Assembly (NCBI RefSeq): GCF_965363235.1
Contig: NC_134842.1
Coordinates: 5,979,112 to 6,043,111 of the forward strand
Source of the DNA: Mytilus galloprovincialis
Taxonomy: Eukaryota > Mollusca > Bivalvia > Mytilida > Mytilidae
Reading direction: 5' to 3'
DNA length: 64,000 nt
The stretch's first letter is position 1, and each line of letters begins with the position of its first letter. The position numbers and the translations under genes are program-made. This document shows positions 1-64,000 of this stretch, piece after piece. A model generated the notes under the pieces. It searched no databases and was not told the origin of the DNA. It saw nothing but the letters and a program-made list of their open reading frames with translations.

Positions 1-311
1 AACCCCAATCGCCATTATTTTCAGACAGTCTCACCGCAACAATAATGATGAATATGTTAATAGACACTATTCTATTTAGGGACTTAACAACAGTTAAGTT
101 GATATTAATATTGGCAGAGTTTTACTGGGATTTTCTGCTAGAATAATCTATAACCTCATTTTGTCATGTCCATGTCAATCGGTAGTTGACTTGTGTAGAC
201 TGAAGTAGACTGAAGTACTGTTTATCTACACAAGTCTGAAAACAAATTTGTCTACGAATATCGGTCAAACGTTTTCAATTCAAACTGCTTTACCCTAATC
301 AAAATGCTTAC

Positions 312-383
312 AGGTGTATAATAGAGGTCACGTCACGAAATATACCAACATCCAAATTAGTTATACGATTATTCTCCAAGTAT
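312..383 (-). CDS. LRR exon D' (last in window)
   Basis: 72-nt exon with CAG acceptor (ctg at 384-386) and GTAAGC donor. The LRR core is NNRITNLDVGIFRDVTSI. It is the partner of exon D. The gene must continue left of the window, since the exon ends at a donor and not a stop. Confidence 0.78.
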
Positions 384-3300
384 CTGAAAAATAATATTTT
401 AAAAATATATTTCTGATTATCATTTCTTAAATTCCCAATACAAAACAATTGGCATGACCAATTGTGAGCAACAAGTACAATTGGATGTACATTACTAGAA
501 ATATTGCATAATTATCAGATGTTTTTCATATAGTAAATAGTTCAGTCTATGGCTTAAATGGTTTACATAAGCGGAAAACCCGGTAAAGATCTGCCCTCAA
601 ATATATAAATATCATCTTGTTCTCAATCAATTTTATGACGTTATAAGTGTTGAATTTGAATAAATCAAATGCTCAGTGATCATATTTTACAACTGTTAGT
701 TCGATACAAGTGTAAACAGATTTTTTATAGGGCTCTTTTGATGTCTACAACTAATACACTGTTTCAATCATGTCTAAATCAAGCCGGGTGTAATTGTGTT
801 CGCGCAGGGAATTACTTATAGAAGAACGGTGACAAGGAATATAATTCAACATTTTTATATTGACCTAATATGTCTGTATGAAATCTTTACATTCCTATTC
901 GCATATATTATGTCTACAACGATTTCCGTTGTTTTGATTTACCAAACTATTGTTAGATAATTGATAATAGTCGCGAAGTTTGCTGCCTACCGATTGAAGG
1001 AGTTAATTACCACACACTTGCAATAACGACATAAATAAGAGAAAATAAGAGTAATGTACAGACCGTCACGAAATCGAAGTAGTCGAATCTAATCAAGAGA
1101 CTTATCAGACTGTCGGGATTTTTTTAGACAATTTTGATACTATTAAGACGTTTTTCAAGTAAAGTCATGTAACGATGAAAATAGTCGAGGGCAATGTTTA
1201 TTATATATGTGCATATTTAAGACAAATTTAGACTGATAAAAACAGCCACCCTTAAAGTATAAATAGTAGTTTTTAGATCAATGATATATTTTAGGATCAG
1301 TAAATAATTCGACACACAAAATCATCTTTTATAATCTAAATGAATTTGTCTTACATATGCACCTATATAATCATTAAGAAACAAAATATGATAAGAACCG
1401 ATTTTCTGCTAAATCATGAAGTTCAACATGTTTAATTAATAGATTTAAGAAATAATATATCAATCGTACGATTGGTAACAAAGATCAATCGGAGACCAAA
1501 AATGTCGATATGAGCAACTATAGTTTATCTCACGGCCTCCAACAATGAAAGAAAGCCATTACATTTAGGCCTGATTGACATAATATAACACTTTATTATA
1601 TCAATTATGTAGTCCAAAGGAAATTTTGATTTTTGATAACATATTAAACGGTTTGTTTAACCCTGATTTGAAGTGTAAATTTTTGATTTTTTTCTCTCTC
1701 AAACTAACGTTTTCTCTATTTCTCTTATCAACGATCTAACGATGGTGGTATCGTAGTTTCATGAATCAAATTGCTTACAAGTAATGTAGACCCGTCAAGC
1801 CACGAAACACATTAACATCTAATTTGTTAATTTGACTGTTGGACAAGTCCCTGAAAAATAGCATTTAGGAAAGGAATCACTGCATTACATTTTTCATATA
1901 TGTTTGAAATCGACATATACATGTAAGTTAACACACCAATTGTTTTGGCTGTTCAATTACAAAATATCTAAACGGCCGTATTTTGCTAAATTTGAAATAT
2001 CAGTAATTGTACACAAATGTAATACATGATATATTTGGACAGTATTGTTAAAATAATTGTGAATTATTTATTCTCGATCTATTTAATTGTATGAATTTCC
2101 ATATTAGATACACGTCACAAAAGTACGTCTTTGGTTGAGGTGTCCGTTGTTATTCTGTGGTAAGCATGTTGTTATGTACTATCAAAGTATTTATTTTTGA
2201 AATTGGCTATGCTCTTGAGTTTGTTTGTAGTGTGTTCTTGTCAAATCTTTATTTGTTTTAACAATGCCGTATACGCCAGAGTTTTGGCTAGCAATAACAT
2301 AAGGTTCAGCCTACCATTTTGTTCTTAAAATATCCTCTACCAAGTCAAGACTATGTCAGTTGTATGATGGCGTTTGTTTTTGTTGCAGTTTAGTGTTTCT
2401 GTTGTTCTTTTGCTTTTTTTAAATTTGAGATGTTTCCCTCGGTTTAAGTTTGTAGCTCAGAATTGTTTCTCTGATCCGATTTATAACTTTTCAACAGTGG
2501 TATATACTGTTGCCTTTACATAAACTAAATTAAATTAAGATCAACTGAATTCATACATTGTAGTTAAGGAAGTTCAAAAAAGAATAATAAATAACTATAC
2601 ATTACTATATAAAATAAAAGTAGAACGCGACAGCAAACCTGCAGTGCACGAAAACAAATTATTTTTACCGATTCAGCTTACTTACAAGCGCCTAAGAGTC
2701 TCCAAACCGCGAAATAAATTCGGATCTAGTGTGGTTACTTGAATGCTGTGCATGTGCCTGCAAATTAACATTTATAAAACGTATGTCTTGCATTACATTT
2801 TATATACTAGTATATATTATTCAAATTTGATTTACGTAGAAATTAAAGTCATCTTCGAATGAGGTTTAAATGTTAGAAAACTAATTGAAAATATTGTATG
2901 TCTTGTGATAGATTTTATACAATCCATTAAAGAGTTATCATTTATGTGTAAACTTGCGAAGTTTCTTGATCGACATTTAAAGAAACAATTATGCAAAATC
3001 TGCTATAGAAGATCTAAATTCATGTCTTCAGACAGTTTTACAATATCAAAAATGATGAATTTGAACGCAAAATAATTTATCTCAATACGCATATTCAAAG
3101 ACAGCTAGGTAGATATTAGCCAGACATTCTTAAGACGATCAAATAACGACAGCTTTGCTACAATTGATTAATTTCATTTTGGGATCATTATAACTTTGGA
3201 CTCCATTAGAATCAAAATGTTATCGATATTTGTCAATACATTTTGAAATAAGAACATTTTGGGTGGTTGCCAAAGTGACAACGTCACAATGAGTAATAAG

Positions 3301-6300
3301 TAAATAAGTATAGGTCACACAGCCATCAACACATTTCATTTGATCATAAAAAACAGCCATTTACATAGGGCACAAATATAAATAGTGGAAATAGTCAAAC
3401 AGGAAAATCTACGGCCAAAATCAAAACGAGAAACAAGAACCAAAACAACAAATGACAACCACAGAACAACAGGTATATTTAAATTGAACCGAGTTCATTA
3501 ATCTAAAATAGAATACAAACAAGAGTGTTTCATTAAAAAATCTAACTACAATGTTTGGTTGTACGGAAATTGTGACCTCACAGTGTCATGTTAAAAACTG
3601 AATTTCTGTTTTAGAGGTTTGGATAGGATTTAGGTAAGAATGTAACTATCTTGTTTAAACTAACTGTTTTATCATAAAACATACAAGGTAGCATAAGTTT
3701 TGACAAACATCACAATAATGTTATCGTACTATCTTTTAGTGTTTTAGAAAGAGTCCACCTGATTTGCAATACCAAATAAAATGAACAGAGAATATAATAA
3801 TTTCTACAAAAAATTCGAACACGTTCTAAAATTATTTTTTTTTTTATAGTAACTTCATCACATATCTTTTTACATGACAAACTGAATAAAATTAGATGTG
3901 TGATATAGTAGCAAGACGACATTATATAGAGGTAAGTTTCCTTTTGCGGAATCAAGCTACTTACAAGGAATCAATAGCCGTCAATCCATGGAATAATTCA
4001 GAATCTAGCGTGGCAAGTGGATTGCCTGATATCATCCTGAAATATTCTTTTATAAACATTATTTTGCATTACATTTGTCATATCAATAAATACATACCAG
4101 TCTTTTCTTTTCTTGTTAATTCGACCTGTTGATACTGTTTATAATGCTTTTTTGTCATTTTTTATTTATACGGATCTTGTCTGTACACCAGCTTTGATTA
4201 TTTGTAATATCTTCACTTATTCTTACAACATTTGTATAAACTTCAAGATTATAAAAAAACCGGTTTTTTTCTAAAGTGAACATTGATTGGTTAAATATTT
4301 CTCAGTCATGTCCTGTTTTTGAATTTGTTTGTTAGCTTTTTGGTCATGAATGTTTGTCTCTAATATTTAATTAACTGTGCATTTGTATTCAGATATCGCA
4401 GATCAAATTTATTCATTCATTGTTTAATCATACGTTTTTTGATTGAGTTAAGTCTGCCAATTGATATTTTATCGTATGTTTTTCTTTGTTGTGATGTTAT
4501 GCTATTGTTTCAGAAAAAGGGAGAAGGTTTGGATCCATTAAAACGTTTAATCCCGCTGCAAATGTTTGCACCTGTCCTAAGTCAGGAATCTGATGTACAG
4601 TAGTTGTCGTTTGTTTATGTAATATATACGTGTTTCTCGTTTCTCGTTTTGTTTATATAGATTAGACCGTTGGTTTTCCCGTTTGAATGGTTTTACACTA
4701 GTAATTTTGGGGCCCTTTATAGCTTGTTGTTCGGTGTGAGCTAAGGCTCCGTGTTGAAGGCCGTACTTTAACCTATAATGGTTTACTTTTTAAATTGTTA
4801 TTTGTATGGAGAGTTGTCTCATTGGCACTCACACCACATCTTCCTATATCCAGTCATACGAAGATTTAAAAGTGAGAGTGAAGTACGGATTTATTACGGG
4901 TAGAACTCTATAAAAACTGGAACATAAGTCAAAATTTTACAAAACAGTTATAAAAGTTGTTCGTTTTAACTCATATTTGAGTCTTATTTTTTACAAATAG
5001 TTTGTACTTAACATAACGGTTACCTTTATATTTTTGCCATTTTTTTAATGGAATGCTATTGGATTTAGCAGTAGCTTACGACAATGTTACCAAGGTAACA
5101 TTTAAAATAAAAAAAAAACGACATGGCTAAAAAAGAAACATACAAACATACAAATAAAAGTACACAAGACCCAACAAAATAAAAATCCAACTAAAGACTG
5201 TTATAAATCTTCCGGACATGATTTATTTTCAATTTCATCATAATATATATAGTTGTTTTTGTTACATAATTAATGTTTGCATCGATTCCAGTTAATGAGT
5301 TTCCTTCGGAAATGCATGTAACAAGTCGGGGAATATTTCAGTTGTGAATTCACTCGTTCTATTGTTAATATCGTTTGATTATGTCAATTGTAATGGTATT
5401 TTTGGCATACCTTGGTAAAAACGTTATTCAGAATTGAATTCAAGCAAAAACTAGTTTCTGGAAAACCTTTTGAAGGTGGTATGGGTGTCTTCCTCCATCT
5501 TGGATTGTACAAATACAGAGAACCAAAGGTCCAGATTTTCCATCAAGTTAGCAAAATTTGATGCAGGAATGCAGATATTTATTGTGAATTTTCATTTAAA
5601 AGAACCAATTTATAAGAATATAACTTATAAATATTAATATTTCTGCAAATGTTGATTATTGTTTGTGATTTTTATTATTTTTTAAATTGGCATCTTAAGG
5701 GGAGGTAACTATAAAGGAGTGCATTTTCTGAAGGATTCTACATGGAATTTTCCTATTTTGTATTTTAGCCGGAAAAAACGTACGGTGACCCTATCTTTTC
5801 TTTTGATATTCTCAAAGCATTTTCTGAAAGCCATCTTTTCCTTAAGTATTTAACAAATCTATCATTTTGTTTAGTCTCTAATCACAAAATAGTGTGTTTT
5901 CCTTTATAATCCATACACAATGTGTCATTTTGTCACGTCCTGTAGCTTAAAAAAATGGGCGGTGACCTATCATTTTTATTATTTTTTTCAACATGTATCA
6001 ATAGATACTACGTTTTGGCAAAGTATGAACAAATCTATGATTTTTATTTTAGACTCCCATACCAGCTTAAAAACTATAAGACCAATGACTATTGATAACG
6101 CCTGAACATCATAATAGTTCCATATAAACAAATGCAATAAAAAAGGAACATGATATCATGAGACAGCAAACCAGAAAGATTGTTTTGCCGAATCAAGTTC
6201 TGCACAAGTACAAAATGTATTCAAAGGCACGTGCTTTTCATTGACATTTCGCTTTTGGTAGGGTAATTTGATTGTAGGCAATGTCAACTTTGACAACAAC

Positions 6301-9300
6301 ACCACTGAAAGTAATTAAGAGCTTTTTAACTCGTTAACATATTGCTTACATACTACATGTAACTGAAATATGCGTACGGCGTAAGGAATGATATTTTGTC
6401 ATGTATGGCTGAAATAATAAACGTAAAATCAGGACAGCAAAAATGTCTGTTCCAAAACCCTAAAACTTCTTGTCTTAGGTCAGTTGTGCTGCAAAAATAT
6501 ATATATATTCAATGTTGTAGTTTAATAGAAAATCTATACAGAGCCAAACAATTTAAGCGACATTTGTTTTCTTTTTTTGTTGTTGTTGTTTCTGCCTCAA
6601 AAAATACACATCAATGATTTAATCATAAAGGTTCACCTGTCATTTTAAACAGTCGTATTTTTTTGGGGGCGATTGATTTCGCGCCATTTAAGCTTTGCAC
6701 GTGTAATTTTCTGTGTTGACATGAGTTATCATTGAGATGTTCATAATTATAAATTTAATGGTAACCACATTTTGAAGTTTTGAAATACTAAGGCTTTTCT
6801 ACCTCAGGAATATATTATCTTAGCTGTATTTGGCATAACCATTAGAAACTTTTAGTACTCAATGCTCTTCAACTTAATTTGGCCTTTTTAACATGTTTTA
6901 TTCGAGCGACACTGATGAGCCTTTTGTAGACGAAACGCGTGTCTGCGGAATATATGAAATTTAAATCCTGGTATCTATGATGAGTTGATTTACCTTCTGT
7001 TCCTGTACTTTTAAAATAAAGTTTGAAAACTATTTTTGACTACCGTGCAGAGACACACCATTGATAAGACACATGAACGTTTGAAAAAAATTGCATGGGG
7101 CGTCAACCCGGCCTCCCCGAAAATGACCGTCAGAAAGCTCTTGGAATGGTTGATGCTAGGATGAGTGTTGACGACGTCGCGGCTCGATTTAATATGCATA
7201 AGTCACTAGTTTAAAAACTAACAAACAGATATCGATAAACTGCACAGAATAAACCAATTTCTGGTAGACCCAAAAAACTAAAGTCAAGGGAGGAGCGTTA
7301 CCTTCGCTTAACGTCAACACATGACAAGTTTATTCCGGCGACACGAGTAGTGCATGAATTAAGTACAGGTACTGGAGTGATTGCCAATCTGTTACCGATG
7401 CACCGGAACATGGACGAGTTATTGATTTTGAATAACCCATTTCTACATTTTGGCCCTAATGCGCTCCATACAAAGAAATTCATAGTGAATGTGAATGATT
7501 AACATGCATGCTGCTTTTGACATGTCATAATTCCTTCGTTTTATTATCAAAATTATATGTTATGATTTTGTAAAAAAAACCATGAAAATAATTTTTTTGT
7601 TTCAACACTTTTTTAGCTCCATATATAATCGTAGTGACCTATATTTTACAACAGCTAATGTTGATCAGGTATCTCTGTCATTATCTCAATATGGAGCGGG
7701 GAAAAATAAGTAATTTATTTCATTTAGAAGTGTGATATAATACGACAACAAACCAGCAACACGTATTGTTATTTTTTTGCTGAATCAAATTACTTACAAC
7801 TGACTTATAGACGTCAAACGTTGGAATATATTCGCATCTAGCGTTCTTAATTTATTGTAGTTCACGTACCTGCAAACAAAATATTTTTAAAAAAGTATTT
7901 TGCTTTTCATTTGATTTATTCAATTCTAACCGAAATTCACTAGAGATAGTAGGACAAAGTAAGTGTTATACATATTTTTGATAAATAATTGAAATAGTAA
8001 TTTCAACTTATTATATATATGTTACAGTAAATAGGTGAAATTAGGAATTACATGTAATTACTAAACATTTCAGTAAATACCTGTAATTACTAGCCAATTT
8101 AGTAATTACATGTATTTACTAGTTGTTTCAGTGATTACTGGTAATCACTGATTTTAAATGTCATTTTTACAGCTATTTACTAACTTGATGTTTTTGTTTT
8201 AAAATTCAAAACATAATTCAAGATACCAAATAAAAAAGTAAAGGGTAGGGTATTTTAAGTGAGCTTACTTAGGGATGTTGGAATATAAGACACATCAAAA
8301 GTGCATACTCTTTAGTGTTTTATGAATTGAAACTGGAAAATGGTTGTTTTATAGGTTTTGAAACTCCGTAAATATATGCATGCAAGACAATGATATCAAT
8401 TCAAAATTGATTTTCATAATTTTGTTAAACTAAAATCTCCATCATGCACTGTGGTTTAAAACTTTAAAATCATTTTCTCCAAATATCCTGGATTTCTACC
8501 AAACTTGGACAGAAGCTTAATGCTTATGATCATAAGATAATATCCAAAAGTAAAGTTTGAAAAAAAATCCTTTTTTTTCGTATATTACTTATAAAAGGAC
8601 TAGTTTTTCCCCAGTTAACATTACATACACTCTGCAGTTAAAGTTTTTAAAACATTAGAATTTATAAACCATCCTGTATTTTTACCCAATTTTGACAGAA
8701 GCTTCTTACAGTACTAGTCAAAAGATAGTATCTAGAGGAAAATTTTAATATTTTGTCCTCATTTTTGTTGAGCCTGCGATTAACAGCAAAAGAAGACTAT
8801 TTGTTCTGCAAAACCCTTACAATTTTAATAGCTTAATACATCAATAACCCATCTCCAGCTAGGGGTTGAATTGAAAGTATTCAATGAGGTCCAAATATTC
8901 ACTCGCAAGTGCACAACTCATCAACCTTGTTTCTCAGCTAATTTAACAAAATAAAACCAGATTGGCTGCTAACAGGGAATTATAATTTCACTATATCATT
9001 TTTATTAATGATTTAACAACAAAAAAGATATTTATTTTTTTTTTATCTAGAAGCTAATGACATAACTTTATCTTATCTTTATAAGGTAATAAGTCTAAAT
9101 ATTCTTCAAATTCAAAGTTTTCTTTAAAAAGTTAAATAATTAAACATAATGCTTTGGAAGAATTTTCCATTTCTGATTTCCATGTCTGCTGAAATTGGTA
9201 AAAAATCATCTGTATAATGGTCAACTTTAACCATTTTGGATTAAAACTAAACTTTTACTCTGATTTAACCAAGTATTTGAAAGTCCATATTTATTCAATA

Positions 9301-12300
9301 GATTTTTTTATACAAATCAACCATTCAAAATTTTAAGAGTACTAACTGATCTTCTAGTTAGTATTACCATAACTTTTGATCATCTAACCATAATACAACA
9401 TTGTTTTAGCAGTCAGTAAATAGGTGTAAAAATTCATTTTAAAATTAGTAATTACTGGTAATAACTGGGCCGTTTAAGGAATTACTTGTATTAACTAAGT
9501 GCATCGGGAATTACCTGTAATTCCTAAATTTTAGTAATTACATGTAATTCCTAATTTCACCTATTTACTGTAACATATATATATATAAAGTGCCTAGAAA
9601 ATCAACATATATATATATATATATATAATTAAAACATCCTCATTAGTCATTTAGGCTTAATGATTTAAGTTAGATAATAACCTATTGAACGTCTACTCAC
9701 GAACATCTACACGCATTCTCAAATAATTTAAAGCCTATTATAAATGAATTTGAACATCAAATCACTTAGCTTAGTATGCATTTTACCTACAGCTGGGTAG
9801 TTGTCTTTTTCCCGACTTGTTACTTTTCTCACATGTGGCTGGTTTTATATAGGAACTTCGTAGGCAGAAAGATAAAAGTAAGCTGTATCCATCAACTTTA
9901 CTTTCCGCTATATAGATGATTTTATTTCAATAAATATTTCACAACATAATGACTATATTGAATGCGTCTATCTCATCGAACTTGAGATGACGCAAACAAC
10001 AGATACAGTTGCAAGTTCAACTCTCTCCGTTGTCAATCGTACGGACTCCACCAATAGTTGGTTGACCGGTTTGGAATATCAGTTCACAAAAGACAAAATG
10101 TTCGAAATGTTGTAGCTGCAATTTACTTTTCATATTGAACCTACCAAATTAGACCGGGATGGAACTTACACGAGCAACACTACAGGTGTCACATGCGGAG
10201 CAGGATCTTCTTACCCTCCTGGAGTACATGAGATCATCCGAGGTTTTGATTGGATTACTTATGTTGTGTTGTGTGTACTGTTGTTTTTGTCTTTTTAGCA
10301 ATAGCGTTGTCCATTTGTTTTCGACATACGAGTTTAAATGCCTTTTTGGCATCCTTTGCCTCTCTTTTGCTTTGCAATATCCGTTTTACCAAATGAAAGG
10401 GAAGTAATATTCATAATACTGGTATAAAAACGTTTTCTTTTTCATGTTTTTCAATCAGTAGAAAATTGCATCATTGCCAAATCGGATGGCTTTTAAAAAA
10501 ATCACTGTGGTTCTATTTTCCGGAATTTCTCACATTATAAGTATATCCTTAAATAGCAATATTTGCTGATATGTATTAAATATTGATCAAGTTGCTCAAA
10601 CTATAAATGGATTACACACAAGAATAAATATGCAACTACTACGTTACATTTTTCTTAGTAAGGGTCCTCCCTGAACATGGTGAACATTATATCAAATCAA
10701 ATTTCAATAAGTGTACAACAATAATAAAATGAAAAAAAATGCATACCGACAGCACCTTAAAAATATAATTTAAGGTGGTAAGCAATAGTTTGACCAAAAT
10801 TAATTTGGCTCGTTTAATTTTCATAAAATTTTAACAAAGCTATTTACTGTGAACCTTTGACAAAAATATATAAAAAATCAAAACATTTGACCCAACCGTT
10901 TTATAAAAAAAAAATACACTGGGTATAGGGCAGTTGGACAAACACTTATTTTGATCATTGAGAAGCTTAATATTCCCTTTCAACACAACAGAATTAAAAC
11001 GTTAAGCGTATTTTATAAAGTTATCTCTCTGCAATGTTAGGTACCACATTAACAAGAACAAACCATCAAACGAATGTGAACGATCTATTGCAATAACAAA
11101 CCAGCAACACATCTCGGATATTTTTATGAAGTAAAGGTACTTACAGTCCTTTAAGACCCGACAAATCTTCAAATAAAATTACATCCAGTTTGCTAATTCT
11201 ATTGCCATTTAAGTGTCTGAAAAAATTACATATTTTAAAATTATTTTTTTTCATTACGGTAACTTCAATGGTCAACATCGGTGTACGGTGTAATAATTTT
11301 AATTTATAAAATGACACTTTTAAGGTATGCTTTAACACCTAAAACCAACATATATTTTGAACAACAAATTCATAATGTTTTGGTTTTATGATATCAAAAA
11401 CGAATAACAAAATATTATTTTTATTTAAAAAAAAAAAAAAAAAGAAAACATAAAAACACTTGAGATTTGTTTTCATTTTGTTTTTTTATTATATAGGAAA
11501 ACACGGGCAGGCGCAAATATACACGGGCCAAATAACTTCAGGAATTTTAATTTTTGATATATAATACAATTGGAAAGAGTAAAACAATAAAAATAACTCC
11601 GCTGAAAATTCGAATAGGAAAGTCCTTCATCAATTGGCAAAATCAAAAGCTCAAACAAATCAAACAAATGCATATCAACTGTCATATTCTTGACTTGGTA
11701 TAAGCACTTTCTGAAGAAAAAGGTTGATTAACCCTAGTCTTTAAGATAGCCAAATATCTCAGTTGTATGGCAGTTTCATAAAACTCCATTATGTGCTGAC
11801 ATGAATTATCATTGATATGGTTACATTCATAAATTAACTGATAACAAAATATTGAATTGTTGAAATACTAAGGCTTTTCTACCTCAAGCATAGATTACCT
11901 TAACTGAATTTGGCAAAACTTTTATGAATTTTGGTCCTCAATGCTCTTCAACTTCGTACTTTATTTGGCCTTTTTAACTTCTTTGGATTCGAGCGTCACT
12001 GATGAGTCTTTTGTAGACGAAACGCGCGTCATGCGTATATACAAAATTTAGTCCTGGTATCTATGATGAGTTTATTATATTGACAACGATGTGTAAACAA
12101 AAAAACAGACATAATAGGTTACCAATCAATACTGCGGCACAATCTCAACCATTATCAAAAACAAATAGATGAGAGACAAATTACAACAAAATGGCACACA
12201 GACTAATTAAAGATAATAGAATCAAACCAGCTGAAAATGATGAAATTATTTTGATTTGTCAATTCAAATAGCTTACAAGTATCGAAGATTCGTCAAGCCT

Positions 12301-13244
12301 CTAAATAGATGATTATCTAATTTGGTTATTTGATTGTTAGAAATGTACCTGAAAAATAAAATTTGCATTTTATTTGAAATTTCATATTTTGTTTAATTGT
12401 TTTTTCTATTGATATGTTTGTAAAAATAAATCTATTTGATCTAAACATTGATTACAGTAGATAACTCTGAAAGTAAGAGAAAATATATATAAACAAAATA
12501 CATGGAATTATTAAAGATTGAAATGCGTTTGATCTCTAACAATGCGTTCTACTAATCGAAAACTTATAGCAATTGATATTTTCTTCCTTTTTATAACATT
12601 TCATCTAATAGAAGGTTTGGTCTCAGTTTGAAAAGTATGATTGATCACGTGCTAAAATGTCTAGATAACATAAATACATGTTGTCAATCAAATTACATGA
12701 ATCTAAATGTGCTTTACAATTAAATCAATTTGAGCAACACCAAAAACTAGAATAAATTTTAGGGAAAGTGCAATACATTTTCAAAAAGCTTAAAGAAAAG
12801 ACTTTATCTATTACTATATAATACAAAAGGAGGATTGAGATACGTTGCGAGAGCAAACCTGCAACACATGAAGTCAAATTATTCTCTGCGGAATCAAGTA
12901 ACTTACAAGCGCCATAGAGACTTCAAACCTCGAAATATATTCGGGTCTATCATGGTAATTCTAGTCCGGGAAATTGCCCTGCAAAATATTGTTTCGAAAC
13001 TTATTCCTAAACTATATTTGGAGAGCATATTATTAAAACTAAAGATAAAAGAAATTTCTTCATACAGTAACTTTGCAAAATGTACTTTAATTATCAATGA
13101 CAAAATGAATTGAAGATATATTTAAGAATATGACAGCAAACAAACAACACATAGGGGAATTGACATACTTACAAGGTGTGAAGGGCTGTCAATCCATGAA
13201 ATAATTTAGAATCTAGGGTGACAATTGGATTCTCGGATATTGAC
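312..13244 (-). CDS. LRR receptor-like gene, nine internal exons (both ends outside what is seen)
   Basis: Nine 72-nt exons read on the minus strand from 13,244 down to 312. Each has an AG acceptor and GT donor and encodes one 24-residue leucine-rich repeat close to LxxNxIxxLDxxxFxGLxxL. Every intron is phase 2: an exon ends in TT or CT and the next starts with G or A, so all eight junctions rebuild a Leu codon (TTG, TTA or CTG). The spliced frame is open for 216 residues. One-LRR-per-exon with phase-2 introns is known from glycoprotein-hormone/relaxin-type LRR GPCRs (LGR/RXFP) and the related GRL101-like molluscan receptors, so an extracellular ligand-binding LRR domain is likely. No signal peptide, LDLa module or seven-helix domain is visible here; the 3' end lies left of the window and the 5' end was not found. 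A secreted or single-pass LRR protein remains possible. Confidence 0.8.
384..1778. other. LRR-gene intron, no further feature seen
   Basis: AT-rich intronic DNA. I looked for further 72-nt LRR exons and mobile-element coding on both strands and found none. Bases 1-311 are likewise unassigned. Confidence 0.5.
1779..1850 (-). CDS. LRR exon C'
   Basis: 72-nt exon with CAG acceptor (ctg at 1,851-1,853) and GTAAGC donor. The LRR core is NSQINKLDVNVFRGLTGL. It is the partner of exon C. Confidence 0.8.
2130..2530 (+). repeat. dispersed noncoding repeat ending in ACTGTTGCCTTTA
   Basis: This block contains phrases ('gagttttggctagcaa', 'tttccctcggttt', 'tatactgttgccttta') that I recognise as a high-copy noncoding repeat of mussel genomes. 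It has no coding content. Family assignment rests on memory. Confidence 0.45.
2686..2757 (-). CDS. LRR exon B'
   Basis: 72-nt exon with CAG acceptor (ctg at 2,758-2,760) and GTAAGT donor. The LRR core is IQVTTLDPNLFRGLETL. It is the partner of exon B. Confidence 0.78.
3965..4036 (-). CDS. LRR exon A'
   Basis: 72-nt exon with CAG acceptor (ctg at 4,037-4,039) and GTAAGT donor. The LRR core is GNPLATLDSELFHGLTAI. The NPxxTLDSxLFHGLTA pattern is shared only with exon A. Confidence 0.78.
4660..4855 (-). repeat. mussel 'gattgccaatgagacaac' dispersed repeat
   Basis: Minus-strand copy of the family seen in better form at 47,676. It carries 'gttgaaggccgtac', 'gagagttgtctcattggcac' and 'accacatcttcc' in that order. 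It lies in the intron between LRR exons X and A'. Confidence 0.6.
6705..6990 (+). repeat. ~290-bp repeat carrying a hammerhead motif, copy 1
   Basis: This matches 11,790-12,080 along its length ('ttgaaatactaaggcttttctacctca', 'aatgctcttcaactt', 'tcctggtatctatgatgagt'). It ends shortly after a hammerhead-ribozyme-like core. It is noncoding and retrozyme- or SINE-like. Confidence 0.65.
6903..6955 (+). ncRNA. hammerhead-ribozyme-like motif, copy 1
   Basis: CTGATGAG (6,912-6,919), a stem-loop closed by CCT/AGAC, CGAAAC (6,931-6,936) and a GTC cleavage triplet (6,941-6,943) appear in the correct hammerhead order. Stem II has one C-A mismatch against copy 2, and stem I is weak. Stem III would be the near-palindromic ACGCGTGT with no loop, as in dimeric animal hammerheads. 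Self-cleavage is inferred, not shown. Confidence 0.55.
7090..7445 (+). pseudogene. Tc1-like transposase N-terminal fragment
   Basis: The plus strand reads MGRQPGLPENDRQKALGMVD, then an HTH-like segment (MSVDDVARFNMHKSLV) and 'SGRPKKLKSREERYL...R', the usual paired-type DNA-binding start and GRPK linker of Tc1-family transposases. In-frame stops follow 'KSLV' and 'NRYR', and there is no DDE catalytic domain. A dead 5' piece inside an LRR-gene intron, unrelated in detail to the intact transposase at 15.2 kb. Confidence 0.6.
7798..7869 (-). CDS. LRR exon X
   Basis: 72-nt exon with CAG acceptor and GTAAGT donor. The LRR core is YNKLRTLDANIFQRLTSI. It sits between the two four-exon blocks and has no clear partner here. 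The conserved block with 'acaacaaaccagcaacac' follows its donor. Confidence 0.78.
8021..9574. mobile_element. non-autonomous TIR element with palindromic subterminal units
   Basis: Starts GTTACAGTAAATAGGTG and ends in its reverse complement CACCTATTTACTGTAAC, extending to about 45 bp of inverted match at each end. TATATAT tracts flank both sides. Inside each end are several units built on a TAATTAC-ATGTAATTAC palindrome. The middle is AT-rich with no transposase. It lies in the intron between LRR exons D and X. Confidence 0.7.
10055..10715 (+). repeat. PLE-type 3' tail sequence, segmental copy 1
   Basis: This carries 'tggttgaccg..tggaatatc' and 'acatgcggagcaggatcttc', noncoding phrases I associate with the 3' tail of an abundant mussel Penelope-like element. 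Its ends match 13,830-14,190, but about 340 bp (10,100-10,437) are absent from that copy. The longer reading frames here are chance. Confidence 0.5.
10773..11049. mobile_element. degenerate TTAA-type MITE
   Basis: Left end 'ttaaggtggta' and right end 'taggtaccaca-ttaa' match the termini of the clearer element at 28,592-28,860. Shared internal text ('aatttggctcgtttaattttc' against its reverse complement there) shows the same family. Ends are mutated. Confidence 0.55.
11145..11216 (-). CDS. LRR exon D
   Basis: 72-nt exon with CAG acceptor (ctg at 11,217-11,219) and GTAAGT donor. The LRR core is GNRISKLDVILFEDLSGL. It ends in CT, so the next exon's G completes CTG (Leu). It resembles exon D' at 312. 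Confidence 0.8.
11790..12080 (+). repeat. ~290-bp repeat carrying a hammerhead motif, copy 2
   Basis: Second copy of the element at 6,705-6,990, lying between LRR exons C and D. It is better preserved, including the shared 5' part ('tgctgacatgaattatcattga') and the 3' end 'tcctggtatctatgatgagt'. Confidence 0.65.
11990..12042 (+). ncRNA. hammerhead-ribozyme-like motif, copy 2
   Basis: CTGATGAG starts at 11,999. A perfect stem II pairs GTCT with AGAC around a TTTGT loop, followed by GAAAC and the GTC triplet at 12,028-12,030. Stem III is the full palindrome ACGCGCGT, which suits a dimeric hammerhead. Stem I pairs poorly in this copy. Confidence 0.6.
12277..12348 (-). CDS. LRR exon C
   Basis: 72-nt exon with CAG acceptor and GTAAGC donor. 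The LRR core is NNQITKLDNHLFRGLTNL, the best match to the consensus in the window. It resembles exon C' at 1,779. Confidence 0.82.
12907..12978 (-). CDS. LRR exon B
   Basis: 72-nt exon, CAG acceptor at 12,979-12,981 and GTAAGT donor. The LRR core is TRITMIDPNIFRGLKSL. It resembles exon B' at 2,686 (both contain LxDPN-hydrophobic-FRGL). The intron to exon A is short, 194 nt. Confidence 0.8.
13173..13244 (-). CDS. LRR exon A (first seen)
   Basis: 72-nt exon between CAG (revcomp of ctg at 13,245-13,247) and a GTAAGT donor. It reads as an LRR with core NPIVTLDSKLFHGLTAL. It is closest to exon A' at 3,965. A conserved intronic block with 'gacagcaaac' lies just past its donor. Confidence 0.8.
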
Positions 13245-13829
13245 CTGAAAAAATATTATTAATAACTGTAATTCTGTATTACATTCGTCATTTATAAATA
13301 CAAACCAGCTGTACGTAGAAATGACAGCTACTGAAAATGAAGTACATGCAGAAAGCTATGGTTAATATTTCAATACTGACTTACAGGTATTGTTTGTGCA
13401 CTGAATTATCATGATAGATGTATGGTGCAAATGATTAACATTTACATACAGAAAATTTAGGGTTATTCGTTGCAATTAAATGAACATTAGCTGAATTATA
13501 CAATATCACTTGATAACGTGTTACCCAATATAATTCATTTTATTATATGAATTGTAAATTAATCTATATTATATTTCACAACAAATTGGTAATAAGTAGT
13601 GTTGGCCGATTTAAATTGCGATCTTTAGAGTCAAAGAGTAATATCTTAACATCATGTCCATGTCGAGCACGGTAATGTATGAAAGCAGTCAAAAGTTCCA
13701 AGAAACCAGTTGAAATAAAAATGGAAATAGTTCAAGTACTATGTTTTCATTGTTCTGAGTATTCTAATCACCAATGAAAAAGATAGTATCAATTTCATAA
13801 TGAATAAGGTGTTTCTGTTCCAGTAAATA

Positions 13830-14195
13830 AGTGGTTGACCGTTGTGGAATATCCGTTCACAAAAGACAACATTTTTATGTTTTTAAATCAGTAGAAAACT
13901 GCAACATCGCCAACATTGTGGTTCTATTTTCTGGAATCGCTCACATTATAAGTACATCTTATTAACATTGTGGTTCTATTTTCCGGAATCGCTCACATTA
14001 TAAGTACATCTTATTATTTTATCTTTCCATTCTCAATTTTATCGTTAAATAGCAATATTTGCTGATATGTTTTTGATATTGACTGGGAGTCAAGTTGCTC
14101 ATCTTATAAATGGATAACACACAAGAATGAATATGCAACTGCTACATTACATTTTTCTTATAAAGGGTCCACCCTGAACATGTTGAACAATATAT
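13830..14195 (+). repeat. segmental copy 2 of the 10-kb repeat
   Basis: Matches 10,055-10,700 with an internal gap. It also contains a short local tandem: 'aacattgtggttctattttc..ggaatcgctcacattataagtacatcttatt' occurs twice (13,912 and 13,964). Confidence 0.55.
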
Positions 14196-14790
14196 CAAAA
14201 GTTTTGTTTTCAACCGACCCTCATTATCAATTTCTAGATGTAAGTCTAGATATGACTTAACTGTATCTGTAGTATCCCTTATATCTAGTTCGATGTGATA
14301 GATGCGTTTTACATAGACACCAAATTTTGAATTATTTAGTGAAAGAACATCATCTATTTAGCGAAAAGTAAAGTTAAAGGATATCGCTAACATGGCTAAC
14401 TTCTTATCTTTCTTCTAAGAAGTTCCTGTATAAAGTCAGCCTCATAATAATAGAAAAACAAGTTTGCAAGTAGAGGGGCACAATTTTTTCCATTGGAGTG
14501 CAGACAGTCTGTTGGAAAACAAGTCCTCCGAACGTAACAAATATGTTGTCAAGAAATCAAGCATCTTGATAATGTCAGTTTCAGAGAATTTTGTGTTTGA
14601 AACAGAGTGATCCTTTACAAAGAAGGATTTATCCCTCCTTAAGACAAGATACTTATATCTACTTTGGCCATTCTTTTTTATGAAACAAAGCAATACCAAC
14701 TCTTTCAATTGTCTTTTAGTTTGGAATGTGGAATACTTGTGCAGAGTCATAAAAGTTGGCAATCTCCGGCGCAGAGTTCATATCTGTTCC
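14196..14790 (-). pseudogene. Penelope-like element reverse transcriptase fragment, dead
   Basis: The minus strand reads 'QTKRQLKELVLLCFIKKNG', 'YKYLVLRRDKSFFVKDHS', 'FSETDIIKMLDFL', then after frame breaks an RT core and 'SYLDLHLEIDNEGRLKTK'. I recognise this as the RT of an abundant mussel Penelope-like element. The catalytic YIDD reads stop-IDD (TAA where Tyr is expected, near 14,353). Part of the palm is deleted or frameshifted. It ends about 160 bp left of the giant element. Confidence 0.65.
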
Positions 14791-14918
14791 ATACATGCTT
14801 TATAATATTGCACTTAATATGAGTGTAGTGTTACGAAGTATTGAACGAAATGGATATAGTATCTGTGTTGGAGATTGACAAGTTGGTGGTTACAGTCCTT
14901 GGATGGTGTAAACTTCCC

Positions 14919-14952
14919 ACTAACACCATACACCATTACACCATACACCATA
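14919..14952 (+). repeat. ACACCAT minisatellite, left flank of the giant element
   Basis: About four ACACCAT/TACACCAT units end at the TA (14,951-14,952) that abuts the left TIR. The 23 bp before it (14,897-14,919) recur inverted beside a third such array at 53,617-53,639. Confidence 0.8.
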
Positions 14953-14978
14953 CAGTACTTGCAACTTTAGGCGTTACT
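14953..14978 (+). repeat. left terminal inverted repeat
   Basis: 26 bp, CAGTACTTGCAAC followed by TTTAGGCGTTACT. It is the reverse complement of 42,878-42,903 except at one base (T for C at position 14). CAGT termini next to TA are typical of Tc1/mariner elements. Confidence 0.85.
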
Positions 14979-14986
14979 ATTTTAGC

Positions 14987-15128
14987 GATCAGTCAGCGGT
15001 CATCGATCCGTCACCGATCAGTCCAGTTCGCGTCAAACTCAAGTCACCGATCAGTCAGATATTTAATGAAAATCCTTGACTGATCGGACGGATCGGACGG
15101 ATCGGACTGATTGACCTTTCTGACGGAT
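14987..15128. promoter_or_regulatory. left subterminal GATCAGTC array
   Basis: GATCAGTC occurs at 14,987, 15,016 and 15,049, with its reverse complement GACTGATC at 15,078. GACGGATCG-type variants continue to about 15,125. Subterminal arrays of this kind are usually transposase or accessory-protein binding sites. It also forms the region directly upstream of the transposase start. Confidence 0.65.
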
Positions 15129-15186
15129 TGAACTCTGCTACGTCACATGTTGAACTCTTACAAATTACGGAATCTTAATTTCGTTT

Positions 15187-18100
15187 GTGTTTGTATTCAA
15201 GATGGCGCTACGCAAAAGTTCGAATCGTCTCTCTACAGTTACACGACAACTTATTTTGAAGTATGCTCCAAAGTTTTCAGCTCTAAAAATTTCACGTTTG
15301 TTAGAAGAGAAGTACGATGTTAAAACATCGAGACAATCTGTGTGGCGATTTTTAAACAGGTTCAAAAAATCCAAGAGCATTCGTGATCCACCAAGACGGA
15401 GAGTGCGCGGTATTTCAGATTTGCACATCAAGGCTATTGATCAGTGGCTAAAGAAAGACAATGAACTAACTGCAAATGCAATCGCCGACAAACTGAGAGA
15501 GACCTTTTCAACAAAGATAAGTAAGGGCTATGTGTCACTGATCCGCAGAAAATTAGGATGGACAGCTAAAAGAGTGAAATATTGTCAGCTGATTTCACAT
15601 GTAAATAAAGAAAAGAGACTTCATTATGCCATGAAAGTGCTGTCCATGAAGGAGAAGTTTTTAAACGTAATCTTCGTGGATGAAAGTACAGTGGAGATGA
15701 CTTCAAATGGCAGAATATTTTTCTATAAGCCAGACTCTGATTTGTCTCAGCTGCCAGCAAGAAAGCAGAAGCCAAAGCACTCATACAAGGTATTTATTTA
15801 CATGCATGTACATTAAGTGGTGGCTCTAGAACTTCTCATCAAGGGGGTGCTGAATGACATTAGTGGTGGGGTCCACTGACTGACCTAAAAAGGGGCGCTC
15901 CAGTCTAGTCCAAATAATTATGACGTCTGGCAAGGCTATTTTAATTTTTTTCTGGGACGCCTTCCTAAAGCGTCCAAGAAAAAAATTAAAATAGCCGTCC
16001 CAGACGTCATAATTATTTGGACTAGCTCCAGTCATGCTTTTGTGATTCAGTGTTCTAGAATTTTTTTGGCACCTTGACTTACCACGGGTAAGATCAATAA
16101 AAAAATTACTTACCCTCATCTAAAAGTTAAATCTGCCAACCAATGCTCGCCGCCCTTAAGGCCGGGGGTCTGGGGGCCGCTCAAGGCCCCCAGAAGCTCT
16201 GGGGTAAATGATGCGAAATCCTGCATTCTAGCCATTTCCTGGCACCTTTTTCATGCTTCAGAAAGTACCCTTTTTTGTGATGTCAAATGATGTTTTGTAT
16301 GAAGCAATGATGACTAAAGTGTATTGAAAAGTATTTGAAATATATGGCTTAATTGTAACTATATACCTATACCACCAGAAAAGTACATTGAACTATAACA
16401 GTACTTCATTGACTTTCATACCAATAATCCACTGTAAAAAAAATAAGGGACTTACATGCAACTCTTTTTAAAAATCAGACATGCTCTTTATAAAATACTG
16501 AATATTGTTCAGGCTGATTCCCTGAACATTAATGATTAAGGATAAGTCATTTGTTGCACATAGATTTTAAATTTAAAAACTTTTATGACATGCTTTAAAT
16601 TATATGTTGTGAAGTTTGTCTGAACAAAGCTGGATTCGGATACGATTGAATTTTGTGCAAAATTTAAAAAAAACGATTTCTTACTAAATTTGACAAATAT
16701 GTTATAGTTATTACTATGTCAATGTATGTCATTTATTAAGAGCTATAATAAATGCAACTGTAAGTTTATTTTCCTCCGATGACAAGAAAAAAAATCGTTT
16801 ATGTCCCGATTTAAGCACCAGTTATCAATCCGGATTTTCCGATTTTACCGACACCATGACCGACTTTTAGAATGATAGGAGAAGAATGTGGTCTCTTTTG
16901 CGCTTGATTACACCTAGTATTAAACGAGTGCTTGAATAAAAGCGCCGATAGACATCGACAAAATCTTCGATCTTTTATCAAAGTTTTTTCTCGTGATATA
17001 ATAAAAATAAAAAGCAGATATGGGAAAATTGAAGAGGACCGGGAAATTTCAAGAGTTTTTCGGCTTCCCCGAACTTGAAAATTGACTTACCACCGGGTGA
17101 CAAAGGCTAAAAAATGACTTACCCGTTGTCCTAATCCACTTACCCCGGGTAACGGGTAATGGGAATCCTAGAACACTGCTGATTCCCAATATACATGTAC
17201 ATGTACATGTATAAAGCAACCTAATTTTACTTACAATAAGCCCCCTAGATCCTCCTCTGACATTGTTCTTGTATTTAAGTTTTATCAGAGTTTGCACTTC
17301 GCATTTTTTTCTCATAGCCTAGGCTAATTACATGTTGAACATATCTTCATGAAATATAATTAAGTACAAGCTAAAGAAGTACAGGTGGATGTCTCTGGTT
17401 CTAATATAACAATATAATTTTGTATTCTTTTAAGTTGGACATGACCAACAATTTTAACATTGAAATGTTCATAGTAATCAGAAATGCTAAAATAATGAAT
17501 TTAACAGACTTTGGAACAAGGGAGCGGAGTAAAACTGTTTCAAAGTACATGTAGTATGATGTACATGTACCTATATATTTTGTTATCTTGACTGAAATTT
17601 TCCAGACATGAAATATTTTACTAAAATTCTCCCTTTAACAGTATATACTTTTAACCAACATAACCAATTCAAGCTCTCAATGCCTTCTGGCTCAATTTTG
17701 AGGGTGTGTTCTAGTGTACATGTAGTCCAAATAATTATGACGTCTGGCAAGGCTATTTTTTTTTTCTGGGACGCCTTCCTTTAACGTACATGACGTAGGA
17801 CAATGTAGGACAGCGTCCCAGAAAAAAAATAAAAATAGCTTTGCCAGATGTCATAATTATTTGGACTAGTGTACATGTATAATGAAGATGACAAATAATG
17901 TTTCATATTTTTTTTAGTACTGTCATTGACTGTAAATGTATATCACCATGATCATGCATGACATGAGTGTTTAAACTATTTAAATGAACTTGACTTATGA
18001 GAATACATGTATTCATCACATTAAACAATGTTCCTGGATAAAAAAATAAATGTAACTAGTACTTTATTTGTGTCATTCTTTTACAGGTTCATGTTTGGGG

Positions 18101-19903
18101 TGGAATTTCGTACAGAGGGAGAACAGATGTGTGTATATTCACTGGAATCATGGACTCAGTAATTTATCAACAAATTCTTGCTTCTAATTTTGTGCCTTTT
18201 GTTTCTGCTGCCTTCCCTGATGGTTATCGCCTATACCAGGTAAGTTAAATTTTATATTTGTTATTGTAGATAAATTTGAGAAAGGAAATGGGGAATGTGT
18301 AAAAGCGACATCAACCCGACCGTAGACATGGTAGAGCAGACAAAAGCCAAAGGTCACCAATGGGTCTTCAATGTAGCGATAAGTTCATGAAGTTACATAC
18401 ATTGTATTTTGGTACATGTACAATGTATACAGTTGTCTGTCGTCCATCTGTCATCAACATTCTGAAAAACACTTAAAAGGGGGTCTCATTGGGGGTTCTG
18501 ATCCCATAATCCTGTGTACTGTTTTGTCTGATTCCTGTATTTGGGCAATCACTATATGCAGAAGCAATTCTCATTTTTTTTTTTTTTTTCCATTTTCACA
18601 GCACAATAATTTGACTTTCATATGTCACACTTACAATCCCAAATCATGCTTAGACCAACTAGACCAATTGCATGAAACTTTAGTGAAGTGTTTATATATC
18701 AATTAACCTGACATGAGCTCCCTTTTAATATTAATAAATTTTTAATTGTACATTTCAAAGTCATGGTGTTTTATTCATAAAAAAGGGTGATTTCCCAGTT
18801 TGAGGAAAAGTCTAAAAAATGCTTTATACAGCAGTGTTAATTAAACTTAAAGTGAATTGATTCTATAAATATATATGTTCATGTAAGCTCCCTTTTGACA
18901 ATGTTTGATTTTTTATCAATTTAAGATATAGATATTACTTTTCAGAGTTGCATGTACATTTGTACCATGGTTGTGTGATTTCATTTATCATGTTTATGAA
19001 ATATAAAAGGGGGGATTTTCCAGTTTCCAATATCTACTTTGAGTAAATTGTATACCGTTCTAACAACTTGAAAGAAATTATCATTCATGCATACATGATT
19101 TACATGTACACACATGTATCATAGACATTGTTATAAGAGTATATAATATATACTGTTAAGTGCAGTAGTTCATCATACATGTAATCATTGTTATTTTTTT
19201 TGTTCCATTCTCAATTTCATTATACATTTATAGTGCAACTTAATATTATTTAATGAAGAAAAATATATATATATATATGCATTGTCATATTCAATGATAT
19301 TAAAAAGATGTGGTATGATTGCCAATTAGACAACTATCCTCAAAAGATCAAAATGACACAAAATTAACAACTATAGGTTTCATAATTGTTATTCTAATAC
19401 CTTCATCATGTTTATCCAAACAATTACCATGATTCAACTGCCATGATTACATGCTATATGCATAATACATTTGTGCATGATGAAAGAATTGAAGTTTGTC
19501 AATATTTCAAAGCTTTCTGTAAATTGACTTGATGAACATGAATTATTGATTTGATTTAAAATCACATATTGTTATCATATAATTTTTATGTACTTTACAG
19601 GATAACGACTCTAAGCACAAATCCAAATCAACCAAAGAGTGGATGAGACAGAATGGAGTACTTGACTCTGTTATGGAAACTCCTGCATCTTCACCCGACC
19701 TCAACCCCATTGAAAATGTTTGGGCAGCAATGAAACAGCATCTCCAGAATAAGGTGAAACCAAGAAAAAAAGATGAACTTGTCCAAGGAATTGCTGATTT
19801 TTGGTTGACCTTAACACCTCAGAAATGTTCAGCATACATAGACCATCTTCACAGAGTCCTACCTTATGTAATTTTGAACCATGGAGGTCCATCTGGATTT
19901 TAA
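15187..19903 (+). CDS. Tc1/mariner-like DDE transposase, three exons, apparently intact
   Basis: Exons 15,187-15,789, 18,087-18,239 and 19,601-19,903 splice in phase 0 with GT-AG borders to 352 aa, about the usual Tc1 length. Residues ~10-120 hold two helix-turn-helix regions (LEEKYDVKTSRQSVWRFLNR; ADKLRETFSTKISKGYVSLI) with a basic DPPRRRVRG link. The catalytic first D is in IFVDEST, the second is the first codon of exon 3 (YQ|DND), and E is in SPDLNPIEN. The spacings are 87 and 36 residues, so DD36E by my count; Tc1 itself is DD34E. HVWGGIS (exon 2) is the usual Tc1 strand. The start may be Met1 or Met6. It would cut and rejoin TIR ends in the nucleus. Introns are unusual for this superfamily and are filled with MITEs. 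AATAAA lies at 20,054. Confidence 0.85.
15906..16024. mobile_element. foldback MITE with 9-bp TSD, copy 1
   Basis: Palindrome TAGTCCAAATAATTATGACG ... reverse complement, 119 bp. It is flanked by direct 9-mers GCTCCAGTC (15,897-15,905 and 16,025-16,033). A 9-bp duplication suggests a Mutator-like (MULE) source. It lies in transposase intron 1. Confidence 0.8.
16048..17178. mobile_element. hAT-like non-autonomous element
   Basis: Starts CAGTGTTCTAGAA and ends CCTAGAACACTG. 'gacttacc..cgggt' subterminal motifs occur near both ends (16,075 and 17,090-17,155). The CAGTG...CACTG termini fit hAT elements, but I cannot see a clean 8-bp duplication. No transposase is present. It lies in transposase intron 1. 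Confidence 0.6.
17723..17868. mobile_element. foldback MITE with 9-bp TSD, copy 2
   Basis: Same family as 15,906-16,024, with TAGTCCAAATAATTATGACG arms. The TSD is GTGTACATG at 17,714-17,722 and 17,869-17,877. The loop is longer (cgtacatgacgtagg...). It lies in transposase intron 1. Confidence 0.8.
18285..18385 (-). repeat. dispersed repeat fragment ('acacattccccatttcc' family)
   Basis: Reverse complement of 53,793-53,925, sharing 'cgctacattgaagacccattggtg' and 'acacattccccatttcctttctcaa' broken by small changes. A weaker copy lies at 48,205-48,290. It sits in transposase intron 2. Confidence 0.6.
19300..19395 (+). repeat. mussel 'gattgccaat' dispersed repeat, partial
   Basis: 'aaaagatgtggtatgattgccaattagacaac...aacaactatagg' matches the 5' part of the copy at 47,676. 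It lies in transposase intron 2. Confidence 0.6.
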
Positions 19904-21659
19904 CATTTTGCATCTTCCTATTATATCTTAGTACAGATTTGGCATTGTAACAGAACAGATCAAACATTAACATGATTAAAAAATAGATAATTTAGCATGA
20001 TTTAGTGTATCCATTTAATCAAGTAGGTAAATTCAATTCATGTTGATTAAACAAATAAAATTTTAAAGTTTTATATTTAGAATATTTTTGTAAATCCTCT
20101 GTACATCATGTACATGCTGTAACATGTATTAACAGAACAAATGACTGAAAAATTTGGAACAGATCTTTTCAATTGATATTTCTATGTTTGATTTAATGCA
20201 ACATCATTTTACATTGTTTTAAACATTTCAAAGGTGTATACTGTAATTTTTCAACCATTCATTACAATATTCTAAACCCAAAATAACTGGATTGCTCAAA
20301 ATTTGAATTTAGAAAGCTAGTGACCAAATTTAGTGTAGGTATACGACTTTAACAGAATATGGGTAAATATTGATAAAATCTACATGTGTAAATTATGCAA
20401 AAATTGGAGATGAAATTCAGTTCTTATTACATTTTAAATCCAGAGTTTTATCAAACCTTAGGTCTGATTTAATGTATACTGTGTCATGTACATGATAATT
20501 GCATCATGCAGTCTCTTGTAAATATACTTTAAATAATAATGCAACAGTTCATTATCATGATAATGATCAGTGCAAAAAGTACTCAATTTCTAGTCACTCA
20601 GTTTTGGTATTTTTTTAAATTTTTATATATATGCTCATACTGTAAATATATTTGTAGATAAAATTCTATTTCACATAAGGATGTGAAGCTGTTTTCACTG
20701 TACAGATTTTGTTTTGTAACTTTTGTGTGTGATACTTGTATGTCAATACATGTAATACTTTGTTTGCTATATTCTAGCTTTTTTCAAATCTTGTATATAT
20801 ATGTAAATGTAACAATTGTGAAGTTAAGGATTAAAGTGGAAAGTTCATACCTTCATATTATTTAAAATAGCCAAAATGTAAGAACAGTACTAGGCATGCC
20901 TAAATATTGTAACAGGGGACTCAAAGGTTTGGGGTTTATTAAATTTTTTAAGGGGTTCAATTATCTATAATTGCACAGTATTGCACAATAAATCTGTAAG
21001 AACTTGTCATGTATTTTGTGTCAGAAACCTTTCTATGTCAAATATTTGATCACAATCCAGATAATTCTGATTCGCACAGTATCAAGCTTAGAAATAGTGT
21101 CCAAATTTGCTCCAACTGTTTAGGGTTTAACATGTGCAGTTGTATCAGGCTGCACTCTGCTAAGCAGTTATTTCTTTTTTATATGACGATAATTTTATGG
21201 TAGAAATTAAATATATTATGTATGTCAGCTTTATGATTTTCGATCATTATCTGTTGGGATTTATTGACAAAAGTACTAGTACATATTGCATATACATGTA
21301 TATATTTATAGATCAGTTTCATATGTTCTATCTAGAATAAATGTTAATTCAGTATTGTTGTCCTCTTTTATTTGTTATAGTTCTAGTTTTTTCCAGCTAT
21401 CCCTGTTCTGCTATTTACAATCAAGAAGATTAAAAACCTTATTGCTATTTATAGATATAAAGATATGGTATGAGTGCCAACGAGACTAACTCTCCATCTA
21501 AGTCACAATTTATAAAAGTAAACCATTATGAGTCAAAGTGCAGTGACTTATATTTGTATTAAGTATTTACAATGGTTTCAACATGCGTCAATGAAAAGTT
21601 TCCAGCACTATACAATGTGAACAAGCCCCCTCTCTATTCCTTTTCACACATGGGAATAA

Positions 21660-22310
21660 CAAGTGATGAGGTGTTAAAGTGGTCAAAGTTAAGTTTTTGT
21701 GCTTTGGTCTGTTTTACTTATACTGTATGCAATAGGTCTAATATAATTGGTGTATGGAATGATTATTAGGTGTACATGTTTAGCATGAAGGTGTCATCTG
21801 ACCGTGACCTCATTTTCGTGTTTCAGTGGTGAAAGTTCAGTTTTGGAGTTTTTGTCTTTTTTACTCATACTTTTTGCAATAGGTCTACTATATTTGGAAT
21901 GATTAAAAGGTGTACATGTTTAGCGACAAGTGTCATCTGACCTTGACCTCATTTTCATGGTTCAGTGGTGAAAGTTCAGTTTTGAAATTTTGTCTTCTCT
22001 TATACTATATGCAATAGGTCAACTATATTTGGTGTATGGAAAAATTTTATATCTAAATGTCTGTCGCACAGGGTTTATTTGATCTTGACTTCATTTTTCA
22101 TGGTTCATTGCTTAGTGTTAAGTTTTTGTGTTTCGTTTTGTTTTTCTTATAACCATAAGCAATAGGTCAATTACATTTGTTGTATGGAAGAATTGTAAGC
22201 TGTACATGTCTTTCTGGCATGGTTCCTCACACCTTCACCTCATTTTCAGGGTACATCAGTCAATGTTTAGTTTTTCTTGGTTATGTTAAGTATGTGTAAC
22301 AGTTGTAATA
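21660..22310 (+). repeat. tandem array, about 4.5 units of ~145 bp
   Basis: Each unit carries 'gcaataggtc(a/t)a', 'ttggtgtatggaa', 'ggtgtacatgtt' and 'ctgaccttgacctcattttca' in order. It lies 1.8 kb past the transposase stop. Arrays like this occur inside bivalve Helitron- or pearl-type elements, but no such termini were identified here. Confidence 0.6.
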
Positions 22311-23078
22311 AAGTTTGTATTTAGGACTATCAACATTCTATTAATAATTAGAAAAGAAGGAGAGACATTTCAGTGTGCACTCTTGCTTGGTATAGAGGAT
22401 GATGTCATGTCATTGTCAATGAGGTGATAGGTTTTTGCTCCTTGTTGAAGGCCTTTCTGGGACTGATGGTTAACACTGCAATAAGTGCTATTCCTTTTTT
22501 TGTGTCATAGATCGACAGTGACACAGTCATAAACAATACATGTCCACTTTGGTGTCATTGGCAATTATATCACACCTTGTGTGCATATACTAACTAACTA
22601 AGTCTATAACTTGTGTTTTAAGTTAGTTTTAAGCAATCACATTTCTAGAAAGTTAAAATCAACAATCAATGAAATAACTTGAATTGTAAGCAATCTTGAA
22701 ATATTTTTTTTCGAAATCAAGCCCACAACAGCTTTTGTCAATGTTTGTTTTGCTGTTTCACAAATATTCTGTTGAGGCAATGTAACTATTAAAAACTAAT
22801 GAGATGAGTTTACAATAAAGTGATAATTTTAATAAATATATGAACAAAAATAAATTAATCTTCAATAAAAACTATTCACAACATATGCAGATTACTATTT
22901 CACACCTTAATAGGTAAATGAAAGCTATTTAGCCACAAAACTAATGTCCATAAATTATTAATAAGGGAAAGTCCATTTTAAATGAACAATAACGATAACT
23001 GTTTATAATAATTGTTTATCACCAAGTGAATATATTTAGTCCATTGTTATAAATAAATGTCAAAAAGCGTGTTCAAAT
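22311..23078. other. intergenic space between the two convergent genes
   Basis: AT-rich, no coding or clear repeat boundaries seen. The 3' ends of transposase and BEN gene face each other across roughly 3.2 kb (19,904-23,078). An AATAAA on the minus strand overlaps the BEN stop codon region. Confidence 0.4.
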
Positions 23079-24680
23079 TTATTTCTTTCGGAACATGTTG
23101 CGTATCCCGTTGTTGATAGAGGACCCAATCTGTTTTAGCATGTGTGGTCCTTTGATGTCAAAAACACAGTGCTCGATGGCATGCTTCCTTCTTGGTGATA
23201 GACTTTGTTTCCCTTTCTGACCGGTGTAGTTCCTTCCAAACATTTCTGCAGGAGTAAACAACTCTTTTGCCAAGTTAAAGATGAATTGAGAATCAGTTAG
23301 GCTATTGCTTGAAACTTTACAGACTGTATCAGGATGAATTCGGAGTTCAAGGAAGTCAATTTCAATATCTGTGTTACATTTTACTTGATGAATTGGTCCA
23401 GGATAGCAGTTGTAAACGTTTGCTGGTTTGAAATGATGTAAAGCTACAGATGACTGGATTGTATCCCTTGTAGAAGAGGAATTTGATGACAGTGGTAATG
23501 TTGGTTGCAATAATGTCTGACGTACATGATGTATGGCTGATGAAACCTGATTGGCTGGAGTGGTGTTAGCTTCTGTAAATGGAGCAATGTCTGGTAATGG
23601 AGCAATGGTACTATTCAAAGGAAGTGTTATATCTGGAGATGAATGTAGAACTGGGGATAGTGTTACTGGTGTAGGGTTAAATCCTGGAGAGCTATCAATA
23701 TCTAATGATGTGAAATCCATTGACTCTGATGGTGTAGAAACAATGTCTGATGCTGAGGTTATGATGTCATGCTCGTCAATTGGAGGCAGAGTGCGGATTC
23801 TAGGTCTTGTTATTGATGTTGGCATGTTTTGGGCCGCTGTTGTGCCGTGCTGAAGTGCATTGGAAATTTGACTAGAAATTAATGAATTTGGTCCTGGTGT
23901 TGCTGATACTTTCTTGGGGAATATGTGAATATCTGCAACTGTGGTGATAGGTACTGAAATGTCTGTTGTGCTGACCTGTTGTTCTGTTTGTTGTGACAAG
24001 TTGTCTGTGTTACAAGTTGTTGATGTAGTAGGCAATTGTTGATCTGCATGGCCAGATGAAGAAGCTACTGATGATGGTATCTGCTGTGTTGTAGTCATCA
24101 TTTGCTCGAGTGAAGGGCCAGTGATAGAACTTGCTGATGGCATACTTGCTGCTTGACATAACATAGTAGTAAATAATGCAGTTGCATCAAAGCTGTCTGT
24201 TGGTGTTGATTTAGATGATGGAGGTGAACCGGTCACATATTCCATTAGGTCTAAGTCTTGTAAATCAGATGATGGGAATGGTGATAAGTCCTGTAACTCT
24301 TTGGAAAAGGATTGCTGTGATGATGGGATGTGTCTACGGATGTCTTTTACTACCCTGAGAATTTCGATGATCTGGCTTCTAATATCTGGAATTTCAGGGG
24401 GATCTGTCTGTGTTGACACTGATGTGGTCTTTGGAGTTGGCTTGTAATCTGCCAGTATATTCTGTAAATCTTTCTCGTCTGATAGTATGATTACAGAATC
24501 AGTCTCAGTTTGTTTGTCAACAACACCTTTCTCATAATTGTTGACTTGATTGGTCACAATATCTGCTTGGTCTAGGGTAAGGCCTCCCTTAAAACATGGC
24601 TCTCTCTGTGGAACGGCTCGTGTCTGACTATAGTCTCCAGCACCTTGGTATAACACTTTAACTAAACGACTTTTGCTACC
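23079..24680 (-). CDS. BEN gene exon 6 (533 codons plus stop)
   Basis: Acceptor is TTTGTTTTGGCAG just above 24,680. It carries the low-complexity Ser/Thr region and the C-terminal BEN domain, ending FRKK then TAA. The frame is open throughout. An overlapping plus-strand frame at 23,551-23,853 is a shadow. Confidence 0.85.
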   Translation of the reverse strand, partial: GSKSRLVKVLYQGAGDYSQTRAVPQREPCFKGGLTLDQADIVTNQVNNYEKGVVDKQTETDSVIILSDEKDLQNILADYKPTPKTTSVSTQTDPPEIPDIRSQIIEILRVVKDIRRHIPSSQQSFSKELQDLSPFPSSDLQDLDLMEYVTGSPPSSKSTPTDSFDATALFTTMLCQAASMPSASSITGPSLEQMMTTTQQIPSSVASSSGHADQQLPTTSTTCNTDNLSQQTEQQVSTTDISVPITTVADIHIFPKKVSATPGPNSLISSQISNALQHGTTAAQNMPTSITRPRIRTLPPIDEHDIITSASDIVSTPSESMDFTSLDIDSSPGFNPTPVTLSPVLHSSPDITLPLNSTIAPLPDIAPFTEANTTPANQVSSAIHHVRQTLLQPTLPLSSNSSSTRDTIQSSVALHHFKPANVYNCYPGPIHQVKCNTDIEIDFLELRIHPDTVCKVSSNSLTDSQFIFNLAKELFTPAEMFGRNYTGQKGKQSLSPRRKHAIEHCVFDIKGPHMLKQIGSSINNGIRNMFRKK

Positions 24681-27600
24681 CTGCCAAAACAAAAAAACAA
24701 CTATAAAATAAATATTTCTATAAGGAATTAATTGACAATTCAGCCGAACTAATACATCTAAAATTATCGTCTAGTTTATCAATTCTGCTATTTTCATTTT
24801 TTCTGTCCAAATTAATATATTTTTGGAAAACAAATAAGGAATGAGTTCATGAACCACAGAAATTACCGATCATGCTATTAAAAATCATGTCAAGTTATTA
24901 AAGAACATAATTGAAGAAATGGTCAAACTGACACTACCTTAATTTGTACTGATCTGAGTCTTGTGGTATTCAGTATTGTGTTAGTTACATTTTATTTGGT
25001 TGATGCAAACTCAAGATTGAGAACGTGAATTCAGCATTTTTCAATTTGTAAAGGGGCATAATTCTAGAACAGTAAGTGATGCCCCCGAAATTCAATCTTG
25101 ATCTGTTTTTCGTGGTTTTAAACCTTGCATATAAGTTTCATAACATTTGGCAAACCTATGACATTGGGAACAAAACAAAAATTTAGCAATTTTTCTATTT
25201 GCAAACAGACATAACTTCATTACTTTTGTAGTAATAATTATTATGAATAAGGTTCATAACATTTAATTGCAGCCAACTAAAGTGAGTGAACAGAAACAAA
25301 AAATCAGCATTTTTTCATTTGTAAAGGGGTATAATTCTAGAACTATTCAAGTGATGGGAAGTGTTCAACCTCTATTGAGTTTTGTGATAAACAAAATGCA
25401 TAAGTATCATAACATTTGGATGTAAAGAAATAATCAAGTATGGGTTTTGCTCATTGCTGAAGTCAAAACATGGCCCATAGTATTTAATTTCTGTGTCTTT
25501 TGGTCTGTTGTATAGAGTTGTCTCATTTGCAATCATTCCACATCTTCTTAGTTATATTTATAAGGCTTATGTCACTCAGTCTAGATTAATAAAAGCAACT
25601 GAAAGGAAACTTAATAAACAGCTGTGTGGGGCTATTGCATGATTCATTTGTATTTTGCATAAAAAGTTTTGGTACAACATGTCCATTTCAACAAATACAA
25701 AAGCAATTGTTCTCTGTGTAATTTATTCACTGGGATCTTTATTTTTCTTCTAAATATATATCACTCATTCATTAACGTATGTGTCGTTCCCAAATCTAAA
25801 TTCAAACTTTTACTAGTAAACTATAAAAAAGTTTCAAATTCAACAAGAGGGGGTGGAGCTATATAATCTCCATAAAAATGATACTTGAAAATGCAAATAA
25901 ATTTGCATACCAAATTTCATTGACTTAACATTAGCAGTTCCGAACATCTTAAAATGATCTTATCACAAACTAATACATGAAAACTAAGATAAGTTACAAA
26001 TTCATTAGACTGTGACTGAGGGGCGAGGCCAAATATTCTCCATGGAAATGAGATGTGCCAATGCTTATACAACTGAATACAAATTAACATTGACCTAACA
26101 CTAATGGTTCCCCTTGAATTGACTTAATCACAAACTAATACATGATAACTTGTTAAAATTTTCAAAGTCAATAGACCATGACAAAGGGGATTGGATGGAA
26201 CTTCATAATAAGAATTGAAAAAAAATCAGCCGGTAGAGAACCAGTCTAGGATTGACAGAGGGAAGTAATTTGTTAAAAAAGATTGTAATAACAGAATCAA
26301 ACCGATAATTGGCAAATGAACTATTGGCAGAGGATCTTTTACTCAGTAAATTAATCAATGAGTGATATCTTTCTCTATGTAAGATATTTGATGATCCCAG
26401 TGAATAAACTACACAGAGAAATTAAAGCTATTGTATTTTTTCAATTGGACAAATTATTGGGTTTGCAGTGAAAATTTTAACTTATAACTATGAATGTGCC
26501 TCTGGCATCCTCTGCCTATTTTTTGACATTGGATAGGTTTTGGCTGGATAAATACAAATGTAGACTGATTATTTTCAACATACCTTGAACTCAGTAGGCT
26601 GGTCTGGTAAAATTGCTATTCCCAGAGGGTCAGCCTGTTCCTCTTGAATATCATCAGCTCCAATGGAGGTGTCATGTTCTGAATTAGCAGTATCCTGAAA
26701 AACACATAGAAAACATTAATTTTATCCTATTATATGTTAGTCATAAGCTGCAAACAAGTACATCTTATTTCATTTATAAAACAGATCATAACTACACTTT
26801 TTTCCTGGCTTACATCTTATTTACCATTACATATATTAATGAATTCGGAAGCCTGATAGGAACACAGTGGTCAAACTTTCAAAAGGTTGAATTTTGGTTT
26901 ATCTAAGTTGTTGGGATATAATCAAGTACCCACAGTCACATCCACTCTAAAGCAGTATTTCTATTTGTATTTATCTGATGTGCCTGTCCAAGATAGAACC
27001 CTGTAATTCAGTGGTTATCATCATTTGTTAATGAGTAACATAATTGTTTTAGATCATTTTTTTAACATGAATAATGCCATTGGTTTTCCAGTTTGAAGTG
27101 TTTTACATTTGTCAGTTCAGGGTCTTTTATAGCTGACTATGCAGTATGGGCTTTGCTCATTATTATAGCCTGTACAGTAACCTTAAGTTGTAAAATTCTG
27201 TGTCATTTGATCTCTTGTGGAGAAATGTCTCATTGGCAATTATACCACATCTTCTTTTTTATATTGTTACAAAAACATTGAATTTAGCATTATGTAATTA
27301 CCAATAAAATTGTATGCATTAAAGCAAAAAGATTTTTCTTGTTGGGGTTAACTAAATTGATACAATTGAATATTTTTCTCTTTTTTACCATGTTTACAGA
27401 ACTTACATGTGATAAATCTATATGTTAAAATCTACATCTGCATTTATCACATATGTAAGTTCTGTAAAATAGAGTAAAACATTCAATTATATCAATTTGA
27501 TTAACCACAACAGGAAAAATCTTTTTGCCTCAGTACATGTAACAAATGCTAATTTGCTTTATGACACAATAAGCTGTCAATCAAAACAACAAAAAAATAA

Positions 27601-30600
27601 TCTCGCTTTCAGGGCAAAGTCTCAACAAATCAATCAGTTTCCAGTCCTGTTAGTATAATAGTCCCAGATTTCATATATATACAAGGGAAGTTGTCCACTT
27701 TTTAACGGTTTTCGGTTTTATTTCATTTCGCTTCTCTTTTTACAGGTACCCCTTTTTGTCCCTTTTCTATTTTTGATATTTTAATCAAAAACTTAAAAAT
27801 CAAACTTTCAAATAGTGAAATAATCAAAATTGCACGTTAGGTTTAGTATTTTAAAAGTTTGATCAAATTCCTAAACTATCAAACTTCTAAATGATATTTA
27901 GAATTTTATTATTTTAATAATTTGGTTAAAATTTCAAAATTTCAAAACTTTTACACTGTTTGAAATTTTGATATTTTAAAACTTTGATCAAAATTCAAAA
28001 AATCTAAAATTTCAAAACTTTTTTAAACTTTGAATTGAAAAGTGTTACACACACTGTATGACCTGATGACTAAAAACATGTATGCTTAAATTTAGACGTG
28101 ACAGTTTGATTATACTTGCATTTGTTAAAAATCTAAAAATTGCAACCTAAATTAAAATCTAGCGGAAACATAATGATCTTTTATATAAATATAAGTTTTA
28201 TACCTCAATATCATCAGGCTGAAATGGTTCTGCAACATGTTCATCTGTTGTCTCAGCTGTTGATTCCTGCCAATAACAATTAAACATGTCTTAAATCTTT
28301 TATCAATGGCAAGTTTACCATTTTTATGTTAACTAAAGATTTCTTGTGCTACTGTTGAAGACAATGGTTTCAACTTGACACATTAAAAAATTTTCAAAGA
28401 CACTGCAACCAATATTAGAGTTAAGAATGGTAAAATTTATACGTCACCAACAAAAATATTTGTTTGAAATTTCAAGTTACTATTTAAGTTAGATTTCTAT
28501 GACTCTTATCATGATTATTGTTGGGTTAAAATAGCAGATGGCGCTTTGTTTCTGTTCAAGGTTTTCAAAACTTTGATTTTAGTACCATTAAGGTGGTACC
28601 TAACACTACAGGGAGATAACTCTATAAAATCTGCAGAACGTTTTAATGACGTAGTCTTCATAATTGAATAGGATAAAAAAAAAAGTCTTTATGAAACTGC
28701 CATATAACCATGATAACCAGTGTAATTTTTCTGATAAACGGTTGGTTCAGATTTTTTGAATTTTTTATATTTTTGCAAAGGGTGAAAGTAAATACTTTGG
28801 CAAAATTTTAAGAAAATTAAACAAGCCAATTTAATTTTAGTTCAAGTGTTAGGTACCACCTTAAGAGCTTAATATCAATTAAAGTATTTGAAACGCACAT
28901 GTTTTTTAAAGCCCTTTGATGAGCATTTTATTAAACATACTGAAAGTTATTAATTACAACATAAGGTCATTAGAAATTTATCCCAGTAAGCATGGTAAGG
29001 AAAAATCTTACAAATGCTAAATAAAGCATGCTACAATATCCAATCAGGAACCTTTAGTTCAGTTGTTGTTGTTTATTGCTGTCCATCATATTTTTGTATA
29101 AAGTAAATCATGCCTTTAGCTTTCTTAAATATTTTATTTTCTTGTTTAATTTCATGGCCATTAACAAATCACTATGCTGTAGGGTTTTCCTCATCATTTT
29201 GCTAATTGGCAAAGGCCTATTATTATTAACATATATGTCATCTGGTCTCTAGTGGTTAGTTTTCTCACTGGCAATCATGCCTCATATTCTTATATTTTAA
29301 AAAGTACTTTTAAGTATTTATTTGGGCTTACCGTTTCTTCTGGCCAAACAGCTAAAAAACCGTACTCCTGCTGGTCTAAGTTTTGTCTCCGGGCGATTTC
29401 CCTGTCAATGGCAATAGCTCGATGAGTTTTCTCCCATTCATCTTCATACAAGTCTAACTCTTCTTCAGTTTCTGTTCAGAAAAAAATTAAAAATTATTTA
29501 ATCAAATAAATTCATTAAACAAATGTCATAAAAGTGAAGTAACAAAGACACCCATCTCAATAAATATTTAAAACCCAAGCTCAATCACACACAAGTATGG
29601 ATCACAAAACGTTGAAAATCAAGGTGAACTTTATTCAAGTATAAATTTGAAGTAATATAGGATATCCTCGGTATTTTACCTTATACATATAAGCATCATA
29701 AGTGGGGTTTCAATGAATATTTAATTGTCTTGTAATACACAGTTGTCTTTATACATAAATTTTTGATTTCATTGAAAATGAATATCTCTTAGATCTTGTA
29801 GATGAATTAATCATTGTTAATATCAATTAAAGTATTGGAAACGCACATTTTTTTTCGTACAACAATAAACATGATGAAGTGAGATGTAGTATGATTGCTA
29901 CAGAGACAACTTCCAATCGATTGGATGTAGCCAATACCACGCAATTGTAAAGCTTTCAACAATGATAAACCACGTACTATATTATGTATATATATATGTG
30001 TATAAAAAGCTTGAACATGAAATATGAAACAATTCAATTGAGAAAACAAATGGCCCACATTTAAAAAAAAAAATATTAGATAGAACAAATCTGGATTTAA
30101 AGACTTTATATTTTATAAACGTTCCTAGAAACACATGACAAATGCATGATAATTGTACATGTGCATTGCAATAAAATTAGCATGATCAGTATCAACTGTA
30201 ATTGTGTATTCAACAATAATATTTTAATATCATTTAATGAAATTAAATAATATGAAAATTATCAGTCATAGCAATAAAAACAATAGTATATACATGTATA
30301 TACTTGGCATCTCTGACAATCAATTTTGTATAATAATGCTCTATTCACCATCATCACGATAGTAAAAGAAAAGCATCTTACTCAACAAGTCTTAGCCTAA
30401 AAAGCAATTTTTAATGTACAAAAAGTTTGTTTAATAATCAAACATACCTGCTATTTCAAGAACTTCAACTTCCAATGATTTGGTACCCAATACCAAGTTT
30501 ACTTTAGTACTTTTTGTAGCTGATGACAGTTTTGCTGATCTGACCTTTGCTGTATTGCCGTCAATGTCAAATAATACAAGTGACCATTTGGCTACCTGAA

Positions 30601-33600
30601 ATTGGAAAAAAATGTAATAATATACTGATGTTTATGTTTTTTTTTTTTAACTTATTATTGTGAATAGTCTGTTGTCCATTGTTATGGAAATATAAGCACT
30701 CATGTTGATCTGTTCCAGACCATACAAGTACCGGTATTTGAACTGTATGTGTTCAGTCTGCACCGTATGCACACTTTTTCTAAATATGTAGTCTGAGAGT
30801 ATTGCATCATCATGGTAAAACATAGTCACCTGCTGGTTAAAGATTCCTAAATATATTGGAACAACATTCTAACTTGATCTTTTAATTTGTTAAAGTGTAA
30901 ACTATATATATAATTAACATCTGCACCATGAGCTAATGATACACCTGTCACATTTTGAAAGAATGAAGTTCAATATAAACTTCTCAATGTCATATATATA
31001 TATAAATATATAGAGAGCCAAGGTGGTTGTGTGGTCTAGCGAGATAACTGCAGTTCAGGCGATTTGGTGTCAGGATATCCCAGTAGCATGGGTTTCGAAT
31101 CCTGGCGAGGGAAGAAAAAAAAATTGCGAAAGCAAATTTACAGATTTAACATTGTTGGGTTGATGTTTAGACGAGTTGTATATATATATTAGAAATTTTT
31201 AGAAATCAAAAAGGAGCTTTATTATGTTTATAATTCATGTCACTCAGTCAAAAGATTAAACAATAAACAATTTAACAGTTGTGAAAATATGGCAGGTAAT
31301 TAAAGTTCGTGTATTGAAGCCGAAGTTTAACGATTGTCACCTGTTTGTCAACAATTGACGAAAAATAAACAAAAAAGCATGGAAATTGAGCACGTGTTTA
31401 ACATGTAAATTCAGATAACAGTTTATTTTAAGGACATCCATGCATGCGTATTGTGGTCACCGGATTTTTACGAGATGGGTCACACGTAGGTCACCTTGCA
31501 TACGGAAAATATGTCGGGGGAATTGCTTGCTGGAAGGAAGCTATTCAAATAAAGTAAACTTCTTCTAAATATGAATAAATTAAAGAATTTTCTTCAGAAA
31601 AAAGTATATGTACATAAGTTTTATAATGAAAACTATCCATTGAGTTATAAAAATCATATGCATTATTTTTTTTTATTTGAGGTTTCTTATGACTTTAAGT
31701 AGCGTTCTTTTTTTAAGTAATTAAACTCTAAAGTTAGTTTTTCAATTACAATTGAACTTTTTATATTAATTTTGGAGTTAAGTTGTGTTGATCTGTTATA
31801 TGCATTTGCATCTAATAAACTTGACTATCTTCTTAATATTAGTCAAGACCATACGCGTATGGTCAGACCGTATGAGTATTTTGAAAAAGTACACATACAG
31901 TCCAGACCGTACGCGTACGGTCCAAATACTCATACGGTCTGGAACAATTACATGCTTGTTATGAGCCCTATGATAAGGAAATTAAAAAAAATATCTTTAT
32001 CTTATCAGTCAGGGGTGCTACTTAAACAAGTGATTTCATTGTCCACTATTTAAGTGATTTGATAAATTCAGTTATCACCAGTATTTAAGTGTTTCCTTCG
32101 ATGTTCAAATGTTAATTTCAGTGATTTTCCATATTTTCACAAACTTTTTTTTAATTTTCCTGCATAGATCAAATACCCCATGTTCTATGAATATTAACTT
32201 CACAAGTGTGCTTGGGCAGTAAGTTAGTGTGCTAAAGCTTTTAAAACTTAAAGTACCCTTGAGAATTGTTCTGTAATCAAATATACATTAACTTGCTGAC
32301 TATCACGACTATAAGACAAAGGTCAACAATATTAGGTAACCTGATTGGTTTTCTTTAAGAGTTAAATTGATATACTTCAAGGTTATGTCCTGATCTACAA
32401 ATTATTCCAGAAAATGCATATTTTAAATAAGTTGTTAACACGGACAGGCTTATCAGTCAGGGGCATTACTTAAACAAGTAACAATTAAAATTACCTATAC
32501 AAGTAATGTTGAAAACGAGGCTAATGTGAATATAACTTATTTAAGTTATTTTTCTGAATATTATTTTTATAGGTGTCCAAAAATACAGATTTTTCTAGCT
32601 TTAAATAATTTTCAGAGTTATTTGGTTATTTTTCCTTTGATATATAAAAACTAATTCTTCAGAAACACTAATTAACTTTCCCACGCATCTTTCTTTCATA
32701 CCGATGCTTCTGGGTCAAAGATTGGTCTCTTGGGACTATTAAATTATCATTTTCCTCTAAAATCTTGAAGGTAGACTGATATAAATAGATAGATACATGT
32801 ACTTGTGAATCAATTAAGACCTGAAGTTATTTATAATTTGTAACCTAAATCAATCACATGTGTGCCTTAGATAAGTGTAATTGCTATTTTTTTCAAAAAT
32901 GTTTAAAATAACTTATTCAAGTAATATTTTTGTCATTATTTTCAAAGTAATTTTTATCTCTATACTCCTCTCAAATCTGATAAATTCTTTATTTTATGAT
33001 ATAAAATGTTGTTTAAAATCATGAAAACTACATTGAGTCTATGTTTCTATTGAAAATTAAAATAACTCTATTAAGTAATTTTATTATTTTTAATTTAAAA
33101 AATTACTTATATAAGTAATTAAAAATAATAACTTGTTTAAGTAACGCCCCTGACTGCTTATCAAGCAAACGACAATATCTAGATGGACATAGTTGTTTTT
33201 CAATGGAATTCTTGTCTTTTTACCAATGAAAAAATCAAGCTTGTGGCAAAGTTATAAACACTTATTTAAGTGATCTTCTCGAATTACTTGTTTCAGTGAC
33301 TTGAAGTCTGTCTATTTTTTAGATTTTTTGTTTAATATTTTACAGCCAAAATCACTTAAAGAAGTGATTCTAAAATCACTTGTTTGAGTTGTAAGTACCC
33401 TGATGGATTATTATAATAGGGATGGGGCAGATTTTCATAATGGAGGATAAATTAGTGTGAAAATACTGGAGCACATCATTTAAAGTTGATGTTTGTTTCC
33501 CCTCTCCCCATCCGGGTGAAGAATAAACCCTCTTGTCCAAAAAATATTTTCCTGAAAATAAGTTGTATACATTCTGATATTTTAAGCAGAAAAATTGATA

Positions 33601-36600
33601 ATCTAAATGAATACACACTAATCGAGCACAAACAACTGAAAAGTGGCATCGACACCCGTGACAGGACAAGTCGTAACAGCTATGTGGGTCTCATTGGGGT
33701 ATAAGTTTGATGAGGGATTGTCAATTTTTTATAAGCCTGACATATGAAAGTCAAATTATTGTGTCGTGAAAGGGGGAAATGAGGTCTAGCAGGACCCGGG
33801 AGAGGACAAAAAAATGAGAATTGCTTACGCACATAGTCATGATAATGTAGGCAGGATACATGAATCTGACTAAACAGTAAGTGGGACCTGGGATTGGAAC
33901 CCCCAGCTATAAGAACATGCTATGACATTGTTAAAAAATGCCTGTCCGGTCTGTGTTACAGGCCAAAGCCTATTATTGGACCACAAATTAGTTATCACGT
34001 TGTGATTGGTTAAACGCCGTCACGTGGTGACCCCCTATGAGACCGTATGGGGTTAGTAAGTTTCATATGGGGTTCGTGACGCGTTAATGGCGACGTCATC
34101 TATTGATGTTGTTGTGTTTCATTGTTTATTTTTCCACAAAACGTCGCAGAAAAAGTCCAGCGTCCGATAAATTCGTTATACGGTTAACTACTGACCCCCT
34201 ACGGATCCATATAGGGTTAATAAAATTCATAGGGGACTCGGCCTCAGGCCTCACCCCCTATGGATTTTACAAACCCTCTATGGATCGGTAGGGGGTCAGT
34301 AGCGAACCATATAACTTATAAGGGTAGGCCAAAGGGTAGACCCGAGGGAGTGGAAACATACATTCTTTTAAATGTGGCCTTATATATGAGTATCAACAAG
34401 TTGAAAGGAAAGTTTAAGTAGCGGACTCTGAATATTGACTATAGGCCATTATCGGCCCACAGATGAATTATCACGTTGTGATTGGTTCAACACCGTCATG
34501 TGGTGACCCCCAATGAGACCGTATGGGGTTAGTAAGATTCATATGGGGTTCTTGACGCGTTAATGGCGACGTCATCTATTAATGTTGTTGTGTTTTATTG
34601 TTTATTTTTCAACAAAACGCCACAGAAAAAGTCCAGCGTCAGATAAATTCGTTATAGGGTTAGCTACTGACTGCCTACGGATCCATAGAGGGTGAATAAA
34701 ATTCATAGGGGACTCGGCATCTGGCCTCACCCCCATTCGGATTTTACTAACCCTCTATGGATCCGTAGGGGGTCAGTAGCGAACCATATAACTTTAATAT
34801 TGACTATCTTGATAGACTTGTATAACTGGACTTGAAATGTAAATATAGACTTTCGTTATAAGTCGTGAAGAGCACGATTTGTTCTCCTACAAGAAATTCA
34901 CCTCCTATTCATTTCGTATAACCAAACTGCAGTTTTACCAGTTTTTGATCAATCACAACGAATTGTTATACTATGGTATTCTTATGATTTGGACCATTAA
35001 AGTATAATTTTTTTGTCAAATAAATTTACCAATCTTGACACATGGGAAAAACGGAAGTTACCAGGTCGAACTATTTCTGAACTGCAACGTTGAACTTGAA
35101 TACAGAAATGACTTATTTCCGTACTTTGACAATTGAATGAAAAAATCAGAACACAAACTGTATATACCCAAAGAACAGTGGCGGATTCTGATATTCTTAT
35201 ACTGGCCTGCTTATTGGGCCTATTTTAGTCGTTGTAAAGGGTAGATATACAGTATGAAATTACTTGTAAAAATGTTAGATTAAAACCAAACAAACAAAAA
35301 CAAACAAACAAATATTTTATTTGCCAATCACGGCGCCCAGAATGAGCAGAATAATTATAATATAATTTTCAAACATAATGTAAAGTAAATTCAAAATAGG
35401 TTAAACAAAGTACATAATATGATTGATTTTGATTTAGTTGATTGATATAATATTAAAGAAAATGAAGTAGACAATTTGTAAATAATAAACATATATAATA
35501 CAATATGACCAATAGTCTGTTATTCTGGTCCCTTTATTGGACAGCACACCTCGTAGTATATACTAATAATTTATCAAATGTAAAAGAAATAACTTATGTA
35601 ATTGCATATTTGATCATACATAATTTTATATAGAGAAATCTAATTTAATATTGTATTTCTGTTTATATTTAAAACCTCTAATAACTGACAAATTATTATC
35701 AAAATGTTTTTATCTTCATTTCCCATTAGCCAAATAAAAAGAGATTTGTTATCAAGTTTTGAAATATTTTTATTTTTACTATATATTTTGCTTAGAAAGG
35801 GATTTCTAACATTATCCAGAGTTTTACATGTTAAAAGAAAATGCATCTCATCTTCTATTTCCTCATTACAGAGTTTGCATATTCTATTTTCTAGTTTAAT
35901 ATTAAAATAACGACCTTTTTCTATTTCAAGTTTGTGAGCTCCAATTCTAAATCTTGTTAAAACACATCTTTGAATATATGGTAATTTCAATAAGTAAGGC
36001 TCAAAATTAAAATTTGGTTTAAATAATCGATAAGTTCTAAGTTTATTTCCAGAGGTCTTATTTTGTCTTTTATCATTAAATAATTCTTTCTTTCATATGC
36101 TGAAAACCTCTTCATGTGTGTAATTTAATAATTTATATATAAACGTATATATACATATAATCACAAGGCAAAAGATAGCACTATATATTTCAACCACCAA
36201 AATAAAACGTAGTCCTATTAAAGGATTATAAATCTCGAGTTATAAATATAAACCCGGGATTGTTATAGAAACAGACTAAACGAGAAACGGGTTCTTCAAG
36301 TTGATAAAACCAAGGATTTGTATATAGTTAGATCTAACTATACAAATCCTTGATAAAACAATCTTTTTAAAAGAGCTAATGACAAGGAACTCTTATATAG
36401 TTATGTTTGCATATATACATATACATGATATAGTCTATTCAATATTTTTCAAAAAAAAATATTAAGTAGTTTTTTTATCGATTTTTTTACCATAAGATGT
36501 AAAAATATTTAACATTTTATTAATTATTTGGCTTTGATATTATTCATAAATACATGTATATAGGAAGATGTGGTGTGAGTGCCAATTAGACAACTCTCCA

Positions 36601-38114
36601 TCGTGCACGTTTTAATTTTCTGACGAAGTTTACAGAAAGTAAAATAATTCTTGAAAAGCTTACATGTATTCTAGCCAAATTAAAATCGAAAACATTTGCA
36701 TTTGTGTTTAACCTTTCCAAGGATTTGTATAGTAAGATATACAAATCCTTGACCGTTCAAATAAGGAAAACGAAACTCACGAAATTCAAAATCATGGCAA
36801 AATAAACAATAAATATTCAGACTTTCTACATCTTATGGTACATTGTATATATTTTATAATAATCGCTCATAAAATTACTTGGTAATATTCTTTTTTAAAT
36901 ATCTATTTTGGTTGAAATGATAGGACATTTTTTCAGTGGGAACTCACTTTTGTTCTATGGCTGTAACTGTACATGTATGTGTGTATTTGCGGATCCAGGG
37001 GAGGGGGTTCCGGGGTTTGGAACCCCGTTATTTTTGGCCGATCAATGCATTTGAATGGGGACATTTAGTTGGATCCCCCTTTTCAATCAATTGGCATTTT
37101 TTATATTTTTTTTATTTTTATTTCACGCAAAGGACACCATGAAGCCATTTAAATACAAAGCCATCTTGACATCTTATCATTTTTGGTTTTCAGGGGATTT
37201 TATTTTTTAAATGTGCATGTTTAAAAAAAAGCTTTCATTTTTAATAGTTCAAGAAATGAATTTTGATAGCAATATTTTAATGCTTCTTTTTTAAGAAATT
37301 GTAATCGCATAACTGAATTGCTACTTTTTTTTTGCCGTCCTACATTCACATTTTATACATCACATGTATATAAATAGTAAAATAGACCCACGTGAAATTG
37401 ATTTATTAACGTAATTGGACTAATTTCAATAATTATTTGAAATTGATTTTCGAGTAAGTGGCTATTTAAATAATTGATATTTTTACAATAATTAACACGG
37501 ATGAAGAATGATTATCTATCACAAGAAAACTTTCAACAAATTTTAAATCTATTTTAGAATCATTATAAGTAAAAAAGAAGTTTAAAATGAAAAAAAAAAT
37601 GGGAATTTGGGTGAAACACTTTTCAACCTATAATGAGGGGGAAGACAGGGGTAAGGGAGACAGGGAGAGAGGGTAGGAGAAAGGAGAAAGGTGGTGGGAG
37701 AAAGGAGAAAGGGGGTAGGAGAAAGGAGAGGAAGGCTGGGAGAAAGGAGAAAAAGTTGGAGAAAGGAGAAAAAATAAAATATCTCTCCTTTTAAATTTTT
37801 TTCTAATATTTCAAGAAAAAATATCTCAAAAGGAGATGTTTCATTCTAATGGGAGAAAGGAGAACGGGGGTAGGAGAAAGGAGAAGAGGGGTGGGAGAAG
37901 GGAGAAGGGTACCCCCTGTCCTCCCCCTCTATAATGTATAATAATGTAGCAGTTCAGTTTAAAATCATTATGAGATATAATTTTTAAAACTATAAAACCT
38001 AAACATTGTTCAATCTTTTCCCTAATTAACTGACCAGGGTATAAAATGTTTTTTTTTTTAACAGAAATCGTATGCAAAATGTATACTGACCTTTTCTCTG
38101 CGCACTGTCTTCAT
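23079..38114 (-). CDS. BEN-domain protein, six exons, apparently intact
   Basis: Exons (minus strand) at 38,091-38,114, 30,448-30,595, 29,332-29,471, 28,204-28,266, 26,584-26,694 and 23,079-24,680 splice with GT-AG borders to 695 aa. It starts MKTVRREKVAKWSLVLFD, an N-terminal module like that of other BEN proteins. An acidic segment follows (ETEEELDLYEDEWEKTH), then a long Ser/Thr/Pro/Gln-rich region (about residues 170-560). The last ~100 residues form a BEN domain: LFTPAEMFGRNYTGQKGKQ, SLSPRRKHAIEHCVF and SINNGIRNM match its LFT..E....N.tGk.gk....p.k...I...vf pattern. BEN domains bind DNA and partner proteins in chromatin. The gene is convergent with the transposase inside the same TIR pair. 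It may be captured host cargo, an accessory protein binding the ends, or simply a host gene. Confidence 0.82.
24980..26250. repeat. diverged repeat-rich stretch in BEN intron 5
   Basis: Near-repeats ('cattttt(c/t)aatttgtaaaggggcataattctagaac' at 25,035 and 25,310; 'aatctccatggaaatga'-type blocks at 25,865 and 26,035), plus a minus-strand 'gattgccaat' family tail near 25,440-25,556. No coding. Confidence 0.45.
27080..27265 (-). repeat. mussel 'gattgccaat' dispersed repeat
   Basis: Carries 'ttttatagctgactatgcagtatgggctttgctcatt' and ends 'gtctcattggcaattataccacatcttc', colinear with 47,676-47,880 in reverse. The short frame over it is not a gene. It lies in BEN intron 4. Confidence 0.65.
27324..27528. 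mobile_element. foldback element, ~205 bp
   Basis: GCAAAAAGATTTTTC at the left is mirrored by GAAAAATCTTTTTGC at the right. The arms pair nearly to the centre ('cagaacttacatgtgataaat' / 'atttatcacatatgtaagttctg'). No obvious target duplication. It lies in BEN intron 4. Confidence 0.7.
28592..28860. mobile_element. TTAA-flanked MITE
   Basis: Termini GGTGGTACCTAACACT and AGTGTTAGGTACCACC are exact inverted copies, flanked by TTAA at 28,588-28,591 and 28,861-28,864, as for piggyBac-type insertion. A decayed relative lies at 10,773-11,049. It lies in BEN intron 3. Confidence 0.75.
29860..29975 (+). repeat. diverged 'gattgcya' repeat fragment
   Basis: 'gatgtagtatgattgctacagagacaac...caccacg..ttcaacaatgataaacca' follows the layout of the 47,676 family but is strongly changed. 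The minus-strand frame over it is chance. It lies in BEN intron 2. Confidence 0.4.
31013..31190 (+). mobile_element. tRNA-derived SINE
   Basis: The tRNA-like head has a box-A-like 'gtggtctagcgag' and box B GTTTCGAATCC (31,092-31,102). The body 'gcgaaagcaaatttacagat..aacattgttg' and tail 'gacgagttgtatatatata' recur at 56,775-56,891. RNA polymerase III type. It lies in BEN intron 1. Confidence 0.7.
31847..31945. repeat. palindrome cluster around GACCATACGCGTATGGTC
   Basis: The perfect 18-bp palindrome GACCATACGCGTATGGTC is followed by GGACCGTACGCGTACGGTCC-like text. Both sit within longer inverted arms (AGACCGTATGAGTATTT / AAATACTCATACGGTCT). Probably a small foldback element. Confidence 0.6.
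32006..33405. mobile_element. outer MITE of a nested pair
   Basis: Left end CAGTCAGGGGTGCTACTTAAAC; right end 'aaatcacttgtttgagttgtaagtaccctgatg' is its diverged reverse complement. The inner element interrupts it. CTTAT precedes the left end; the right duplicate is not clear. Confidence 0.6.
32454..33156. mobile_element. inner MITE, same family, TSD CTTAT
   Basis: Begins CAGTCAGGGGCATTACTTAA and ends in TTAAGTAACGCCCCTGACTG. Direct CTTAT copies lie at 32,449-32,453 and 33,157-33,161. Multiple 'aagtaatt'/'acttatttaag' motifs fill the subterminal parts. No coding. Confidence 0.72.
33960..34320 (+). repeat. ~350-bp repeat, copy 1 of a direct pair
   Basis: Near-identical to 34,440-34,795: 'ttatcacgttgtgattggtt', 'gagaccgtatggggttagtaag', 'gacgcgttaatggcgacgtcatctatt', 'ctctatggatc'. 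The pair is separated by about 120 bp. The short frame at 34,103 is not a gene. Confidence 0.7.
34440..34795 (+). repeat. ~350-bp repeat, copy 2 of a direct pair
   Basis: Second copy; both end in 'ggtcagtagcgaaccatataact'. Internal CCTATGGATCCGTAGGGGG-like inverted pieces suggest a mobile source. Confidence 0.7.
35290..36110 (-). pseudogene. 5'-truncated LINE, C-terminal region
   Basis: The minus strand reads 'KLRTYRLFKPNFNFEPYLLK', 'RFRIGAHKLEIEKGRY', then a Cys/His cluster (ICKLCNEEIEDEMHFLLTC), the zinc-finger-like tail after the RT in many molluscan LINEs. The main open part is 35,640-35,990, with a frame break upstream near 36,070. The 3' end is A/T rich, reaching 'aaacaaacaaacaaatattttatttgcc' near 35,290. 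Related to 49,720-50,331. Confidence 0.65.
36308..36354. repeat. short palindrome, AAGGATTTGTATA type, copy 1
   Basis: 'caaggatttgtatatagtta' meets 'taactatacaaatccttg' across an AGATC centre, forming a ~42-bp hairpin. A second copy lies at 36,717-36,752. Confidence 0.65.
36717..36753. repeat. short palindrome, AAGGATTTGTATA type, copy 2
   Basis: 'ccaaggatttgtatagtaag' followed by 'atatacaaatccttg', the same arms with a shorter centre. Confidence 0.6.
37625..37910 (+). repeat. purine-rich GGGAGAAAGGAGAAA minisatellite
   Basis: About 13 diverged ~15-bp units of GGGAGAAAGGAGAAA type in two blocks, interrupted by a pyrimidine-containing stretch (37,775-37,845). Strong purine/pyrimidine strand asymmetry. 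It lies in BEN intron 1, 180 bp from exon 1. Confidence 0.75.
38091..38114 (-). CDS. BEN gene exon 1 (start codon)
   Basis: ATG at 38,114 in the context ATCACCATGA, eight codons, then the donor AAG|GTCAGT. The phase fits exon 2, which begins VAKWSLVLFD. It is the least certain exon because it is short, but both frame and splice site agree. The intron to exon 2 is 7.5 kb and full of nested repeats. Confidence 0.6.
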
Positions 38115-40925
38115 GGTGATCTGTTTCTTTTGTAAATCGACGAAGTCAACGAAGTATACGTAATAATGATGCGACGGTTGTTTAATAAATTAATTTGTTA
38201 ATGAATTCAATGAAGATGACATTGACTTTTTGTTCCATTTTTTGGGGGGGTATAATTACAAGATTTAATTGGTTATGTAAACTCACCAATGAAATTGAAT
38301 GTCTTCTTCATCATTTAATGAAATTGGCATTAAACATGTCACAGGTGGGGGGCATATGAATTAATATATTCGTTTATTCCTGTGTCCTTATTTTGGAACA
38401 CCTGTCATCACAAATTTGTGTAATACATATAATCCTATGTGTCAATTATTTACTTTAATTATTGTGTAAACAAAATTCTTACTGATACATGTACATAAAT
38501 GTGCAATGTGCATAAGTAAATATAACATACATATATATGTACATAAAAATAAAGAACACAAGTACTGGGGGGAGGGGGCTAAAGATGGACAATTTAATGT
38601 TTGTCTCTGAAAAATACATAGAGGAAAAAATACTTTGTCTTTTACTTTCAAAACATGTAAAATCATACTTTGGATGGGTTTTCAAACTCTGTTATGGCAT
38701 AGTCATACACATTTTAAAATAAAACACATGAGGTTCTGAGGGTGTTTTTTTTTCAATTCTCGACTATTTAAATGTTTATTTATTTATATATAAATTTTGA
38801 TTTAAAAAAATTTCATGATTCAGAATAAACTATTATCATCAGAAAGTGCATCATAAGCCTAATAGGCCGGCTGATTATTTTGTATTTTTAAACATGCATT
38901 TATTTGTATATTCAGGTTGCACTATAACATGTATAATAAATTTCTTCTATATATTAATTTATGCCATGTTTCTTTATTTTTTTATATTTTAACACCCCAT
39001 TATTCTCTATTCATTTTATTAAAGCTCCTCATTTTTTTCTATTCTTCATTCTTTAGCACCCCATTATTCTTTATAATTTTTGATATTTTTTCCCTGTTAA
39101 CATTGTTTATATTTTTGGCCATTATTATCTATTTTGTTAACCCATATAGACCATCCATCATAAATTATTTACAACTAATTTTTCCCTCATACTATTTTCA
39201 ATAACTCAAAACAGAAAAGTCACACTTCATTTTTCACACTAAGAAATATGTCAGAACATGCAGGACATGAATTCTCAGATCTGTTCTCAGAATATAGAAT
39301 AATGGACATGAAATTTAAAACAAAGAGAGAACAGAACAACAGATAAATACATAGACATTATATGTATAAAGAAAAGGTTACCCCTGTACATGTTGTTTTT
39401 ATAATTTGAGAATTGAGTCTTCAGCTTCACAAAAATAATCAATCTAGTGAAACTGATCCTTTAGAAACTAATAGTTAGTAGTAGTGTAAACAATAATAGT
39501 TTTGTCAGGTACAAATCAGACTGCAAAATTAGTACACAAAAAAAAAGTGTGTGATTTCAAATTGTTGAAGTATTGTACAAATAAGAAATGTCTCTTTATA
39601 CCAGCATTGTGTATACAGCCTTTGCTTATAAACTAGAGAAGTAGAAAGGGAGACTGCAATTTTACTCTTCAATTTTTGGAGAAACCCATTTACTCTTTTA
39701 TGCATAAATCTATACTTTGTAAATAAGTAGTGTAGGTACATAAGGGGGAAATTTTCATCATGTATAAATACTTTTTATAATATACCTACAGGCAGCTCTA
39801 ATTAATTATGGTTATATATAGTTTCATTTTAATACATATTCAAATATTGATTTGTCTTTTGAAAACAAGTTCATTTTAAGTTGACTTTCAGTAGCATGAA
39901 TGTTAAACATAAACTATTATGTTAGACATTATAATAGCTATATTTAAATTCAGCCTTCTCAATATACATGTATATATGTATTAAACTAAATCATTTAATA
40001 ATTCAACGTCAACTTTACATTTCAAATACTCAAATTTACTGTAGCTTATTAATACTTGATTTAGAAAGATTTTTTTGTCTTTCTTTTTCTGATATATATA
40101 GTAGATGCATAAAATCAAGATCATATTTTTTTTATATCTGATTATTGATATCAATCGTTACAATGTATATAATTACTGTTACAATTTAAGATTAAATTCT
40201 AAATTACAAAATAAATATTTAATCAGATGATGTTTACTTTTTCTTGCCGGTTATGAACAAAAAGTCAAATTCATCATTTTGTTTTTGTTGAAATACCCAG
40301 GATTAGTGCAGATTTTAAATGTCATCAAATCATGAGGGTTTGGATGGGTGTTCTTTGATTCTCTATTCTTTGACTTAAAAAGGTTATTTCAGTTATCTAT
40401 TCTATATACTTTTGTTGGATAAGAATCTCTATTGTTCATATTCAGGCACCTAATTTTTTTCTCTTATTTATTTTTAGGGTCTATTTTGTCTAATCTTTCA
40501 GGGGCGGATCCAGCCATTTAAAAAAGGGGGAGTACCAACCCCCTCCACACCTTCAATGATATTTTTTTAGTTCAAATATCAATGTAAGAATAAGGATATG
40601 TGACATGATTACCAATGAAACAACTATCCACCATAGTTGAAATGAAGCAGAATTTTGTTTTTGTAAGCCTGGCTACAATACAGTCTTCAACAATAGGAAA
40701 ATCCCATACTATATACAACATTTTAAGTCATCTCTTAATCATTTTAAAGGCCCTGACATGTACAGTGAAACAATTCAAAAAATAAATCTAAAATCCTAGT
40801 TTACAACAAAATAATTTCCAGAAGCAAATATGGCAGCTAGATTAGAAGCGGCTTGATCCTTACCAGATAGGCACATTACAATTTAATGCATTGTCTGAAT
40901 TTACTATTAAAACTTTGCGTTCAAA
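38115..40925. other. region upstream of the BEN gene
   Basis: AT-rich. T-rich blocks with 'ccattattctctatt' phrases (38,950-39,110) recur at 40,370-40,480 and 41,430-41,560. A minus-oriented mussel-repeat relative lies at 40,590-40,770. No clear core promoter was identified for exon 1. Confidence 0.4.
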
Positions 40926-40928
40926 TAA

Positions 40929-41211
40929 GGGAGCTACCATTTGATTTTTATGGGGGGGCTAGGATGAAAAATTTTGTCCTGCATTTTTTTTTAGTTGTAA
41001 TCTCTGTCCTGCCTTTTTATTTTTCACTCTATTCGGTCCTGCCTATTTTTTTATAAGTTTATCCTGACTTTTTTTACCTAAATTGTCATCCTGCCTTTTT
41101 TTTTTTGCAAAGTGTCTCATCCTGCCTTTTTTTTTTACTCAAAACTCCTGTCCTGCCTATTTTTTTCAAATTTCATCCTAGCCCCCCCATAAAAATCAAA
41201 TGGTAGCTCCC
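40929..41211. mobile_element. Harbinger-like MITE, TSD TAA
   Basis: GGGAGCTACCATTTGATTTT at the left mirrors AAAATCAAATGGTAGCTCCC at the right, with TAA on both sides (40,926-40,928 and 41,212-41,214). A 3-bp TAA/TTA duplication fits PIF/Harbinger. The centre is a run of 'tcctgcc-T(n)' units. Confidence 0.72.
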
Positions 41212-42728
41212 TAAGTGGATGCAATGCAAGTTATTATAGGATACCATGCCACCTTCTACAATAAAATAATAAATTGTATGGGGGGGTTTAAAGGTCCCCC
41301 TGACCCCCACAAGAAAAATATAAAACAATTTAATTCAGAATTTAACTTATTTATAACAAATCAATTTATATGAAAGTCCCATTTCTGTTTAATTCCTACA
41401 CATCTAAGATCATCACGATCCAATTCTCTTGAGCCCGTTATTCTCTACTCTTTATTTTTTTATAAGGAGAAATAACATATATCTTTTCCTATTCTTTTAA
41501 TATTGACAATTATTCTGCACATGCCCATTATTCTCTATTTTTCAAATCTTTTCAATGCCACCAAAAACTTGCATTTGGTGCTGTACATTATATGTAATTG
41601 CAACTCAATTATAATATACATGTTTCTAGGTCTTGAAATTAATGCATGTGTGTTTCATGCAGAAAACATAGGAAGTAAAATGAAATAAATATTACTTCCA
41701 TGATAAAACATGTAATAAACTTTGCAATCCTTGTACACGAATGAAGCTGAAATTTCTGTGCGAATTTTAACTACATTGTTTTAAACCATGCTTTTATGTT
41801 ATGCATTGTAACAATATTATAGTTACTGGCAAGAAATACAAAATGAAAGACTGGCAAGAAATACAAAATGAAAGCCACGGTACTATACGGTAAAAAGAAA
41901 GGTACAACGACAAAGGTTAGAAAGAAATATCAATGCAAACTGTTCATCTGTTTAGGCAGCGGTTTGAAGTTTATTTGCCGGTATATTACTGTTGTGTAAA
42001 TCGGAGTCAAGCTGTCCAATTGAACGTTATATTTAATAAGAAGGAAAAAGATGCAAACATAATAATAAATATTATAATGATACACTTTGTATAATTGACT
42101 GCGTCGTTTGACGACTTCCTTTTAGAGATCGACTAAGGTGTCTTCATCGAGGTCCGCGTTTGTCACATGCTACTATTCCAAAGTTCGTTTTACATACAAA
42201 TTTTAAATATACAGGTATCCGTCCGATCCGTGCATAAAATTAAAGAACGGATAGCCTGGGATCCGGCCCAATCTATCTGCGCGTCGTAAGGGCCAGGTGG
42301 GGAACAAATACCATGTGATCGATTCAGTGCCAGTTGACTCTGAATCTAAAGTGAGGCTGAATAAATATTTGCATAAATTTTGATGTTTGATGTAAACCAG
42401 CACAATTGGAATCCAATTGACACCTTGGACATGTGAAATCTTAACCTTTTAATTTTCTCACCAGGCGATTGCTGATAAGAATTAACCCTTTTCTGCTTAC
42501 TAATTATCATCATACTACTAATTAGATATGATAACACTATACATCAATTCATAAAGAAAAATAATTAGTCTAATTTTTACTAATTGATGTTAAACAAGAA
42601 TTGATTGGATACAGATGTAAAACAAACATTGAGGACAAAATTAGTATTAACCAATCATTGACAGGCAGTACATTGATACACGCCTGGCTATACTGACAAG
42701 ATTAGCCAGGACCCCAGGCTAAAGAACG

Positions 42729-42862
42729 GACTGATCGATGACCGTTGTCACGGTAACTCTCACATAGCTTATTTGACGTATCTGACGGATCCTATGGGTC
42801 ACCGATCACCGATCAGTCATCGATCAGTCAAACATCCGTCACCGATCATTCACCGATCAGTC
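42729..42862. promoter_or_regulatory. right subterminal GATCAGTC array
   Basis: GACTGATC at 42,729 and GATCAGTC at 42,811, 42,822 and 42,855, with related 'caccgatca' units between. A 'cagttcacgtcaaac' segment before the right TIR also occurs next to the array at the left end ('cagttcgcgtcaaac', 15,024). This shared text ties the two ends together. Confidence 0.65.
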
Positions 42863-42877
42863 CAGTTCACGTCAAAC

Positions 42878-42903
42878 AGTAACGCCTAAGGTTGCAAGTA
42901 CTG
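42878..42903 (-). repeat. right terminal inverted repeat
   Basis: 26 bp, AGTAACGCCTAAG followed by GTTGCAAGTACTG, then TA. It is the inverse of 14,953-14,978 with one difference. Confidence 0.85.
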
Positions 42904-42995
42904 TACACTATTACACCATACACCTTATACCATTACACCATACACGTTACACCTTTGCACCATACACGTTACACATTACACCATACACCATTCCC
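42904..42995 (+). repeat. ACACCAT minisatellite, right flank
   Basis: Starts TACACTATTACACCATACACC immediately after the right TIR and continues about 85 bp with ACACGTTACACC variants. Same strand orientation as the left-flank array, as expected for one array split by an insertion. Confidence 0.8.
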
Positions 42996-43556
42996 CATTC
43001 TATCTACACGATCCGAAATTACCCATAATGCAATTAAATTTCAACGACTACAAAATTATTTATTTGTTTTAAAAAACGAATTTTGATCACAATATTGCAA
43101 ATTAATATATAAAATTAAGACTTCCGTGATCATGACCATGTAAACAATACAGATCAAATACATGTATTTGTAAATAAAGTACGCATAAAATTTTGCTTGT
43201 ATAAATTAAGCCGTGATCTGCCTTCCTGTAGAGGCTGTGTCTGCGCGTACACGCGTGGCCGAATTGGCCTCCGTTAATAAATAACGATATAGGTTTCACT
43301 GCTATTATTATTAAGTTCTGATCGGTTTTAAAATGTAGCGCAAATTTAAAAAACTTGGTTTTCAGATAAAGTCGACAAACAATGCAGAAAACGAATAGAA
43401 CTAAGATCATATAAAATATTCATATATAATCATGAAAGCGATATTGGTGTACAGTTAACCGGTCAGGGCGAACTCTAAAAATCGAGTATACTCGGTTTTG
43501 CGAGTTTACGATCCCGTCGTGCAATAACTATTCATGCTTATGGCCAGCGTAATATT

Positions 43557-43682
43557 ATAGGGTTATTGCATGAATATTGGGGAATATTGTCCCGAGTAGA
43601 ATTTTATATTGCACGAGCTTGCGAGTGCAATATATGTTCTACGAGGGACAATATTCCCCAATATTCATGCAATAACCCTTTT
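43557..43682. repeat. long palindrome (GGGTTATTGCATGAATATTG arms)
   Basis: 'gggttattgcatgaatattggggaatattgtccc' is exactly mirrored by 43,648-43,681, around a ~55-bp centre that itself contains 'attgcacgag..gagtgcaat'. A strong foldback structure. Confidence 0.75.
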
Positions 43683-43852
43683 ATTGTATAGCAATATAAT
43701 ATTTGAAAGTAAAAATTGGTTTAAACTTAGATTTAAACGTTGATGACGTCATGAATTTTGAATATTTATTGCACTAGTGCAATATTAGAATTTATTGCAC
43801 GCTAACTTTTGGTTACGTTCTGTGGGAAATATTATATTACTATACAATAAAA
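43679..43852. mobile_element. small TIR element
   Basis: Left 'ttttattgtatagcaatataatattt' and right 'aaatattatattactatacaataaaa' are inverted copies with one difference. It abuts the palindrome above. No coding. Confidence 0.65.
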
Positions 43853-45250
43853 ATGATTATTATTTTTCTGCACCAATCAACAATACATTCCTACATATCC
43901 TTTTTTATTTAATTAATTGAATTATCCACAAAAATTATAGCTTTCACATCTCATCTTCACTAAAAACTAAAACGAACGAACCTAAAAATATTCCGGTAAA
44001 TTTTTGCAATTACTTTTTTTTCTTTTCCTCCCTTAAAATGACGAGATTGAAAACGCATTTGTGTTCCTTTAAAGTACGATGATGTATTATTTTAAAATGA
44101 AACTTGAATTTTTTTCCTCAAATTTGTGAAAAAAAATCTCAATTTTTTTTTAAGTAATAATCCTTATACGTTCAACATTCAAAGTTTTCGTTTGGTGTTA
44201 ATAAAATGTATGTATCACTCAGTAAGGACATTGGTCCGCAGAAATTCAAGGTTGGTCAGGTTTGAGTGTTAACGTTTCTCGGACCAACATATTTTTGGTC
44301 ATGCCAAGTAATCCTTGATCACAACTCTGTTGGACCTCCTACGGCTTCCATTAGTTATTAAAAAGATTAGATAAAAGAACATATAAACCTATCAAATGTA
44401 CCGTTCTTGAAATAAAATTATTGCCAATGGACCACTCAAACCTCCTTTTTTGGCGCTTACAATTTTCAACCCTCGAATTAAGCTTTCCAAACTAACTAAA
44501 ATTAAAAACTTGCTTTCTAACCGATCTTTTCGTGTACCGGACAGGCACCACTCGTTATTTTATAAGAAAAGCCTGCTATGGTCTAATACACATGCATGTT
44601 GTCTACTTGAGAGTTTCCGCACAAACAATTGACTCAGATTAAACATCGAATACGGCAGTGGAACTACCATTCATTTTTTTGGGCAAAGGTAATACCGGGT
44701 TTATACGGAGTTCAAAATATACATGAAATGTCATAACTCCGAGATTTCGAACTGTTTCATGCCAAGAAATTCTTGCTCAAAACTCTAGTGGTTCTCCTAC
44801 GGCACCCATTAGAATATGATTTCATTCAACAAAATAATGTGTCCTGCATGTACGTATCGCTTTAAACACGGACATATACATGTCATACATGTACCAAATG
44901 GTGAATATGAATCAACCTTGAAATTGCTATGGCAAATTGTTAGCTCGTAAAGTTAAAAAAAAATCCATGTTTGACAAAGGTGTTGGTTTTTTTTTGGGTT
45001 TTTTTTTCGTCAGAGAAGTTAAAATAAAATTTACCGGTAAATGGAGTTACACTGAATCATGGAAGTAATATTGTGAATCTTCTCAATTGAAGAATGATGG
45101 ATTGAACCTGGTTTTATGGCAAGCCAAACCCTCTCTCTCTCTTATAGGCAATGTTAAAAATACCGCTATTATATGACAATAAAATTTGTCTTTATGGCGA
45201 ATAATACACTATAAAAATCTTGAAACTATCTGCTGTTATTCGTATAAATG
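43853..45250. other. no gene or clear element seen
   Basis: AT-rich. Two weakly similar phrases ('gttggacctcctacggcttccatta' at 44,328 and 'gtggttctcctacggcacccatta' at 44,789) suggest an old duplicated repeat. Nothing coding recognised. Confidence 0.35.
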
Positions 45251-45252
45251 AA

Positions 45253-45375
45253 AAAAGAAAGTTGCGATATGATTGCCAATGCGACAATTCTCCACAAGAG
45301 ACCACAATGACACAGACATTTAACAACTATAGGTCACCGTACGGCCTTTAACAATGAGCAAAGTCCATAGTATGT
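45253..45375 (+). repeat. mussel 'gattgccaat' dispersed repeat, partial
   Basis: 'ttgcgatatgattgccaatgcgac', 'ccacaagagacc', 'aggtcaccgtacggcctttaac' and 'aatgagcaaagtccata' in the family order. Confidence 0.7.
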
Positions 45376-47675
45376 TTCTTTTTATCATAATTGCAATATG
45401 ATATTTTATAAATTATCATTAGACTTCAAAATGTTGAATGAGTTGACGCCGTATACTGCTAATTGTATTTTTTTTTTATAAAACTCTGTGATGTGTACAA
45501 TGGTGTAGTTTTGAGGGTATTCAACAGATTACACTCGTGTCACAGAATGTCGATGTATATCCTATAGGTGGTCATTCATGTTCAATAAACGAATGTAGGA
45601 CAGAAAGTCACAGGACAAAAAGTCACAATTTAGTTTAGTTAAACAAATTTTATTTGTTCAAGTACAAATTGGATAAGACACAAAAATAAATAAAAGAATA
45701 TTAAGAGAACTAAAACAAAAAAAATAAAATACAAAATTAATTCAACAAACGAAAAAAGGGAAGCATTTAACTTAGATGATGATTTGTGTGCGATCATGGT
45801 TTGCTATCTAGACAATTAGAATTCGGCTTTTAGAATATATTTCTTTGAACAAGAAAAAAAATCATTTTAAAGATAGTGTTGTGTTTTTTCTTGAACTATT
45901 ATATATAAAGCAACTTTGTAATTAAAATTATTCAATTTAAATCAATACAAAATGTCAATTATTATATATTTTGTCTCAGTCTCCATAATCACTGAAATGC
46001 ACTATCCTTAATGTATTTAAGAACATGGAACAATTCAGAAACATTGTTGAATATGTATTATTTTATTTTATTTAAACGTTGTTCTTATATCATTATAGTC
46101 ATAAGCAATAAGGATATCCTAATCGATGTTGTTGATTGTGTATTAATTCACGGCTGAGTAGGTGTGTAATCGATGACACGTGCATGCCCGCATTATATTA
46201 TGAAAATTAAAAATATCTCTCTAAGTTCGGTTTTAAATATCTAAAAAAGATTACCTAATGGAATCGGTCGGCAGATTTTTTATGTTTTTAATTTTTTTTT
46301 TTTTTTATATTTCTTGTCTGGACACTGGACACATTTTCATAGTAAATACTGCCCATGGACAATATCTACTTATTTAAATGTGTACTGGACACAATTTCCT
46401 ATGAAAATATGTCCTTAAGTATGAAAAAGAGTCCATGAACAAAAACATTATTCACTACCATAATATTGTCCAGGGGGGACATTTTTTTCAGAGGACATTG
46501 TGTCCACCAGGGCATCTTTTGATGGGATTTAAGTATTAAATGATATTCATTGCCTTGTTATTACTGGACACATTTTAACTTTTAATTGCAAACTTTAATT
46601 AATTGTTACTTTGACATAGAGTTGTCTCATTGGCACTCATACCATCCTTATCTTAATATCTCTTAATATAATTATATACATGCATAATTCAAACTCAAAT
46701 AAGTAACAGATGCTGTACAGTATTATTTTCCTTAAAGGACACAATTTAATAACATTTACTACAACAGTTTGTTCTGTAGATGGACCATATTTCATAACTG
46801 TCGCTGTAAAATGCTGTCCACTTAGGAGACAATATTTCATGGCAATGGATATTATTTATTTTCAATTGCCTTCTTCTCTGACATATCAAATATAGTAAAG
46901 TTCTTCGGACTTAATTTTACACTTCCTTCAATCAATTAAAAATACTGCTTGTAAATATATTGTACTGTAGCACATATTAGAACCCCACTTAAATCATGAA
47001 TGGTCATGTTTTACGAATTTCTTTCATATTACATGTATGACCCATTCTGTTTGGCTATATACAATGATATAGGTAGTGTTATACCTTGACATTTCCGGGT
47101 ATTACAAATCAACATGTATATTAACGGCTCATTTTTTATAATGGCGTTAAATACCTATCTCTGATATAACAACATTTTTATAACATTCACATTTCTGAAT
47201 GTTCTGTATATCAATTTCATATCTTATTGACCGAATAAGAATATGTTTATATGCAAGGAAACATATTGAGTATCAAATTAATATAGGTGGTTTTTATTTA
47301 TCTTGGTATTAAATTAAAGAAATTTGAAAATACTATTGCGTGTCAGGTAGTAAAGTAGACTTGTTAGCGGAGAAATAATATGCCCTGTACTAAAGAATAT
47401 GAATGAATGAGACAATGACAAGTCTTGCAAAGGAACAAGATATTAAGCACATCGATTTCCCAGCCGGTGCGTCTAAACACTCGGCTGCTAAGGAGTCCAC
47501 TCTGTCTTAAACAGTTCACAAACGTTTTTTTTTTGCACTAAATACTAATAAGGAGCACGCTTCAGCTAAACTTTTTTTTCTTTCGGTTTCATTCTATCTA
47601 CATAGGCAAAGTTGACTTTAGATATTTTACCAAATGATACGAAACATTTAAATATGTCACAAGTATTACTTAATG
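45376..47675. other. no gene seen; degenerate repeats only
   Basis: AT-rich. 46,310-46,540 and 46,730-46,840 contain scattered 'ggacac'/'gtcca' motifs in both directions, likely an old foldback repeat. 'gttgtctcattggcac' at 46,620 is a tail of the mussel family. No coding recognised. Confidence 0.35.
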
Positions 47676-47880
47676 ATATAAAAAAGAAGATGTGGTATGA
47701 TTGCCAATGAGAAAACTGTCCACAAGAGACCAAAATGACACAGACATTAACAATTGTATGTCACCGTACGGCCTTCAACAATGAGCAAATCCCATACCGC
47801 ATAGTCAGCTACAAAATGCCCCGATATGACAATGTAAAACAATTCAAACGAGAAAACTCACGACCTTATTTGTAACACAT
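47676..47880 (+). repeat. mussel dispersed repeat, best copy
   Basis: 'agaagatgtggtatgattgccaatgag', 'ccacaagagacc', 'caccgtacggccttcaacaatgagc', 'ataccgcatagtcagcta' and 'caattcaaacgag'. This is the reference copy for the family in this window (others at 4,660, 19,300, 27,080 and 45,253). Confidence 0.75.
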
Positions 47881-48299
47881 AAACAAACGACACCCACTGA
47901 ATTACAGGCTCCTGACTCCACATCCATAAATAATGTGGTAGGGTTAAACATGTTAGCGGGATCCCAACCCTCCCATATTTTTTTTTAAATCATATATTCG
48001 TCCTAAATATGCATGAAATGTTTGCCACTGGACGTTAGGCAATCAACAATCAATTGATCAAATTTTGCACTAAAATAGGAATTCAACAAGTTAGTTAACT
48101 TTCTGAATTCGTTTTTGTGCAGAAATAAATTCCATAGAATATATTACGTATGTAAATATATGCAAAGGGTATCTTGTGGTCTTGTGGTATAGTTTATATT
48201 AGATCAATCATTTGGCTGTTGTCTGCTCTTTGGTTGTTTTGTTGTCTCTTTTACACATTCCCCGTTTTCTTTCTCAATTTTATCGTATGTTTATTTTTA

Positions 48300-49450
48300 T
48301 TGTATGTGCCAGAGAATGTATTAGCCAAGTTTAAATGAAAATAAAGAGAATTAGAATATTGTTGAATAGAAAATACATATCCGTGTGGAATTCGCCTCAG
48401 GTTGTTTTTCCCAAGTTTGATATCCAACTTCTTTACCCGACAACCTTGTATATTGTATATGTTTGATGGACTATCATCATGCTCATGTGACCATCAGGTA
48501 CTGAGATAAATATGTTAGTGTTTAAACTCTGTCAAAGCCAAAACGATTAAATATATATATCTAATTTAAATTCATTCATGCATGCAGTAAAACGTTTCTT
48601 GAATGAGTGAAATTATAAAAAATAATTTTTCAAACTTTTATCTTTAATGCGTTTAGCCTACATGTCAAAATAAACCGGGAAAGGAGTTATGATAGACAAA
48701 TGGACAACTATATACATGATACAAACATATGTATTGATATTTTCTTTAGTTATGAACTGTAGAAAATACCCGATTCATTTATCCTCATTACACATAATCT
48801 GTGTTGAAATGCGTTGAAAGCATGGGAGTTTGTATTTCTTGCTCCTATATTATGTATTTCTTAAATATTTTCTTCGCCTAAAATGTGCTCGATGTTTATA
48901 TTGTTCTTATTAGTCCGGAATTTTATAGTACGAATCACCAGATCACACCTCTTTAACACAAGTGAAAAAGAAAGGGGGAACCTTGAATGACACAGTACAA
49001 AACTCCCACTCTCCCAGTATATTTTATTTTATCATGGCCATTATAATGCTTAATCTACATGTATATATTGTTTACTACAAACATGAAATCGACAATAAAA
49101 TTATACCACCAGCTATTTAATTGTACCATGTTGGTACTACTTCTACTACTTTGCGTTACACAAAGTTCCTCAAAACAAGGACTTGGTATAGAAAGTCCCT
49201 GCTCAAAATAAGGCAATTTTGACATTTCAAAGAACTCTGGTGTTTTTCGTTTTATTTTGCCTGGCATTGTCGGTATGTTTTCGTCTTATAAGTTTGAAAT
49301 CCCCATTGCACGTTATATGTTGCCTCCCTTATTGTGCAGCAGCAAATATTCCAGAAGTACGTTATAAATACTTAGGATCTCGTGTCATGACTAAATAATT
49401 GAATCCTTTTTTCAGACAGGATAATATGCTCATCTCGGGTCCTTTAATAG
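48300..49450. other. no gene or clear element seen
   Basis: AT-rich sequence. I checked both strands for coding and repeats and can support nothing. Confidence 0.35.
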
Positions 49451-49454
49451 ATAA

Positions 49455-49504
49455 CTAAATTTGGTCTCTTGTGGAGAGTGGTCTCATTAGCAATCATATA
49501 CTAC

Positions 49505-49589
<85 letters not shown>

Positions 49590-49620
49590 TGTATATATAT
49601 AGTACCACATCTCCTTTTAA
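49455..49620 (-). repeat. mussel-repeat tail split by a (TA)n tract
   Basis: 'ttggtctcttgtggagagtggtctcattagcaatcatata' is followed by about 40 TA repeats (49,508-49,587), then 'accacatctcctttt', the usual end of the family. The microsatellite has grown inside the element's terminal part. Confidence 0.7.
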
Positions 49621-49719
49621 TGGGCGCACTACGTTTGCACACATTTGGGAATTAAAATGTTTTACGTTTCCACTCAGCTTTTGATTACATTTGCACGCAT
49701 TTATTGAACAGGTTTATTT

Positions 49720-50331
49720 CAATAATAATAATAATAATTTTATTTGCAAAATACACCCATATGGGTCAAGCAAACACAAATACAACATTTAATACAGACA
49801 GTAAAAAATTACAAATATAAACATAAAAAAAAACATAGTTATAAATGGTAATTAATGTAACCTTTGATGGACATGGACCTCATTTTCGCAATTCTAAAGA
49901 TTGCTTTATAAAGTCACCAATTTCTGTCAAAAGCTCAGATTTAGGATTTAAAAGTTGTTTTAGCTTTAAAAGTGGTTGATAATTTGTAAAATCAGGATTT
50001 ATATTATTAATCTTTAAAAATAAGCAATCTCTTAAAGTTGAGTTTAGTTTGCAATATAGAAAAAATGGTATTCATCATCAATTTTATTACAAAGTTTACA
50101 TAACCTTTGATCTCTGGGTACATTTTTATATCTTCCCATTTCAACCTCTAGGTTATGGTCACTAACCCTTAATTTAGAAATTAATTGTCTGGTTTTAAAA
50201 TTTGATTCTTTTAATAAATAATTTTCAATTTTTATCTCAGTCAATCTAGATTGCCAGTATGTTCTCTTTTTATCCAAAAAAGTGTCTCGCAACAAAATTT
50301 CAGTGATTTGATACCCCAAGCTGACTTGCAT
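49720..50331 (-). pseudogene. 5'-truncated LINE, C-terminal fragment
   Basis: The minus strand encodes 'RQLISKLRVSDHNLEVEMGRYKNVPRDQRLCKLCNKID..YHF', split here as seen: the RxS.H.L.IE.GRY motif and Cys/His cluster matching the LINE piece at 35,640. The upstream end (50,290-50,331) merges into the minisatellite, whose unit contains the same codons. Confidence 0.65.
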
Positions 50332-51640
50332 AATAAAATTATATCAATGCATCAACAAAAACTGACCATATTTACATTTTATTATGTAAATCTATATATA
50401 AAGCTGCACAGTACACAGTAAATCAGCAATATTTTGATATCAGAATGCATTGCATTATACAAATGAGTCGACAGTAACATTGCAACACAATGTCAACACA
50501 TATTTATTCCAATCATTTAGATTGCCAGCATATCCTCTTTTTATTTAAAATAGTGTCTTGCAACAAAATTTCAGTGATTTGATACCTCAAGCTGACTCAT
50601 ATAATAAAATTATTTTAACGTGTCGACATAATTTCAGTGATTTGATACCTCAAGCTGACTCATATTATAAAATTATTTTAACACGTCAAAAAAAATTCAG
50701 TGATTTGATACCTCAAGCTGACTCATATAATAAAATTATTTTAACTCGTCAACAAAATTTCAGTGATTTGATACCTCAACAATGCTCAAGCTGACTCATA
50801 TAATAAAATTATTTTAATGCGTCAACAAAATTTCAGTGATTTGATACCTCAAGTTGACTTATATGATAAAATTATTTTAACGCGTCAACAAAATTTCCGT
50901 GATTTGATTCCTCAACAATCATGACAATGCTGAAGCTGACTCATATAATAAAATTATTTTTACACGTCAACAAAATTTCAGTGATTTGATACCTCAAGCT
51001 GACTATATGATAAAATTATTTTAACGCGTAAACAAAATTTCAGTGATTTGATACCTCAACAATGCTGAAGCTGACTCATAAATAAAAATTATTTTAACAC
51101 ATAAACAAAATTTCAGTGATTTGATACCTCAAGTTGACTCATATGATAAAATTATTTTAACACGTCAACAAAATTTCAGTAATTTGATACCTCAAGCTGA
51201 CTCATATGATAAAATTATTTTAACGCGTAAACAAAATTTCAGCGATTTGATACCTCAACAATGCTGAAGCTGACTCATATAATAAAATTAGTTTAACACG
51301 TAAACAAAATTTCAGTGATTTGATACCTCAAGCTGACTCGTATAGTAAAATTATTTTAAGGAGTCAACAAAATTTCAGTAATTTGATACCTCAAGCTGAC
51401 TCAAATAATAAAATTATATTTAAAACTGACCATATTCGCTCTTTATCATGTAAATCAATATATACAAAATGATATAGCAGCATAGTAAATCAGCAATATT
51501 TTGATGTCAGAATGGATTGCCATTATATAAATTTGGTTGATTGTTGGCATGTCTTTTTTTATTCAAAATATTGTCTCGCAACAAAATTTCAGTGATTTGA
51601 AACCTCAGGCTGACCATGCTAACTCATAATAAAATTATTT
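50291..51640 (+). repeat. LINE-derived minisatellite, ~15 units of about 62 bp
   Basis: Units begin 'caacaaaatttcagtgatt' and continue 'tgatacctcaagctgactca' and 'tataataaaattattttaac'. Unit starts are near 50,291, 50,561, 50,622, 50,685, 50,749, 50,824, 50,886, 50,971, 51,031, 51,103, 51,168, 51,232, 51,305, 51,368 and 51,580. Some units carry an extra 'caacaatgctgaag' (73-85 bp). The plus-strand frame over it (50,558-50,794) is just the repeat translated. Confidence 0.8.
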
Positions 51641-52179
51641 AAACATGTCAACCAAAACTAACCATATAAGCACTTAATCATGTCTACTATGTAAATCTAT
51701 ATAGCAGCATAGCAAATCAGCAATATTTTGATTCTTTTCTGTTTAAGTAATATAAAACGGTCACTGAAGTCAGTATCTGTATCTGTATTTCAAACTTCTG
51801 AACATGGATGGGTATGCCGTTAATTCATTTTGGCTATTGTTTGATTGGTGGATCTGCGCATAAATAAGTCATGCTTGCTGAGGTGTGCTCATTTAAACCC
51901 AGTGGTTCGGGATATTTTGTAAGATTCACCATATCACTAATCTTGGCTGAGCCGGCTGCTTGAACTTTTCATGCATATAACATGTATAACAATCACTTTT
52001 CCATGGTGGCGTCATATATTTTGTTTTATGACATCAACATTTTACGGGAAATTTTACATGTCTATTAATGGCAGACAAATAGCGATAAGGTTTATAAAAT
52101 TAACACAGTAGTACATCCCTCAACAATGTGACTGACATGAGAGATACATGAACTTATTGAAATTAAAAAATGTAATTAC

Positions 52180-52725
52180 TCTTTTAGAAATAACAACATA
52201 GCAGATGTTCCCAGGGTAAGGACAACTACCCATGGGCTACACTCATTTAGATATGCAGGAGCCAAACTCTGGAACGAACTGCCAAATAAAATGAGGGACG
52301 AAATGCCATTGGGTCAGTTCAAAGGTTTGGTTGGTAATTGGGAGGGCAGTTCGTGTCAGTGTTCCTCCTGCAGATCTCAATGAGCTGTGGATCAGTTTAT
52401 TTATTTATCATGTATACTCTGGCTTTTAAATTATTTGGCATAATTTTTTTTTATTTGTGTTCTTAATGCTTGGATTACTTTTAGTGCTTTATAATTGCTA
52501 TTGCATGAATGTTAGTTTATCTGCATTTTATGTTTGCTTATATGCTTTAATTGTGCTAATTAATTGTTGTGCTTGATAACATTATTTATTTTGCATGTTT
52601 TATGTGTTTTATGTATTGTGCTTGTCTTATATGTATGTCGGATAAAAGCTCTACAGAGCTTATGTTGTATTGTTATATGTATAACCGACTTTAAATAAAT
52701 CTTTTTATGCTTTATGCTTTATTAA
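52180..52725 (+). pseudogene. LINE 3' end (last ~60 codons plus 3' UTR)
   Basis: The plus strand reads 'NNIADVPRVRTTTHGLHSF', 'RYAGAKLWNELPNKMRDEM', 'PLGQFKGLVGNW', then stop. The G..SF.Y.G.KLWN.LP pattern is the conserved C-terminus of many LINEs. A T-rich 3' UTR follows, with a 'tttttatgctttatgctttatt' tail. Confidence 0.7.
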
Positions 52726-53448
52726 GATACTTTCATGACTTTATAATGAGAAGTTCTCTTCTTGGAAAAGTATACTGTTACATGTAGTATATTATGTCGG
52801 TTGGTTGATTTTGTTGGTAGCTAAATTTCAAGTGGCAAATATTTCATTCCTGTTCGCATAAGTATTTTTTCGAACGTTCACGGTATCATTAATAATTTAT
52901 AATAACAAATCTAACACAATTGACGAGATTGTTCATAGTTATACAACACCTTATGTGCAATACATGTAACACTGTACAGTGTACAATTTCCTTTTGAACA
53001 TTTTCTGGAAAACAGAATCGTAAATCCAAGGCAAACAAACGTGAATTACGAAGGAATATTTATGAAGAGCCTGTCAAAAATGGGGAACGAAACAACGTTA
53101 AAAATGATGTTGATAACCCATGATATAAAAATAATGTTCCTATGCGCGGATAACCTCTGTATACGGCTTCTACTTAAAAAAAATTCATTTATTTTAATTT
53201 ATGATAGCTGCTAGTGATAACAACTGTCCAATCTTATAGCCATTGTTCTCTATAAATAAGAATATGAAAAAATAAAATAATTACTTTAATAAACACATTA
53301 AAAAAAAATCGTATTCTTATCTATAATATATATTTAGACTACCGGGTATAGTAATTTGCTACTCTGGAAAAATATTAATTAAGATTATTATTATTATTTA
53401 TGTTTACAATCCGAAAAATTAAAATAAAAAGAACTTCGATTTCCACCA

Positions 53449-53640
53449 ATGAAATGTCGTACACCATTCATTCACACCATTCCCGATTGCACGTTACACG
53501 ATCACACCATTCCTCATACACCATTACACCATTCCCCTTACACCATACACCATAGCACCATACACCTTACACCATTGCACCATACACCTTACACCATTAC
53601 ACCATACACGTTTTTTTGGGAAGTTTACACCATCCAAGGG
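53449..53640 (+). repeat. third ACACCAT minisatellite
   Basis: About 18 units of ACACCATT/ACACCATACACC type. It is bordered at 53,617-53,639 by a 23-bp segment identical in reverse to 14,897-14,919 beside the left end of the giant element. No TIR interrupts this array. Confidence 0.75.
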
Positions 53641-53784
53641 CGTTTGTAATTTTAAATTGGACACATTGGATTGTTGATATTATAACAAATATAATCTATA
53701 CAGAGATTTTTAATTTTAGTTTCTTGTGTATAATGCGGAGTTTAGTATGTCGTCAATTATCACTGTACTAGTATACATTTTTTA

Positions 53785-53930
53785 ATGGGCTAGCTGAAGG
53801 ACGACTACGGATGCGGGAGTTTCTCGCTACATTGAAGACCCATTGGTGGCCTTCAGCTGTTGTCTGCTCTATGGTAGGGCTGTTGTCGCTTTGACACATT
53901 CCCCATTTCCTTTCTCAATTTTAGAGATAT
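53785..53930 (+). repeat. dispersed repeat ('acacattccccatttcc' family), best copy
   Basis: 'ctacattgaagacccattgg', 'tgttgtctgctctatggt' and 'cacattccccatttcctttc'. Related copies lie at 18,285-18,385 (minus) and 48,205-48,290. Confidence 0.65.
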
Positions 53931-54339
53931 ATGTATTATATATTTTTTTTCAATTTGCAATTATTAGGTTTTTAGGTTTCCCGTTTATTGTTTCTTGTCG
54001 CCTTTTTAATACTAAATGTAGCATCTGTTAATGTGTACGAAGTATCTAGTACGGCTCACAATGACATGCAGTGTGGTATTATCTTGAATATGCATTATTA
54101 TTGATGGGTGTATTTTTTTCCTGAAAGTTAGTACAAAGTATAAAAATACGAGGTGCAAATCGAAGTTTATATTCTGTAGAAAACGAAATCAAGATCATAC
54201 ATCATTATAAGTGAGCAGTTTTTAGGGTTGAAGAAAAAGCAAGTGGCATTAAATTAAGCAAGTTTCATCGTTTCAGCAGTTTCGGATAAATATAAGACTC
54301 TAAACCAATATGATACTTCGAACCGCTTTAGTGAAGATG

Positions 54340-54765
54340 ATGTGCGGTAGTTTGACGCTAAAGTGCGTTTATGATCACGCAGTGCAATGGTGGAACTTTT
54401 TTTTACGGACGATATATCTTGAAATTCTTTAACTACATATGCGTCCGCAGACAGACTCGCCGTATTATGATATTATGGAAAACGCAGAACTCTTGAGATC
54501 TTAAAATAAAGATTACTTTAACGACATATAGTTACCTCGGATGAGAGGTAAAACGTACAGATTAACTATTAATGTTTATATTATATTTACGTATAATGTT
54601 ACATCTTTAAATGCAGAAAATTTAACGAGAACGATCTTTCGTTTATCATGAAACTGTAACAGATGACATAAAGAGACCATCGCACTTCGTCGAAACAGAC
54701 TATTGCAAATCGGAGGAGACATTGCACTGCTGCGTGACTATCGCACATCGTATCTCAGAGTCCTA
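54340..54765. mobile_element. diverged TIR element
   Basis: 'gtgcgtttatgatcacgcagtgcaatgg' on the left and 'cattgcactgctgcgtgactatcgcac' on the right are imperfect inverted copies. The middle is noncoding. Boundaries are approximate. Confidence 0.45.
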
Positions 54766-55311
54766 CATATACATTTGGAACAGAATAGGTTAATGTAACA
54801 AATTTTTATATTTTGACAGTTAAAACCCAATATTACAACATAATATTACCAATAAAACAGTTACATGTTAATAAACACTGACATTCGTCAGCTAAAACTG
54901 CTGAAATTGGCGTATGCGTTAGCATTATTTTGAACATAAATGGCTATTTATAGAGGGCAATTCATAACGAGAGAAACATTGAATATCAACAACAATATTT
55001 TGCACAGAGAGTTATTGCTATAAATTATCATATATGCAAAATTTCAGGTCAATATGATAACATTACATTTGTAATGAAACATCATAATTTGATAGGATGG
55101 ACTGCATTCTTGCATGCGATAGGTCAGGTGCAATGTATTTTTGTCGTATAAGGAGAAACATTTTGTTTTAGAAAGATCTTATTGCCGTTTGACATATGAA
55201 AGTCGTAAACACTCTATGAGAATTCATTTTAGGTAAACGAACAACTTAAGTTATAGATAATGCATATCATGTATATTTAATGTTTTTATTTATTTTTTTA
55301 TTCAACAACAG

Positions 55312-55402
55312 TATTGCTCGCTGTTAACAATTACTCCACTGACACAGCTATCTTAGTGAAGGTCCCTGTTTCATTAGTACCAGAAGTTCAGGGATTCTTC
55401 AG
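55312..55402 (+). CDS. possible orphan coding exon
   Basis: A pyrimidine-rich tract and CAACAACAG precede 91 nt that read without stop, phase 2 in and phase 2 out: 'LLAVNNYSTDTAILVKVPVS' then 'LVPEVQGFF'. A donor AG|GTAGAT follows. The composition is less AT-rich than its surroundings. I do not recognise the domain and found no neighbouring exon, so it may be a relic or chance. Confidence 0.3.
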
Positions 55403-56774
55403 GTAGATAAACTGCATATTGATAGTTTACAAAATATTATAAATATTACATCAATATAGATAAATAATGCTATTCTAATTATATTAAAGTATTTATATAT
55501 TATCTAGTCTTATTTTCGGTATATTTAATGTTAACTTGTTTTATAACACATCGAGGGGTGTCAGGATCGGTCAAATAAATTAAAAAAACGACCGTAGAGA
55601 GGACCTTTGTATGGCAATCCAGACATCATTAGTTGTGTTACAAGAACTCATTTAAAATATGTATTATCTGACTTATACGAGTATATGAAAAATACAAGTC
55701 ATTTTGTAAATAATTTATTCAATGAACCAAAGGGGAAGCTTTGTTTTATTTTCTCTCTTTTTCACAACAATTATATCTCGAAAAAACGTGTTTTTTAACA
55801 GTTTTGAACATACTTTAAAATTCATTGTTTTCTTTCTTTTGTTTCTGGGGCTGGTCTAAGAAGTCACTACTGAGATCACTGCCAGTCAATACTGAGATTG
55901 TGCGGGTGCACTGGACTCCAATCTTAATTCACTAGAATTGTTAGTTTGAATATCGAAGGTAGACGGTTTTTTTTCTTTTGGCATTCCTGCTACCTCCACC
56001 AATAAAAAATGTATACCACGAAATAACATAAAAGCCGTGCTTAAAACGGGCCTGTGTATGGTAATACATTATATTCTTATATTGAGAATCAGGATTATGT
56101 ATAATACCCCACCCAATTATAAAGTACGTGGCTATTATTCTTTAGAAAATAAGATTGTGTAGTCATTTGATACAGTAATAGGTATATATTATGTAAATAT
56201 AGATAATATAAAAAAATTAGGAACTAGCACAAAGTGTACAAACTCGTGTTATATGTGCAGGTTTGTAACACGAAAAACGAATAGCCATATGTTGAATTAT
56301 GATTTCAAGAAAAGTAGGAATCAATAAGATATGTAGAATACTACAACCACTTAAATTTGGCTTGTTTTATAAGTGTAATGCAAATTCTGCATCATTAAAT
56401 TCATTTCACATAATGAAGTTTCCTCAATAGTAACGACAAAATTAACAAAACAACCAACGTTATGTTTCAAAAGTGAAAATGTGTGTCAACGACGAATCAG
56501 TATAATAAAAGGAGAAACAGATTGTTTCTAACTTAAACCTATGAACGATGAAAATTGAAAAGTAAAATCACAATTGCAACTATACACGATAAATAGCAAA
56601 CGAATTAAACGTTTTAATTATTATAGTTTGCATTTTAATTAATCACAGAAAATCATGACCTTACACAGGTCATTATTTTTCTACCTTTAAGCAAATTTCA
56701 TTGAAACTTTGTATCCTCCGAGTTCATTTTGCAAACAAATGACCTATCATTCTAAGAGAAAAAAAAATATATAT

Positions 56775-56891
56775 ATCACAGTAGCATGGATTCGAATCCC
56801 GGCGAGGTAAGAACCAAAAATTTGCGAAAGCAAATTTACAGATCTAACATTGTTGTGTTGATGTTTAGACGAGTTGTATATATATATATAT
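56775..56891 (+). mobile_element. tRNA-derived SINE, 5'-truncated copy
   Basis: Starts within the tRNA head at 'cacagtagcatggattcgaatccc' (box B) and shares the body and (TA)n tail with 31,013-31,190. Confidence 0.7.
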
Positions 56892-56972
56892 CAAACTTCT
56901 GAATAATAGTCAACGATTTTTCCCACGTAAGAGCTGGATCGTTACAAGTAACGATACATGTACACAATAAAA

Positions 56973-59900
56973 TGAATTATATAAACGCCTAAAAAGTGTA
57001 CATAACAACACCAATGATATAAAAAGGAACTATATATGTAATTATTTATAAATATTTCGGATAACAGATATCCTTCGTCAGTCAGATTCTGATGTTAAAT
57101 GAACTTTTACTACATCTTGAAATTTATACAATAAAAAAGGCAAACTGAACATCAGTTAAGACGCTTGCACCATTCTAAAAATTTGTTGAATATGACATAG
57201 GTTATATGACTAATTACATCAGAGAGTTCAAATATATGCTTTAAATAAAAATAATAATGTGCGATGTGAACTAGCACAATTTTAAAGCTTTAACGGTGTC
57301 GATATTACGATGTTACAAGAAAGATTGCGACAAAAAGAATTCCAAATAAACAGCACTGAACGGTATAAATTTCTAAATATTTCAGATTTGACAACTGTAG
57401 TGTAGTTACATTAGAGTCTGCGATGTTTAAAACAAACGGCCGTTAAAATATAATAACAAATTTTGATTAAAGTAAAATAGTTGGACGTTGCTTGGTACTT
57501 ATACATCCCTCAAAAAATTAAGCAATTTAAATTGTTATATACAACAGATGTATTTTAGAGATGAGTAAGGTAAAGAAATAGAAACGGAGACTGTAATAAT
57601 AAGTAATATAACCCAGATGTGAAGCACTGCATGGTGTCGAACTACATCTTTTGATTTATCCCATTTGGTGCCAAAGTTAATTTTCTTATCCAAAATCCGA
57701 CGTAACATATCTGTCCACTGCTACTTCCCAAACATTCAACAATTTATCTTCTGAAGAAAACGAAGCTGTGCGGTTACTTAAAAACAGAGACGACATTATA
57801 ATTAAACCAGCAGATAAAGGTAGCGCTGTTGTCGTCATGGACAGATGTGACAACATTCAAGAGGCGAACATCAACTCTCTGATGAGAGATTCTATAAGAA
57901 ATTAGACTCTGACCCCACCCCTCAATTTAACAAAGAGATCACCACAAACCTGAAAAACATGTGTGAACAGGGATATATTGATGAAACCACATTTAAATAT
58001 CTAAAACCGGAAAAATCAAAGCCGGGGCGTTTCTATCTTCTGCCCAAAATACATAAAGTCAATAATCCAGGTAGACCAATTGTTTCCGCCAATGACCACC
58101 CTACAGAGAAAATATCAGAATTTATTGACTTTCATCTCCGACCACACGTGGAAAATTTACCATCATATATACAAGACACAACACATTATCTTAAAAAATG
58201 GAATCTTTGAACCCTCTCCTACCTGAAACGATCCTTGTCTCGCTTGATGTTACCTCCCTCTATACTAATATCCCCAATGACGATGGTATTGAAGCCTGTA
58301 GGGAAGTCTGGAACTCTCGTAACACCTTACATCCACCAACGGAATGTCTCATCCAGCTTCTAACTTTGGTATTAAAATGCAATAACTTCACATTCAATGG
58401 TGAACACTTTCTCCAAGTTAATGGAACAGCAATGGGAACAAAGATGGCCCCGTCGTATGCCAATATTTTTATGGGGAAATTAGAACAGAGAATTCTCAAT
58501 TCTTTTCTTTATCAACCCCTCTCTTGGTTCCGATTTATTGACGATATTGACATGAAGTGGGATAATACTGAACAAGAACTAGATTTGTTTATTCAACATG
58601 CTAACGATGACCATCCCTCAATAAAATTCACATATGAAATCTCTGACTCTAAGATCACATTTCTTGACACTACAACGCAAGTGAGGGATGGAAACATATT
58701 TACAGATCTGTATTGCAAGCCCACAGACAAACATCAATATCTGTCTCCTTCAAGTTGTCACCCTAAACATTGCACCAAGAGCATTCCCTACAGCCAGGCC
58801 ATACGAATAAAAAGGATTTGCTCCACCAACGATGTTGCCAAAAAAAACGACTACAAGAACTTCGCGGTCACCTAAATCATCGAGACTACAAAAGGAAAGA
58901 CATTGATAAAGGTTTTTCTCGTGCTAGCAACATCAGCCGAGATGAACTTTTACAATATAAAGTCAAAAAGGTCAACAGGAGGGTGCCTTTTGTGTTGACG
59001 TACCATCCAAAATTTGACAACTTGTCTCACCTTATCCGCAAAAGTAGGAAAGATATCGAAAAACATCCTAAACTGTCCAAGATCTTTTCCGAGCCACCTG
59101 TACTGGCTTTTACGCAGGCCCAAAAGCCTTATAGACTTGCTGGTGAGAGCTGAGTTATCCTCTCAAGCAGGCTCTTCGTCAGTGGGCTCTTGTAAGGGTT
59201 GTGGAAACAAACGATGTCTGACTTGCAAACAAATACTAGATAACCAGACTTTTAACAGTCACTCCACTGGTACAGAATACACCATATTTTGCAATGTTAA
59301 TTGCAAGACTACAAATGTTGTGTATCTCCTACAGTGTAAATGTGGTAAACAGTATGTAGGCGATTCAGAACAGCCGTTTCACAAACGAATGAACGGTCAT
59401 CGTAGCGACTACCAATGCAAGCCAGACCTCCCTCTTAGTCGACATTTGAGATCCCCTGGCCACACTAAGGCAGCTCTCAATCGACTGACCATTACTATCA
59501 TTGACCACAACTCTGCTTGGTCTAGGGAGGATAGACTTACTCGGGAAAGATTTTGGATAAGAAAATTAACAACTTTGGCACCAAATGGGATAAATGAAAA
59601 GATGTAGTTCGACACCATGCAGTGCTTCACATCTGGGTTATATTACTAATTATTACAGTCTCCGTTTCTATTTCTTTACCTTACTCATCTCTAAAATAAA
59701 TCTGTTGAATATAACAATTTAAATTACTTAATTTTTTTAGGGATGTATGAGTACCAAGCCACGTCCAACTAATTTACTTAAATCAAATTTTTTTATTATA
59801 TTTTAACGGCCGTTTGTTTTAAACATCGCAGACTCTAATGTAACTACACTACAGTTGTCAAATCTGAAATATTTAGAAATTTAGACCGTTCAGTCCTGTT

Positions 59901-60235
59901 TATTTGGAATTCTTATTTTCGCAATCTTTCTTGTAACATCGTAATATCGACACCGTTAAAGCTTTAAAATTGTGCTAGTTCACATCGCACATTATTTTTA
60001 GAATGGTGCAAGCGTCTTAACTGATGTTCGGTTTGCCTTTTTTATTGTATAAATTTCAAGATTTAGTAAAAGTTTAATCTAAGAAGACTTATAGATGATT
60101 CATTTAACATCAGAATCTGACTGACGAAGGATATCTGTTATCCGAAATATTTATAAATAGTTACATTTATAGTTCCTTTTTATATCATTGGTGTTGTTAT
60201 GTACACTTTTTAGGCGTTTATAAACGAGTCTAAAT
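56973..60235 (+). mobile_element. Penelope-like retroelement flanked by long inverted arms
   Basis: Left arm 56,973 to about 57,697 and right arm about 59,549 to 60,235 are reverse complements over roughly 690-725 bp, with small indels. The RT/GIY-YIG coding region lies between. The right arm is the element's own 3' end; the left arm therefore equals the 3' end of a second, 5'-truncated copy in the opposite orientation, including the last codons of GIY-YIG. Head-joined truncated partial copies are known for Penelope elements. Confidence 0.75.
57722..59607 (+). pseudogene. PLE reverse transcriptase-GIY-YIG endonuclease, frameshifted
   Basis: In order: 'IIIKPADKGSAVVVMDR' (RT fingers), '[11 protein letters not shown]', '[12 protein letters not shown]', '[18 protein letters not shown]', catalytic FIDDIDMKW, 'ITFLDT', a Cys-rich linker (CKGCGNKRCLTC), and GIY-YIG endonuclease ('VVYLLQCKCGKQYVGDSE' ... 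'KRMNGHRSD' ... 'HLRSPGHT'). The reading frame breaks about four times (near 57,880, 58,205, 58,850 and 59,110), so it is inactive. The 5' end of the gene is missing at the junction with the left arm. Confidence 0.85.
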
Positions 60236-61333
60236 TGAAAACTACGTTCAAACCTATGATTGTATTGGATAAAAACCGCAATTTTTATACGTATGTGCAT
60301 GTAAAACAAATTTCGTTGTAGAAGGGTCTAAATGCAGAACAAACAAGATTTTCCAAAAGACCAAAAAAGTGAAAAAGTATATTTAAACTATTTAAACAAA
60401 ACGCATTTGCCTAACAGGTCGAACAACTGATGTTCTTTAACCCTGCTGACTGCCATTGGCGATTGCAAAATAAAATTGATCACAAGATGTAACAAAATGG
60501 ATTTTAATATAAATTCAATACTAAACAGAAAACAATTAACTTGTGGCCACGATGTTATGCCACAAACATAAGGTGTTAATATTTTTTTGTACACCAGATC
60601 CGGATTTCGACAATAAATGTCTCTGCAGTGATGTTAGGGATCGACACGGTATTAGGAAGGCCATATAAAATGTACCCTCATTTTTAGACTATATATATAT
60701 ATAAATATATTGGTGTTTTTTTATCTACATTCGTTACACATGTTTATTAAGAAATTGACATGAGGTTACGAAAGCTCTTACAATGTATATGGTGGCTAAC
60801 GTTACAATGGTCACACACGATTTTTCCTCATTGAATTCGTATTTACTGTGATTGTTTTAGATTCAATAACAGATGTATCCAAGTATACAAATGATATAAA
60901 AAATGTCAGTTTGCTTCTTTGAAGGGGCACTACCTGTCAAATGCATGTTCACCGATTATACTCAAATTCTCATATTTGATTTAGAACAATATAAAACATT
61001 CCTTCAAATTATTTAAATTTTATATATCTCGTAGCTAGTGACCCTTTTAGGTGTACATTTCAAGTGAAAAACTATATCAATTCTTTCCAGAAACTTTGAC
61101 ACAGTAAAGGTGAAGAATCGAATCTGAATCATTCTAGTCTTAACACTTTTTTGTACGTAACTATTTGAATCAACACAAACTTGTATATATTTTATATATG
61201 TGTGTAAGAAAGTTGAAAAAAGTTTTTTTTAGAAAGATAATATAATGATAAAAGAGGAATCTTTAAATAAAAATAACAGCAAACCAGCTACAATTGTTGG
61301 AGAATATTTTTGTTGGAGAATAAAATCACTTAC
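60236..61333. other. no gene or clear element seen
   Basis: AT-rich spacer between the Penelope-like element and the LRR relics. The conserved LRR-intron block ('aacagcaaaccagctaca') begins near 61,276. Confidence 0.4.
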
Positions 61334-61401
61334 AAGGTGCGAAGTCCCGTCGAAACTTGAACGATTTCCCAAGTAAGCGCAGTTATGTCAATAATGGGTT
61401 T
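61334..61401 (-). pseudogene. broken LRR exon, 68 nt
   Basis: It has the GTAAGT donor and the adjacent conserved intronic block of the 1-13 kb exons, and a CAG acceptor-like end, but is 68 nt, not 72. It keeps the phase-2 donor end (...LRTL) but lost the usual LDxxxF core. It would shift the frame if spliced with intact exons. Confidence 0.55.
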
Positions 61402-61506
61402 CTGATAAATAACATAAAGTAAATCATTTTGGCACGTCTGCCTCAACAATCATATACTATAATTTGTAGTAAAAGCACGTATAAAAAAGTAACTCAAGTT
61501 ACTTAC

Positions 61507-61580
61507 AAGTCTGTTAGAGCCGTCATATTTTGAAATATATTCGAATCTAGTGCCATGGCGGTCGAGTTACATCAAACTTT
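61507..61580 (-). pseudogene. broken LRR exon with damaged acceptor
   Basis: The core MALDSNIFQNMTALTDL and GTAAGT donor are clear, closest to exons A and X. The acceptor AG falls 2 nt too early, making a 74-nt exon with an in-frame TGA near its start. The donor side retains 'acttacaagt'. Confidence 0.6.
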
Positions 61581-62084
61581 CTGGTCAGGCCGGGTATATT
61601 GAAATCACAGAGAATTCAAGAGCAAAATAATCCAATAATCTGTAGTCTTGTTGTCAAAGAAATACACAAGTAAATTCACTAATCTATTTATTAAAATTCC
61701 ATTCCAGGACACTATTTACATTATATATACAGTTTACAAAATGTATAGTTCATATATTCATTGGCACATTACTTTCACACATCACAAATGGATTTCATTA
61801 CAATTCCGCATCAAAATCGGCAACAGTGTCCAATACTGTGCACCCCAAAGAAAAACGCCACAGGCATAGTGTTCTAAACCACGCAACAGTCTGAGCGGAC
61901 AAAATATCAAAAATGCATACAGTTGAATAGTAATGACACAACTTTCTAAGAATCTATAAATTCTCCCAAAATCGGCTAAAACTGACCACAATAATAAAAT
62001 CTTTTTAACGTTTCATAATGTATAGTTCCTTTCTCAACTTCAATTTCATAAACACTAAAACTTCTAAGGGCTCTTATATACATA

Positions 62085-62230
62085 TGATCTCCAAATATTC
62101 TCCAAATATTCTCCAAATATTCTCCAACTGACCTAAATATTCTCCAAATATTCTCCAACTGACCTAAATTATCTCCAAATATTCTCCAACTGACCTAAAT
62201 AATCTCCAAATATTCTCCAAATATTCTCCA
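62085..62230 (+). repeat. ATTCTCCAAAT minisatellite
   Basis: About 13 units of ATTCTCCAAAT (11 bp), with 'aactgacctaa' every two or three units as a higher-order pattern. The minus-strand frame over it is chance. Confidence 0.75.
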
Positions 62231-62579
62231 ACTCTTTGTTTACAAAAATAAAACATATAAATCAAATAAAAGTATTACTACGTGACCTTGGAGAACATGC
62301 TATGTTAATCTCTTATAGCAGGATAGCCATTTGACTTAATGACTTTAACAGACGATAATCAAAACGTTAATATGACAAAATTAATTACAGTGGACATAAA
62401 ATAACACTTGTACATTCCTTCCCCTCTAAATGATGACTGACCTCAGTCATCGAACTCTTAGACTACTTCTATAATGTCTATAGTAACAAAATAAAACCTA
62501 AGTAATAAAACAAATTAATTGTTCAAATAAAATCCAGCATAAACACCATTATAAATTGTCTGCACTTGTAAATCTTTTG

Positions 62580-63113
62580 TTTTAATTTTTTGAATGTTCA
62601 TTGACTTCACTAACGGTATTAGTTGCGAAGGCGGAAAAGTCTATTTCCTCTGGATTCAATCTGTTTGAATATTGGATACGGCTTCCACGTACTGTTTCTT
62701 TTACCCCATTGAAATAAGAAAAGTCTCTTTGTGTTAATCGATGATAATAGATATGTTTCTTCTGTAACAACATGAGAAGAACTATTCATATCACCAAATG
62801 TCAAAGTATCTGATATAGAAATAATGTCATCACCAGTTTTGTCTTCTTTGTCTTCAGATTTATTGGCACTGTCCTCAACAAGCTGGAAGTCATTTGAGAT
62901 ATCACAAAACGTTTTGTCCAAATTGTCTAAATGTTCCTTTTCATCTATTAAAATTTCATTGTCCGAGACATCACTATATAGAATTAGAGAAAATGTTGTA
63001 TAAGGGTCTTCTGGCAGTGGTTCCTCATCAGAAAGCTCATCAATTTCCTCAAATGTACCAATGTTGGTATCCTTGAATAGTTTAATAACTGGTTTTGAAG
63101 TTTGATACAACAC
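62580..63113 (-). pseudogene. retrotransposon polyprotein fragment downstream of protease
   Basis: The frame starts 'VLYQTSKPVIKLFKDTNIGT' then 'FEEIDEL', a segment that follows the protease in Ty3/Gypsy-type polyproteins (KPV..L.K.T.IG..E.I). An acidic stretch follows. Stops separate it from the protease, and no RT follows; it ends near 62,582 at ordinary DNA. Confidence 0.5.
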
Positions 63114-63174
63114 TTAAAACACAACATCTTTGTCACAAACCAAACTTTTGCCGGTAAAACTCTCTATTTAGCAG

Positions 63175-63639
63175 TTAATTGACACTTGGTTCAACAATTG
63201 CAATCATTCCATTTACATCTATTTTTCGAATTAAATTCATCCTGAACAAAGCACTTGATGGGACACTATTTTGATCACCACTTCCTGTAAACTTTACATA
63301 CATATTATTCCAGTAAGCTGCTTCATCTATCATATCAATAACTATTCCATTTCGTTTCATAATATCAGTCCCAATGATAGCATCATACAGTAAATTATCG
63401 ACAACATACATATTGTGCACGGACACTTCAGAATTAACACTAATTTCACATCCAATAATTCCAGTAATATTAAGAGGCTGGCCGGTTGCTGAAACAATGT
63501 GTTTATAATTTGGTTTAATATTTAAAAGTTCAATATCTGGCACCATGTTTTTGTTAACTAAAGAAACAACTGCTCCGGTGTCAATTAATAAGGTTGCATC
63601 TCGCATGAAAACTTTTCTTTTTATCTTAATTCCTTGCAT
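63175..63639 (-). pseudogene. Ty3/Gypsy-like aspartic protease
   Basis: 154 codons with LLIDTGAVVSLV (the DTG/A active-site motif), 'VSATGQPLNITGIIGCEISV', then 'YDAIIGTDIMKRNGIVID' (the ILG-type second motif) and a tail ending in a stop. The frame is intact for the protease alone, but flanking gag and post-protease segments are broken. I infer an old endogenous retroelement. Confidence 0.7.
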
Positions 63640-63756
63640 TAAAATCTAAATTATCTACACAATCACTATGGAAATGTTGAACGTCAGTCCTATTCGAAAA
63701 CGAGGGATTTTTATTTACACAAGTGGCCGCCTTCCCCTCTATGAAGGAAGCCGGTC

Positions 63757-63947
63757 TTAGTTTAAACCAGTTTGTCCACCTCCCCTTTGCTGTTGTTGTA
63801 TCCCTTGTTTAGCAGGGCAGTACCGCGCAATATGGCCTATCTTATGACAGTAATGACATATCGGCTTTCCATCTTCTGACCTTAAACCACTTCCTCTAGG
63901 ATTTCCTTGTGCGAACTGGGTTGTACTACCCTGTCCTGGATATGATT
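63757..63947 (-). pseudogene. gag C-terminus with CCHC zinc knuckle
   Basis: The minus strand reads 'GKPICHYCHKIGHIARYCPA', a CX2CX4HX4C knuckle, then 'QGIQQQQRGGGQTGLN' and stop (63,757-63,759). An in-frame TAA near 63,946 interrupts the upstream part. It lies about 120 bp before the protease frame, the usual gag-protease order. Confidence 0.7.
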
Positions 63948-64000
63948 AAACACTTACACTATTCATTTTTCTCTACAGCATATCTAATTTTTTTGTTACA

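Follow-up and report, generated by a model that had tools for sequence, protein, structure and literature searches.

A 27,951-bp unit with two genes in Mytilus galloprovincialis is in all probability (about 95%) a cut-and-paste transposon of giant size that belongs to the Tc1/mariner type (DD36E). Tc1/mariner elements are textbook minimal transposons, with one gene in 1–3 kb; the unit is about ten times the usual size for Tc1-type elements. It lies in a 64-kb stretch of DNA, which was analysed as a whole and is here called the window. Between its ends a spliced transposase gene and a BEN-type gene are found, and the latter is very likely a conserved functional component of a giant transposon, whatever its exact task. 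The features in the window are:

14951..14952, unstranded: TA target-site copy, left
14953..14978, plus strand: left terminal inverted repeat, 26 bp
14985..15115, unstranded: left subterminal repeats, CCGATCAGTC type, both orientations
15202..15789, plus strand: transposase exon 1 with ATG, HTH part and first catalytic D
18087..18239, plus strand: transposase exon 2
19601..19903, plus strand: transposase exon 3 with D248 and E285 (DD36E), ends in stop
23079..24680, minus strand: BEN gene last exon, probable C-terminal BEN domain
26584..26694, minus strand: BEN gene exon
28204..28266, minus strand: BEN gene exon (NCBI model, placed in the window)
29332..29471, minus strand: BEN gene exon
30448..30595, minus strand: BEN gene exon, ALVLFD-like N-terminal part
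38091..38114, minus strand: BEN gene first coding exon, MKTVRREK (NCBI model)
42703..42865, unstranded: right subterminal repeats, CCGATCAGTC type
42878..42903, minus strand: right terminal inverted repeat, 26 bp
42904..42905, unstranded: TA target-site copy, right

The ends, the adjoining TA and the length claimed in the initial annotation were all re-found at the same coordinates: the left and right 26-bp ends are identical at 25 of 26 bases, TA adjoins each side, and the outer edges are 27,951 bp apart. With up to three mismatches allowed, the end sequence was matched only twice in the window and in 0 of 100 shuffles. All eight window copies of GATCAGTC fall within the two 250-bp ends; such subterminal repeats are the kind of site that an accessory DNA-binding protein would use.

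The transposase gene, initially described as intact, spliced and Tc1-like, proved to have three exons with GT-AG introns and an uninterrupted frame of 347 aa (no internal stops). Pfam called DDE_3 above its cut-off (8e-18); HTH_32 (1.9e-7) and HTH_Tnp_Tc3_2 (2.6e-4) each scored under their own cut-off for the whole protein. There are 36 residues between the second D and the E, a spacing shared by 12 of 17 close relatives (not measurable in the other five), and 34 residues in seven of eight other transposases (not measurable in one). The transposase clade extends to Pinctada and Magallana.

When the same genome was searched for both ends, they were found paired again at three more loci (17.2–36.2 kb), all on other chromosomes. 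The four giants are the window copy C5 (27,951 bp), C12 (29,156 bp), C8 (17,184 bp) and C13 (36,198 bp), and each holds two copies of the end only, with none internal. In C12, C8 and C13 both ends equal the 26-bp consensus exactly, and the aligned pieces of these copies start or stop within 3 bp of the ends. TA was present on both flanks in 10 of the 11 copies read in this genome, the exception being C13 with TA/TT. C12 is collinear with the window copy from end to end, has both genes open and lies at a different, unrelated TA site. Joint movement of the ends with both genes, so far only inferred, is thus supported by four giant pairs and by the collinear C12 with its open genes. Three blocks shared by C8 and C12 were 99.2, 99.5 and 99.7% identical, with 33 mismatches over 17,232 columns of alignment. 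C8 lacks about 10.7 kb relative to C12, most of the BEN gene being gone, and occupies its own TA site; judged from this alignment, it is an internally deleted sister of C12. A candidate at C11:34234375 was rejected as a paired copy, as it consists of a right part only and the left end is absent from the ~19.6 kb preceding it. Short non-autonomous elements with these ends are common in the genome.

Both genes are open in two copies (C5 and C12), and the transposase frame is open in three (C5, C12 and C8). Between C5 and C12 the transposase had a dN of 0.0074 and a dS of 0.079 (dN/dS 0.093, p = 9e-8), and its dN/dS was 0.07–0.09 over C5 versus C12 and C5 versus C8. For BEN, four of the six exons gave a dN of 0.018 and a dS of 0.060 (dN/dS 0.30, p = 4.5e-5), so that constraint is weaker on this gene than on the transposase. 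In the few copies available, these ratios show purifying selection on both genes. Three introns, with gaps set aside, were 95.4–96.8% identical between C5 and C12 and the two coding parts 97.8 and 97.3%; since this contrast is small, the case for selection rests on dN/dS from few copies. A stronger exon–intron contrast (exons 97–99%, intron-bearing blocks ~91%) was discarded, as it shrank once gaps were set aside.

The BEN-type gene lies open on the minus strand and faces the transposase gene in convergent orientation. To the four exons found independently, the NCBI model LOC143076797 (P0001, 695 aa) adds 38114–38091 and 28266–28204. The initial annotation of an intact, spliced BEN-domain gene therefore stood as regards frame and splicing, but the domain is divergent and Pfam did not call BEN (PF10523) on the window protein P0001. 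Against a PF10523 cut-off of 23.2 bits, the family B relative scored 13.3 bits and P0125 of M. edulis 20.9 bits (E = 4.3e-4). A profile built from the BEN proteins of three families matched five sequences at E ≤ 10, all of them BEND3 and the best weak at 0.021. A fold search with a model of pLDDT 61.6 gave 52 matches, none at E ≤ 0.001; the top six (best 0.072, likewise weak) were BANP, BEND6 and Bsg25A, which we take to be a BEN protein, and NACC1 and BEND3 came lower in the list. A search of the PDB with a single BEN-type protein as query gave no match. The profile and fold matches point weakly to BEN and to no other domain. Taken with the relatives, and each line being weak alone, they make a divergent BEN domain at the end of the second gene probable. 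DNA resembling the BEN last exon occurs at five places in the genome only, three inside elements and two as short decayed pieces on C11, and hence a close host gene apart from the elements did not come to light. The 7,994 candidates scored contained no relative of BEN from outside Mytilus.

BEN-like genes convergent with spliced transposases were found at four further places, in two other families. As these convergent pairs recur with a BEN identity of 33–37% across families, the partnership of BEN and transposase is old. The M. edulis proteins P0126 (BEN) and P0006 (transposase) are listed on contigs of equal size (1,382,697), as are BEN P0125 and transposase P0021 (130,416). In family C, 25 of 32 right ends among the matches listed pair with a left end, where ~0.06 were expected, at distances of 3.8–32.7 kb (median 13.1 kb, also among the matches listed), so that large size seems to be a trait of the clade. 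This count used 98 of 131 matches (66 of left type and 32 of right type), with right ends covered up to C11:11.6 Mb; two rows fitting neither end pattern were dropped. No right end of family C could be placed at the C12 locus, and the family also includes units without a match to either gene. Repeats specific to each family sit at the element ends.

Several other origins of the giant copies were weighed against transposition. Given how common short elements with these ends are, a host gene might by chance have come to lie between separate small Tc1 elements, or between an end and a stray end. We regard this as hardly credible: the presence of only two end copies per giant speaks against a pair of adjacent small elements, and a composite of this kind is ruled out by the missing inner ends; moreover, the pair and its content repeat elsewhere, and C12 contradicts a chance arrangement. 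Segmental duplication is scarcely more probable. It would fit the family B copies, which between C12 and C11 are ~98% similar in their main blocks, with internal gaps, up to both edges of the region read, but for family A it was rejected on the breakpoints, as similarity halts at the TA-flanked ends. A transposase encoded elsewhere might instead move the giant, whose own genes would then be passengers; this too is improbable, if a little less so. Mobilisation in trans must indeed hold for the many short elements and for those family C units that lack a gene match; the open transposase frames of C5, C12 and C8 and their low dN/dS nevertheless argue against such a passenger status for the giant.

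For the favoured cut-and-paste transposon, the transposase would bind the terminal repeats, excise the 17–36 kb unit and insert it at TA. The BEN protein may bind the repeated subterminal sites and, like the Myb-like protein of Harbinger, might aid end pairing, nuclear delivery or condensing of the long element; we give such an accessory role in transposition an even chance. A plausible competitor, rated clearly below this, is that BEN serves as cargo or in self-regulation of the element, for example as a transposase repressor or as a factor that acts on the chromatin of the host, and is kept by selection but dispensable for transposition. Known BEN proteins regulate transcription, end binding by the mussel protein is here predicted only, its constraint is the weaker of the two, and C8 sits at its own TA site with most of BEN gone. 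C8 may, however, have been helped in trans when it moved, or this part may have been lost after insertion; the partner is kept in the same orientation in at least two other families, and family-specific end repeats are what an end-binding partner would lead one to expect. Tentatively, and at somewhat less than even odds, we propose an old mussel clade of two-component giant Tc1/mariner elements, perhaps bivalve-wide, in which BEN co-evolves with the family-specific subterminal repeats as an end-binding partner that lifts the length limit of the transposase, so that units of 10–35 kb are moved routinely.

The mussel element shares with Tc1/mariner (DD34E/Tc1) a DDE transposase with an HTH-like part, termini that begin with CAGT, TA target copies and short non-autonomous relatives. 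It differs in its size of 17–36 kb instead of 1–3 kb, its spliced transposase, its conserved second gene and its subterminal repeat arrays; the short format with a single intronless gene, typical though not strictly defining of Tc1/mariner, is replaced by 28 kb and two genes. The target site of PIF/Harbinger is a different one. PIF/Harbinger likewise combines a transposase with a DNA-binding partner (binding being only predicted for the mussel protein), and the Myb-like partner of Harbinger3_DR recognises a subterminal motif of 9 bp; the PIF/Harbinger transposase belongs to another superfamily, and a Myb/MADF protein takes the place of BEN (PMC9710019). DD36E/Incomer shares the 36 residues from the second D to the E, a protein of ~346 aa and TA (PMC6875036). 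Unlike the mussel element, Incomer has a length of about 1.2 kb and one ORF only, and the likeness is one of features, the tree being built without an Incomer sequence; in the available text "mollus" and "bivalv" have 0 occurrences (PMC6875036). Teratorn, Mavericks and Starships are also giants of >10 kb, several with extra genes, and so are KDZ, EnSpm and Sola-1 of Ectocarpus (PMC12477816); none of these is Tc1/mariner. In the main text of a giant-transposon review, "mariner" and "Tc1" have 0 occurrences (PMC6431247). Searches of open-licence PubMed Central papers, limited to their particular terms, listed no giant Tc1/mariner or BEN-carrying transposon by title or abstract opening.

Whether a second protein can overcome the length limit of Tc1/mariner becomes testable with a natural 17–36 kb lineage that has a conserved, probable DNA-binding partner; the two genes and the two ends suffice for this, and the answer bears on gene delivery with long cargo. 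Tc1-type elements can also spread large DNA, including satellite repeats, across mussel genomes. C13, the longest of the giants, has a frame break in transposase exon 1 and lacks exon 3. It was rejected as a BEN carrier, being without any BEN exon, and holds other ORFs, among them some that from their motifs are presumably THAP-like and Kolobok-like.

The element in the window is bounded by inverted ends at 14953 and 42903 that read CAGTACTTGCAAC(T/C)TTAGGCGTTACT. They are identical at 25 of 26 bases and TA adjoins each, in agreement with the initial annotation, which had proposed 26-bp inverted ends with one mismatch beside TA. At ≤3 mismatches the end sequence was found at two sites in the 64-kb window, both of them element ends, vs. 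none in 100 shuffles. Outside the ends an ACACCAT array flanks the element on both sides, and its rhythm carried on (judged by eye) when the flanks were spliced together with a single TA. Another ACACCAT-type array lies at 53469-53609, ~10.5 kb right of the element. Subterminal repeats of the CCGATCAGTC type follow immediately inside both ends; at ≤1 mismatch, 11 of the 12 window copies of CCGATCAGTC fall within the two 250-bp ends, and the eight window copies of GATCAGTC are divided equally between the left and the right 250 bp (four each). The element carries two genes:

15202-15789, 18087-18239, 19601-19903: transposase, three exons, 347 aa, no internal stop
38114 to 23079, minus strand: BEN-type gene, six coding exons, converging on the transposase (NCBI LOC143076797)

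The transposase matched DDE_3 (8e-18). Its catalytic residues, assigned by position, are D160, D248, and E285, on which the assignment as DD36E (36 residues between the second D and E) is based; we assume for them the catalytic role known from Tc1. Judged by domain, ends, and TA, the element is a Tc1/mariner transposon. In its D-E spacing it resembles DD36E/Incomer; Incomer is 1.2 kb long with one ORF (PMC6875036), whereas the window element has 27,951 bp and two genes. Intron 1 of the transposase contains two palindromic CTAGTCCAAATAATTATGACGTCTGG... repeats (15905-16025 and 17723-17869), probably nested MITE-like insertions.

The protein of LOC143076797 (695 aa) is annotated as "uncharacterized protein," and Pfam gave no domain match for it. 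Its C-terminus aligned at 39-40% with the C-termini of the proteins from families B and C, which are two other spliced-transposase families with BEN-like genes. From the PDB, a three-family profile retrieved nothing but BEND3: five sequences at E ≤ 10, the best at 0.021. The structure model of the domain was modest (mean pLDDT 61.6; 76 of 155 residues at 70-90), and the fold search with it yielded no match at E ≤ 0.001, the top six (best 0.072) being Bsg25A, BANP, and BEND6. A relative from M. edulis (P0125), named BEN domain-containing protein in UniProt, scored 20.9 bits against PF10523, below the cut-off of 23.2. We take the C-terminal domain to be a probable, divergent BEN domain.

Each end was searched genome-wide (40 candidates scored per end, out of 258 and 423, respectively; copy counts are lower bounds). 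At least four same-orientation pairs, with ends 96-100% like those of the window, were detected on chromosomes (C) of the same genome (G000):

C5 (window copy): 27,951 bp
C12: 29,156 bp
C8: 17,184 bp
C13: 36,198 bp

The search for both ends elsewhere, suggested in the initial annotation, revealed at least three further giant pairs. The C12 copy is collinear with the window copy end to end. The aligned pieces are 80-99% identical, most of the long ones 88-97%, and the alignment also shows gaps and insertions. In the C12 copy, the transposase and the BEN gene are both open, with splice sites retained. A retroelement fragment in the first BEN intron of the window (35643-36092, minus strand; weak zf-RVT match) is unaligned in the C12 copy and therefore was probably inserted later. 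In the C8 copy the transposase is open, and window positions 23861 to 32331 are missing; the lost segment covers BEN exons and cuts into the last one. Between the C8 and C12 copies, identity across three blocks was 99.2, 99.5, and 99.7%, and 33 of 17,232 aligned columns were mismatched, so this family (family A) has moved recently. What remains of the transposase in the C13 copy is an exon 1 whose frame is broken and most of exon 2; the right part of the element is also kept, but neither transposase exon 3 nor any BEN exon was found in this copy. This 36-kb copy (read as L030-L033) contains further ORFs with what we take to be THAP-like and Kolobok-like motifs, probably another transposon nested inside. 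At a fifth place, C11:34234375, only the right part of the element is present. TA/TA flanks were observed in 10 of 11 copies read, the exception being C13 (TA/TT), and each of the four giants has just two end copies. A Tc1-like transposase frame without introns (C12:61839399-61840217, plus strand) lies to the left of the giant on C12 and stops ~320 bp short of it; an equal-score match at C8:69021630 is possibly the empty site of that giant.

The seven short elements read (954-5,290 bp) have the same ends as the giants. Of the left end they keep ~235 bp, and of the right end 173 bp; a ~110-bp piece near the right end is also present in six of them. The interior of six consists of ~430-bp repeats (period by eye from pairwise alignments). 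Six non-autonomous copies of 2.9-5.3 kb (L034-L039) are filled with these tandem repeats, so that the transposon family carries satellite DNA.

Both genes were compared between copies. In the transposase, C5 and C12 differ by 17 synonymous changes but only 6 non-synonymous ones, for a dN/dS of 0.093 (p 9e-8, Fisher test); dN/dS was 0.073 for C5 vs. C8, and C12 and C8 differ by only one change of each kind. For BEN, C5 vs. C12 gave 26.5 synonymous and 27.5 non-synonymous changes (dN/dS 0.30; p 4.5e-5) over 666 codons, leaving out exons 38114-38091 and 28266-28204. With gaps excluded, three introns were 95.4-96.8% identical, little less than the 97.8% (transposase) and 97.3% (BEN) of coding sequence; the exon-intron contrast is largely due to gaps, which speaks against a simple reading of selection.

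The genome search with the transposase gave 117 matches (117 of 410 candidates scored), and the relatives among the matches listed are interrupted following residues 196 and 247, the same two points. The corresponding search with the BEN protein yielded 24 matches (53 of 53 candidates scored). BEN-like genes are convergent with four spliced transposase relatives:

C12:26.97, C9:49.79, C11:75.6 Mb: family B BEN and transposase, convergent, 37% BEN identity over residues 507-695
C12:6.83 Mb: family C BEN and transposase, convergent, 33% BEN identity

Judging from these comparisons, the BEN-transposase partnership is old. The family B transposase has an extra upstream exon, likewise found in an NCBI protein from C9 (P0047). 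For M. edulis, there are two cases of a BEN and a transposase protein listed on equal-sized contigs, which suggests that the genes may be linked there too. A tree was built from 35 chosen transposases; a group of 17 (including mussel, Pinctada, and Magallana) split off with support of 100/100, its internal branching unresolved. Among 17 close relatives, 12 have a D-E spacing of 36 (5 unmeasurable), vs. 34 in seven of eight others (1 unmeasurable). For the BEN-like matches at C11:27.51, 35.36, 33.94, 26.44, and 27.16 Mb and C5:99.75 Mb, there was no transposase within 30 kb among the matches listed, the closest (C11:35325309) being ~32 kb from the BEN-like match at C11:35357336. Stray BEN-like pieces cluster on C11, where 8 of the 24 BEN matches lie outside the family B locus.

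The left end of family C (C12:6839161) begins with TA followed by CAGTCCCTGTAACG, and its subterminal repeats differ in sequence from those of family A. At ≤3 mismatches its 29-mer had 131 genome matches, the backward control none. Among the 100 matches listed, 66 were of left type and 32 of right type, and 2 were left out of the pairing. Of the right ends listed, 25 had a facing left end within 60 kb and 7 had none, vs. ~0.06 pairs expected by chance (rough uniform estimate). Spacing among the matches listed was 3.8-32.7 kb (median 13.1 kb; 24 of 25 ≥ 9.8 kb); the C12:6839161 end had no partner among them. By eye, none of the listed transposase or BEN matches falls inside the 25 units, which are therefore probably non-autonomous.

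Most likely, the transposase would cut at the TA-flanked ends and re-insert the whole unit; cut-and-paste commonly yields internal deletion copies, such as that on C8, and short elements. We infer that the BEN protein would, most likely, bind the repeats beside the ends, a step modelled on Harbinger3_DR, whose Myb-like partner recognizes a subterminal motif of 9 bp and is required for nuclear entry of both proteins (PMC9710019). Giant DNA transposons have been described in other superfamilies (e.g., PMC12477816); by title or abstract start, no giant Tc1/mariner or BEN-bearing transposon was found in open-licence PubMed Central papers.

Right of the element, the window contains a long array of 63-bp tandem units (50561-51423), a stretch with a reverse transcriptase fragment (stretch at 58195-59607, plus strand; RVT_1 7.8e-10), and a retroelement ORF with a retroviral-type aspartyl protease (63175-63645, minus strand; RVP 2e-4). 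In that stretch, overlapping frames follow the reverse transcriptase fragment and include a presumably GIY-YIG-like part; the whole resembles a broken Penelope-like element.
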